The notes below the pieces were generated by a model, which was given only the letters and a program-made list of their open reading frames with translations, made no database searches and was not told where the DNA came from. 64,000 bases of DNA from Membranipora membranacea (lineage: Eukaryota > Bryozoa > Gymnolaemata > Cheilostomatida > Membraniporidae). The stretch spans positions 10,230,001 through 10,294,000 of the forward strand of contig OU612073.1 in assembly GCA_914767715.1 (NCBI GenBank), in the 5' to 3' direction. This document shows, piece by piece, positions 1 through 64,000 of the stretch (positions are counted from its first letter, which is position 1; every line of letters begins with the position of its first letter). Position numbers and translations under genes: made by a program.

Positions 1-1650
1 ATTACAAGGGGGTTCCCAAATTACAAACTTTGGATGATTCACAAACACTATATAGATTCTTCCTGGTCTGATTCCAACATAATACCACTCTTGTTGTATA
101 AACACCAATGAAGGTCAACTACTTCAGAAACATAACCTATACATTATTACACAGCTTTGTGGGTCAATGTAGATACAGTTATGTACAATAGGTCTACGGT
201 ACATAAGATATATATGATGTAGGTACGCGTCAGTCGGCCCTACTGGTAGGATTACAATAAACAACATGCACAAGCAACGGACCAATGCCTGAGCCTACCT
301 TTGAAATCCGTCCTCATTTATCATAACAGGTGGATTCAGCCACCTGCCCAGACTTGCCGATCAGACCTAATGTTGCCAAAAGATTATAACCTCATTTATT
401 GAAGCAAAAGTGCTGTTTTTAGAATATCATCTTGTGTCACAACAATAGTGAAGAATTCAGTATTATTAGACAAACACTCGGTCTAGTTGAGTTTAAACAA
501 GCAGAAATACTCCTTAGCGAGATTGTCAATTAGTTGAGACAATTTATTCATAGCAGTTTTTTGTAGACATTCCAATGCAAATGCAACAAAATGATTTGCT
601 TCAATTTGAACAACAGCTTCTTTGCACGGCAAACATTAGAAACATGGAAACATGTGGAAGTTTAAAAAAAAGGCTAGAAAAAGGGTATGCTCGATCTGTC
701 ATGAACTCATGACTTGAAATCAATTTATGAATTCAAAGAGCTCTCATGATAGCGCTTAATTTTAGCTTCCACCATATATTTTTGGTCAGTCGCCATTAAT
801 ACAAGGTCATCACTACTATTACAGCTATATGCGAGCCTCCCGACCCAAATTAGCCTTCAACTAAATATCCGGTGTTAATTATACTGAATACTACTCTTAC
901 GCAATATAATAACATCAAATCTCACTTTCGCTGCACTGTATTGCTATACCAACTATTTCTATTACTATTTCCAACACAACTATTACATAACGGCGGCAGT
1001 TTGACATTTACTACCACAGTCCGTCAGACATCCAGTACAGTATCTTCTTCGTGTTCCCACAGCTTCTAACTTTGCAGACAATCCAACTGATATTTAACTA
1101 ACTCAATAATCAAAGAATCAAAAATTGGTTGAATCTCAAAAATATAGCATGACAGGCTGACGAAGAAATAACCTCAGAAACCCAAAGAATATAAGCCAAT
1201 ACATAACGCCAAGTAGAAGAGTTGACATTATTTTTGTTTTTCAGATAACTATGTTTTTATTTTTCCAGCAGATGACAGACCGGACATATTCAACTTGGAC
1301 AATGACTCCAAATTCTAGCCAAGAATATCTATCAACTCAACTCTCTATGCCTTCTAGCATCAGAAATTTGGCAATGAGCCAGAGATGCTTTTCCAAAAGC
1401 AAACCCAAGACTGAGCAACCTGTCCATTGAACAATAGAACTATCAATAGAAACACAGTGATTTACATCTTCGAAATACTTTGCAGAATTTTTCAGTCAGA
1501 CAAGGAACTGAACTCTTGACCTATGTCATGATAATGAAATGTGACTACTGCTACAAGTGAAAGTACCAACTTACTCTAACTAATTTCTACCATTCACATG
1601 AATGTCTTACTTACATATTAGTCTACCACTGATGTAAATGTCTCACTTAC
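1..1650. other. No recognisable gene
   Basis: Only short open frames without splice-supported partners are visible. Further 3' exons or the 3' UTR of the minus-strand gene at 1651-3786 may lie here. A short minus-strand frame at about 300-345 ends at a GTAGGC-like donor but has a stop codon before it, so I did not call it. Confidence 0.4.
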
Positions 1651-3786
1651 TTGATTATATGCTCCTCACTCTTATGCTGTACCATTAGCTGGCTCTGTTT
1701 GATGTCTCTAGCCATCTGTTGTCTGCGCTTAACCTCCTTCTCATCTTGTTTGGATTTACTTACATGTCCTCTGTGTTTCTCTTGGGATAATCTCCTAAAC
1801 AGAGGACGATATGCACTATGTATTAGATATGGTAGTAATCATAAGTATGCCTAATTGTGATCGGAAAGTTCCTGGGACATCATGTGTCAGTTTTCAAGAT
1901 GAGCATGGAAAAAGAGCCCTCATGTCTTACTAGAACAACAAAACTGTCAACTTCACTTTCTCAATTGTTTTTATTGGCAACATACTGTCAAAAATTCACT
2001 AAGATAACCTATGACCCTTTGACCAGTTTTTAATGATGAGGTTCTCTGTCTCATTGATAAAACTTCTTGGTATATCAAAGTCCAAAGTTACAATGAGCTG
2101 ACTGGATATTGACACAATCTATGAGATATTTGTGGTACCAGTATAAAAATCTCTCAGAGGATCAGTGCAAGGTTATGGGAGGTCTCAAGGTTGCAGATAT
2201 GTGACCGATTTTCTGCATCTTACAAAAACAAAACTGATAATCTGAAATAAATGAGTTTGGTCAAGGTTATTTGTAATTATTCTCATGAGATCTATTAAGC
2301 AGTGTCTGTGCCTGGCCTATGGGGTTTATAGCAACAACAAAAGTGACATAAGTCTACGGAAGAAGAAAGCTTACAATCAGTTTGTTTAATATCTCTATTT
2401 TGAGAGAATGGATGACATTCTTTTGCGAGCTAAAAATGTTTCCTAATAAGCCCATCCACCGTCTTGCCTAAGCACTTTTGGCCTCCAAATTTGCAGTTTA
2501 TAGACCAACGTTTACTATTTCTTGACATTTAGGGGGAGGGATTATTACCAATGTGAGAACAAAACAACACAAGTATCTATTTTTTTCCCATACCTAAGTC
2601 AAAGACAAAAATTTTCCTCCTTACAAATATAAGTTTCTGACAACAAATACAATCCATTAGGGCTATATTTGTTTATGAATAGGCCTAGTAGAAGAAAGAT
2701 TAACGGCAAAAGTAGCTAACATTCTCAACAACCATAACCTGGCATTGTAATTAAAGACTTAGTAATAGATAACCTAGGCCTATACTTTTTCTGTAACGCT
2801 CTACATAAGGAGGACCAAATTTTCTGCAGTGTTGGCCAAATCTCATGGCATGAAATTGCATAAAATAATATAGAGTAGACTGTCACATTTATGTCGAGAG
2901 TTTAATTGTGCTCAGCTTGAACCTCTACTACTCACAGACTACAAACTTTAATCATAAGTTAAGTTATCTGGTGGTGACCTTTTGTATGACTCATGACAAA
3001 ACTTACTTTACCCGCGGTCCAGGTATCGTAATAGCTGCCTCTGGAGCATCAAAGAAATCGCTGGAGTTCAGTCTGTCTAGGGAATAATTTGAGTCATCAT
3101 CGGTGCTATAGGTCTGTGGCTCAAACTTAGCAGCATGACTGAGGTACCTGTGTATATATATTCAGAGAGGAGTTAACTGTGACATTTTCATGTGTAAAAT
3201 CAATTCCTAAATGAAATCTCGTTTACATGTAATTAAAATTAAACTCTCGGCTGGAATTCAATATAACAGACTACAACTTAAACAGAACGCACAGGGCTGA
3301 GCTTGCACAAAACTCGCTCCAGACATTGTAGTTACCGCTCATTGACCATACTACTATAATAATGGGTTGCTCCTTGCATATATATATATATATATATATA
3401 TATACTACCAGGATTCCAGGACCAAAGAGTACCCCTTGAGGCTTGCTAGGACTGGGTGTAGCCTCTCAGAAGAGGTGCCTTTGTTGAGATGAGGCTACTA
3501 TGCTGGGAGAGTTTATTAAGCATGGTTGAATAAATGATACCCTGACTTCTTTCTATTAGGATCTGGAGCATCATAGGATCAAATCATGGAGAGCCTAACT
3601 GCAAAATGACGATTGTTAGTAAATAAAATTATTAATTATCACCAATGAACTAAACCTCTTTAGTTCATTGTTATCACATCAGAGAAGAGAGAGATACACA
3701 GCCACAACAAACAAACCTACCTTTCCTCCTCATCTGCGTCATCAGGGTTTGGTAAGGAGAACTTCACACTCACATGCTCCCCTGAC
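1651..3786 (-). CDS. Unrecognised multi-exon gene, acidic region followed by charged helical segment (partial)
   Basis: Three exons on the minus strand join in phase: 3721-3786, 3007-3147 and 1651-1794. Each has an AG acceptor, and GTAGGT, GTAAGT and GTAAGT follow them. The first exon encodes SGEHVSVKFSLPNPDDADEE. The second is rich in Asp, Ser and Tyr (STDDDSNYSLDRLNSSDFF). The third is strongly charged (KSKQDEKEVKRRQQMARDIK), which suggests a coiled coil or long helix. I do not recognise the family. The 5' end must lie upstream of 3786 within about 470 bp of the divergent gene at 4257, but I could not fix a start. The 3' end is ambiguous: the sequence after residue K is both a good GTAAGTG donor and, read through, AAG TAA, so this exon may be internal or may end the protein. 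Being coding is supported by three phase-compatible exons; function is unknown. Confidence 0.6.
3379..3402. repeat. (TA)n microsatellite
   Basis: An uninterrupted run of alternating T and A lies in an intergenic or intronic stretch between the first two exons of the minus-strand gene. Confidence 0.9.
3643..3670. mobile_element. Tiny palindromic element, AATGAACT subfamily, with 7-bp target duplication
   Basis: This is a 28-bp hairpin with perfect 12-bp arms (CAATGAACTAAA and its complement) and a 4-nt loop. It is flanked by identical 7-bp direct repeats TTATCAC at 3636-3642 and 3671-3677. It lies in the intron between 3148 and 3720 of the minus-strand gene. The flanking duplication shows that it inserted into pre-existing sequence. 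Confidence 0.8.
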
Positions 3787-4256
3787 CTGTAACTTGACAT
3801 TATTTATATATTTCTACTTGTTTATACTGCCAGGTTGGGCATAACAGGAGTCGAACAGATAAGAATCCATCACTCCCCTGTGTAACCTTTTTGGATATAG
3901 GAATTTTGCAGGATACACAGACTGATATATTTCTTGGGGTAATTAAACAGAGAGGAAACAGCTGAAATGTTGTTTGGAGCCAGTCATATAGCAAAGAATT
4001 ACCAGCTGATAAAGTCCTAAAACTATGTCAGTAAGATTCGATGAAATTACGAACTTCACGAATACTGTTATGTCACCAGGCAACTTGCAATCAATATGGC
4101 TGCCAAATGATTATTTTCCTAATCTTGTGATTAAAGTAAAAGCTACACTTATTTTTTGATAAGATTTGCTACTTTTTGCAACCTTCGCCAGGTTGTTATT
4201 GATAACTAGCAGTCAACTTTCTACCTAGCCTGTTTTGATAGGCAAAATCATACAGC

Positions 4257-6124
4257 ATGATAACTCCAGCTCCTCAATATTCAACAAAAGCACCATTTGC
4301 TGGACACCCAGCATATGATGCAGCAACTAGAAATCATGTTGAAACACCAAGACCTGGACCAAGAGTTAAGCCAGAGGCACAAGAAAATGCAATGAGGTTT
4401 GTTTTATAATTGTAACAAAAACAATGCCAACCCCTGGCATGTTTTAATGTTTAAAGAAAGCAAAGGATCATTTTAAAATCTTGCACTTATTCTACAGTTG
4501 GCTTAAATTTTCTAGATACAGCATTTGTAACATTCATCCTCATCTTTCAACTATATTTGAGCAAAAAAAACCTACACTGTTTATATCTATCTAGTTTGTG
4601 TATTGTTCAACCTAGGTGCAACACTCAACTAGGGACACTCAAATACTTGTTTTTGATAAATTTCAGTTTAGCTAAAAGAGTACCTTAAAATTAATACTCA
4701 TGCACTTGCAACTCCTTGGCATTAATATGTTTAATATCTTATGAGCTCATCTGGCTCTGTAATTCTGAGACCTTATATCCGTATATTTTTAGAAATAGAG
4801 GTAGTGTAAATTTGAGTTGGGATGCGTCCTCATCCTCTCATGGCCCACCACAAACTCCGTCAAGTGCTGGTGGAAGGTACTGCTCGGATGCAGGACGTGA
4901 GAATCTTATCAGAAGCAGAGGATCCATGTTAAATGTGCTGCAAAAGCAAGGCTTGTTTATAGGCTATTCTAATTCTATAGAAAAACTCTGCTGTCAATTT
5001 ATCCTAAATGCTGAACCTTTTTAAGATGATAATCACGGTCTGATGAATACACATAACATACCCATATGCTATAGCTGTCCGAAAGAAATGAAAACTTAAT
5101 GTAGCACTAGATGTGAATGTTTCAAAATGATTTTACCAACACATCAAACATGAGTATCAGGGCAATGTGATGCAGTCAAATGGTCCAATACAACACTGAG
5201 ACATGTAATGTAGTCATAAGTTGTCGTAGTTATAAGACTTCATTACCTTGTGTACTTCAGGTTCTACACCCAGAGAAGCAGTAAGATGTAGAGCAACTAA
5301 GCCGGAAGCTTCTGGAAATGCAGAGCAAAGCCGAGGTGGCAGAATGAATATGTTATTCACAAATTACGGACATAATGAGACAACTCCACGACCAAACCCG
5401 AGGGTTAAATCTGAAGCAGCAGAAAATTACAGCATGGCAAGGGGTAAGTTTTATTCGTCTTTTAATATAAGTAACAGAAGCTTAGTAAACTTGACGAACC
5501 TGATATCATGGCATTCTCTACTTGAAAATGACAAAATGAAGTTTCGGATTCCATGAAAAGACAGGGACTACCGTAGAACCATCATGCTTCTCTGCATGGT
5601 TTTTCACTCATAACTTCTGGACTAATTGGTCAATGATCATCTTACTATCACAGATCGATGTCTCAAATTGCATATTGAAAAGTGTAATGCGCATAACTTC
5701 CTGAGATATAGCCAGATAAAAATAAGCTACTCTCCATTTTGTTTATTTGCTTTGTTTTGATGGCTCGCTGAAGGTCACATACATGGCTTGTCACAACGCA
5801 GCGTTATTTCAGCCTGATGAAAGTATTGGTTGTTGCGATAATAGCTATCATGGGAGCAATAAAGATAGCTTAGGAAATCAATCTTGCGCTATTCTACAAA
5901 CTTCATGAATTTCCATGTATAACATCCATCTGTGTAGCACTATAGTAATTTTGAATTGATTTTTTGTTTCAGGCAGCGCAATGAATAATATCCTTCACAA
6001 TCCCCAATCGATGCCATCGACAGCCCGAGCAGGGCCCAGAGTGAAGCCTGAGGCTGAGATGATTGCGATGAAGAACAGAGGATCAATGAATAGTATTATG
6101 AGGACCTGCACTCCTAGATATTGA
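4257..6124 (+). CDS. Five-repeat Pro/Arg and RGSMN-motif protein, 210 residues, function unknown
   Basis: Four exons are inferred: 4257-4396, 4793-4950, 5261-5443 and 5973-6124, ending at TGA 6122-6124. They total 633 nt (210 codons plus stop). The protein is built of about five repeats of roughly 35-40 residues. The best-preserved core is PRPGPRVKPEA, a short spacer, then RNRGSMN. The RGS-type ends fall near residues 49, 89, 124, 160 and 196, and the repeats track the exon structure. There is no signal peptide or membrane segment, and the protein is basic and probably disordered. The start is the first ATG, at 4257. Intron 1 uses a weak GTTTGT donor. Intron 2 needs a GC donor (CAAG then GCTTGT) to keep frame and repeat register. 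I recognise no named family. A structural role such as binding a filament through short repeats is speculation. The gene is divergent from the minus-strand gene to its left. Confidence 0.72.
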
Positions 6125-9060
6125 AACAATCATCTTCCATATGAGATCCACTACCCACCCCCCCCCCCCTGTTTTCTCCATATTGGCCCTACATATTTAC
6201 TCATTGACCACAACCCACCATTTTTGCTTTTACTAGCTTCCCACTGGATGATCACAAAGAACACCTCTTCCAGGAGTCCTTATTACAGCTTGTGCGGTGT
6301 TAGTTCATATATTATTGCAAATTTGAGAAAATACTTTGGAGTTGCATTCCCCAGCATTATATGAAATGTGATCTTCCGTACAAAGAACCCTACTTGAAAG
6401 TTCTCCCTTCTCATACTGAATGTTTCAGCTTTATTTTCATCTATCTTCCTACACACTATTAGGTCTGCACTTTATAGAAATGCGACATAAAATTGCTACA
6501 AAACCAAAGAGTTATGACAACAACGCGTACAATGCAATTTATAATTTTATTTTTCAGTCTGTTCCATGCTTTGGGTTGTTGTTTTTGTAAATGTGCCGCT
6601 CCATTAATATTGTCAGCATGATTTTTTGCATTGATTTGATATTATGATGATTCTCAACCATTCCTAGTCTTTTTTCAACAGTGTTAGCTAGAGTTATGCC
6701 TTTTTTGAGACTACTGCCTTAGTGGAAAAAAAGAGCATTTTTTTTATGTAAATACTTGTTTATTTTTATTACACTTGATTAATATAATAATGGTGACAAT
6801 AAACAAGATGATTTTTTTTTCAAAGTTGCTGACGATTCATGATAGCTAATATCAAATCTTAGATCTTCAATCAGGTGGTGGTGTCAGAAAACTGGGTTGT
6901 ATGAGATGCGCAAAAAAAATCAACAAGTTTGTCTTATAGCAAGAGTTAGCGAGCTTGGCTCGCGTAAATTTTGGCATTGTAACAACAAGAGAAAGAGAAA
7001 AAAAATTATAACATGATAATTGATAGAGTATGAATAAATGTGTAGTGTGATAAATAATAAATGTGAGAGAATAACAGTATTCAGTATTGGATTAGTGGCC
7101 ATTTTGTCTTTATATGGCATTCAAAAAATTATCATCAGACCTTGATATCCAGCATTATATGAAGGCCAAATTCTCGGCCAAAAATAGGATCAAAAAACGA
7201 GAAAAGAAAAACAATAACCAAGAAAATAAATCTTATAATCTATTAGGTTTTTTTACTTAAATCAACACAGTAGAGATTTTTTTATCCACTTGCATACAAA
7301 ACTCCCTATAAAATATTACCAAGCAGACAATTTGTATAGCTGGCCAAGCTAAATAACTATTATTATTGAAATGCCATGAATTTAAATTAAAAGAGAAGAT
7401 CAATTTCGTTACATTGGTAATATCATGAGGAAACTGGTGGATCTGAAGCCAGATAAAGGCCATCAATTCTTAGATTGTATGACTCTCAATAGAATGGGAC
7501 TAGATGCGGCCACCCCAAACTACCAAACTTTCATCAGGCTAGGCATTGATTATAGAATAATACACATGCAGATATCCAACTTCTGCTTTTTAGTTCTATG
7601 TACAGTCCTGCAACATTTCACCGGCAACAGGTAGCCTTAGTTTTATAGTCTCAAAAAAGCACAAAAAAAGGAAGAGAGGTTGTGCTCTAGGGCTACACTA
7701 TACATATTGAAGTATTATAGGACTAGAGAGAGACAGTTATATAGAGAGATAGTATTTTAAACATTGTTTGTCAACAAATGGCAGAACACAAAATGTTCAG
7801 CAAGCAGGTTGGATATTAAATAACGAACGCTGTATTGGTACGCAGTGAGGTAACTTTGGTGAGGTGTTGACTGTAGACTGACACACTGTCAGGATTTAAC
7901 TGTGATATAGTTGATAGACAGGTAGCCATTGGATGAAAAGACGAGTATCAGCCAATGACAAGCTTTGTTACATACACAGTTGACCTTGACCTCACCACAT
8001 ATACTCTGTAAGACATATAGACAGACATTAAGAGTACTGAAATTTTGTAAGCAAGTTTTTATACAAATACACATGAATAATGAAAAGTTTACAACGCATT
8101 CCCCTTATAACTTGACTCGTTTTTTGACATTCAACAACTAAACATAGTTCCGTGTCGCACAATCACTGTATAAGGGTTCTGTGTTACAAATCATTACAGT
8201 TTGGGTATACAAAAATGCTCCCCAGCCAGAAAACAGTACAATGATATACATGAGCATTTTAAAATGCATATTGACAATGGATAATATGAACATTGCTGAA
8301 TAAAAAGTTTCTTTTCTCCTAATCCAAACATGATGGGCTACACAATGTCTGTCACTTTCTTTGGATTCCACACAAAAACATGGAGGCCAGACACGTGAAA
8401 TGCTGGGTCTATACTGCATTACACCCAATATGGCGTGACATTCAAGCTGATAACAATCAATACGTTTAAGCCACCAACGTTAAAACAAAACAGGTGCATA
8501 ATCAATATTGCAATTTTGGGCGCAATGCAAATTTCACACTATATCTAAGCTTTCATGTTGTGACCTAAGCACAAAATTTGAGATTCGATTGAAATTTAAC
8601 TAAGATAATATCACCTACCTAACCTAACCTACACGCTGTGTCATTCTATTGGTAGTTTGTTAGATGGGCCACTGGTTGGTGGTGCACGGAGAGTTAACAT
8701 TTAAACTTTGAGTATGGGCTGTTATGACAATAGTTAGTAGTGACATTCTTCTGATATGTTGCAGGGAGTTTTGTAGAACAAGGGAGAGAAACTAAAAAAA
8801 CATAATAATTTTGAAAGTTCAACAAATTTTTAAGATATGTTGGGCAGGATGAGAAGAGTGAGCAAATGTTTTGGATTGTCTGGCTGGCTACCCATAGACA
8901 GCGAGCTGTAGAGATTGTCAGTATAAAATGTAAAATAAAATGTATAAATTGATAAATATTCCCGTTAAAAATGTGTACAACAGAATTATGTATAACAGAA
9001 TTAGCTTAAAAAACCTGAGATAATTCTAAAAACAAGTTTTCATAAAGTGTTGAAAATAAT
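6125..9060. other. 3' UTR and intergenic DNA between two convergent genes
   Basis: This stretch lies between the end of the plus-strand five-repeat gene and the last coding exon of the minus-strand CELF gene. It holds a short poly-C tract near 6158-6170 and AT-rich sequence. It should include both 3' UTRs. I see no further coding exons. Confidence 0.6.
6798..6803 (+). terminator. Candidate polyadenylation signal AATAAA
   Basis: AATAAA lies 674 bp past the stop codon of the five-repeat gene, in AT-rich sequence. It would give a 3' UTR of about 0.7 kb. It is a single hexamer in AT-rich DNA, so chance is possible. Confidence 0.35.
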
Positions 9061-9684
9061 TTAAATATACTCAGTGAATACGTACCAATAAGGTTTATTC
9101 TCATTTTTTGGTCGTTTTAGTTGAACTTTGAGTCGCTTCATACCGATCTGATAACCATTCATAGTTTGGATGGCTGTCTGTGCTGATATTGGGTTATCGA
9201 AGCTTACAAAACCTGAAAATTCATCAGAAATGGAATTAAGCTTATTGAAGAGTATAATACACCCATCCAAAACATCAGAGGTGAATCACTCTACCAATGT
9301 TGAGTCTTATCATTGGATAATCTAGTGAAGCTTGGTGACATTGGTGACTTCACAGAAATAATTACAATAGCTTCCAAGCAGAGCACAACCATAATAGAGT
9401 GTTTTTGCAACGTATTCTCTCACCAAAGAGGAGAGAACATGCAGAATAGATGGACAGAAGAGGTTACTTACCAAAACATTTGCTGAGATTTGTCTGCTTG
9501 TCTATGAAGACTTTGGAGCTGACAACATTTCCGAATGGCAGGAAAGCCTGTAAGAGGTCCATGTCTGTGAACTCTTGTGGCAGATGGTAAATAAACAGGT
9601 TTGCTCCATCAGGTCCTTCTGTCTGTTTACCTGCGGGGGTATCTGGGGCCAGAGCTGTTGGTGCATAGGCATGTGGAAACGAGG
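9061..9684 (-). CDS. CELF: CELF RRM3 exons and C-terminus
   Basis: Exons 9472-9684 and 9061-9212 encode RRM3. The join falls inside RNP1 (SKCFG, then FVSFDNP), a phase-1 intron. The domain runs from [13 protein letters not shown] to [19 protein letters not shown]. Family members normally stop at a Lys-Pro-Tyr end. Here the frame continues after KPY for eight residues (WYVFTEYI) to a TAA at 9061-9063. A GTACGT donor immediately after TAT-TG (exon end 9086) could instead split the stop codon. Confidence 0.93.
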
Positions 9685-12600
9685 CTGTAAGAGAAACAAT
9701 TCAAGGATAAATGAGGCTGAAATCTGGCTAAGAAGGTTTTTAAAATATTAGAAATCATTCGGAGAGATTTGGGATGGCTTCAGAAAGGCTGTTTAGCGAT
9801 TTGCTAAGTAGTAATTGAATTACTGGCAAAGAAGGATAATTTGCTAAGATCATGCATGGGAATTCTAAAGGAACATGAACAGCATCGTGCAAACTGTTTC
9901 TACTTTTGCATGAGACAGGTAAAGGGGTTTCAACAAATATATTCAAGGCATCGTCACTAAACATTTACACCCCTTTATCCTTGACAAGACACATTGAGGG
10001 AGCAAATCACATGTAGTAGTCTTCAGCAGACCAAAGCCTTTACACAAAGTTAGAAGAGACGAATTGACGGAGATGCCAAAGCCGTCTTCAACAGCAATTC
10101 AACCCTACCATTGGTAAGGTTTGCTGATTGAAAACAAGCTGTAGCATGTCCATACACAAAACTGAGTTAACGTTCACACACTGACACATGGCTTAGGTGG
10201 CCAGGAAGCCTGGCAGATAGCGGTAAGAAATGAACACAGAGTAGTAAATTGATAGCTGGAGTAGTGGATTTCTAGTAGCAGTAGCAGAAGGGTGTCACTG
10301 CATGTTTCACTACAAGTAGTAGTATAGTTGAAGAAGTACCTGTATACTGAGCTATGCCGCTGTAAGCTTGAGACAGGGCAGCATCTATAGCTGGGTTGGA
10401 TGAGTGTTGGCCAGGTGCTGCCGGACCGGCCATTGTCGGGGCAGCAGCTACTTGCTGCGCTGCCGCTGCTTGATGGGCGGCTGCCGCGGCAGCTGCATTC
10501 TGCTGTTGTTGTAACGCTAGACCACCACCACCACCTAGGGTATGAGTAGCGGGAAAACCAGCCCCGGCAGCACTTAGCATTGAAGCTGCCGTCAGAGCAC
10601 CGCCAGCCATACTAGTGGGCGGCTGAGGCTGAGTCGGAACTGTCTGGATGCCTAAAAGTAACACGGACATTGTCACATATACGTCGAGATAAACAACCAC
10701 AACTACCGCTCCCAGCCTGTGCCTGCTTGCTATTATTATGTTGATTGTGTACTAATCTTTTTCAAGGAGAGTTTTTGGTGTGTGAGTTGATTGGATAGAA
10801 TTTAGATTCAAATCAATTCAAATCAGAGTTGTTTTCTCACAAACCATGTTGTGGCCTGAGAGCACAATTTCTAATTTTGGGCGCATGCCTCATGTGGCTA
10901 GTTTTCAATGCTATTGTAATAGAAGCTTTCGCCATCCGCAAAGTAACAAGCAAGCACAGTCTATTTTAGGAGCTATACAGAAACATTTGAGCACACAAAG
11001 TCAAGACCGCATGGTTTTAGTGTTGGTATGGTACTGGGCATGAGAAATAATTACACTGGATAAGAGAAAAGAGTGTGAAATATCGTTTCTGACTTTGAAA
11101 GGACACCCTGACCAAAATTTACAATGATGGTGTACAGTAATAATTTTTCATCGCTATAATATGTAACATGGACACAAGGCAACATGCACAATTTAGGAAC
11201 AATGCAGCAAAATGCAGTTCTGGGACGGAAGGGTATACAATTATTCACACGCATACAGAACATACAACAATGTAATTAACATGGAAAGATAAGAAAATAA
11301 ATAAATGAACATTGACACTTATAATTGGAACAAAATAAAGCCTTGAAAACAACAGACGAGGTTACACAACTCATATTCAATTAACGTTGTTGTTGTTGTT
11401 GTTCTATACATGCAGGAAATTACATGTCACATCTAGGGAGAACTAAATGCACAGATAGATCAGTAGTTTAGGTTTGGCAGCCAAATTTCGAAAATCCAAA
11501 AAATCATTATTTGCCTGTTTTTTTCTTTGTAATTAGTCGATTAGAAAGATTGTTTGATTCATATTATATGAATTTAGATCAATTAACAGGTTAATCACTT
11601 TGTTGACATATTAGTAGGGTGTGGCACATGAAGGAAGATGCGAATCAGTATTAAAATCACACAGTTCAGTGGGCAATCATATTTCACACTAGCATTTCAA
11701 AATCAAACTCAAACTCAAATTCACCTGTGGCACTTTGTGATAAAGCTGCATTCGTTGTCTGTTGAGTGATTTTTTGAGCTCCTGAAACGCAAGTGGCCAG
11801 AAAAATACTTAGACAAGAAGCTAATCCACATAAGTTTCAAAAATATATAGTATGTTTGTAGACCTAACAACTATTGTGACACAACATTGAGAGATATTGA
11901 TGCCTGCCTAACATATTATATTACACAATGACTGAACAAGTAACACAGATAAAGAAGCTGCCGAGTTTGGATAATACATCCTTAAAACAAGCCATCCCAC
12001 CACAGGAAGTGACAAACAAGCTTATCTATGACAACTCGGTGGTCGGGAAAATAAAGCTTAAAATCTGCACCGGCAATCCTTCAACCAAACAGGCTACTAA
12101 AGAACATGTATTTTACAAATTCCCTCTTTTCCACAGCAATACTTAAATAAAACAAGTGGATACCTATTCCCTAGGTGCCTAGAATGACAACGGACAAGCA
12201 CATATAAAATAATTATAATATATATATTTATAATATGGATAAAAAATAAAAGACAACAACGTAAGTTACACCGGGAGTTGTCCACTTACCGGCGATGGAG
12301 TTGAGACCATATGCGTGTCCGTTAGTGGGGCTTGTTACACTCCTGGTCATTGACAGGGGTGTTCCGCTGATTGCTGGTATGCCGATTAGATTCTGACCTG
12401 TTAACATACCTAGAAAAAAAATATTTTTTTTTGTAAAATATGCTATTTAGATCTTGTGCAACACTACATTTTTTAATTTTTTTAAATTTTATTCTTTTAA
12501 AACTACTCCATTATCAACCCCATGTTGTCTGCAAGAGTATAAACAAATTTGTTTCGTATCTTATCAAACCAATGTTCACATGTTACATTAAGTACCACCA

Positions 12601-15600
12601 CAATCTCCCACAAGAAAAAAAAAGAAAAAAACTTATTTGCAGAGTTGGCAGTCGGAGACAGCTGGTGATTGTCATGAGAATTATGAACTCAAGCTCAACC
12701 CTTATTAACAAACCAACGGCCTCCTCTTGATCAGATCCTACATAAAATGGTCTAATAGGATATAAATCTATTAATTGCTGAGCTGTGACTTGTAACGTCA
12801 CAAGAAATGTTTTTAAATCCCATCCAGACGAAAGGCGTCTACTTCCACATTTACAGAATCATGATTCATTGCTCTGATTGTGTGGTTCTGAAGTCAATGC
12901 ACCAAGGTATCCCGGTGTTGAGTGATTAATCTGCTTGTTATTAACTTAGTTTGAGGGGATTAACTGAACACCCACAATATGGCGTGGTGACTGGTGAATG
13001 ATATTTTTTTGCAATACATACCCATGTTCTGTAAATTCTGGATGTTGTGATAATTCTGTAATGCCATATCTGAAATTATACAAAACATACAAAACATACA
13101 AAAATTGCACTTGGGTTTTACTACACAAAGAAAGTTTGGCACCTTACAATTGCATTAGATTACCATGATATACTTAAGTTTAAGGACTCAAGTTATGGTG
13201 TTTTTTCCTCAGCACTAGGGCTTAAATTCGGTAGGAAAAGACATGTCGATGGCCATCCGTCTGTTAGATAGGTTGTAACAGGTTACGGATGTGGCTGACA
13301 CTTGTAGTCTCAGTTACATGCAGTCACTTATAATTTACTCGGATTGCTGAGAGCCCGAGGGGGATACAACTGTCACTGATAATTATCTACACAATATACA
13401 GGTGGATAATCGGCAAGTCACCGCCACCAGTAGGTAACCTTATGTAAGACACACTGTCCTACGGTAACCTGAATATGACCCAAAAAGTCAGAAAACATTT
13501 GGAGAAACTTTAATCTCCTGCCTAAGAGATGCAATGCCATGGATCATTACACTTTTTAAGCATTTGGCTGCAAAAAATAGAATTTCCCATAACTGTAAAC
13601 CTGTTACACCTTGTCTAAGGTCAACATCCTATTAGAGTGAGTTTCTAAGGTAGCTAGGGTGGGGTCCTACCAATCTAACTATTTCTACCTAAAATTATAG
13701 CAATTCCACTAAGCCTACTTTTGCCGATTGGAAAGAGTAGTTAGATACATACCTATATTAGTTAGCGGACTAGTTGGCAGGGCAGCGAGATTTCCACCCA
13801 TAGGATTACCTCCGAGACTTTGTTGTAATAACTGTAAAGAAAAAGGAAAAACATGAGAAGCGTACTGGCAGATTTCAATCTTGACAGCTTTAGAGAATGA
13901 TGGATGTGTTCATCGAATGCACCGCCACGTCTATTCAATTACTCAGGAAAGGAGAGCAAAACCACCCTGAGTGGGCGTATCCTCAACTCAATAACAAAAC
14001 CTTCAAGTTCTTACATGCCTAAGCTAGATTAGGATAAGTAACAGCTTTTTTGAGCCATGGGCTATTGGTAAGAGCATGTGCGGACGCCAAGTAATATAAT
14101 CTTGTATTTTTAACTATGTAGTAGGGCCATAGCAATATCCATCCAAGGCTATGATTACCCAGGATGGCAGAGCGACACAGGTGTAGGCATGGTTAGGGGC
14201 ATGTAAAGCGCCTAGTTAGCCTGTGGTGTATATTATCTATGGAAAATCTTACACCATCAGATCGCTCAGTGTTCAAGCTGGGCTAAAGGCTCATCTCACA
14301 GAATGGTTTGCACCGAATGAATTCATAATCAGGAGCTTAAATATTAATAAGCTATTGGTAACCGACCAATCTCGGTCGTTAGAGGATTGCGGTTAGAGCT
14401 GAAACCTCTTAATCCGACCACATGTGGCTCTCATGTTTGTTGTGCAAAACTTAATGTCTAGAGCAGGATTTCTCAATCAAAGATGGATTCTAACATATCT
14501 TTTTTTTCTGGTGCACAGGGTGCTGACTGGAGGGCAGCATTATTTGTACCCTGTATATGACCAGGTTCAATTAAGCTAACCAAAATAAACTAAATGTTTA
14601 AGTTTAACAGAAGCTCAAGGTCAATACTGGCATGCTAACGGGTTCATAATCTGTTCATTACACCGCTAGTTATGATTCAATTTACAAGATGATCATGTTT
14701 CACCATCATCAATTAATCTCAAACTCATTTTGCTAGTTTGGTGCCTCAATCAGTTTTGATTGCAAACTATGCGGTTCAATTACCTTGGTGCTCTTGTGGC
14801 ATCATGCTATTTTCATAAAATTAGGGTAGGTTTACTGCATGACATTTTCGATTGATTGCCGACTGAATGCCTAAACTATTACTATTTTATAACATTTTTT
14901 CTCATTATTGTCATAAACATAGGAAAAGTGATATACCAACACAATATTAACACACATTAGAAAAACAATAAATATATCTCTATCATGATATATTATAGGC
15001 CCATTATAGGTATAGACCACTTCGCCTACTATAGTATAACCAGTTCTGATTAACTCGCTTTTATGCTAACAACACAAAAACACATGAACTCCTTTTCCCG
15101 ACTCTCATTTTCCTGTCATGTTAAGAGCCCCCTCAAGTAGAAAAATGATTTCCACTAATTTCCTCTGAGAGGTCTAATATTGAAACAGGCAATGAGAAAA
15201 TTTCATCGTCTGTATAGTTAGCCCACACGCTATATCTATGACGTCACAATCCGGATAGAGTTCACATCAGAAATGCAAGATTGGTTTGAGGGAAAGCGAT
15301 TTAGTAATGATATGGACAAGAAATAAACATCCAAGACAAATCCATGGGATTATTAGCTCTGTAATGGCTATAGAGGCCAGATTAAATGTTTCCTACGCTC
15401 TGTTGTAAGCTCAGCTGTATAAGCCGTATCGTTTGATCATCCCATGTCACATTGGATTAAATGGTGCATAACATGATGTTCGAGATAAGATCAATCGACT
15501 GGTTGTTTACCAGGGAAATAATTTCAGGTATATCAGCCAGCAGTTGTAGTAAGAAAAACCTTCCCTGACTAATGCTGGGTAATGATGAAGTCAGTCACCA

Positions 15601-18600
15601 CACATATTGAACTTTACAAGTGGTTCGAAGCTCACTTGTACCACAAGCAGCATTACAAATTGATGCCATTTCAAGTATTTGTTCTTCAGTATATTGAAAG
15701 CAGACAGGACAAGTCCTTTCCAAGCGAAGCCCTTTGGGGAAGATTAAATTGGTACCTACTACAGATTAATTTTGTCAATTTATTTCTCTTTGTAGCCCAT
15801 AGGATATTATTATGGGAATCTCGACTTTTGCAATGTATTGCTCAGTTTTCAACATCTCATTATTACGGTTGTCGTTGTTCTTGGGAAGGTCACAACTTAG
15901 CATCTTGACACTTGCATGAGTGTGTCAAAATGAACTAATTTTTCCAATCTCCCACCTTTCGGTTGCAGACCATACTACCAATGAACTCCCTTCATTGATA
16001 CTACACAGTGCAGGGCTTGACATTGGATGTGAACATAACAGTTAGCCATGGACATTTTGTGGTAGCAAAGTTGGGGTTGGGGATCAGTTTAGTGATATAT
16101 AATGGATCATACTTACAGCTAGATATTGAGGCGATACGCCGGCGGGTAGAGCACCAGTGGGGAACGGATTGGCTGTAATGATATTGTTATTTGTAGGCAA
16201 GATCTTAGTCCCTTTATCTTTTTGAGTATCTGCAAACTTGACGACTAGCGGAGATGAACAGCCCTGCAATCAGATAAATGGATGGATAAAATGTCTTCAC
16301 AAACAGACTCGCCCTCGTATGCGTCTCTGCACAATTTGGCAAATTTTAATTCATGGACGAAAGCCTCGCTGGCATTGTCTGGGTTGAAAAATGTTGCGCT
16401 CCATCCCACCAATTCCTCTTGATCATTCGGCATGAAATTCCCTTCCTACTGTTGATATCATATAAAGAATCAGTCCTAGTCAAAGTTACACCAGATCTTG
16501 ACTTTACAGAGAGGCAAGGCTTATAATAAGTGTAACCTTTGTGTGTGTACCAAAGTCGAGACAGGTATTCACTTGATTGATTACAGACCGATTGACAGAG
16601 TAATTACATGTTAATCACAATGAGACACCATTTTTGCCTGGCCGTAGCTGAAAATTGGCACCCATAGTGAAGTACGACTAGCGTTTCTGCTGCGATACCT
16701 GTTGATTCACCATAATGCAGTTACACTCTACGATACATTACCATGTACTAGATGGGGCACACAAACATATCAATCATAGCACATGCTTCCATATTATAAT
16801 TTAAAGTGGGATGGAAGCAGGATTTTAAGTTCAATGCATTCAATGTGAGAGCGGACAGTACATCGGTGTATGACCCTAGTATCTTCATACCATAATCTTA
16901 TAAACACTTGTGTGTTTATGGTTCTTAGAAAGCAATGTCAAACCAGTCTGTTCTTACCATAAACATATAGATACTTTTTTATATTCATATATTATGGGTC
17001 TAAGAAAGCAAAGTCATGTTGCTGACATCAGGATATTATTATATTAGATTATTACCTCCATGGTCTGTGCGTGGTGCATGTGCTGAATGGCGTTTAGTGC
17101 ACTCTGTCTCACAGCATATGTCACAAATGCACAGCCTGTCAACAAAAGAGCAAAATAAGGCATTGAAAAATCTACCAACATTGGCCATAACTATTTTGTA
17201 TCTGTGACACTAGTTACAAGCACTGCTGGAACACCTAGGCGTTTGATTCATCATCAAAAGAGAATGAAATATATTTTGCTGGTACCATGTACAAACTACA
17301 TATGTAATGAAATTCCGGAGAATGTAATACGAGATCAAAACCCTCCAACCAATAACGATACCAACCAGTGATAGATACTGTATATATAAATATATACTGG
17401 TAATCCGAGAGATAGATGATTAGCGGCGAAGGATCCCAGAAGTGATATCCTGTTGCTCTTTTAGACTGAGATGTAATGACGTGAGAGTGATGATGAGAAG
17501 GGAGACTAGACAATCAACCTAACAGACAAGAGCTTGACATGCAAATGATACACAATATGACCAAATGTTCGTCTTCAACAAGCGAGCAAGATGTTCATTC
17601 AAGTGCAGCAATCAGAGAGCCAAAACAGGAGCCCTCAGGCTATGTGGCGCACTTGAATTAGGGGGCGTACAGGTAGTTGGACTACTGATTACCAGTTACA
17701 AGTGGTTGTTAAGAACCCCAGCTATAATTCGCTGATGAAGAGATCGTTCAAGACTAGAGAATGAAGAGGATTATAATTATCATGTACAGTCCAATGCATT
17801 TGTGAGTTATGGACAGAGGAATTAAGTTACCAAAGCAACCCAGTCTGCCTATCTCGTCTCCCTATCTTTCTCCATACAGTTACAGTACTTAGGGGCAGCG
17901 AAAATTATATCAGATTACAGCCCATATAGACCAGACATTATGAACAATTGACCATTAAATCAGAATAAAGCATAAAAAAGAGATTTGATTAAGATGTGTG
18001 GTCCCTGATCTGGTGATTAGAGTGGTAGGATTTGGGATATTAGCAGAACATTAGAGAGAGATTGAAAGAAAGAATATGACTGGATAAGCTGATTGCTTCA
18101 ACAGATTAAGATTCATTACTGGCTGATAGTTGGTATGGCAGACCCACACAAACAGCTAAGAATGATCCCAGACTGAGCTTTTTAAATCCAAAAGATTTAA
18201 ATGTTAAAATGAATTTCAAAATGACCAGGTAGGTACAGAAGAAACATCGTCGGCCAGACCAAACATGAAAGGCTCTTTGGGAGGAGAAACATCCACCACC
18301 TGCAGCCGATCAGAGCGCTGCTGTGCGGTATTGTATGTCGGTGACACGGAAACTCAATCGAAATCTAATTGCAAATTGCTGACAATGGTTCAATCAATGT
18401 CTATTGAGTTTTACATGTCAAAGACATCTTGTGGTGCAAATTCGTGACGCTTGGCGTTACCTTCTCAGCACTTTATCTGACTGCTTGATCAGTCGTCTGA
18501 ATATTCAACATGACAATCATAAGGGGTAATAACCTCAAGCCCTACCGGCAATTAAATTGATAACAAGCACTTTCAAATATAAATCCTGTTCCATATTTAA

Positions 18601-21600
18601 AAGTTTTCTACTCTGGAAAAAGCCTCAAATTGAAATTCTACCGAGGTAAACTACTCCTGAACAGAAGCATTGTACATTCAGTGCGCTTGAGGCGAGTGGC
18701 GGAAATTTACATAAAACTTAATGATTGAGGTTCATACAGCCATCACTCAAAACGGATTCCTATCAATTAATAAATTGTCGGCTGGTGAGCAAGCTAACAA
18801 ACAGGAGTGATTAAAATGGTAAATTGATGAGGGCAAGATGATAGTGAGGAAGGCTTCTCTGCCAACAACCTGGTAAACTTTTGATTAGTAGCGCCAGTTA
18901 AGAGGGCTGACAGTCAGTAATATGCCTTCCCTCAGGCCAACATGTGGCTGAGAATTGTACCTAGGAATGAATCATTGACGTATTACAAGGTGATTAACCA
19001 ACAACTTAGGGGGATTAGGAAAAAGAGGTTGGACTAAAAACAACACCTGGCCATGTTCTAAAGTAATCAGAACCACATGGTTTTATAACCAACCACACAT
19101 TAAGTTAGAAAGTACCGATGGGGAGTGGAGAAATTTAGATAGGATAATTGATGTTAGCATGAAAAACTAAGATTTATTGATAATCTATAGCTTTTGTAGT
19201 TCACCAATGTCGTCACTGTGGTGAAGAAAGGAGAAATCTGGTTAGATTAGATCTAAGATAAAAAAAAAGTTTCTCTCTAGTAGTGATCCGTGGTGCTGTG
19301 GTAATAGCTGACCATTTTATAGGGAACAGATGAGAAGCACCATAACAGGCACTAGTGTGGGAAGTGGCAGTCATAAATGGTTCAAACAGAAAAGTGAGTA
19401 TCAACGCTAGATGTATACACCCTTCCACCAACAAACTCCCTCATTGCTTCCACTGATAACCCCCATCACTTGCTCCAAGAGAAGATAACTACAACCATCA
19501 AAATTATCCTGTTCGCAACAGACAGCAGCAACAGCCTAGATAGCAGAAAGTTAACAGAATAGACATGGATTTAAATGATCCTGACATTGGAATTTTCAGA
19601 TATATATGATATGACCCATAGAACGGAATTTCCAAAACTAGCACCCAATTTTATACCATGACGCAATCTTTCCTATAGATACCAAACAAATTGCTGGACA
19701 CCAGCATTGTGAGGTGGAAATTCCAGAAAAAAAAGATTGCATTATGGGATATTGATGCCCTCACAGTGACTATACATACCTCGACTGACTCCTGATGTGT
19801 CTCGTAATATCATACAATCTTCTATGGAACCAAACGGAGCAAACAACTGCCTGATGTCATTTTCAGCGAGTTTTTTACTGATCATCCCAATAAATAACTT
19901 TCTGTCTTCGACTGCAACGAAAGTGTAAATAATTACAAATCACCTGTAAAACAATTAAAGTAAAAAATAATTATTAGATGCATATTAATTTACATTATAG
20001 CTATGGCTTGCACTCTTTTATGGGCCTGATGTTGGTTCAATCGAAAAGCTAGATGGATTCACAGAATCTTCGTCAATCCTGCATTGATAGTTGTGGGTCT
20101 CATGTATGTGGGTGCTAGTGTTCAGGATTACACCACCACCCACACTGAGTTTAGTCATGAGAAGTAACTGGCTATGATAGGTTTGGTGATTGGTATTATT
20201 TATGTTGTATCATACTGGAGCCTGGGCAGATTATAAGGTGACAGTCATCAAGTTACAGAACCAATAAAAATTAATTAATTCTGGTAAATAATTTCACTTT
20301 AGTGGTTTGTGTGCATGTAACTGTTTCCCCAAAAAGCCACAATGTAAAAAAAAGCCGATTGATGAACCGTCTTGCGTATGCTCATGACATCCAATCCGGA
20401 AGGCTCCACCTGACAAGGGGCAGGATTAAAGAAGGTGAAACTAGATAAATAGGTGAGATAACGGTGTGAATTAATTGAAATTAAGAAATTGATAGGCATC
20501 ATGATGCAATCAAATTTAATGATAGGCGGATTGGATTGGAGCTCCGGAGACTGGCAGGTGTTAATAACCTATATTGAATTAGAGTATTTTCTTAAAGATC
20601 CAATTATCAAGGTATTAGGGTCTGGTGTGGGCCTTACAATTAAAGATCCAATTATCAAAGTATAAGGGCCTGGTGCTGGCCTAAAATGTTTTTTTTTATG
20701 TCTGGGAGTAGTACGGTTTTTCACCGTAAAACACTATCTACTTGTCAGGTTGTACTCACCATTTTTCTTTTCGTTATCCGCAGGTTTCATTTGTATCGGA
20801 TGGTGCATCTGTAATAAGACAAATAATCGTTAATAAAAAAGATACAGAAGGGGATAACTCTTTATTTGAGATAATAATCAACATCCATGCTTCATTTTGA
20901 CTCCAGACCGATCTACTAGTACAGCCGAACTTATGACATGTAGAATATTGAGAAGACTTTGATGTTACGGTTGGTTGATTGTGAAAGTGACAACCTGGAC
21001 TGTCTGAGGTTAAAAATATTTGGCCATTAAACTGATTTCAACACCTTCTGATTCAAGGATAGAAAAAAACAATGATTGATTTTTTAATCATTGACCTGCA
21101 CTGAATAGAATTGATCTTAGTGTCAACTCGCTGCACTATAAGCTCAGTATGACCGACGGGCTAAATTTAAACCTAAAGTTCGGACAGACCGACACAATGT
21201 ATCCAGTTCCAAGGTAGCAAAGACCACCAAGATCACACTTAGATAGGACCATAAACATATAAATAAGTATTTATATATTTAAATACATATAAATAAGTAT
21301 TTATATGTTTATGGATAGGACATATAAAATAAGGTACCAGTATCATTCAACTTTATCATAGGTGTGCCAAGTTTTTTATTCTAAGTTTTCCTTTTGACTG
21401 GAGCTGACAAATCTCTATTGCCTATGTCTAAGCTGGTCTCTTGTTTTTAGACCTGTCATGAAAACCTCTTCTCTTCAGGTATTCACAGAGAGTGATGAGA
21501 TAGTGATGAATAAGACTTTTTGGGGTTTTTCATCATATATATCACTTCATCATCATAAATGGTCACTTATTGTCAACATCGATACTTTGCCACTTTGATG

Positions 21601-24600
21601 CAAAATTATCTAATTTCCAAAGCCCAATGATGAAATTTCAAGCAGCTAATTAAGCTATTTTGACACAATAAGCAGCTATTATCAGATTGATTATCATGCC
21701 TAAAGGTGATTGAAATTTATGGCCGCAAATGTAATTAATCATCGCTAATAGAGTGGCACCATTTTCAGCTCTGTTGAGTTGGCAGACAATTTTATTGACT
21801 CCACTCCAGCAGTTGACTCAAAAATATAGATCAAACGCATGCCTATGTCATGTCATGTGGAATTGTCAGAATTGTTAGTAAGCAGTCATTGCAAATCAGT
21901 TTTGTCTGCTCACAAAAATACGCTTTAGAGAAAAAACATCAAATTAAGATCCAACGAAAAATATGATTACCAAATTTTCTAAATTAGTAAATAAATGTAT
22001 CCCATTTAACCACGTTTTTAATTTGTTTTCCCTTTTTCACACCCTTTCAAACTAAAATTACCCGCTAATTGCTAATTAGGCATCAAAGCTGTGCTTTCAC
22101 CATCAAATGCTGCTGTAACAACCACCTACAGCCACTAACTAGTGCAGTGTAGACGGGTTTATTGTTCTCTTGCCAGATTTGATACCCATATTGTGATTCA
22201 GGCTGTTACAGGGATTAACGGCATTTGGCAGGTTTCTAAATCAGGTTAAGCCAAGTCACAGCCAAATACCACGTCAATGCAGAATGGAATCAGCAGAATT
22301 GGAATTGATACCTCTAGCTAGCTGTTGCTGTAGACCGTTATTATAATTGGGTGCGAAGGGAACAGTTCCCTATGCACCCAAACCCCTTAACCCCCACATT
22401 CCTTTAGGTGGCGGCATTGCTCACCAAATGGTATCACAGGGTATCCCTACTGTGTGATGGTATGGTGAAAATTCCTAAGTCTAGGTCAAACTAAATACAG
22501 TAATATAGTAAAGATACTGACCCCTGCTAATGTGTGTCTGCCGTGTAATTCATCTTGAGCCATTATAGCAGCTTTTCTTGTATAGAACGTCACAAAACAA
22601 CAACCTGCAACAGAAAGGAAATAAGACAGTGACGTAACGTTCTCTGTAATCAAGAGAAGGCAACTTAAGTAAAGCATCTAAAAGTTTAATGCCCTTACAC
22701 CCATGCTCCCCATGTCCCTGATTTTGCCTCCCTCATCCTCGTTTCATACAAGTGTCTGTGGCTATATAAGGATTATAGTAAAATAATGGTGGTCTATTTT
22801 GTGCTGGGACCCTTTGATGTGGTTTAAATCAATCACCTGGTTTGGACAGAAATCATTTCTCTGAAGATTAGCAGGTTAATTGTTCCCTATCGGCTTCTTT
22901 GCGTGATGCCGCAATCTGCCCTTTAAATGGTCAACTAGCAGAACTTTCCTGAGTTTTACATGTGAGTTAAGTGTTTGAGACTGAGAGAGTTTTGGGGACT
23001 AACAATTGAGAGTAGTTTAAAGCAACCACACCTGAGTGACTGCTCGAACCATCAACAAATTAAAGGAAGAATACTGGAAATAAGCAATTAATACATTATT
23101 AATGTGCCTTGAGAATCACAAAATGATTTATACTCAGTGGCTGTGAAAGTTAAATGCAAAAAACTAAATAACTATGTAGATTTTCAGATACTTTGAGGTT
23201 TCTTGGATTTTACTGGTCATTTTATGTGAAAAATGAAGGTAAATTTGATTCATTCGATCGTTTCATGTTGTGTTGTTGTAACAACTGAATGTAATGCCAC
23301 TAGTTATAAATAAGACCACTCAAAAATGCAATAACATAACCAAAGAGTGTAGAGCTCAAAAGGTGTGCCAAACTAAGGGGAGCAATGGAGTGTTTTTTTG
23401 TCTGAGTTAGGACAAACTAGGCAGTCCTTCCAATCCCATCTCTGCCAGCATAATTCATTGAGACAACAAATATGCTGAAAACCTAGCCAGAAGAGACAAG
23501 AGTCATAGTACGATTGTCTCCACATTGATTTGTGCATGAGGTGAGGCATTGGGTACGTGTACACATCCGCTTGTAGACACGAAATCACAGACTTATCCAA
23601 CTGCTGCAGACCAAGAGTAACGATGAGAGGCAGATGGGTTCAAGTACCAGCATGAAACCAAGTCATATCTCTCCATGTACGATATGCTGCAGCATCTTAC
23701 AATGTGATAGTGGAGCACCGAGTAGAGGTGCCATATTCGAGCTGATGCTTAATTCCAGCTGTGGCCAACATTAATTAAATCCATAATTCTAGGTAAGCAC
23801 TGCGAGAGTTCGACAAGTCTGGCTGGCATGGCGATTTAATATCATTGCAGTAGACACCTCGGCTGACAGATCTCGTAATCAGGATGGATGTTTAGGGCTC
23901 GGCACTCAGAAAATCCTCTGCCCAAATCCGCCACAACAAGAATTGGGCAATTAGCGCCAATATTTTGGCACTTGTCGGGTGAGCAACTGGACACAATTAC
24001 TAGTTATGTCAGATTAATCCTCGCATGACCTTCAATTAGCTCAACAATCAATCAAACAATAATCCTAAGAATTCACATGTAATCTCAACAAGAAAATAGG
24101 CTTAGAATTTTTGGCTGGACAAGGTGGAAAGAGGTAAAGTGGAATTCCATTCTGGTGGAAATGAGTCCAGAATGAATGTAGAACAGTTGTCTTGCTAAGT
24201 GGATGGTTTCTGGTGCCTACACAAATTAATTTGGATGAATATTCATTGTCTGATAGAGATGGTGGAAAGTATTCCATTACTATATTTTATGACAGTTTAG
24301 TAATGATTGACGATGATTGAGGAGGATGAAGAATATGATTGCCTCAAGCCCAATAGATTATTTTCTCGTTGCTTTAATAGCGAAAGTTGCTGCTGTAACA
24401 GTTACAGTTGGTAGCATTTTAAAGATTGCTGCCTTGCCTTCCTTTCCATACAGACATAACGTTATGACATACACAGCCAATTAACAATGGCATCACATTG
24501 TGGGCTAATGCATGCATTCATAGCTCTACCTTTTCCAACAAATATACAATAAAGAACCTAATTTTGTAGGATCTATGCTCATTACTCTTGAGAGTACTCA

Positions 24601-27600
24601 AGTGCAGGTAGAGAGTCTTCAGGAGTGCTGACAAAAAGGATTCCCGACAGCGTTCACATACAAACTGAAAAGGGCACAAACCGAATGTAACATGACTGCT
24701 ATTATCAGAGGGGAGAACCATTATTGGTAAGGCCGCACATGAATGGGAACAAATAAGACCATAGGAACAACTTTTTCCAACTGAACCATATCTAGGAACT
24801 GAACACAACAAACTGTAAAAGAAAGATCTTCATCCTAAACTTAAACCGCTCGTTCTGGTGTTTTGCATGGATCCTGTTTACTCAGAGCAGTTCATTGTAC
24901 CGGAGGCTAATTGGCTTCTAGAGTAAAGATTTTCCACGAAATTCGGAACTGTTTCCCAGCACAAATATCTGTTTGTTGGTTGATATAAATCATTACCATC
25001 AAGGCACGGTTTATTTTAGCTCCTTAATCAAGGAAAACCATACATAGAATATAGCATGGTTTGACTGAATTTTCAGTTGGCTCGTTGATCAGTTGATGTA
25101 GTTCCAGAACTTCCCGATTTCAAATAAACTCAGATCAATGAACTCCCTTCATTTTTTGCCTAGTTTGCAAACAAGAGTACACTTTGAAAAAGCGAAACAG
25201 ACTGAATAGCTAGAGCTAGATGCTTACCATAGTCAGAAAAAGATCGAGTAAGAAATGGGTACACATCCATCAACAAGCAACGCTTCCTCTAAAGAGATCA
25301 GCGGCAGCAGTGAACCTTAGCTGCCAGACATGACATGCTTTACAACGACTACAGGTAGCTTGTTTACAAACAATACTGATAGGTTTTCCTTCGGGAAGAA
25401 AGGCAATAACTCGAGATCTGAACGATAAGGAATCAGTTTCTAAGCATACCGGCGAGCTTATTACGCTGACGGAGAGCGATTTAAGATTTAATGATACATT
25501 AGTCTCGATTCTTCTGATTTAGTCATGGGGAGTCGTCGGCTCAAGCTGATTATGCACTCAGAAATCGCATGTTACACCACATCAACCGTTATTCAGTGCA
25601 GGGCTTTACAGAATCAACGTCTGATTATACTCTCCATATCACAAAAGATCTCCCTAAACATTACATGCTCTCTTGTGCTCAGCTGTATATACGGTTGAAT
25701 CCTTTTTCATCCAGTTTGACCTAGCACGCACAACAGTCTATACTCGCAGACATGATGGGATTTCTCATAAGCAATTAGAGTCAGTGACATGAAAGGAAAG
25801 GCCACCCTAGCCTGCAAGTTATACAAGCAGCCTTACTACAAACTTTGTGAGCGCTGCAGCTATAAAAATGGTTTTAACGTTTTTTTAATTGAATCTGACA
25901 AAAAGGCAAATAAATGCCATCACCCTAAGTTGACTAATGACAATTGACAGGTCTTTACAAATAGGTATGCAAATATGACTAATAATATCTTTGCCCTGAA
26001 TAATAATATCAAATTTTTAGTGTGAAGCGTTATCAGTAGTTTCAGCTCCCCTCCACCCTAGTAGGTAGTAAGCTAAGTGGATGAGCACGGTGATTTAGCT
26101 GCTATTTGGAATTAAACAGGTGGAATTTTCATGAGTTTCAACAGCATATTGCTCACCATCACAAGCAAAACCTAATCGTCAGTCTACTGACAAAAAAAAA
26201 CACACACACACCATGGTCTGGTCCAGCTTCCAGTCACCTTCACACTAATTAAGATTATTGTCTTCACCTAGCCATTTTTTGAAACAACAACACAACAACA
26301 GAGAATTGCTTGATACGAGAAAACAACACCTCAACTTAACAAAACCATACCAACTAGAGACTCAACTCGAAAAATATATAAAGTCTGCAGAAACACATTG
26401 TGCATGTCCATATGAAGCAATGCCAAATTTACTCACCCGCTCAAGTTTATAGTGTTTACTGAAATCGAAGCCCGAAATTGAAGACTGTCGTAGAATAATG
26501 AATTATTACTACAGATTTATCAGATGGAAACACGTGAATAATATGTGAAGGAGTTGTAGCTACAGCACCTTGTAGATAGGAACAGAGATAGCAGGAGATA
26601 AGAGGTAGCAATCCACTCAACCAGGAGACTCAGTTAAAAATAATTTAGCATGCTCTTCAAAGAGTTAAAAACCTCAACAAATGGGTGATTTTACTCACCA
26701 TCAATCATTCCGATGAACCTCTCCTCTGCGAGTTCAATGTAGTGGTGACTTTTTTAATTACTTTATCACCGTTTTAGTGTACCTGGTTGATTATAGAGAT
26801 AGCCGAGGTTGTAAATCATTGTTGTAAGCCATCAATATTCAGGGCATGACAGATGGATTTAATTTGCTTCTGTTTAGCAAACGTGGTGAATTGAAGCGAG
26901 ATGAATTCAAGCTTGAGATTTCAGGTGTCGACTGTAGGTAAGGAAGGCAAGAGGAGGAAACCCCCAACAGACAGTCTAGTGTAGTCTGGTAAGTGCAGCA
27001 GGGTCCCAAACTCCCTGGGTGCAGGCAGGGAGGCAGACAGTGAGACTAATAAGAACAACAGAAACTCGAGGACTGGGCCTTAGGCGAGGACTGGGTAGAT
27101 GGATTTCAGGATGAGAAAAACCACTACCTATATAAAGCAACCAGATATAGCTTATAATACATCAAGATTTTGGTATAATTTATTTTTGTGTGAGATTTAT
27201 AATTCACAATTCATTTAGCTTTTTTGTAGCTATGGTGCAGTGAACAAAATGAATAAGAGTACATGTACACTTGCGTACCAGCGGTCCCCCATCTACCATG
27301 TCACACCTTTGGAATGGAGAAAACGCACCAAATATAATTGATCTTTGTCCTTGCCAAGAGCGCAGCCAGCAACACCAATGCGAAACCGACAGGGACCACC
27401 ATATTCAGAATGTGATATGGCATACATATTGATATATAGATTATTATATAGCGCAGGGATTCCTGGGATGCAATTAAAACGAAGTTAACCTAAACCAGTT
27501 TCAAAGCCTAAGATTTGCAGATCCAATTCCTCACACTAAGGAGTTGTGTCCGCATTCCATAACCACCGGAACTCTTACAAATGAATAAAATAACCAGTGA

Positions 27601-30600
27601 TTACCATTCAAATGAACACCGGGTAGCAAACACAGAGATGAGAAAAGAGGCACGTGCCCCTAGAGTAGAGATAATGATGCCACACGACAGGGTTTACAAT
27701 GTTTACTCTAGATAAAGGTGACATGATAAGAAGATCTGTAGGAATACTAGTGCACGCTTTAGGGACAAAGTGTGCTTGAGTGCCTAGTGAGTACAAGATT
27801 GTGAATGTTCAGCGGTGAAGTCGTCAAAATCATCTACAATGCAAAAGTTTGAAGCGTCCATCTGTACGGGCTACACAAGTTACAATGTCGATATCATTAA
27901 AATCCACTTGGTCATGTCATGTTCAAGTAATCATACCTTGTTTACCCGGCATCCACCAACCGGCATCCACCAACCGGAAAGCCTGTTGTTAATCCAGTTA
28001 TAGAACCTGTGCAAACTTCTCCTTTTTTCCAAATTTCACTCCCGCTGATAGAAATATTAGAAGGGATAAATATCCGCAGCAGCTCCACTTTTATTACCAG
28101 CCTTCTAATGAATAATCCAATCCGACTTGTTGCTTTGCAATGCAGATACTGAATCAAAGTGAGAACTACACACGCTACAGTCTGCTTCCAGTCAGGGAGT
28201 CAGACAGTAACTGACAGGCATGTACGCCAGTAGCCCAGTCTTTATTGCAGGTGTCCATCCAGTGTCGACTAGAAAGAGCCTCCTCATGTATGAAAAGGAA
28301 TTCATTAAACCAAAGAAAAGTCATTGTCATCAAACTAAGGATTAGTCTAGCAGTTCCATACCATCATGTCAGTTTATCCCCATTCACTAAATTTAATTCA
28401 AAACACTTTTAATTCTGAATTTGTGTATAAATATTACATAGAGCCGTAGTTTAAATAATCAAGTAGCAAGGACAAAAGCGATAAATAATGGGCTATAATT
28501 TACAGTGGAATGACTAGGATGTCTGTTGGCTGTCTACAGGGGCAACAAAAAAGGAACTTTGAAGAGTTAAACCAGTAGTATTTTCAAATTTTAATTACAG
28601 CAGCTGGAAATTCTTTGAAATATCCGGATAGGACATTGCTCTCATCAATAATATCCACTCGTTCCAGCCTGCGACAGGTGAGATGACGACAATAATAAGA
28701 TTTAGTGCTGTTTATGCTGTCCATGATGGTGACGGAAGCCTTTAAAACCTGATTGCAGGGGTTATTGAACACCAGGTTGATATTGTCAACCAATAATTAT
28801 TGCCAATCAAATAATAAACCTCTAAATTTGAGCAAATCCAATAGAAATATACACAATAATTGTTGTGTAGCTATCATAAGCAGCAAAGTGGTACAAAGAA
28901 ACTAAACTTGTTGACTCAAAAGTCATCGACCATGCGCCCTTGAGTGGATGATCCAGAGAGTTGACAATTCCACGGATTGCAGCACCATTTGTACCAGGGC
29001 GTATCCTCCCTTATGCTCAAATCGTACCTGAGGAGACAGTGACCGAAATCTGATAAGATGCACTTAAAGGTGATGATGAGCAACAGCATGCAAAATTAAC
29101 CACATAGCCAGTTCAGCAGCCAGAATGATGTCAAACTCATAAAGTTGGACCCTTTCATACATCCTTGAATTTAGTAGGGGTAATGTCCTTCAAGCAACAA
29201 AGATAAAATCAGAACAAATGCCATCAACAAGTAAGTTTATTATGAATAGTCATAATGGTATGAAACAGAGAGCAAGGCTGTGCAGTGTACATGATTGCAA
29301 TTAGAGATTGTGAAGGATATTACATCACTCTGCCAAGAAATCAAACAATGAGCTCAGAAATAATATAGAGGAGAAGATCCATGAGGGTATGCAACAACGA
29401 TGAGCGCGCTGACAAAGCGAAGAGGAATACTTGGGATTATAACTAAGGGAGATCATAAGACATTAAAAGTACACAAACCAAATGGAGCGAGGCGCACACC
29501 AATCACAATCATAAGAATCTCCCAGAACTCAAAGATGTAAAAGCCAGACCTATATCAAATGCCCAATTTTAAGAGTTGTCTCTTCTCAGAATATGTTTGT
29601 TGTAAATTCACCACCTAATTGCAGGTAAAACTGAATAAAAATTATCTCTCATCTTTACAGTTCTGGTATTGAAATGTTCCACTTAAGATATGAATGTTCT
29701 CATGACATGCTAGTGTATTAGGTGGCGTGATCAGAAGAAATTTGGAGCCAGGCGGTCTGTATAACAGTGCAATAACATGACAAGATTTGAGGTAATTACC
29801 AGTATGTTCTAGTTACAAGTGTACCACTTTTTTTTCTGAAAATTGAGCAGTCGTTATTCACAATCAGCTTGTATGCAGTGAAATTGGCTGTGCGAGAGGG
29901 GTTGTTGCGTTTGTCGCCTGTTTTATTCAACTTATGTGTTTCATCATATATTTGGCTACAATAAATGTACATCAACAGCCACCATTATGATACCTCCCCA
30001 CATGTTATGTCAGTAGTGTATGTGGGGCGGAGGAGGAAGAGGGAAGAAGGCTGGGGATGAGGTTGTAACCTAACTTCAAGTCAATGAAAATGTAGTAGGC
30101 AAAGGCAATATAGTCAATCTCCTATGTCAAACTCTCTTCAATCTATTAATAATGGGTGCAATCAACGAGAATATCATGAGTCGGCTATCAAAACCATAAA
30201 CACACAACCTGTTAGCAACTGTCATCAAAAACTAATGTTAGTTTGTTAGGTTTACTACAGGCCCGGAGTCCGAGACAACACTCATCACAAACAAAGGATA
30301 GAGTTTCATTCCACATTATGGGAGAGTACTTGTCAAGAGTCTTTTTTATTAATTCTGACCACTTGAATGGCGCACAGGGTCAACCCAAGGTTTTTATCTT
30401 TTCTTTGTATCATAATCCAGTTATAGATGACAACAGGCACTGCATCCTTTACATACGACTGTCATCGCATAACAACAACATTCTCCTTGTGGTCATTTCA
30501 ATCGAGATGTGATTCAGAAATATGATGCTGTGACTTATAAGATGGCACCTTTGTTTGCAATGCATGGGTTTTTGATTGCAAAACCATCTTGCACACCATC

Positions 30601-33600
30601 AAGCATGATTTAGCCATCAAAAACCACCTGTGTAGCCTCAAATGGGACACACAATTGAATTGTGACCACCACTGAATGTGTTGTTATGTTATCGTCTGGT
30701 GGGATTAGCTCGTGGCTTCAAGAGTCAATATTATCATGTTTTTTGCTTGTTTTGACTTTTGTCAACTAGATGGTTGATATATCTTCATGAAACCCTCTAC
30801 AATTCATTCCTGTGCCATATATATTATTCTTCATCTACTATATTGCATCTTTGAGGTCTTATGATCCAAAACACAAGATCATATTAGACCATGTGACAGC
30901 ATGGCAACTCCAAAACATGGTAAATTGGTAGCATATTTGCATTCACCTAAATGCTATGGCAAAATTCAGGGTAACGACTTTTCAAACTGAATCAGGCAGC
31001 GCACTCACATCACACAAGCAGTTTTCTCACTCCAACGCCATTTTCTATGACCCGAACGTTCACCACTAGTTCCCAAGCTGCCCATGGGAAGTTATACAAC
31101 AACATTATATATTTAAAATTCCACACTACCTAGTCTGAGCCCCCCAGACTCTTGCCACCCCCCCCCCCCCCCGTCCGACGGCCCCAACCTGTCTATCAGA
31201 GTAAATAGTGACTAACCTCTATGGGCGCCTGTAGCCTTGTCTCTCAGCACGTTCAGCTGTGATATGTCTCCGTACTTACTGAACATCTCCCTTAGCTCTG
31301 ACTCGTCCATCGTCTTTGGCACCTACCAGCAGAAAAATACTAATAGTTATGATAAGCCATTGTTCGTAGCCTACTAGCGCATCATACAAGTACAGCTTTG
31401 AACGGCGATCTAAGAGGGGTGGATTGAGCTGGTTAAACGAATCCACTGTAAAGAGAGGGGGGGCAGTGACTTGGCTTTATTACAGCAGCTGAGGGTATCA
31501 TGACATTAAACGATTGAACTGACACACTACGCTTCAGTTCTGAGTGCTGTGATTCCTAGAATCAAACACTGACCATGGAAAACTCCAAATGCTATAGGCC
31601 TACACAGCTACACTGTTGGCTGCCAAATGGAACCAGCATGATGTTTGGACAATGATGGTGATAGTAATAAATGTGGTGACTTCCAAGTCATTGTTTATTG
31701 AAGCAGCCAACCATTCGATGATTACCATGACTCATACGGCACCTTACCATCAACCAAACAATAATTGGTTCAAATGGATGGATCTCTTTGTAAAACCCTC
31801 CAAAAATACGTGGTCAAATCAGGAGGATTTCTGAGTAGATGGCTTTATAATAAACGCATAAAACTCATTTAATAATCTGATGGTGGTGGTTTAAAAATGA
31901 CAAACAGCAGCTGGTGCAAAAACTCCATAAGACCTAGTTGATACAAGGAGTTGTCTGCAACTCCGTGGTTGACATAATGACTCAGTTTCCACATGAAATA
32001 GCGAGATGTGTGCTACCAGGTTGTTTTCAAAGCATTCTTTTCACATCACATATCTAAGATACAAAGCCAGAATGCTGGTAGCTGCTGTGGGTATATTCAG
32101 CATACCAGGAGTTCGGCGCTGATGATGGCTGTTGACGTGGCTTCTCACCAGAGTAAAGATGGTGCCACATGGAATAACCTACTAAGCTCACACATGGGAC
32201 TAAATACAGCAACTTACAGATGGGGTCATAAAATCAGAGGGTGCTTAGTAGTTAGTGTTGAACCACATGACAGTCATTTTGTTTTTGCATCTGATGTAAA
32301 GTTGGCCCCCTACCCAAAATTAATTGGGTTATTATACTGGTATAGGGGCCTAACCTGCTGCTATAATAGACCTCAGATACGACTGCACCTTCAGCAGAAC
32401 GCCTCTTACTTGGTTTCAATGCCTTTGACCAAGGAGTTAAAGACTTTAACTCCTTGCTTTGACATTGCTCTCAAGGCAGCTGATGTGCGGAGTTGCATCC
32501 CCTTATTCTACCAAACTCATCGTATTTTTCAATGAAGAGCACCATTTGAGAGCGTCTTGCTCGCAAAACGTGGTTACCACCTTGCCAACACATAGCAAGA
32601 AACACTGAGCATCATATCACAACATTGGGATTTACTCTCACCTGTCCGACAAACATCTTGATAGCGTCTGAGTCAGGTTCACGTTTGCTCGGAGAATCTT
32701 CGGCGCTTGTGGATGAGCCCGGTGAGGAAGCGGCCTGCTCATCTTTAAGCGTTCCCGTGCCTGATGAGGAAGGGCTCACTACAGGCGGGGATGTGTCCAT
32801 CAGCTATCACAGGAAAAAAAATGAAAGTTAAATTAAGAATTTTTGAAAGACGTTTCATGAATAACAAGACAATATCAATCATTACATTTCCGAGGGTCAA
32901 AGAAGGGTCATGGTAGAACAGTTGGAGGAGGATTACAACAGTACAATACAATATCTTGAGAGCTTAGGATTTACATTAACATATCATTGAGGCCCTTTTT
33001 TAATAACCTGAGTACACTTTGCACTTTAAATATGAATTCCTTTGGTTAGTTTAGCATTGTTTGGCTTTAACGACCTTGGTGGCTCTTTTATCCGACCCTT
33101 CTCAGATGGAGGGACTTACGATATCAGACAATTCTTTTTTACTTTTTTACAGAAAAACGTCAAGCGCTAATCTCCCCATTTCTGTTGGATGGATGTCAAC
33201 TAACTTCCAGCTTCATTGTCAATCACTCATCAATAAGCTATCAATACGGATTGCGTATACATGATCGGGTCCTGAACTGTAGCAGTTGCATGCCTTTTAT
33301 TCTAATAGTAGAGCTTACTGAAATCCGGCTTTTTGTGCCGAAATAAAAGCTATTATATTTATTAATGAGCCCTGTCTCTGTCCGTCCAACCAAGGAGTTA
33401 GAGACTCTTTAACTCCTTGGTCCAACAGAGGGAGCAAGTCAGTGAAGTGTCTGGGTAGTTTTGTGGCTCAGACTACTTTTGTGACCATTGACTTCAACAT
33501 GACATTACTTTTGATACTAGTCACACACATTTTTATCTGTCTGAGGTTAAAGAAGATCTTAGCTTGTGGTTGGCAGGACATCACAGAAAGAAAAAAAGGA

Positions 33601-34191
33601 AGAGCTCAGTTTGCACTGAAGATTGAATGTCATGATCATGACTATTTTAGAATTACTAGTAGTGCGTAGTGAGTTCTGGGAATAATGTGTACCAGCTGGG
33701 AATCTTTAGTCTAAATGGCAACGGCACAGCATGGCAAAGCTAGCCACGTTACTGTATGGATGGACATCCTGACTGACTCCTGTCATAAATTTCATTAGTA
33801 TCCTCCAATCAAACAAAAAGTGCATCACCACCTACGGTCTCCTGTTTCCAAAATCAACAAATTCCCATTTGTTGACAAGCATCAGGGAGAAAGACATAGT
33901 ATTTTCAGTGCAAAGTAGGATTTGCTACCATCCTACAGGAAAGTCTATAACCCCTCTAAAAGAGAAATATCTTCTCAGATATAACGGTCCTCAAAAATAG
34001 CGGCCCACCCACACTCTCAGTGTGAGAGTGGGGAGGGATAACTAAGTATTGGCACCACTCACCTTTATGTTGGTATTGCTAAACGCCTGTAAATTCTCTG
34101 TTGTTGAGTTTGTCTGTGATAGTGACATCATAACAGGGGCGGACATCTGAACAGGGGGTGAGACCGTGTGCATGGCTGCCACGGCATTCAT
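9061..34191 (-). CDS. CELF: CELF1/2-type (CUGBP Elav-like / Bruno) RNA-binding protein, complete, 15 exons
   Basis: CELF proteins bind GU-rich elements in pre-mRNA and mRNA and control splicing, translation and decay in nucleus and cytoplasm. Exons are 34063-34191 (ATG 34191), 32642-32803, 31217-31322, 22522-22604, 20760-20808, 19780-19911, 17056-17135, 16117-16263, 13753-13831, 13022-13069, 12290-12409, 11725-11781, 10340-10651, 9472-9684 and 9061-9212. All phases match: 1869 nt, 622 residues. RRM1 covers about 92-172 (RNP2 MFVGQV, RNP1 GCCFVTFY), RRM2 about 180-260 ([14 protein letters not shown]) and RRM3 about 530-608 (LFIYHL, GFVSFD). The RRM1-RRM2 linker [11 protein letters not shown] and the motif [11 protein letters not shown] after RRM2 are CELF hallmarks. 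The divergent linker before RRM3 is rich in Ala, Gln and Gly. The final exon may be shortened by splicing (see findings). The family is certain; the CELF1/2 branch is likely, because CELF3-6 are vertebrate-type duplicates. Confidence 0.95.
10340..10651 (-). CDS. CELF: CELF divergent-linker exon with Ala/Gln/Gly tracts
   Basis: This is the longest CELF exon (312 nt, phase 1 on both sides). It encodes a low-complexity stretch with a four-residue Gly run, four Gln, seven Ala, and further Ala/Gln blocks ([17 protein letters not shown]). Linkers before RRM3 in CELF proteins are usually disordered and carry regulatory activity. The tracts are coded by mixed synonymous codons, so they are probably selected or old rather than a fresh triplet expansion. 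Confidence 0.9.
11384..11403. repeat. (GTT)n microsatellite
   Basis: A run of GTT trinucleotides lies in the CELF intron between exons 10340-10651 and 11725-11781. Confidence 0.85.
15979..15997. mobile_element. Tiny palindromic element, AATGAACT subfamily, with 7-bp target duplication
   Basis: This is a 19-bp element with termini CAATGAA and TTCATTG and centre CTCCC. It is flanked by identical ATACTAC at 15972-15978 and 15998-16004. It sits in the CELF intron just downstream, in gene order, of exon 16117-16263. Confidence 0.78.
16305..16445 (-). CDS. CELF: Candidate alternative (cassette) exon of CELF inside RRM2
   Basis: A 141-nt open block is bounded by acceptor CAACAGTAG and donor GTTTGT, the same donor hexamer used by two POLRMT exons here. 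It is open in phase 0 throughout (47 codons) and lies between two CELF exons whose junction is also phase 0, so inclusion keeps the frame. It encodes [16 protein letters not shown], then a mixed polar and aromatic segment. The insertion point is residue 247/248, just before the last strand of RRM2. The remaining intron to exon 16117-16263 would be only 41 nt. If that intron is retained, translation stops at 16245-16247. No known CELF has this insert as far as I recall. It could be a chance open frame. Confidence 0.35.
16888..17017. repeat. Two tandem diverged copies of a CCATAA-type hairpin plus AAGAAAGCAA tail
   Basis: Copy one (about 16888-16945) and copy two (about 16955-17017) each contain a CCATAA...TTATGG-type fold-back followed by (T)CTTAGAAAGCAA or CTAAGAAAGCAA. 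The arms CCATAAAC and GTTTATGG recur at 21249-21314 and near 57000. The pair lies about 40 bp from CELF exon 17056-17135, on its downstream side in gene order. Confidence 0.6.
19429..19446. mobile_element. Tiny palindromic element, diverged AATGAACT copy, with 7-bp target duplication
   Basis: An 18-bp copy (CAACAAACTCCCTCATTG) has a damaged left arm but is still flanked by identical CTTCCAC at 19422-19428 and 19447-19453. It lies in a CELF intron. Confidence 0.7.
19780..20808 (-). CDS. CELF: CELF inter-RRM linker exon and first half of RRM2
   Basis: Exon 20760-20808 (49 nt) encodes [16 protein letters not shown]. Exon 19780-19911 (132 nt) begins [14 protein letters not shown] and ends inside the loop before RNP1. 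With the 83-nt exon (22522-22604) and the 80-nt exon (17056-17135), the size series 83, 49, 132, 80 closely matches the vertebrate CELF exon series as I recall it (83, 49, 135, 80). That points to an ancestral animal gene structure. Confidence 0.92.
20594..20686. repeat. Two-copy direct repeat of about 47 bp
   Basis: TTAAAGATCCAATTATCAA is followed by a G-rich half (AGGGTCTGGTGTGGGCCT) and then repeated with few changes. It lies in the CELF intron before exon 19780-19911 and has no coding content. Confidence 0.8.
21249..21314. repeat. AT-rich hairpin with CCATAAACATATAAATA ends
   Basis: Terminal 17-bp inverted repeats (21249-21265 and 21298-21314) are perfect, and the interior is itself largely self-complementary. 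Related ends occur at 16957 and near 57030. It lies in a CELF intron. It is probably a small non-autonomous fold-back element; no clear target duplication was found. Confidence 0.65.
22347..22381. repeat. Hairpin with 17-bp arms
   Basis: TTGGGTGCGAAGGGAAC and GTTCCCTATGCACCCAA pair at 15 of 17 positions around a single central A. It lies in a CELF intron about 140 bp from exon 22522-22604. Confidence 0.7.
22605..31216 (-). other. 8.6-kb CELF intron splitting RRM1, no other gene seen
   Basis: The intron separates the two halves of RRM1 (phase 1, just before RNP1). I found no convincing nested gene on either strand. It is the longest intron in the window and a natural place for enhancers or splicing-control sequence. 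A palindrome-like copy near 25136 lacks target duplications. Confidence 0.6.
31134..31190. repeat. C-rich dispersed repeat containing the mini-hairpin AGTCTG...CAGACT
   Basis: The sequence CTAGTCTGAGCCCCC, CAGACT, a TTGCC-type spacer with a long C run, then CGACGGCCCC recurs at 59907-59950 with a shorter C run. The copy here lies in the CELF 8.6-kb intron, about 30 bp from RRM1 exon 31217-31322. Confidence 0.7.
31217..32803 (-). CDS. CELF: CELF N-terminal Ser/Pro-rich segment and start of RRM1
   Basis: Exon 32642-32803 encodes [16 protein letters not shown] and an acidic Ser-rich stretch up to IKMFVGQ (RNP2). Exon 31217-31322 continues [14 protein letters not shown] to the residue before RNP1. 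The Met at 32800 could serve as an alternative start. In the long isoform it is internal and follows exon 34063-34191 in phase. Confidence 0.92.
31944..31967. mobile_element. Tiny palindromic element, AAGGAGTT subfamily, near-perfect 7-bp target duplication
   Basis: A 24-bp hairpin CAAGGAGTTG...CAACTCCGTG with one arm mismatch. Flanks are GTTGATA (31937-31943) and GTTGACA (31968-31974), identical at 6 of 7 positions. It lies in CELF intron 2. Confidence 0.7.
32430..32456. mobile_element. Tiny palindromic element, AAGGAGTT subfamily, perfect
   Basis: A 27-bp palindrome with perfect 13-bp arms (CAAGGAGTTAAAG and its complement) around one A. It is flanked by identical CTTTGAC at 32423-32429 and 32457-32463. 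It lies in CELF intron 2, inside a 175-codon plus-strand open frame. The lack of arm mutations suggests a recent insertion. Confidence 0.85.
33391..33419. mobile_element. Tiny palindromic element, AAGGAGTT subfamily, with 7-bp target duplication
   Basis: A 29-bp hairpin with CAAGGAGTTA and TAACTCCTTG ends and an inner GAGACTCTT. It is flanked by identical GTCCAAC at 33384-33390 and 33420-33426. It lies in CELF intron 1. Confidence 0.85.
34063..34191 (-). CDS. CELF: CELF first coding exon
   Basis: ATG at 34191 opens [20 protein letters not shown] and continues to a GTGAGT donor after NTNIK (43 codons, phase 0). An in-frame TAA lies six bases upstream of the ATG, supporting this start for the long isoform. 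Upstream 5' UTR exons, if any, would lie in the following 8 kb. Confidence 0.85.
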
Positions 34192-35062
34192 TGTCAGTTA
34201 TATAATATCAGCAGACTAGGGTGATAATTCCAAACAGCAGCAGGCTTGTCTCCAGATCTCTGATATTCAGCTGTCACGAGAGGTACTATCTTTGTCTAAG
34301 CTGTAAGTAGTATTAAATCAGTTTTAAAGAATGTCTTCATATATACCTACACATACCGGCACATTTCAACAACAAAGCCAAAAAGAAACATCTGGCATTA
34401 GGGCCAACTTTCAAGAGCCAACCCTCATAATCGCGGCCAGTTTTTGGTTCACACAAATGGATGTAGTTTGGAGAACTAAATTATATATTATAATGGTGTT
34501 AGCATTATATGTGCAAGAATATGTCATAAAGAAAACCACAAGACTTCGAGTCAAGATCCACAAGGAGAAGTTATTTTATATAACAGAAAATTTGAGAAAG
34601 GCCTATTGAAGTCACCCTAATGCCTCCAGTAGTAGCAAAGAGAGGATGAGGATGGGTGAGAAAGTTATTTTAATCTGCTTTTTTTTGCCTAGCGTTTCTT
34701 TGTGAGCTCATTTAACATAATTGCGGTTGGATTACACTTCACTAACGTCCCAAAATCCTGATGGAAGGCAAAATAGCCGAGTATGTGAAAATTTGTAGGA
34801 GATAGTCTTTTGATTGATTTATGTACAGGTTCAAGAAGATTAATTAAACGTTGTCCTGTCCGCCTACACTGGGTTACCTCATACCAGGTCCTGACAACCT
34901 TCCACATCCAATAAACAACCACTTGTACAAGTTCCACTATTGTCCAAGTTTAACCCCCAGAAAAGGTGGATTGCAGAACTATGCTTTGTGGTCAAAAAGA
35001 TCTAGCCATGGTTTCATCATTTGCATGGCAAAACGAATTGATAGAGAAATTATAGCCAAATT

Positions 35063-35289
35063 CTTAGTCGCAGGTTTGATAATTGAGCGCTTGGTCAAGT
35101 CTTGGTAAAAAAATAGGGAATTGATTGAAAAGCTGTCACCAACTTAGTCACAGGTATGTTAATTTAGCGCTATGCTATGGTCAAGTCTTGGTCAAAAACA
35201 CCTTGTAGATATTTTCCACTTAGTCACACAGGTTTGGTGATTGAGCGCTATGGACGTGGTCAAAAAGAATCTTGTAGACATTTTCCACT
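35063..35289. repeat. Three diverged tandem copies of about 78 bp
   Basis: Each copy begins CTTAGTC(G/A)CA, contains GGTTTG-ATAATTGAGCGC or a close variant, and continues GGTCAAGTCTTGGT. Copies two and three also share CTTGTAGA(T/C)ATTTTCCACT. Starts are at about 35063, 35143 and 35220. There is no coding potential. Confidence 0.75.
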
Positions 35290-37818
35290 CAGCAGCGTCG
35301 ACAAACTCGCGCGGCGGGGAGTCTGGACAAATTCAGATTAACCCCAGTCAAGTACTACTAAATCTGTATTGCCTTTTATTATACACATCGAGTATTCTAA
35401 AGCTATAATTTTATTAGCATACGGAGAAAGTTTCAATGTTTGAAATGACACAAATCGCTTTAGACAAGGCTGTGGTATATAGACTTCGTTCTGATACTAA
35501 GTTCAATGCGCCCTATGCAATGTATGACTTGCTTGAACGCAAATAAAATGTGATTAAGAATTATTATATTATTATTTAGTGATATTATATAAGTCACTTA
35601 GTGTAGACAAAACATCACACCTAGAGCTAACCTAGCAAATAAAAGGCCAGACTGGGACAGCAAGGCATTATGGTACACATAGAAGGCATTTTAGAACGTT
35701 TAATTTTCTTTGAACAATGTCGGCGAATATTCCCATAATCACCTTTATGGGAAATATCTTTGATTGAGGGGTCGGGTCAGGAAATCTGTTTAAATTGGCA
35801 GGGACAGAGGATGTTATGTAAAAGGAGCGTGGAAAATTGAATTTGATAAAAGCGTGTTACGCTGGTCCTTGTTCTACTAGCCCCAGCAGTTTTCTATTTT
35901 TCTGGCAATCTAGAGCATTAACCCAAATACACACACGATATGCCAACAACTAACACAAAATTGTGAGAAATAATGAGAAAATAACCAGCATAAATCCTGC
36001 AACGCATTCATAACTCAGCAACCATTATTTTACCATTTTCTAGCCTACTGATCGTCAAACATTAGAGGGAGGATAGATGGTCTAGACACATTTTGACAAA
36101 ATACCAAAAATCTTAGGCTTTAAAGTTATGGCAGGAATATATGTGGATCAGCCTAGCCATAACCTAACATACACTGAAACTCAGCAAAATTTAATGGCAG
36201 CACATTACTGGTTTTATGAATTCTCAACCAATGGGTTAACCCTACCCAACAAAGTACTGGGTAATAAATAAGTCATCACATTTATAATTGCAGTCTGTCC
36301 GCAGTATGAATGTATCAGTATTTAGCAGGAAAGCAAGCTGCCTCGTCATAATTTGTTTCGACTTATTATGAGATTGGAGGGAGTTGATATTTCAGTTTAC
36401 ACAAACATCAACTAACAGCATGAAGGATAATAATTGAATAGCTTGCACATGTCTACCCCGCCAGGCCAATTCTCAGTGTTGATTTGTTATTGTAACCACA
36501 ATATGAATGAGCCGGCTTTACTATTAATGGTGGAATTAAGATTGACACACTTACTATCATTTATCGTAGAGGAAGGCAGGCATCTCCGAGTAAAACTATT
36601 TTATCTAATATTATTACTCTTTGATGGAACGAAAGCATGCCTAATGCCTACGACTTAAAACAAAGTACCAAGAAAAGCCCGTATGATTCAAATAAAATAT
36701 GCGCCTCCATGAACCCTGTGATGGCAACTAGTAGGTTGTCTTACCACATGAAAGATACCAAGCCAGCATTCACTGAGCGAGTCTCAAGTTTGCCACGTAC
36801 CAGTCTGACAAACGGACGGAGTGGTGTTATCCCAGCGAAAGTTCACAGACAAATGCAGAGTGGTCGTCAGCTTGTTAAGATTTTGTAAGAGGCTTGATAT
36901 GCCAACAATGATGGAAATTGGCTCTTTCAACGATCGCTGCACCGTAGTGTCTCTCTTTAGTCTAAAATAGAATAATTTCTCATCTAAAATTGTCCTCTAT
37001 CACACAATAAGAGCCCATTTATATTCAACACTGGACAAAACAATACTAAACTGCCCTGCAATTGGCCATGGGAAGGCTGAAAGCGCACAAAAGAAATAGA
37101 GTGATTAGTCCCCAACACACTTTGGTGATCTAACCAGTAGTTCCACCCTTTTAATATAATAACAATTTCCACTTTTCATTTCATAATAATTATCTTCAGC
37201 ATTTGATGTGGCATGCCTTGGTTGATACCCGTTTCAAGACTTTCAATTACTTTATCAATAAACTTTTGTTTTCGCAGGCATCATCACCTCTAAGTTTATT
37301 CAATTAATTTTAATCACTCCAAAGCAGCCCTGCTAATATCATCACCTCAGGGAAAGGGAACCATGAACTTCGATTACCTTTGTGAGATAATAATAGAAAG
37401 ATGAAATGCTGGAATATCAATCAATAATGGAGTACTTTTCAGTCTGATTTTCTGCTAGCAGTAGGTATCATTTGATATTACTTGAAAAGATCAGACTTTG
37501 CCGAAGTTATAACTTAACATAACCTAGTTTCCATAAAAAAACATCTTACTATGGTTGAACCAGGGAGTATAATTTATTACAATCATCTTATGATCCAGTC
37601 GAATTTTTGTCCAAAACTTACAAAGTTTTATCAAAGCATAGCCAGCTCAGACGACTCAGCAATTTTGTGTCATTATTGTATTACACCCATTTTACTGTTA
37701 GATGGGCTATTCCTATACCACTTAGTTATCAATAGATTATTATGGGAACGCAGGCACCTGCGACAACTTGCCTGCCGAAGTCCTAAATCAGACAGTCCAC
37801 ACAGATGTATCATATGAT

Positions 37819-37831
37819 CAAGGAGTCCTTG
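37819..37831. mobile_element. Smallest palindromic element (13 bp), AAGGAGTT subfamily
   Basis: CAAGGAGTCCTTG lies between ATATGAT (37812-37818) and GTATGAT (37832-37838), identical at 6 of 7 positions. It appears to be a copy with no loop and shortened arms. Confidence 0.55.
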
Positions 37832-40800
37832 GTATGATAGCATGTGCCATAATCACTACTGCTAGCTTTCAATTTTTATAATCAAGTAGGGTATCTTGAG
37901 CTTAGGGTACAAGCATATAATTTTCAAAATTGCAAAAGACCATCCTGGACCAGCTCTGAAGCCTCAGAATTGATATAATGTGCCATAATTCACCTCCCAA
38001 CAATGCAGAATAATTATAGGGCTGAGCGGAGCTGTTTGATAACACAATGATGTGCTTTCAGGGAACCTGCAGGTTGTTCGGCATAATGTTGACAGAAATT
38101 AAAAGGGAAAGTCCATTAAAATTTCATGGTCAAGTGAGAGATTTAAAAGCTTACAGATAAAACAACATTTAAAAAAACTCTCCCAGTTTTTTTGCTTTCA
38201 ATAAACATGACTAGCATAATATTGATAGAAGCGCTGCCTCATGATGCGTTATTGCAGTCAGATATTGTATAAGTCACATACTGTGCCAGCGAATGCAAAT
38301 AAATTTTCATACAAGTCTGAGACTGAATACAAATGAAAAGAAATACAAACGCCTTGAGCCGAGGCATTCACTGATTGTAAGATATAAAACAAAATAATAA
38401 TATATGTCCATTAGCATAGGTAAATAAAATATAAAGTTTAACAATTGTAAAAACTATAGAATATTTAGGGCAATCAAACTCAATTAACGACTTACGCAAA
38501 TTATTCACAAACCCTACCTGTCGGCGTTTCGTTTGGTGGAAGAAGGTTCGAAGCAATGCATCATGATCACGCCTGCTAAATCAGCAAAAACTGCTCAATC
38601 TTCGCTGTGGCGTTAAACCGACAGTTTGTTAAATTTAAAGCTTGTACCAAGAGAAGCCAACATGGACAAACAAACACACAATTTCAAAGGACATCTCTCG
38701 CTCGCTCTTGTTTTGACTTGACTGTCATGCAGATTGCATCAACAATGCAAAGTTTTTTGGAATAAAGTTAGACAGTAAACATTGATCAAATTTAAGCTTG
38801 GGAGTACCATTTGTCCCTACCATATGAGCAGAGTTAATCTGATGAAATACAACGGACAGATAGAAACATGGAAAGGAAGAGAAATAAGACAGATCATTCC
38901 ATAACGAAAGCCTAAGTAGCTGGGCCTAGTTAGTGCTTAGGCTAGACAGAACTGAACATTGTTGACAGGCCTGAATAGATATAAAGCAACTTGTCAACTA
39001 TTCAATGAAAGTGTTACATAACATGGCTGGCGTATAAAAAGGCAAAACCGCTAAATCCTCTTAGAATTATCAAAAATCTTGTTACTGAAGTGATCGATGC
39101 TGTAAGAATACCACAAAGACAGCCTAGAGCTTGGCTTATCAGGGCACTGACACTGCTCATTTCTTTTCTGAAACATTTCACTAATTTTTTTAAAGAAACC
39201 CAGCCAGATTGCAGGCCAACAACACCAAAGCTAATGGGATATGCAAAGAACGTCATAAACAACGCTTAGATTCAAAAGAAGGCTGAATCAAATAAATCAA
39301 TCTCCTGTTTGGCAATTGCCAACCTGTTTCAAGATGTCACTTGATGGGGTTGTATGGGTTGTATATGAAATAGGAAATGGCCAAAGATGTGATCGCCTGT
39401 TGACATCAGATGCTCACTTCCAAGCCAAGAAATCATTACCATGCTCACATCTAACTCTCAGAACAGAACCGACTGCAATCCAATTCAATTTTAGTCTTGA
39501 TAAAAAAACAATTCGAAATGTCATCAACTGTTAAAAATGATAGCTAATAGAAACTTCAGTGGTTTTGAGGTAGACCTTACTTTTAAACTTCACAGTGAAA
39601 GAGACAATCTCACAAAAGAATCTTAAGTAAATACAAACACAAAGATGAGTGCCATCTACTTGAGATCTTTGAGACACTATTCTACTACTAATAACGGTTA
39701 GTAACAGTTTTAGCACTGTGAGCAAAAGTCTGTGCTGTGTAGAAAGTCAGGAAACTCATTTGTCAACTTCATCTGGGCTTGAAAATCAAAAATGGTAGAA
39801 CAAACACTGACTAACAGACTACACGAGCACAGAGAGCAGTCTTAAGTTAACTCAAACTAAGAGGGCTGTGACACCTTATGTTTATAATAGAATGAATGGG
39901 TAGTAGGGCTTACCTTTTTTCTTCCTTTTTTTTAGTTTTCTTCTGCGAATTTTAATACAAAATTTTATACAAAAACAAAAAACGACAGGACACCTGAGTC
40001 GAGACAAAGACCTGCTACGGACGAGAAAGATAAAAAAGTGATGGCGAAGCCAATTGGACAAAGCAGATTGTGATGACATCATGTCGAGTTACAGCAAAAA
40101 ATCAATTGAGCGTTGGTGGTTGCATCCTAGTCAACAACTTTCGACTCACCACAATAAATCTAGATGTCAGTCTTTGTTAGCCTTGACCATCCAATTTCTT
40201 CCCAATCCTTCAAGTATCCAACGTCTTTCAACTCAACCGCCAACAGTCATACTGATGCAGCATCAGACAGCTTCAATTTGTTTATGATTCGTCACCTCCT
40301 TGACTGATCTTACCACCTTCGTTAACAAGAATTTATGCTGGTATCTCAATACATTCCAAGATACACCTGTGCTCTTAGCCTGGTAGATCAATTTTCCACA
40401 ACCTGGATGATGATGAAAGCCGGATTGCAGAATATTAATATAACATGTTGCATAAACAAACATATCTCCAGTATAAAAAGCCGCATATCTGACCACAAAC
40501 CTTGAACTTTATTTTGTTCAAAACCTCAAACGTCAAGAACAGACGGCTGATATTTTAACACTCAAACCATGTCCCTCCTGCAGTATTCTTCAAGAGTGAC
40601 GTTATACACCAGCCCTATCATCTGTCCTCATGCAAGTTCCTAATGGATAAAGGTCTCTAAAAATACCATCCCATAATTTTGACTTTTGTGGGGGTAGCCT
40701 AGAAGCGTCAGGTATATTTGGTATAGGTTTATCTGTCCCATCGAAAACGCATGATGTTAGTGTAAATTGTTAATGGAAGCAGAGAAGACATGAAAAGAAG

Positions 40801-41775
40801 AAGCTCAGCAAGATATTAGCCCAATAGTTCTAAATAGTAACCTGCAGTCAGAGAACTAGTATACAGACTTCACCGTCACCTAACTAAGAACGAAAAGGCG
40901 AATAAATGACAACTATCCGTAAAATAACCTGTACTGTATGAGCTCAAGCATGTTACAAATGGTAGTCGAATGTATGGGAGTGAAGGTTTCTGCAGCATCA
41001 GATTACTTTCGTGCCATTATGAAAGCAAGCCAACGCTTAACCAAAAGTAAGCACCGAGTGAGCCAGCTCATCTGAGCGGTACACCAGGACAAAAATCAAG
41101 ACAATACAAAGTAACTAACAGTAACATTGTATTACATGGTTACTTCAACATGTCCTTGGAGGTTGGGATAGGAAAAAAACATCAATCATTCAAGGGTTGA
41201 CTGGACAATGAGGTAAAGTATACATTGCATGACACAATAGCACAGCAATTAGATATGTAGCAAGGCTAAAATTGAACAGTTACCAAAAAATACAAGAAGA
41301 GATGAAAAGGGACCACTTATTCTAGGAACAGTTACACATGTATTTTGCACAAAAAGACTATTGAGTGATTGCTCATTGTCAGACAAAACAACACATACCG
41401 TGACCAGACAGTGATTAACCTTCTAGGACACAGAATTAGTGAACAGAACTTCAACTGGTGACAACTTTGTATATCTACAGGGTGAACGAAAGCAGTTGAG
41501 AGTGCTAGCTACACTCCACATGTGAGCAAGAATAGGAGAAAGCACACACGTGGTTGTTGATTGTCTATCTGAGGTCAGGGGGTCAAATAAAAAGGTAAAC
41601 AACAAATTCCACACATTTGATTGGTCAGCTATTTGTCAAGCAACCAATCCAGTGCAAGCTTTGTTTAGATTTCTCAATGATTTTCTAATAACCACAAGCC
41701 CATATAATAATGCAATAGACCACCCAAACAGGACCCAATGCATCAATTCGATACACCCAATACCTTGGTACTGAG

Positions 41776-41800
41776 CAATGAACTAAACCTTAGTTCATTG
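41776..41800. mobile_element. Tiny palindromic element, AATGAACT subfamily, with 7-bp target duplication
   Basis: A 25-bp hairpin with perfect 11-bp arms CAATGAACTAA and a 3-nt loop. It is flanked by identical TACTGAG at 41769-41775 and 41801-41807. It lies in the POLRMT-CELF intergenic region. Confidence 0.85.
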
Positions 41801-42515
41801 TACTGAGTATTGCACCAATTCAAAACATTTATACCTAGGTACTGAGACTTGCAGTTAATATTCATTTTCAATGTATAGTATGTGATTTGCCTAAAAATTC
41901 AACTGTCATCAAAATTTAAGTTAATGTCATTTTAACAGTCATCTTTCATTATTGCACCTTGTATTCCATCAAACAAAACCAGTATTTATAAAGACTAAAG
42001 CATAGCTAACAGCACCATTTACACTTACAGTAATGGGAGAGCTATCATGGCTGTGAAAAGTTGCACTTTCAAAAAATATTATTATTGTGGGTTATGCCTC
42101 ATAAACACCCAGCAGTTGTTGGTAAAAGCTTTGTAAGCAGCATCCCATAAATATACACACCAACCTTCTCGATGCTCAGATTTCAGTCACATTGGTTCAC
42201 AGCAATAATTACTTTTGCACAAAACACACCAGATAATAATTTTGTGAATATACAATTCAGACATAAAAAAATTTCAGCACTACAAACATGATTTCAGTAT
42301 CAACAGCTATAATGAAGAAATTATTTACAAGCGTAATTTACAAACTATTTTACATTCTATCATACACACTTAATTGCATCACATCACATGCTACCATAAT
42401 TTTGGCTAACTGAGCAGTATCTGAACACCACATAGGGCATTTGTTGGACACTGACACAACTGTTATAGAGAATATATGTGCAATCGTTGGTCACCTATCC
42501 AGCTTATTCTACTGT

Positions 42516-45500
42516 TCAGCTAAAGAAATATTCCGATTTCTTAACATCATCTAGGTTAAGTTTACCCTGGGCCGGAACTTTGCTTAGAAGCTGAGACAGA
42601 AATAGGTCACCTGTATCATGGTCTACATATTTCTCGATGAAGTACCTGGATAGATTGTCGAGCACGGGCTGTTTGTATATTGAGATGAATGCATCTCGGC
42701 ACAGCTATGAAAGAAAAGAAACAAACCAATTGTATCCAGTGAGCTTTCTGATAATCCATCAGCTCATGATGGAAAACCTTCAACCCATAAACAAACAAGA
42801 GCCAATGATAAAATAAAAATCTCAAGCCAGTTATATAAAAATAATGTATGGTAATAAAAAATACTGAATTTGTAGTTCGTACAGTTAAATTTAACAACTG
42901 AGGACAACTCCAAATTTAGAGCTAGGATCAACCAGGCAAGATAAACTAGAAAGTTTGGGAAAGAATCTCTCTAACCTAACCTTACTTCCAAACCACCAAA
43001 TTGAGAGAATACTTAAAATTGTTCAATCCAGTGAAGCATTTGTCATGTCTGCACATGATGACAGTACTGATTACTGAGTACTCCTTTTAGAGTGTGAAAT
43101 CATTTTCACATTAACCATCTTGCAACTTTTACTTTTGTGAATTGCACAAAAGAAATATTTAGCAAGTACCACAAAAACAAATACAATAACCGATCATAGA
43201 AGCAAAGCTCTGTGCTATTTACCTCGTTCATCCTATCGACGTCACAGGCATGCGTCCAGTAGCAGTCGTGTACAGATGAGAATACTATTCCCTCCTGGTA
43301 ACACTTGAGAGCCGTCAGTAACATGTGGGTCGAGTCAAACGAGTGAATAAAGTTAGGAGGGAAAGAGTTCCTCTGCTTCTGCTTGTTGACTCGTCTAAAA
43401 GTGAAAATTAAACAATCATAAAGGATGTTGAAAATTCAGATTAATTAGATTGTTAGATTTATTTACCTTTCAAAAGCCACAAATTCAGGATGGTGGAGTC
43501 ATGAGCTTCAATACACCATCAAAATAGCGATCAAATAATTTGGACCATCCATCATTCCATCCTATTTCTGCGTGTATACCTAATCAACCTCTTCTTGCAT
43601 GATGCAATCTTGACAATTCTTTATCGTAAAAAAAAAACATATTCTCTATGGCTAGGGTTATAAGTAAACCCGGTAAGCCTGCATTTGGAGTTGCTCCTCT
43701 TCTATTGATAAGGGGGAACAACTCCAAATACAATTGACCGGGATAGATCTTGATAGGGAGGAAAGTTTAGACTCACAGAAATCTGGATTGGTTTGCCTGT
43801 CTCCAGTAGTCCTGTGTACAGGTCAGACCCAGAGGAGTCTTCCATTCTATAGGCTCATCAGTCTCATCAGTTATCTTAGCAGCGGATAATGTCAGCCAAC
43901 TCTACAATAATAATAATAATCAGGCATCACCAACGTAGTGTAGAAAGCAACATGGAAAGGCATTTGAATGAGCCATCTGGGAATGCTGCCTGAGAGATTA
44001 ATGGCTACATGTGGACAAACCATCCCCTTTATAACAATGTTCTTTGTCACATATAGCCAGCTTGCATGCTTAGTCCACATGTTAACCCTAAAAAAGCTAA
44101 CTCTAAAAATTAAACTACTGAGAACGATAGAATGACAGAGCTCTTTCTTGAAGGATTTGGGTGTTAGCATATTGGTAACAGCACTATGATAGGGGATATA
44201 GAACTGCCCAACCAATGTTTTGGGCTCGAAATACTAAGTACAATAAGATACAAGTAGAAAGCTGATTTTCTAATTTATGAATATCACATATTGTTAAGGG
44301 TATTTGTCTGAATGTATGTATGTACCTTCATTATCTCAAGGGGTGGTTGATAAATAGAAAGCTGGTCTGTCTGCAGTCAAAATTGTTAATTAAAAATGCT
44401 GATGTCTATAAACTGTTTACGATTGCATAAAAAAACTATTTGTAGTGACATAGAATACAAAAATGCAAACGCAGTAAATGATCACACTGACATTGAGATT
44501 ACACTATCAACATGTGTATCTCTGATCGTTAGAGTCATTTTAGTAGCAGTACCCTATCATGTACCCACCCCTAATTAGTGAAATTGACCACGGGTCGTCA
44601 CACCAAATTCCTTGTGATGGAACTCTTACTACGTGAATTAGTTCACCCTCTATCGATCAGAGATATACGTGCAATAGTATATCACGTGATCAGTGTGGTA
44701 AATGATCCCTAAATTCACCTGAATATCTGTGCTGGACTGGAACATGGAGGACATTGTGTTAGACAGTAGGCCGGCTATGTATGTGGCACACTGAGGTAAC
44801 ATCTGTGGATCTATATGTTCAGGCTTCAGAGCTTTGAGCTGCTTGTATATCTGTAGCTTAGCACCGTAATGAGTGACTCCATAAACCTGTGTCATCACTG
44901 TCTGTTTGACAACCTGAACAGATAAAAGATACAGATAGCAGAAGAGGTATCCACCTGAGGGACTCAAACCCAAAACTCTTGTGGCACCAATCGCCTGGCA
45001 GTGAATAGTAAGCGCGCTAACCAAGCGCTAACTGATTGCGCCATCTCACCATCCTCAAAAAAGAGTGGGTTGATGGCGATAATTAGCATGCCTGCTATTC
45101 ACTACTCAGAGTTGTGTTCTGTGTTGTGTTTATAACAGAATCATTGTGAACAACTATGTGACTGGCTGGTTGTGGAATCACAAGGATGTCATGACCTGTA
45201 AAACCTGATACTAAAATTCACCAGACCTATAAAATGATATTTATGAACGCGGCTTATAGTTGTATATATTTTTGTTGGCCATGGATAGTGACTTGTTAGT
45301 GTATAGATTGATCACAGAGGTTATTTGGTGCAATGGTTTATATGTAGTTTTAGGTGTTTGGTGACTAAGAAGACAGAACGATAGGTTTACAACACAGATC
45401 AAAGCATCAATCTGATGTGTTCTAGTCCTAGTTTGTTCCCGTTTGCTTGAATTCGGGTTTGCTCCCCTCCCTTCCACTGATAAGCTGCGGGCAAAAGGCT

Positions 45501-48500
45501 GCCTGCCGTTGATCAGTAGGGGGAAGCAATTCTCAATGTAGGCAAACTGGACCAAATTAGGTCTACATGTGTTCTTAATTCATACCTTTCTTGTTATCAT
45601 GCCTTCTAGTTTTCGAGCCAGTACATGACCCTTTGCTGCGTCTTTCATTCTCAGTTTATCCACAAATGAAGCAAAGTCCGAGTAAGTATCTCTTGGTTTG
45701 TCTGATGGTGTTAGGTTTACTGCTTCTCCTCCCAGCTGGTCCCGTCCCATCGCCGCGTAATGCTGAAGTCCATTACATGAACCATCCTAGATATTGACAA
45801 TAGAACATTCTTTAGATACTAACATATGATAAAAACCAAAATATATGTATATATATATACAGAGTTTTTTACAGATAGAAAAAATTGCGAAAAAGATTTC
45901 TGGTGCCTTTTCTGCTATTTAGGTAATAGGAACAAGAAAACACGCGAACAGGCGCAATAATTAAATTACCAAACTCGCTATTAAGGCGCGCCGTGGTACT
46001 TGATGAGATAACTACAAAATATGAGGCCAAAAGGCCAAGCTATTAGTAAAATTACAAAGTATAACACAGTACTGCATTATTAAATAACTGAGCCTTGTCA
46101 TATCGTTAAAAAAAAGTATATATAATAAGAAAATTGAAGTAATAGTGTATGAATGGAAAGTTTTGGATCGCAAAATGATCTTATGAAAATAAAAGTTTTG
46201 CCAACTTCATCTACTCCAATCATAGAATGGGATAACATCATTATTAAGTCTATGGTAACCACCAATATTCCGCATAATGTAAACTTTGTGTTCAATTATT
46301 GCTCGGTTTCAGAGACGCAGGCCACGACTTGATTTCATTATTATGATTTAGATTGATGGTGATGTTTGGAGCATAGTTTTACCCGACAGACAGCATATAG
46401 ATAACCTACCTGATGAATAGGTAGATGAGAAATATAGTTAACAGGGTCACCACTATCATAAGCCGCCTTCAGCTCCTGACATGCAGCCAGACCAAGCCAT
46501 GGGTCATCAAACGTCTGCCACCACTGTTCTCCCTACAAGTAATTATTATAATATTGATATTAATAAGTAATTATTACCAATAGCATTATGGCTCTAAGTC
46601 TAAGATCTGAGGCTGCGACACTCAAGTCAATAAAATTTAATCAGCCGAAAATAAAAAATCTTGCAAGTAGTTGGCTGATCTGGTCATTGCCTGCAGGAAA
46701 TGGAGCCTGAACAATAAATCAATTTTTCGATGTTTTGTAATTTGACAGTTTTTTAAAGTAATTCCACTCTCTAAAATTCAACAGCTACTCAATAAAATCA
46801 AGCATTCAGTCTTCATTTTCATGTCTATCGTAATCAATCAATAATCAATCAATCAATCAATCACAATCAAATGTGGAATCATGAGTTTGTGGGAGAGCGG
46901 TCTAGGTATGAGCATTGATCTCAATCATAACAGTCCAACTAATGACAGAGATACAAACCTCGAACGGCATCTCAGCACTCTGTAGTATTTTCTCCATGTT
47001 ATCGTTAGCATATTCAAGCCTGTCCTTGTTCGACTCCCTTTTCATAAATCCTGACTGATTAACAAGATGTATTTTCAGCCACTCCAGTCCTCTCTTGCCA
47101 AGTGGTTTTCCTAGATTACATAGAAACCAATAGAGTCTGATGTATGACAATGAGATATATGATGTATGATATAGGGTTTGTAACTGTATGGTATGAATTG
47201 AGAGCACATGATGTGATACATACTCTACATGATGAGAACATTTCCAGTTTTGATGTTGGCATTTCAGCCATGAATTCAAGGTTTTCAATATGAGCAAACT
47301 TGGATTTTTGAAATTCCTTTATATAAGCTATTATGAGAAAATTTACCAAAATCAAAAGCGGAAATTAGAGAAACTTCTAGTCCAATAAAACTTTTCATCC
47401 TGCATGGTCTTTAAGGTCGATTCCATAACGATCCGCTCAAAAGTCTCATACACCAAGTTTAGTTATAGCCTTGCCTGTCTTGACGAGCTTTGTTGGTTAG
47501 TTATTAGGCAGGAATGTGGGACAGCTGTCACTCTAGTCCCTGGACTATCTAGCTGTTCCCGTGCTTTTTATACTATATATTTTATTTCTTTCCATTACAT
47601 GCATTCTTTTATATCTGTCCTTTTAGCATAATAAAAACAAAACCCAAGTTTATCGTACCTTTAGCAAAGTGTAGAAGAGATCTCCTCGGTCCATCTGATG
47701 TGGGGCTAAAGAACACTGAATAGGCATAGACTCTACCACGGAAATCCAAATACGAGGGAAACCAGAATATCTTATCTTTCACCTACATCATAACAATCAT
47801 ACAATTTAATTTGTCATACTTGTGCATGATGATAAGGCTTGATGACATATCAAAACAGCATATAAGTGGCCATCTAATCTCTGTTTCCCTTATGAGTTAA
47901 TCGACAGTAATCTAAGGAACGGTAATCAGGCAAATTTAGCTACAATTGGTTGAAACATGGAATACATTTACACCAGCCACGTCAAGGATTGTGCATTAAC
48001 TGTATCCTTAAAGTGTAGTCTCTAACTAAAACGAAAAACCAGAATGTAAAACAAATAATAACAATTATTTATTATTACACAGTCCATGTACTCACATAGT
48101 TAGCTACAGATAGGGAGAGAGAGTAGGAGCATCTCTCTGAGTAAGCTTCTGCTCTCTTTGTGCGCAGCAAGGATTGTATCATCTTATCAGAGTACAAACT
48201 TTCATCTCTATAAGATTCAATAAAACGTAAACATGAAAATGCATCAGAATAAACTTTTAAGTCTGAAAGATTAAGATGAAATTTTACTTTATGAATTAGC
48301 ACATATTTTGGTGGAAGAATAAGAAACAAGGTAATAGTAGAAAAACAGTTTACTCTTCATCAACACCAACAATTTTTTTTCAATTTTCAACAGAAAAATC
48401 TGAATCTTAAGAAACGGCACAATTTCTATTCATGTTTTGGCCATTTGAGGCCCTATGGTACATTCTGCAGTTCTTTTTAGCTATTAAGATTGGCATGCCA

Positions 48501-51240
48501 CCCAAAAGGAAATAAGATATCAAATTTGTACTTTTGAAAACCAACCAGTTAAATTACAGATTGGTCGAAAAATCGATAAGTCGTCTTCCCATGTAAATAA
48601 AAAATTCACTCACTGTTGTATCATCAAGTCTTCCACTCTAATACTGTGTGGCTCCCTGGGAATCTTTAGCTTTACGTCACCTCCATTATAAAACAAGCCC
48701 ACCACATTGTCATACATATACTGGTTGACTTTCCAGGCAGTACTGGAGAGTGAGTTTAGAGCGTCCAGTAGAGGGGCTAGCTCCTCCTCTGTGCCCACTT
48801 TACTCCCTTCTACTTGCTTGACAAGACGGCCTAATGAAAAAGTCACAACCAAATCTAATACAGTATTTCAGTGCCTGAGAGGAAAATTGATCTGAAGAGT
48901 TCTTGGAAGTGAAAGATGCCACAATTAAATATCTGGGTAAACAGCTTAGATACGGATAAAATTACTTGCAGTAACAACTTACAGGAAATGAAACCTGTCG
49001 ATAATGCACCCTTTGTTTGATTTTTATTTATCGTAAGTGTGAAACATGATGACTGTTGGACTATATCACAATTTTACATTTCTCTCACAAGACTAAATCA
49101 AACACCTATGGCCAAATCTCATAAGATTGTTTGGGGAAGTTACTCCCAGCTTTTCATTTAGGTCTGAGAGTGTAGCCGCGCCCTTATAGCGATACACGGA
49201 TGGATGTTGCACATGGGGATTCATTGAGCTTGTAAATTAGCTCAAGATTAATTTCACAAGCTATTTTTATCCAAAACATGAGAGCTATTGTCACAAGAGT
49301 CATGTGACCTGCAGAGACCCATCAAAGAGGCAAAATGTGGAGGAGCTTATTTTGTATGGTTATATCTCAGGAAGTTATGTGTGTTAACTTCAGAGTATGA
49401 ATTAGGATACATTGATGGATTTAATGTGAAAGTAAGAAGTTGGTGGACCAATAATACCAATAAGACATTATTGTTCAGAGTAAATGTTGCATTGTTGTAC
49501 TCAAGATTGCCACCGATAGACAAACCAAGATAGCTGACAATAACATGTGACTTGGGAGTTGTCTCCACAACATCAAAGACAACACAACTCTTAACTATAT
49601 AACAATTACCATAGCTGGGACCTCACCTGACTGTCTGAAAAACATGCCCACATCAGGTTTTAACCAGGGTATGGGAGGAACAAGCGAGGGTAAGGATTTG
49701 CTGTTCATCTGTGTGTGTGTATTATAACATCGCTCGTTAACAAACTGTTCTAGAAAAGGATGTGTCTACAACATAAAATCACAGGTGCACTTAGAATGCG
49801 GGTATTTTGTTTGAATAGTTTAACAGGATATTCCATCCGTACTTGTTTGAGGGCCTAGGTAGATTATAAATAGTGGAAATTACGGGATGTGCCACAAAAA
49901 CGCACTATACCATGGAATCTTTGTGATAATAAGCAGCAAGAAATTTCCTTTATACACCTATTTGGACACAACACAATATATATCAACTGACCCGATCATG
50001 AATAAAAAACCAGAACATATTTACACACATCGATTATCCATCAAAACCTACAAAACGCATTGCTTCAACAGTTTTCAAGCTGTACACAGCCCAACATAAT
50101 AATTGTATGTCGAATTCATGGACTTTCATTTTATCATCATTAATATTATTAAGTCTTGGTTGACATTCATTAATTGAACTCTGCTTCAGCAGTTTCCAAG
50201 CTATACACGGCCCAACATAATAATTGTATGCCGATATCATAGACTTACATTTCATTTTATTATTTAGTTTATTATTAAGTCTATGGTTGACATTCAATAA
50301 TTGAACTCTGCTTACCTTGAGTTGATAAGATCCGACATGGTTGGCATGTTGGTTTGGAGCCCAGGCTAGATAAAAGGCCAGTACATTGGATGAGTCAGCA
50401 TCACTATGCTGCTCTGCATTATCGCTGCCATCCGGTTTCAAGCTTGAGCCAAAGTCCGGAGGCAATGTCAGGCTGTGCACAAACATATTGAGCAGTAGGT
50501 TTCCAATCTGCAAAAAAACATACAACACAAAGGGATAATTTGTTACATCCTGAATTTTGTCTACGGAGTCATGGTCATTGAGTCCACAGTGTTGGTGCTA
50601 ATCTTGCTACCCATATACTGTAAAAGAGTAAATGTTAGCTTGAGTCATGGACTTAATAATAATAATTTATAATAATTTAGTATCAAGTCTATGGCTTGAG
50701 TTTAGTTGAGGTCATTTGGGGGTGACTTAATAATAGCTGGCACCAATTTTCCCAAACCAAGGTTGGAATGGAGCAATGATACTGTGTAAATGTTAGCTAG
50801 CAATAAATTTCCCTATCTCAGGATAAAAGCAAAAATTTGAACCTTTCCTCAGCGAATATTCACCCTCCAGGGTTTATGGTAAAAAAAGGAGGATATAGGT
50901 AAGCAGCTGTTACTTCAAGTTTTAAATATAAATATATAAAAATAACTTAAATAAATAATATATAAATTACTTAAATATAAATGACTTACAGTTTTAAATA
51001 TCTGTAACGTCCAGTAGGGGTTGTTAGCAGAATTACGATTATACACCTCATCGGCATCACATTGCTGGTACATTTGACGGTGAGGACTATACCATGTCTT
51101 CTCTTGAAAACACGCCTCTGAGTATTTCTCATAAGCTTCTGACAGCTACAAAAAGCCACAAAAATATTAATAGCACCGTAATGTAATATCACAAAGTTTC
51201 TTAATGCTTTACAATTGATATATGTATAAACATATAGTTT

Positions 51241-51271
<31 letters not shown>

Positions 51272-54200
51272 ATATAACTGTTCAAGCTATTTGCGCCTCC
51301 CCATATTTGGTATCATATTGAAGGTGTCAGTCTAACTAAGAACACCATGGCAACCTTTCGAATAGCCTTTGGACACAGTTGAAACCATTAGCTCCTCCTA
51401 AATTTTACAGGGCAATAAACAGGGGACGACATCAGTGGTTGAGAAATGTTAAGACAAAACTTCATTTTAGTGAAGCTAATGATTTCAACTGTGTCCTAAG
51501 GCTATTCAGATTAAAAATATTACCATGGTGCTCTTAATTAGACTGAAAGATTCAATATGATACCAAATATGTGGAGGCGCAACTATAGCTTCAAAAGGTT
51601 GAATGAGAGCTAAAATATCTTCCCATGCACACTGATGTGTCACATGACTAGAACCAGGTAGCAGTATCGTCACGTCTCTCACCTGCTCGTAATATTTATC
51701 CTGTTTGTGAGCCACCGTCAGTTCCGCTCTGTGTAGGGCACTGGTTAGCAGCCGTCCTGAGATGACCAGCGATAGCTCTGAGAGAGTTCCTTCCTTGGCC
51801 CACTCTAAAGCCTGAGATACCACTGAGTCGACCACAGCCTCTGTCTCCATCAGACGTAGCAGCTTTAGTGCTGCCACCCTGTGACCACTCATTCTCCCTG
51901 AAAAATTATAAAATTAAATTTCAATCAAATGTAAATGTGAATTTAAAAATGTAATTTTCATCAAATCATTATCTTAATATTATCACTGTATTATAATACA
52001 CTTTTTTTTTAAATTTAATGCTTGACTTTGAGAAATCACTCCAGTACCACAAAGGCAATACAGCTGAACGTATCGCATGTATCTTCGTAAGTATGGTTTG
52101 AATTACCTAAGACCATAAGCAAGTAATGAACGCAGTTGTCTGTATTTCAAATGACAGATAGTGCTAAAAAATAAGTTAGTATTGAGGGCAGTTGTTTTAT
52201 TTCAAATGAAAGATGATGCTACAGGTTATTAGTTCACATAAGATACTCACCATTAGGTTTAGAGTTAAATGAGGCTAATTCTCTGGACAGCGCTGATCTG
52301 AACTCTCCTCTCCAGCGTTCATCCAGCTGCTCCAGTTTCTGATTCTGGAAATAAAGAATTCGAAACATTATTTGATTATCAATCATCAGAAATAATGCTT
52401 ATGGAATGTTTTCCAAGTACCATTTGCTGCCAGAACTTGGACCATATCTAGAAATGGATGCCTAGTTTCTTGCTCAGGGACTAAATTTTATTTACATACT
52501 TCTGATGGACTTATTCAGTACGATATATATGTCTTTGTTCCACAACAGTTACAGATATCAACCGGTCATCAACAATATCACACCAAGAATCAATAATCTT
52601 CAAAAATCATGGACCCACATATTCCATCAAATCCAGCAGTCAATTGGCGTATCGAAAATCCAAATTAATTAGATTCGGGTTGGAATTGTCCTGTCACGCT
52701 GAAAGGGAAGATAACTTGGTAACTATCTTGTTGATGTCCCTCCTTCAGCAGCTTGCTTCCCAGTAAATCTTATTCGTAAAACAACTTTTTCTGGCACTTC
52801 AAAATCCAAAGGTATTTGGTAACTGAAATACTTACAGCCATGCGATAGTCTGGCGGAGGTTGATGGTTTTCTATTTTTTCGAGATAAAATCTCTGGTTTT
52901 CCACTTCTATCTGTTTTTGTAGTTGTTCTTTGGCCCTTTTCTTCGACATTATCCCAACTAATGTATTGTCGAAACCCTGGGTAAAATATACAACATAATA
53001 TGAGATCATACAGCTAGTATATGCAAAGAAAATTAAAAACACACCTATTCCTTGTCAAGCATTAGTTTGAGACAGAGATTACCTCATAGTGGTATTATAT
53101 ACTTGGTATACAATAACTCTATGGAGTACTCATTCAACAGTCGATTCAATATTCAACAAATCGCATCAAGACTGCAGCTTGTGGTAAGGCATAATTCTCA
53201 TAATGAAGGCTTAAAGGGCAACAATGACTGATCATAATTGGTGCATAAGTGAAAAAAAATGGTCTGCTCCATCTTTTGCCTTGTATACAGAGTCCTCACC
53301 TTTTCAAAATTGATGTCAGATGTGAGCTCATTATCATATTTGAAGTTGGCAGCTTTTTTTGGTTTCATCACTATGTCTGGATAGTACTTAGCTAATACCT
53401 GAAATGGAGAAAAATTCAAATACTCACATGACTATGAAACTAAATTGTACATCAATGCCTTGAAAGACAATCTGAACATTTCCAGTTCTTCATACACAAT
53501 TTATTATGCCATCATTGCATCTCTAATAGCCGTCTGATACGATACCCGTAATTCTTACATTATAGTCCAACATATTGAAATAAACGGCTGCAGGTAGTAA
53601 GAAAACAATAATATAACCAAATAAATAAAATACTTGATGTACAAACCTGTCTGAGTTGTTCGCCTTCTTTTGGGTAGAGGGAGAATGTTCCACTCCTCAG
53701 TATATTCTCCAGATTATGAGTAATCCCTTGTGCGTTCATCATGTCAACGGTCTACCAGAAGTAATAGCAAACCGGTTTATATCCAACACTTTGATAAATT
53801 CATCAGATCATGTGAAAAAGTTCAATTCAAAATCAAAATATGAACTTCATATTTTTAATTCATTTCCGTAGTTTTACAATTTTTAGAGCCCTCATTAATT
53901 CCACACAGAATGTTATTATTACAGAATGACCATTGATATGCTTATAAGCATTATTGTATGACCACAACACAGAACATTAGTTTTAATAATCTCAAGAGAT
54001 TCTCCCGTGCTAATAATGTATGCACTAAATATCTTCCAGAAATATCCCGGACCCAGAAACGCTCAAAAAGCTTTTCTCAGATTTTTTAACAATGGCAACA
54101 TTTATATAGCGTAAAAATGAGCACGTCACTTCAATGTTATCAAACCGTGGTTTGGTATAGAAATTAAAATAAACCAAGACCAATATCAAAAAACGTATGA

Positions 54201-57200
54201 TAATTTCCCGACAATAAATACTTGGTAAAAGAACTTACCTTTCCTAGGCGGTATTTCAGATGATCATTGGATGAAATACTGGCATACAGCAACCAAGTAT
54301 ATGTAACAAGATTAGGTATTATTTCAGCCTCATACATAGAGTTCAACAAGGACCAACCATCGTCCCACATCCCCTATAAATGTTGTTTTTGCATGTAGTT
54401 CTAAGTGCATGTAATGTATTGCATGTATTGCATGTAATGTAAATCCATGTAATTCTAAAGTAAACCATTTATTATACAGTGCCAAGTACCTGCCATTCAG
54501 TGAATACAAGCCCTTCGAGATTAGGCAGACAAATCATGGGATATGAAACTTGTTTCGGGAAAAGTTGCTGTTGTAAAATTGTGGGATAGTGCTTAGAGAA
54601 CAATGCAGAGTTTTAACAGCTTGACAAAATGGAATGGTTTTGGTTTTACAACCACAAAAGATCAGAGGAGGGAGCTGCCACACATATCTTTGCAACGTTA
54701 TGGTCGAATAAGGAAGCATGTTATTGCCATCTAAACGCTTTTATCACCAACCGATAAACCGGTAGTTTTTTGTTGGTAAGGGATCTCATTTTTGGTTGTT
54801 ACCATTAAAGTGCATGTAAAGGAAACAGGTTTTTGGTATCATTCTAGAGCTCTCAGTCTAGTTTAGAACATTATGCTATGTCCAAAAGCAGCCTGTGGCC
54901 CAGTTAAGAATTATTTTCACTCGAAGTTGGGATGAGAAGGTACTAAAAAGGTACTATTTTTCTCCTTTGGAGTTATGATCACTTGTAGAAAATAGTACCT
55001 TTTTAGTACCTTAGATTATAATGGGAATATACAGTATCTCGTAAATAAGACTTTTTGTTATGACACAGTGGTTTTGATATTCCCTGCATACAATATTAAA
55101 CCACACAGAATTTATCTATTGAATGAATGAGTGAATACAATGCAAAGTTAATCTGTCCCATGTTATGTGGCTTCGCTGGTAAAATGGGATAGTGTATAAA
55201 ATTTCATAATTGAATGACAAAGCAAACGATCGAAATCAAGCACGGCAAAAATTACAACTCTAGCTCATCCGACAGCGAGAGTGATAATTATAGGGAGATT
55301 AACAGATCCAGTGAGAGCGAGATTGAATATCATTCAGGAGGCAATTGTAGCAAATAGACGTGGAGTCCATGTGATTATCATAGGGAAAATGTCCCTGAGG
55401 TAGTCACACCAATGAACTTAGTTCATTGGTCACACCACTAAGTTTAAATCTGTATGATTTCGGCCACTTGAAATAACCCACAGTGCTTTGACAGATACAA
55501 CATTTTCTGTTAACCATGGTTACTGCTCGAGATAGAAATTGGCAATATAAAGGCAGATCAATACATGGCTAAAGTATTTCAAGGTTTTGTTTATATTTAT
55601 TTGATGAATAAATGAGATTGTGGCTACATGGATTGTATTGAAGATTATAAATACTAAGATATGACATTCCAATCAAACTCTGTCTTCAGCCGTTATGCTT
55701 TATGATTAGTGGCTTTCAATAGAATTTCAATGGAAGATACAAAATTTACACATGTAGACTGGATGTTTTTCTAATTTGCACAAAAATGTAGAATAATTTG
55801 TTTTTAAATCTCGACATTTCAGGCATTAGGATGATGTTAAAATCCAAAGCATGCGATGATTAATACTGAGTGATTTGAAGTTTTGAGAATCTTTACAACA
55901 ATTTTTGCAAATATTCTGATGTTTGGACTCACAAGATTTTTTCGGGTAAACTTTGTTGTTTACATCAAAAACTGGAATTTACAAGTCACAAAGTAAATTG
56001 AAGTAAATAAAATTGTCATCTAGTTATTTCGGACTTCAGGGCGATGAAAAATGTAAATGAATTTGACTGCCCTCTAAAGAGAGGAGTATTGATAATCGTG
56101 TAAGCAGTGGAATATCTTGAGGAACTTTCTATATTATTTTACATCAGATCTTGTCCACCTGTGCATCACAGATACTCAGCACATCTAAACATGGATCGAC
56201 TATCAATATTACTGACTGAGTGCAGCATGCCATATGAGAACCTATGTCAAAGCACACATCAGTCACATAGGAAATTAATTTGTCGAGTTTTTGAGTTATT
56301 TCATCAGTATGGATCTTATTTGGGGGGCTAGTGTAGGATATTATCGCAAGATTTGGTACTAACCATAAAGCATTGTATGGACCATTTTTAGGTAAATCTG
56401 AAATAAGCAAGGCTTTGTCAGCAGGAAGAATCCATTGCTCCAGTGTAATCTCATTTAAACAGAGCAATCAAGCGCAGCGGTATGAAATGAAAATCACTCG
56501 CTTGAAAAGCTGTGGACAGGGAATGGGTCATAGTCATTGATTGTAATGTACAGTCAGTATTTATAATCTTTGGTACAGTGGTTCTTCTAATCTCTTCTTC
56601 AACATGGGCTCATAACAGAAATGAAGGTTGTTTTGATTAGCGGTCTCAACTCATTAAATTTGAACTTTTATGTCATCGACAGACTTGTGAGTGACTTTGT
56701 CATGTATTTGCAAAAGTTGTTATCTAACCACAATAGTCACTAATATTACTGTATTTCCCCCATAATAGGCTCATTACAAATCACCTGGACAAGTTGGGCT
56801 GTGCATGAGTAGGCAACTCAATAGTGTTAACTTATAACCCCCAAACCTACCATACCAAGTAACCCTGAAGACTTATTTTTCATGCAAATGCATGTGTGAT
56901 AGCTGTCTTAATCTCAATTCAAGCTCAAAAATGATACCAAGAACCCTGTTCCTTTACAAACACTTTAACACATAAATATCTATAAATACATAATATAAAT
57001 ACCTATAAAAAAGTATTTATAAGTTTATGGTTGTTACTTACCCTCATTGCGTATTCTTTCATCAGTAGGCAGTGAACAGCTGGTTCTAGGATTTGTCTCG
57101 AGTCAAAAGACGCATGTTGGTTTTTGGTCGACAAAAGAAACACATTCAGGCTCTCCCTGGCTTCATCCAACTGCAAATTGGCAACAATAAATGAAGTACC

Positions 57201-60200
57201 TATTCAAATAAGGCATCTCAAACAAAATCAATGAATAGAGTCAAACTGACCCACAATTATCCAAATGTCTTCAGTTGACTAACATTAATTTTCAAAATTT
57301 GAATGCCACACAGAGCTGATCTTTTACAGAGGTTTTACTATATAACTGGCTCAATAAATTCTAGAGAACGTCACTGACACAGCACACACTTACAAGTATA
57401 TAAAGGTAGTTTTCTAGATAAGGAGCTAAGAAAACTTTTTTAAAGCATTCACTCATACAATTCGCAGTAGCATTTCCTGATACAGTCATTAGTATAAGTT
57501 TATGAACCTACCTGCCCATTTACAAGTAATGCACGCAGATAAGCCATATAATCGTGCGAGAACTGTTTGTGTAGGAATTTACTATTCTCTCCGAACTCCT
57601 GGTCAAATGTAACCTTCTTCTTTAAAAATACCCCGAGAGTTGTGGTGGTTTGTTCTGAGAATAGCTGGATTGAGCTGGGTACCCTGCGTAATAAAAGAAA
57701 ATTATTTGCAAGTCTAGATGCTGCCTGAAAGACAAACTCGATCACTTCTTCTCATAGAATAGCATGGATGTTTAAATATTTACAATACAACATATCTTGC
57801 TATTGAACAAACAAAACATTTCATTAAAGAAAAAGATTCCGATAAGACTTACCTGTTTGGACAGTTTGTAACATTTTGAGCAGTTTTCTTCTCTAATGAA
57901 CTATCAACATTAGCTAAAACATAAAACAGTAGTTTGATGTATTGATTGTATGACAGTATCAAAAACACTATTATTCATCCCATTCATAAACAGTATATGG
58001 CCTCATCGAACATAAAGAGTTTTGACAACTGCAATCAGATGGTTCGGGATCAAATCAACCTTTAAAGGAAATAGAAGATGACGTTATGATGTATTTTATG
58101 ATAATGTCTATCACACACATACGGGTAAGAATGTAATTGATACCCTGCTATATCAATAAAACTAATACTTTTAATGCAACTTTGTCTGGATAATCATCAT
58201 TTTCCATCCAGAGTGACATATATATATATATATATATATCTATATTTATATATTTATGGTGTTCCCTAGGAGTTTGAGTTGTGTCTAGTACACTTTATAA
58301 TTTATTTTCATATATTTGTTTATTTTTGCTTTTACCTTATTCAAGGGGGATTCTTTTTAGGAATTTTATCACCCAATAATTTTTTGTTGTTGTAAACATC
58401 TCTGGAGAGAGGGTTTTAAAATTAATCAAACGAACAAACAAACTATTTGAAGTATAACACTGATAGAACTCATACTCTCATCAGGGATGGGCCATACTTA
58501 CCATCAGAGTGGGCTGCATGTCTGTGCTTGGATCTGAATAAACCGAGAGCTTCAGTCCAGTCTTGACCTTCAGTGTTTACTCTTTTGCTTTGAGCTACAA
58601 CGAGTTGAATGTTGAAAAAATATGACTTTCAATACAAACTATTGCTGATTGTTAACCGTTAAATTGATTAATATGTAACTAACAGGGTTTGTCAAATGCA
58701 AATATCTGTAAGTATGCAGTACTTTATATATATACATTTTTATTGCATCACTGAATGACCCTAGCTTGTCTTGACAAGCTTTGTCCCCCACCCCCACCCA
58801 CCGAACAAAGCTTATCCAAAAAGGCAGTAGTGACTATAGATTAGCAGGATGATCTTCATATATGTTTGAGTAACGACAATATTGTGATCTTAAACACACT
58901 TAACTTACATTTTTTATAAAGTGAGCGGTATTTCGTTTTCTGTGTATTTAGATTCACACTCAGTTTCTCTCTTGTGATACCACTCTTTTGTGGGGTGATT
59001 CTTTGCACTGCTTTCGTTTCTGATGTCAAGCCTGCTTTCCTCCCATCTAGATGGGTATCCGAGTATGCAGGTGATGAAGAAATGCTTGGATGTTTCTCTT
59101 CAGCGACATTACCACAGCTTCTTAGACTTTGAGACGGTGGGTTCTTGTGACCTGAAGATGTAAAATGAAAACATCCAAATGATAACTTTCTCCATTTCAT
59201 GTGAAAACATAATTGTTACGCTTGATTTTCAGAGGAAGGGGGAGCATTCAATTAGAACGAACGAGGCATTGTCAGCCGAATCATTGCTATCACATTGTAC
59301 AGTACCCTCGGTCTCAGCATCGGGCAAATGTGTTCTAATATCTACATGTATATATAAAGATAGTTCCATCTAACTCCTTGGTTCCATCGGATCAAAAACT
59401 TAGTAATAAACCTCTGGCAGGTATTTTTCATATCAGTAAGACAATATAAGAGGGTTCGGCAGATTGATTTGTTTTGGTGGTTGATGTGACATACTTGGTA
59501 CTGTACTACAGATTTTAATTAGGGTCTGAAGATTCAGTTGACCATGGGGACATCAATGAACTCCCTCAGTTCATTGGATGGGGACATTAGCTTAATAATT
59601 AGCAAAATATAGATAAATGTTCTGACCTCCAGATGCACAGCTCATGACTACTATGCTATAACATTAACTAACAAGACAGAGAAGTATAGTTATGGGCTAT
59701 GTCCATCTAGCTATGGTATTATTATGCATAGGCATCTTGAGTTACAAGCAAAGCATGTATGTATACTTTGCCAATGTCCACTCCATGATCATGCACATTA
59801 TTGGCAAAGAATACATGCTTGCAACTTCAACTAAGGAGTTAGTTAGAGACTTCAAGTCTGACTCCTTTCATTGATTGATGATTCAACCAACAACTTGTGA
59901 CTTGTTACTAGTCTGAGCCCCCAGACTTTTGCCCCTCGCCCGACGGCCCCATGGGCACCTGGGGGATCTGCCCAGCAGTACACTTTGCCCATGTCCACTA
60001 TCAACCACCCACACAACAAAATTGTTGTGTGGGTGGTTGATAGTGGACATGGGCAAAGTGTACTGCTGGGCAGATCCCCCAGGTGCCCATGGAATGGATG
60101 GCCCTGTCTGTAATTAATAATAATTCTAATTGAATAAAATCATACCTAGCCAGTATTTTCGCCCCTGTAGACTGCAGTTGTGACACTGTCTCAGCTTTTG

Positions 60201-60224
60201 AGAAACGTGTGTATTACCAAACAT
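42516..60224 (-). CDS. POLRMT: Mitochondrial DNA-directed RNA polymerase, complete, 25 exons, 1220 residues
   Basis: Single-subunit T7-like polymerase that transcribes mitochondrial DNA and makes replication primers in the matrix. Exons: 60146-60224, 58909-59151, 58502-58594, 57853-57913, 57512-57683, 57042-57170, 54239-54373, 53647-53751, 53300-53398, 52836-52976, 52251-52344, 51683-51897, 50990-51145, 50316-50507, 49627-49765, 48614-48830, 48096-48207, 47659-47782, 46959-47110, 46410-46532, 45586-45786, 44719-44913, 43777-43901, 43223-43394, 42516-42704. All phases match (3663 nt); human POLRMT is about 1230 residues. The N-terminus MFGNTHVSQKLRQCHN is basic and free of acidic residues, as expected of a mitochondrial presequence. 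Residues about 260-304 (IIPNLVTYTWLLYAS) are pentatricopeptide-like. FRGRVYA, DGSCNGLQHYAA (Asp928), R993-K997-Y1005 and VHDCYWTHA (Asp1144) are the catalytic motifs. The C-terminus KKSEYFFS matches the family ending. Confidence 0.97.
43223..45786 (-). CDS. POLRMT: POLRMT palm and fingers catalytic exons
   Basis: Exon 45586-45786 opens exactly at the catalytic Asp of DGSCNGLQH (T7 Asp537 equivalent). Its end (MITRK) joins exon 44719-44913 (VVKQTVMTQVYGVTHYG), so the O-helix Arg, Lys and Tyr (T7 627, 631, 639) are spread over an intron with spacing of 4 and 8 residues preserved. Exon 43223-43394 holds FPPNFIHSFDSTHM and the second catalytic Asp in VHDCYWTHA (T7 Asp812). No catalytic residue is missing, so the enzyme should be active. 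Confidence 0.96.
43683..43729. repeat. 47-bp hairpin element, ATTTGGAGTTG ends
   Basis: ATTTGGAGTTG and CAACTCCAAAT form the ends; the interior (CTCCTCTT...AAGGGGGA) continues the stem. It lies in the POLRMT intron between exons 43777-43901 and 43223-43394. A related, longer copy is at 45449-45533. No 7-bp flanking repeat was seen. Confidence 0.65.
44945..45055 (-). repeat. tRNA-derived SINE-like sequence
   Basis: On the minus strand, GATGGCGCAATCAGTTAGCGC resembles a tRNA 5' half with an A box. About 55 nt later, GGGTTTGAGTCCC matches a B box within a T-arm stem. The acceptor stem does not pair, so it is not a working tRNA. It lies in a POLRMT intron, about 30 bp upstream of the acceptor of exon 44719-44913. 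Confidence 0.5.
45449..45533. repeat. Hairpin element related to 43683-43729
   Basis: GAATTCGGGTTTGCTCCCC with a CACTGAT segment on one side and TGATCAGTAGGGGGAAGCAATTC (imperfect) on the other form a diverged stem. A nested stem GCGGGCA...TGCCTGC lies at the tip. It is in the POLRMT intron before exon 44719-44913. Confidence 0.5.
46835..46870. repeat. (AATC)n microsatellite
   Basis: Tandem AATC units, slightly imperfect, lie in a POLRMT intron. Confidence 0.85.
50062..50312. repeat. Two tandem copies of about 121 bp abutting a POLRMT splice donor
   Basis: Copies begin GCTTCAACAGTTTTCAAGC and GCTTCAGCAGTTTCCAAGC and share CCCAACATAATAATTGTATG and TTGACATTCA...AATTGAACTCTGCTT. The end of the second copy reaches the GTAAGC donor of exon 50316-50507. 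Confidence 0.8.
51238..51275. repeat. (TA)n microsatellite
   Basis: Alternating TA run, slightly interrupted, beside the long inverted repeat at 51280-51594 in a POLRMT intron. Confidence 0.85.
51280..51594. mobile_element. Fold-back (MITE-like) element with about 110-bp imperfect inverted repeats
   Basis: The left arm (about 51280-51395) and right arm (about 51470-51594, reversed) share AAGCTAT, TTGCGCCTCC, TTTGGTATCATATTGAA, CAGTCTAA, CACCATGG, GAATAGCCTT and GGACACAGTTGAAA. About 70 bp separates them. It lies wholly inside the POLRMT intron between exons 51683-51897 and 50990-51145. There is no coding content. Confidence 0.75.
54939..55012. repeat. Hairpin with about 26-bp arms
   Basis: AAGGTACTAAAAAGGTACTA with a TTTTTCT extension pairs with AGAAAATAGTACCTTTTTAG and TACCTT. 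The arm itself contains two AAGGTACTA units. It lies in the long POLRMT intron. Confidence 0.75.
55410..55428. mobile_element. Tiny palindromic element, AATGAACT subfamily, loopless, with 7-bp target duplication
   Basis: CAATGAACTTAGTTCATTG is a 19-bp near-perfect palindrome. It is flanked by identical GTCACAC at 55403-55409 and 55429-55435. It lies in the long POLRMT intron. Confidence 0.85.
58218..58240. repeat. (TA)n microsatellite
   Basis: Alternating TA run in a POLRMT intron. Confidence 0.85.
59370..59380. mobile_element. Half copy of a tiny palindromic element between intact 7-bp duplications
   Basis: Only CTAACTCCTTG (one arm of the AAGGAGTT subfamily) remains. It lies exactly between identical GTTCCAT at 59363-59369 and 59381-59387. 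It is in POLRMT intron 1. The structure suggests loss of one arm after insertion. Confidence 0.65.
59554..59576. mobile_element. Tiny palindromic element, AATGAACT subfamily, inside a 10-bp direct repeat
   Basis: A 23-bp hairpin CAATGAACT...AGTTCATTG. Flanks are ATGGGGACAT at 59544-59553 and, after one extra G, ATGGGGACAT at 59578-59587. The duplication is longer than the 7 bp seen elsewhere and is offset by one base. It lies in POLRMT intron 1. Confidence 0.6.
59748..59822. repeat. Imperfect hairpin, POLRMT intron 1
   Basis: AAGCATGTA...ACTTTGCCAAT (59748-59775) pairs with ATTGGCAAAGAATACATGCTT (59800-59822, reversed) apart from a small bulge. The segment CTTTGCCAATGTCCAC resembles CTTTGCCCATGTCCAC in the large palindrome 130 bp away. 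Confidence 0.65.
59832..59869. repeat. Degenerate AAGGAGTT-type palindrome without target duplication
   Basis: AAGGAGTTAG and CTGACTCCTT ends surround a second self-complementary core, AGACTTCAAGTCT. It may be a longer or older form of the tiny element. No flanking repeat is visible. Confidence 0.4.
59907..59950. repeat. Second copy of the C-rich AGTCTG...CAGACT repeat
   Basis: CTAGTCTGAGCCCCC, CAGACTTTTGCCCC and CCCGACGGCCCC match the copy at 31134-31190. Its end directly abuts the large palindrome starting at 59949. Confidence 0.7.
59949..60092. repeat. Perfect 71-bp inverted repeat with 2-nt loop, POLRMT intron 1
   Basis: Arms 59949-60019 and 60022-60092 are exact reverse complements, starting CCATGGGCACCTGGGGG and ending ACCCACACAACAA around AA. 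It lies 53 bp from the donor of POLRMT exon 1. It is GC-richer than its surroundings. The nuclear transcript would fold into a 71-bp duplex. An assembly fold-back artefact cannot be excluded from sequence alone. Confidence 0.9.
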
Positions 60225-60735
60225 GACTATGACATTTGGTGAGTGAGTTTGGGGCTTATTTCAGTCTTCCATGCCAGTCATTGTGACTGTCAATAACTTG
60301 CCTTGAGCTGTGCAAAAATTACATCACGCCGGTGTCGGCCTTGACATAAATAGACCTTATCATTCTGGTTGTTCATGATAAATAACTCAGAGCTAGGTGT
60401 CTATGATATTTTAACACTCGCTGTAATACTATAGTCTTAAAACTATCTTTCTTTAGTTTGATCGAAGGCATCGGATTGAGGCCCTTAAATAAAAGACTAA
60501 TTTCAATCATTAACCTGAGGCTTTGTTGCTATCCAAGCCACAATATTTTCTCTCATTCCACATCAATCCACTTCACAGTACGAACTATCCTTCATAAACT
60601 AAGACCATAAGATCCCATCTGGACTCATGTTGTGTCCATTGTGATTGAGATTACTCCTTAATCAAACCAAGTAAAGTTGCAATTGGTCTACCAAGAAAGG
60701 TAAGCCTATCATCCATAATCATTTGACAAGATTTG

Positions 60736-60790
60736 ATCAGGGAGAATGGAAGGAAGAACAATTACAATACCCCCTTCCATTCTCCCTGAT
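60736..60790. repeat. Hairpin with perfect 18-bp arms
   Basis: ATCAGGGAGAATGGAAGG (60736-60753) and its exact complement (60773-60790) surround a 19-nt loop, about 0.5 kb upstream of the POLRMT ATG. Confidence 0.8.
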
Positions 60791-61673
60791 TTGATGTACT
60801 GTTGTTTTTATTGGTGGCTTAGCCTTATGGTAATTGTGGGTCATGTGAGTTTTTGTACCATGATCAACCTTCACTTGGCATTGGAAGGTTATGTTTCTAC
60901 ATGAACAAAGTTGTTTTGTCTCAAACAATGTTGTCACATATGCCACTATATCACCTTTGAAAAAGGCCATCAATTAGGCAATGGTGTTCTAATTCAATAG
61001 ACTAGGATTTGAGTACCATCTCTTATTCAAATTGAAAATCTCTCTAGCTCAAAATCCTGTCACTTCTAACATATTACAGTGTCACCCAATCTCCCAGATA
61101 TATATTAAGTCATCTCCTTCTGTGGTCTTGGTCAGTATAGCCCAGAATCGATGACACATTGAATAGCCCGACATCAGAAGTATGAGCGAAGGGTTGTAGC
61201 AACAGCAACCCTCTGTTGCGTGTCTGTCGATCCTACCCCCAATTACTACATTAAAGAAAATTGTTATGATAAATCAAACTATAGGCTAATACATAAGCTA
61301 TATGATCAGTTCGACTGAAGGTACTGTCTGCTGTATGTAAATGTTTCCCTTTACAGGTGCACACCTTCATTGAAAAAAATGGGCAGCTATGATTGCGGAT
61401 AATTCTCCTGAGGTAACTTCAGATCCGTGGTTTAAATGCAGCAGCAACTCAATAAGATATGATAACACAGTTCCTTCTGCTGGTGAGTGAAATTCAGTTG
61501 GTAAATGTAAAAGTAAATTAATATAAGATGTAAGACACTTTTTATTAGCGGCTCTCCAGATGTCTTTACAAGACATGAAACATATTACACATACACTTGA
61601 AATTCAACTAAGCGCACCCAGGTAGGAGTGGGCAAGCTAGGCTTATTTATGGACAACTCACCTCCATTAGCAG

Positions 61674-61745
61674 CATAGATGATACTGGGATATGAACCAA
61701 CAACCCTCAGGTTGTCTAACTTTCATCTCAACCACTACGTAATCC
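61674..61745 (-). repeat. tRNA-derived SINE-like sequence
   Basis: On the minus strand, ACGTAGTGGTTGAGA resembles an A-box region and GGTTCATATCC a B box, about 45 nt apart. The ends do not pair as an acceptor stem, so a working tRNA is unlikely. Confidence 0.4.
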
Positions 61746-61799
61746 TGCCTGCCATGAATGTATCGAAAGTACATTCCACCCAGAGTAAACTAAAACAAG

Positions 61800-61885
61800 T
61801 TTGTTCCCTCTGTGGTGGCGGAGGGATATTGGCGCCTCGATACTTGACTTTTGCAATATCCCTCCGCCACCACAGAGGGAACAAA
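61800..61885. repeat. Hairpin with perfect 32-bp arms
   Basis: TTTGTTCCCTCTGTGGTGGC plus GGAGGGATATTG (61800-61831) is exactly complementary to 61854-61885. The loop is 22 nt. It lies between POLRMT and the SPRY gene. Confidence 0.85.
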
Positions 61886-62273
61886 ATTGTTCTAAGAGTA
61901 AACTCTGTGGTGACTTGTTGTATTCACCTATGGAGCAATTAAATTTCACTACCATGTATCCGATTCAATCATTCATAGATATGGTGGATCAAGTTGAGCC
62001 ACAAATACAATTAAGTGTTGGGGTAAGATTGTGTGTGTAATAGGTATTGTAAAAATTCAGTTTTAAGATGATTGTTTGGCCCTGGTCGAGTTGTTGATTT
62101 TGTTTTAACATGATAACAAATGTATTCTGTCCCTGACTTGTTCTTTAATTGATACCAAGTGTCCGTTCAGTCCCTAACGTAATTACAGAATAATAATATT
62201 CATTCTAAATATCATATAGATTGTGCATTCTATTCTGTTTGTGATTGTTGCGTTCATTTTCGATTATCTCCAG

Positions 62274-63617
62274 GTTATAGAAGTTGTGTTTCCTTGAAGC
62301 CTTACTCCGAGCTATGCAGTTACTTGCAGTACAATGTAGCATTGAGCGAGCAGCATCCTGTTTTCTACATACAAGTGAAGTTCATGTGTGAGTTGACTAT
62401 TCATCGGCCCTTAGACTGTGCGGGGATAGCTGGTAGTAGCATTTCATTATCAACCGCTGGGTAGCAAATTGGTTGATAATGAAATGCTACTACCAGCTAT
62501 CCCGGCTCAAACTAGTCATAATGTGGACACCTGTTTCATGTTTCTAATTTGCTACCATTTTGAGAACTTGGGAAGACTGAAATGATCTGTTGTGAAATGA
62601 GAAAGCTCGTGTTTGTAATCAAAATTAATTTTTTAATACAATTTCAGACTGTTACTGTATATAACTTGCATAAGATGAAGAGGAAATTGGTTGAAGCATG
62701 AGCTAGACTAGTTGTGATACTGTTTTTTACACAACTCACTGACTTTGTGACATTTGCCTTTAGCTTCGGACAGTAAGGTGACGGTGGGATTAGCAAACTC
62801 AAACATCAGAGATGATGTTCATTTGGGCTGCCAGAACAACACAATAGGTTACCATAGCGATACAGGTGTGGTGATAAGCAATCATTGCTCTAGATCTCAG
62901 ACTAAACCACCCACATACGGGGTCGGTAAGTAACACACATGCCTGTATATTACAAAGTAGTGGTGCTCAGACTAAACAAAGCACATATGGGGTTGTAAGT
63001 TGGACATATGAGGTACAGTATAGTAATGTTGTATGATGTAGTTTAATGATGTAGGTGATGGCACTGGTCCATCAAAGCCGTTGATGATACAATAGGATTA
63101 CAAACCGATTATTTATTATGTATTTAATCAGGGATGGAATGAGCTTTTTTGCGTTGCACCAGCCCAAGGTCTTTACTTTTGTTCCCTTCAATAATAAATT
63201 CAAGCTTATGATATTCCTGTTGCTGATTACCTTTATGACAATCTGTGTGATGTTTTACTCGTCACTTTCTCAAACCAAAAAACTTTCATTGCAGCAAAGA
63301 CCATCCTCAAACAAAAAAATGTTTTGTTTTTTCTCTGTCACACTCACACTAAAGGTGAGGCATTCCAACTTGCAGTGCACACTTTGATTTTATTGCGTTG
63401 GTTTTCGGTAGATGATGTGATTGGAATTCATGTGACAAGGTTTAGTCAGGACAAATCATCTGTGATGATATTAAAGAATGGACGTCCAGTGTGCACCAAA
63501 TACCACTATGAGAGAGATTATGAGCAGTTCTTTCCTACTATAGTAGTGGAGCATGGGCCTGTAGACCTGACTGTAACCTGGCAGACGGCAGTCACCACCC
63601 TACCACAGTATGACTAT
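62274..63617 (+). CDS. SPRY-domain protein, three exons, partial at both ends
   Basis: SPRY domains are beta-sandwich protein-interaction modules. Exons 62274-62387, 62764-62925 and 63412-63617 join in phase (1, 1, then 0 at the end). They encode HPVFYIQVKFMSSDSKVTVG, then IGYHSDTGVVI, YGVDDVIGIHV, MILKNGRPV and FFPTIVVEHG. These correspond to the standard SPRY strands: E-V, V-G-L, Y-H-D-G, G-D-V-I-G, N-G and F-P. Similar single SPRY domains occur in SPRYD3, Ran-binding protein 9/10 and others; I cannot choose among them. The first exon needs one base from an upstream exon that I could not place. The last donor GTGAGT leads towards or beyond the window edge. The exon 62764-62925 tail is duplicated in the next intron. 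Confidence 0.78.
62423..62503. repeat. Hairpin with perfect 33-bp arms in a SPRY-gene intron
   Basis: GGGATAGCTGGTAGTAGC through CAACC (62423-62455) is exactly complementary to 62471-62503, with a 15-nt loop. It lies 35 bp downstream of exon 62274-62387. Confidence 0.85.
62898..63010 (+). repeat. Tandem duplication of exon end plus splice donor
   Basis: CTCAGACTAAAC, CACATA(C/T)GGGGT and GTAAGT occur at the end of exon 62764-62925 and again about 70 bp later (CTCAGACTAAAC near 62968). The second copy lies in the intron and keeps a potential donor. Confidence 0.7.
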
Positions 63618-63646
63618 GTGAGTCCACAATCTATATGCGTATTTAA

Positions 63647-63925
63647 GTAGCCTTGACATGTGGTCATATGGCCATGTGACAAAGTTGTATCCTTGTAGCC
63701 GTGTCACGTATTCACATGTAACAAGGATGGTATCTGTGTAACCTTGACATGTTGTCCCATGACAATGTGACAAGGCTAGTATCACATGATCACATGACCA
63801 TGTGACAAGGCTAGTGTAGTATCACATGACCATGTGACAAGGCTAGTATCACATGATCACATGACTATGTGACAAGGCTAGTATCACATGATCACATGAC
63901 CATGTGACAAGGCTATTATCTGTGT
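63647..63925. repeat. 35-bp minisatellite (GTGACAAGGCTAGTATCACATGA...)
   Basis: GTGACAAGG recurs at 63767, 63802, 63834, 63869 and 63904, giving a 35-bp period with one 32-bp unit. More diverged units extend leftward to about 63647. Each unit is partly palindromic (CACATGATCACATGACCATGTG). It lies in or after the SPRY gene. Confidence 0.8.
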
Positions 63926-64000
63926 AGCATTGACAAGTGTTTATGGTATGAGAAATTCTGTCACAATGTGGGTTTAAACTTGGATAAGTATGAGAAATGA

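Follow-up and report, generated by a model that had tools for sequence, protein, structure and literature searches.

Palindromes with duplicated 7-bp flanks in the genome of Membranipora membranacea, best read as P-type excision scars

Introduction

A stretch of 64,000 nucleotides from the bryozoan Membranipora membranacea (contig OU612073.1, positions 10,230,001 to 10,294,000; the window) contains small palindromes set between 7-bp direct repeats. A sequence-only reading of the window listed ten of these as one family with common ends and offered two origins for them, either micro-elements that move in trans or the leftovers of a larger terminal-inverted-repeat (TIR) transposon. How, then, does so short a sequence come to lie between target-site duplications? 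We consider it very probable that each of these palindromes marks a place where a cut-and-paste transposon of the P superfamily was excised and the donor site repaired, and is so a scar and not a micro-element.

Palindromes in the window

All ten palindromes are present where and as they had been described (Table 1), eight with perfect, flush 7-bp direct repeats (3643, 15979, 19429, 32430, 33391, 41776, 55410 and 59370) and two with flanks matching at 6 of 7 positions (31944 and 37819). Three members were absent from the earlier list (59554-59576, 60738-60788 and 26999-27017). The palindromes are real, but instead of one family with common ends they comprise several, with CAAGGAGTTARAGACT, CAATGAACTAAACC.., CAATGAACTCCCTCTTCC and CAGGGAG types in the window set. 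Scar 59554-59576 has ATGGGGACAT on either side, one base off flush, and the extra bases beside it are probably filler.

Table 1. Palindromes of the window, labeled as scars according to the reading preferred here
Feature	Span with flanks	Palindrome	Flanking repeats and remarks
Scar, CAATGAACTAAACC type, 28 bp	3636..3677	3643-3670	7-bp repeats TTATCAC
Scar, CAATGAACTCCCT type, 19 bp	15972..16004	15979-15997	ATACTAC; intact elements with such ends known elsewhere in genome
Scar, decayed CAATGAACTCCCT type, 18 bp	19422..19453	19429-19446	CTTCCAC; family by sequence likeness only
Probable scar, CAGGGAGTTTGGGAC family (CAGGG type), 19 bp	26992..27024	26999-27017	AGTGCAG/GGTGCAG (6/7)
Scar, CAAGGAGTT type, 24 bp	31937..31974	31944-31967	GTTGATA/GTTGACA (6/7)
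Scar, CAAGGAGTTAAAGACT type, 27 bp	32423..32463	32430-32456	CTTTGAC; 2-nt CT microhomology form
Scar, CAAGGAGTTARAGACT type, 29 bp	33384..33426	33391-33419	GTCCAAC
Scar, CAAGGAGT type, 13 bp	37812..37838	37819-37831	ATATGAT/GTATGAT (6/7)
Scar, CAATGAACTAAACC type, 25 bp	41769..41807	41776-41800	TACTGAG
Scar, CAATGAACT type, 19 bp	55403..55435	55410-55428	GTCACAC
One-armed scar, 11 bp: C + TAACTCCTTG	59363..59387	59370-59380	GTTCCAT
Scar, CAATGAACTCCCT type, 23 bp	59547..59587	59554-59576	Followed by GATG + repeat GGGACAT; flank repeat offset by 4 bases
Scar, CAGGGAGAATGGAAGG-ended family, 51 bp	60731..60795	60738-60788	ATTTGAT twice; 16-nt arms + 19 nt

The earlier judgment that the set is not coincidental holds. 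Under a strict criterion (CA...TG ends, inverted arms of at least 5 nt and exact flanks), seven window sites have 7-bp flanks (3643, 15979, 32430, 33391, 41776, 55410 and the new 60738), against none in each of 20 first-order Markov shuffles of the window and none, at either 7 bp or 8 bp, in the reversed window. The same scan of the window at other flank lengths gives one site at 8 bp and none at 6 or 9 bp. A looser scan returned 13 window rows, some overlapping and some outside the family, against 0, 4, 4, 3 and 2 in five shuffles, and loose criteria thus yield chance sites. A Pfam search gave no match for four open frames overlapping or adjoining the copies at 19429, 32430, 33391 and 41776, and scans of the window with Rfam (gathering thresholds) and for tRNAs (bacterial code) were both empty. 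The palindromes are 11-51 bp long, with arms short of the 33-bp repeat of intact elements, and lack the two full TIRs and interior of a MITE.

Genome-wide abundance and flanking repeats

A genome-wide pattern search, of the kind that the sequence-only reading had proposed, gave 442 matches to CAAGGAGTTA(N0-30)TAACTCCTTG (the CAAGGAGTT/CAAGG type), against 1 for the reversed control. Corresponding counts are 1776 for CAATGAACT..AGTTCATTG (reversed control 1), 725 for CATAGACYTA(N0-30)TARGTCTATG (control 0) and 752 for CAGGGAGT..ACTCCCTG (CAGGG type; reversed control 1), making 3,695 strict two-armed matches for the four patterns. Flanks were examined for 84 rows in three of these patterns (CAAGG, CAATGAACT and CATAGAC), with samples drawn from contig 1 and patterns that favor long arms. 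The 44 CAAGG rows represent 45 of 50 places among the matches listed; their 7-bp flanks are perfect in 28, have one mismatch in 9 and two or more in 7. When flanks were paired across different copies (n=1,892), 0.11% were perfect and 1.06% had one mismatch. The 20 CAATGAACT scars are likewise mostly flanked by 7-bp repeats (16 perfect, 2 with one mismatch, 2 failing), with none perfect at 6, 8 or 9 bp, and the 20 CATAGAC scars by 8-bp repeats (13 perfect, 5 with one mismatch, 2 with two), with none perfect at 6, 7 or 9 bp. Both target repeats are therefore kept at the length made by the parent, 7 bp in CAAGG and CAATGAACT scars (as in CAATGAACTCCC parents) and 8 bp in CATAGAC scars. The flank and junction tallies include one duplicated site (L067 and L069) and one triplicated segment (L112-L114).

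The 7-bp flanks have a palindromic target consensus close to GTYWRAC. Beyond the window, about 141 kb of sequence from overlapping loci contains about six scars that had played no part in choosing a locus. The genome appears to keep thousands of such scars, and a total of the order of ten thousand is only a rough guess.

Parent elements and P transposases

For one window family, other places in this genome yielded larger parents with 7-bp duplications, as the second of the two original readings would have it. These elements measure about 886 bp and have inverted repeats of 33 bp. Eight facing CAATGAACTCCCTCTTCC pairs were fetched, of which seven are elements of 274-1590 bp (five with perfect 7-bp duplications, two with one mismatch) and the eighth is two separate scars. 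A DNA search for the parent element gave 92 candidates, of which 40 were scored, each of them at 96-100%; among eight loci taken from this search, one of them L181 again, six show perfect 7-bp duplications together with both ends. L182 and L186 retain only the first 19 nt of one end and a long stretch of the other, which is what one-sided gap repair would leave. L202, whose second end lies beyond reach, diverges from the ~886-bp element after ~212 bp.

Full-length elements with a transposase had also been suggested as a search target; the CAATGAACTCCC parents found all lack a transposase, and we take the ~886-bp parents, at that size, to be non-autonomous. No element was found in which a P transposase is joined to CAAGGAGTT, CAATGAACT or CAGGGAG ends. 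For CAAGGAGTTARAGACT, inspection by eye of the 95 contig-1 places listed (760 in the genome) revealed, palindromes aside, no facing pair within 20 kb. No second end was found in L105 or L106, which cover 5 kb inside two one-ended sites. CAATGAACTCCCTCTTCCTCAGG is an end type of 7-bp families whose autonomous partner was not found in the element and DNA searches.

P transposases are present in this genome, with at least 134 matches to PF21787 (150 of 211 candidates scored) against none in 14 control genomes. L035 encodes a P transposase of 754 amino acids that matches PDB 6p5a (E=3.1e-38), and full-length P elements of 4933 bp (two copies), 6419 bp and 5972 bp have both ends, 8-bp duplications and a transposase match inside. 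CATAGAC ends are those of the genome's P elements with 8-bp duplications, and in the CATAGAC families the parent carries a P transposase or is moved by one. The prediction that these elements leave scars of the same kind was tested, and it is borne out by the 725 CATAGAC palindromes and by 8-bp flanks in most of the 20 examined. TIR-plus-duplication searches found no ends for transposase families F1, F2, F3 and F7 or for loci X1-X4, and none of the genome's P proteins, which have an RNase H-like domain with a GTP-binding insertion, is tied to the ends of a 7-bp family. Beyond the terminal 17-18 nt and trivial short matches, the ~886-bp element has no DNA in common with the fetched P loci, and those terminal 17-18 nt belong to a scar within L035/L036.

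We infer that the 7-bp families, too, owe their movement to a P transposase; their parents show the marks of the P superfamily, namely duplications of 7 or 8 bp, a palindromic target preference and ends starting with CA. Their missing autonomous partner is a point in favor of excision by a different superfamily that makes 7-bp duplications and cuts deep inside the inverted repeat. Against this, hAT, Tc1/mariner and piggyBac transposases cut at the element end or within a few bases of it, and like scars are left by this genome's own P elements. A P member, Galileo, is moreover recorded as making 7-bp duplications at palindromic GT...AC targets. We therefore regard an origin outside the P superfamily as unlikely.

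Arms, junctions and fillers

The arms that the scars retain are short. Across 21 scar strings of the family with the 33-nt terminal repeat CAATGAACTCCCTCTTCCTCAGGAATAACAACA, arms reach 20 nt in one weak case and are otherwise at most 19 nt; the strings comprise 12 of 17 CAATGAACTC-type rows (one duplicate and four short-armed rows being excluded) and 9 from facing-pair loci. Arms of at most 20 nt are also found in 19 of the 20 CATAGAC scars, the exception, L157, keeping 24 and 21 nt, above a 17-nt tail. Each end thus contributes up to about 17 nt, though the limit is nearer 18-20 than a strict 17. In several of the 20 CATAGAC scars the matches to both the F4 and the F6 end stop at 10-13 nt, indicating that other CATAGAC families are involved.

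This limit bears on the possibility that no transposase cut was involved and that the palindromes are MITE remnants whose interior was deleted through hairpin formation or replication slippage. Inverted repeats readily undergo deletions of this kind, and internally deleted elements do exist here (L182 and L186). Deletion should, however, set no limit on arm length, up to or past 33 nt, whereas arms in CAATGAACTCCC and CATAGAC scars cluster at 16-20 nt or less despite longer intact repeats, L157 with its 24 nt excepted. Hairpin-deleted MITEs were rejected on this ground, and we hold them to be very improbable.

Many scars are lopsided (16+5 nt), and an arm of 5 nt or less is common among one-ended sites. 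Of 38 one-ended sites, 8 have no matching flank repeat; chance alone would, by our own estimate, give matches at about 3 of 38 when one mismatch is allowed over this distance. The 74 CAAGG junctions, a tally that counts the entire first set of 44 rows as resolved, matching flanks or not, include 32 with 2-3 nt of microhomology and 34 with inserts. Fillers were examined in 86 of 113 scars, those with at most one flank mismatch, excluding the tandem pair L075 and taking L076 with its outer right end. Four of the 86 contain their own junction word against 1.0 expected, a moderate excess reached in 8 of 2000 permutations; the same test at 4 nt of target is weak (2 against 0.35 expected; 80 of 2000 permutations). 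Among the hits, L115 combines two insertions, and the short insert of L160 may match by coincidence. Joining by microhomology or templated filler accords with these junctions, the evidence for templating being moderate.

These features are difficult to reconcile with self-contained micro-elements of 11-29 bp that move in trans and make 7-bp duplications on insertion. Such elements would account for copies that are numerous and flanked by target repeats, and some center variants do recur at unrelated sites. The recurrent forms, however, are those predicted by microhomology; both ends are not conserved in every copy, as one-ended sites (59370 in the window) and the frequency of one-short-arm forms among them attest; the kept arms end within the longer 33-bp repeat of intact elements; and, with moderate weight, some fillers resemble their own junction. 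Mobile micro-elements were rejected on lopsided copies, arm limit and junction forms, and we give them the least credence of the readings considered. Of the two origins first offered, the leftover of a larger 7-bp-duplicating TIR transposon is the one that stands, and it can be sharpened to a cut some 16-20 nt into the terminal repeat that, as in P elements, is healed through microhomology or filler joining.

Proposed origin and significance

On the preferred reading, a P-type element would insert at a palindromic target near GTYWRAC and duplicate 7 bp. At excision the transposase would cut the two strands at different places, one at the element boundary and one about 16-20 nt into the inverted repeat, so that each chromosomal end would bear a tail of element sequence, probably 3' in polarity. 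The tails would then be joined by short microhomology (CT/AG or ACT) or small fillers, plausibly by polymerase-theta-like repair. Because both tails would carry the same inverted repeat, the product would be a short perfect or lopsided palindrome between intact target repeats. The order observed in the scars runs from target repeat through at most about 20 terminal nt of one element end, a microhomology join or filler, and a like stretch from the opposite end to the second target repeat.

A wider reading, which we consider evenly poised, is that P-type elements persist here mainly as scars. Excision would usually be sealed by end joining and not copied back, so that every transposition would leave a trace, and scars would in some families far outnumber intact copies; a duplicated target can be hit again, and such sites would therefore seed further insertions. 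CAAGGAGTT, for all its strict matches, showed no intact copy in the part examined. At L204, GTGTAAG occurs four times in a row with one element and two scars between the repeats, and at L115 two families share one 7-mer.

A puzzling repeat class would in this way be accounted for by a known reaction and become a usable resource. If most matches are scars, each one records a break whose starting ends are known and which lies between its own target repeats, and the outcomes of germ-line repair in a wild species could therefore be read by the thousand. Families for which no element was found are likewise recorded in the scars, and repeat annotation may miss such scars or label them tiny MITEs. 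A limited open-access literature search, covering titles and abstract openings, returned no description of natural P-type excision scars as a genome-wide set.

Comparison with known systems

P transposase makes a 17-nt staggered cut (PMC7776569). Drosophila P excision products repaired by alternative end joining have the anatomy of the scars described here: as tabulated by Chan et al. 2010 (PMC2895639), their junctions run from target repeat through a tail of at most 17 nt, microhomology or a templated insert, and a second tail to the other repeat. Those products came from laboratory crosses with one inserted element and 8-bp repeats, whereas the present scars lie in a reference genome at many loci, belong to several families and have 7-bp or 8-bp repeats. 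Galileo, a Drosophila member of the P superfamily, resembles the 7-bp families in duplication length (mostly 7 bp) and in its palindromic GT...AC consensus (GTANTAC or GTATTAC), as reported in PMC4168063. Its copies differ in being described as elements with long repeats, and the word 'footprint' does not occur in that text.

MITEs are like the ~886-bp parents in their terminal inverted repeats and 7-bp duplications; the window palindromes, in contrast, are almost without interior and often have only one good arm. A further counterpart is in the same genome, where the CATAGAC P elements leave the same kind of scar but, unlike the 7-bp families, have 8-bp duplications, other ends and a transposase match inside. 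Set beside these systems, the window palindromes are best read as healed P-type excision wounds, of a known kind and on an unusual scale.

Short palindromes in the window carry 7-bp flanking repeats

The sequence-only reading had placed ten short palindromes in the window, and their coordinates are correct, as are the perfect flush 7-bp repeats that it described at eight of them, with the other two agreeing at 6 of 7 positions. We read these palindromes as excision scars, each composed of a target repeat, a piece of one element end, microhomology or filler, a piece of the other end and the target repeat again. Under a strict test (CA...TG ends, inverted arms no shorter than 5 nt and exact flanks) the window contains seven sites with 7-bp flanks, one with 8-bp flanks and none with 6- or 9-bp flanks, while neither the reversed window (at 7 and 8 bp) nor any of 20 Markov shuffles yielded a site. 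A looser scan returned 13 rows, against 0 to 4 per shuffle in five shuffles. Members beyond the original ten start at 59554, 60738 and 26999. Judged by sequence, 15979, 19429 and 59554 are window copies of a family with a 33-bp inverted repeat that includes CAATGAACTCCCTCTTCC.

A 64-bp AT-rich palindrome at 21250-21313 (CATAAACATATAAATAAG...) has GATAGGAC on both flanks and is a possible member of an 8-bp family. Tandem-like repeats of ~35 bp that contain ATGACCATGTGACAAGGCTAG occupy 63610-63938.

P elements and CAGGGAG-ended scars
Feature	Window position	Ends	Repeat or duplication
P element, 4933 bp, two copies		CATAGACCTACTAATAATAAACC	TGCTGATC, GTTAGATC
P element, 6419 bp		CATAGACTTAATATACTACC	GTTGATAA
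P element, 5972 bp		CATAGAGTTATCCCCC	AGGAAAAC
Scar, CAGGGAG-ended family	60738-60788		7 bp
Scar, CAGGGAG-ended family	26999-27017		7 bp

Probable scars of the same form recur across the genome

A genome-wide search over 339 Mb in 18 contigs gave 442 matches to CAAGGAGTTA(N0-30)TAACTCCTTG against 1 for the reversed control pattern. The 7-bp flanks were read in 44 rows (45 of the 50 CAAGG places among the matches listed, all on contig 1): 28 were perfect, nine had one mismatch and seven had at least two, while left and right flanks paired across different copies were perfect in 0.11%. Among the seven misses, one (L076) becomes perfect once its right end is set beyond a second arm, and another (L075) is a tandem pair of scars. 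The 28 perfect 7-mers have the palindromic consensus GTYWRAC, and CAATGAACT and CAAGGAGTT scars resemble each other in target preference. The pattern CAATGAACT(N0-25)AGTTCATTG gave 1776 matches (control 1), with 7-bp flanks perfect in 16 of 20 scars, one mismatch in two and failure in two; none was perfect at 6, 8 or 9 bp. For CAGGGAG-ended copies, CAGGGAGT(N0-30)ACTCCCTG gave 752 matches (control 1), a pattern count alone.

Targets can be reused. At one locus (L204:1476-2423) four serial copies of GTGTAAG separate one CAATGAACT element of 886 bp and two short scars of the CAAGGAG type, a pattern read as insertion and excision more than once at the same target. At another (L115) a single 7-mer holds two families.

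One window family has larger parent elements

The 33-bp inverted repeat (CAATGAACTCCCTCTTCCTCAGGAATAACAACA) is intact in larger elements. CAATGAACTCCCTCTTCC had 172 + 176 genome matches (control 0); from 100 places listed, eight pairs facing each other at spacings above 60 and below 2,000 bases, and 12 singles, were fetched. Seven of the pairs delimit elements of 274-1590 bp whose interiors are related and whose 7-bp duplications are perfect in five and have one mismatch in two; the eighth is two separate scars. The singles comprise eight scars with repeats (L193 weak), two ends of element copies and two ambiguous cases. Among 21 scar strings of this family, L193 has the longest arm, of 20 nt, and no other string exceeds 19 nt. 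Two short elements (L182, 313 bp; L186, 274 bp) keep the first 19 nt alone at one end and a long other end, as would result had copying refilled one side before joining.

When 121 bp of the element served as a DNA query, 40 of 92 candidates were scored, and each of the 40 had 96-100% identity. Of eight element loci read, six (L181 again among them) are 868-892 bp long with both ends present and flanked by perfect 7-bp duplications, one (L204) has the duplication and an altered right end, and one (L202) is interrupted. The larger elements making 7-bp duplications that the sequence-only reading had envisaged therefore exist for the 33-bp-repeat family; no intact CAAGGAGTT element, and no autonomous member of any 7-bp family, turned up in the parts of the genome examined, and such elements may be rare, decayed, outside those parts or gone.

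Lopsided copies and junctions point to end joining

CAAGGAGTTARAGACT had 387 + 373 genome matches (control 0). Among 95 contig 1 places listed and inspected by eye, no two outside palindromes lie face to face at a distance of up to 20 kb, and an intact element with such ends is thus not seen there. In a one-ended sample of 38 places (20 + 18), none of them in the two-armed CAAGGAGTTA/TAACTCCTTG list, the same 7-mer with at most one mismatch lies downstream in 30 and is absent in eight, a tally with an estimated ~3 chance matches that includes a weak case (L109) and a single triplicated segment (L112-L114). The most frequent lopsided form is a 21-mer in which 16 nt from one end meet CCTTG from the opposite end over ACT; other joins are over CT or have fillers.

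Among 74 junctions, microhomology is 2-3 nt in 32 and 0-1 nt in eight, and 34 have inserts, proportions that are biased because the search patterns pick copies in which one arm or both are long. Fillers at L001, L076 and L119 (the last by eye) contain an element end continuing into the site's own target repeat. An own-site 3+3-nt junction word occurs in the filler of four of 86 scars with good flanks (permuted mean 1.0; 8 of 2000 permutations reach four), one of the four being a compound of two insertions (L115) and another (L160) perhaps coincidence; the 3+4-nt test gave two against 0.35 (80 of 2000 permutations). These matches give moderate support to end joining with a template taken from the same site.

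Scar repeat length follows the element family in the families sampled

PF21787, the RNase H part of P transposase, had at least 134 matches with 150 of 211 candidates scored, and none in 14 control genomes. One locus (L035) has a 754-aa frame with P domains (PF21789, one of four, slightly below cut-off), whose protein resembles the solved P transposase structure 6p5a. Upstream, L035:183-420 holds three alike stretches (starts near 183, 302 and 374), two beginning with CAAGGAGTYGTCC; they are possibly old scars or subterminal repeats. Elsewhere, a CAGGGAG-type scar with perfect 7-bp flanks adjoins a P locus. Searches for terminal inverted repeats plus duplications recovered the full-length P elements of the table, all with 8-bp duplications, and found no element ends for transposase families F1, F2, F3 and F7 and four single loci.

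Since P elements with CATAGAC ends have 8-bp duplications, their palindromes should have 8-bp, not 7-bp, repeats if excision leaves tails. CATAGACYTA(N0-30)TARGTCTATG gave 725 matches (control 0). In 20 of about 50 places among the matches listed, the 8-bp flanks are perfect in 13, with one mismatch in five and two in two; no copy has perfect flanks of 6, 7 or 9 bp. Scar repeat length thus tracks element family in the families sampled. The longest arm of one CATAGAC scar (L157) is 24 nt, more than a cut at exactly 17 nt would leave; in these families the cut may fall closer to 18-20 nt, or the filler of that scar may mimic the end. Several CATAGAC scars agree with the two known ends over only 10-13 nt, and additional CATAGAC families therefore exist. 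In the window, CATAGACTTA ... TTAAGTCTATG within ~50 bases at 50238-50285 is a possible CATAGAC scar; its flanks do not match.

Comparison with known P excision products

The anatomy, the repeat lengths, the arm limit and the parents of one family are direct observations. For the 7-bp families, the transposon would have been excised by a P transposase, the tails left on the chromosome would have 3' polarity, and a polymerase-theta-like reaction would have joined them. P transposase is described as cutting both element ends with a stagger of 17 nt, an unusually long one (PMC7776569), and P excision as leaving 17-nt 3' tails of element sequence on both chromosomal ends (PMC2895639). In the repair products that Chan et al. 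(2010) list, the 8-bp target repeat is followed by at most 17 nt of one tail, microhomology or insertion, at most 17 nt of the second tail and the repeat once more (PMC2895639). The window palindromes share this anatomy but have repeats of 7 bp rather than 8 bp. For Galileo, of the P superfamily, 7-bp duplications and palindromic GT...AC targets are on record (PMC4168063).
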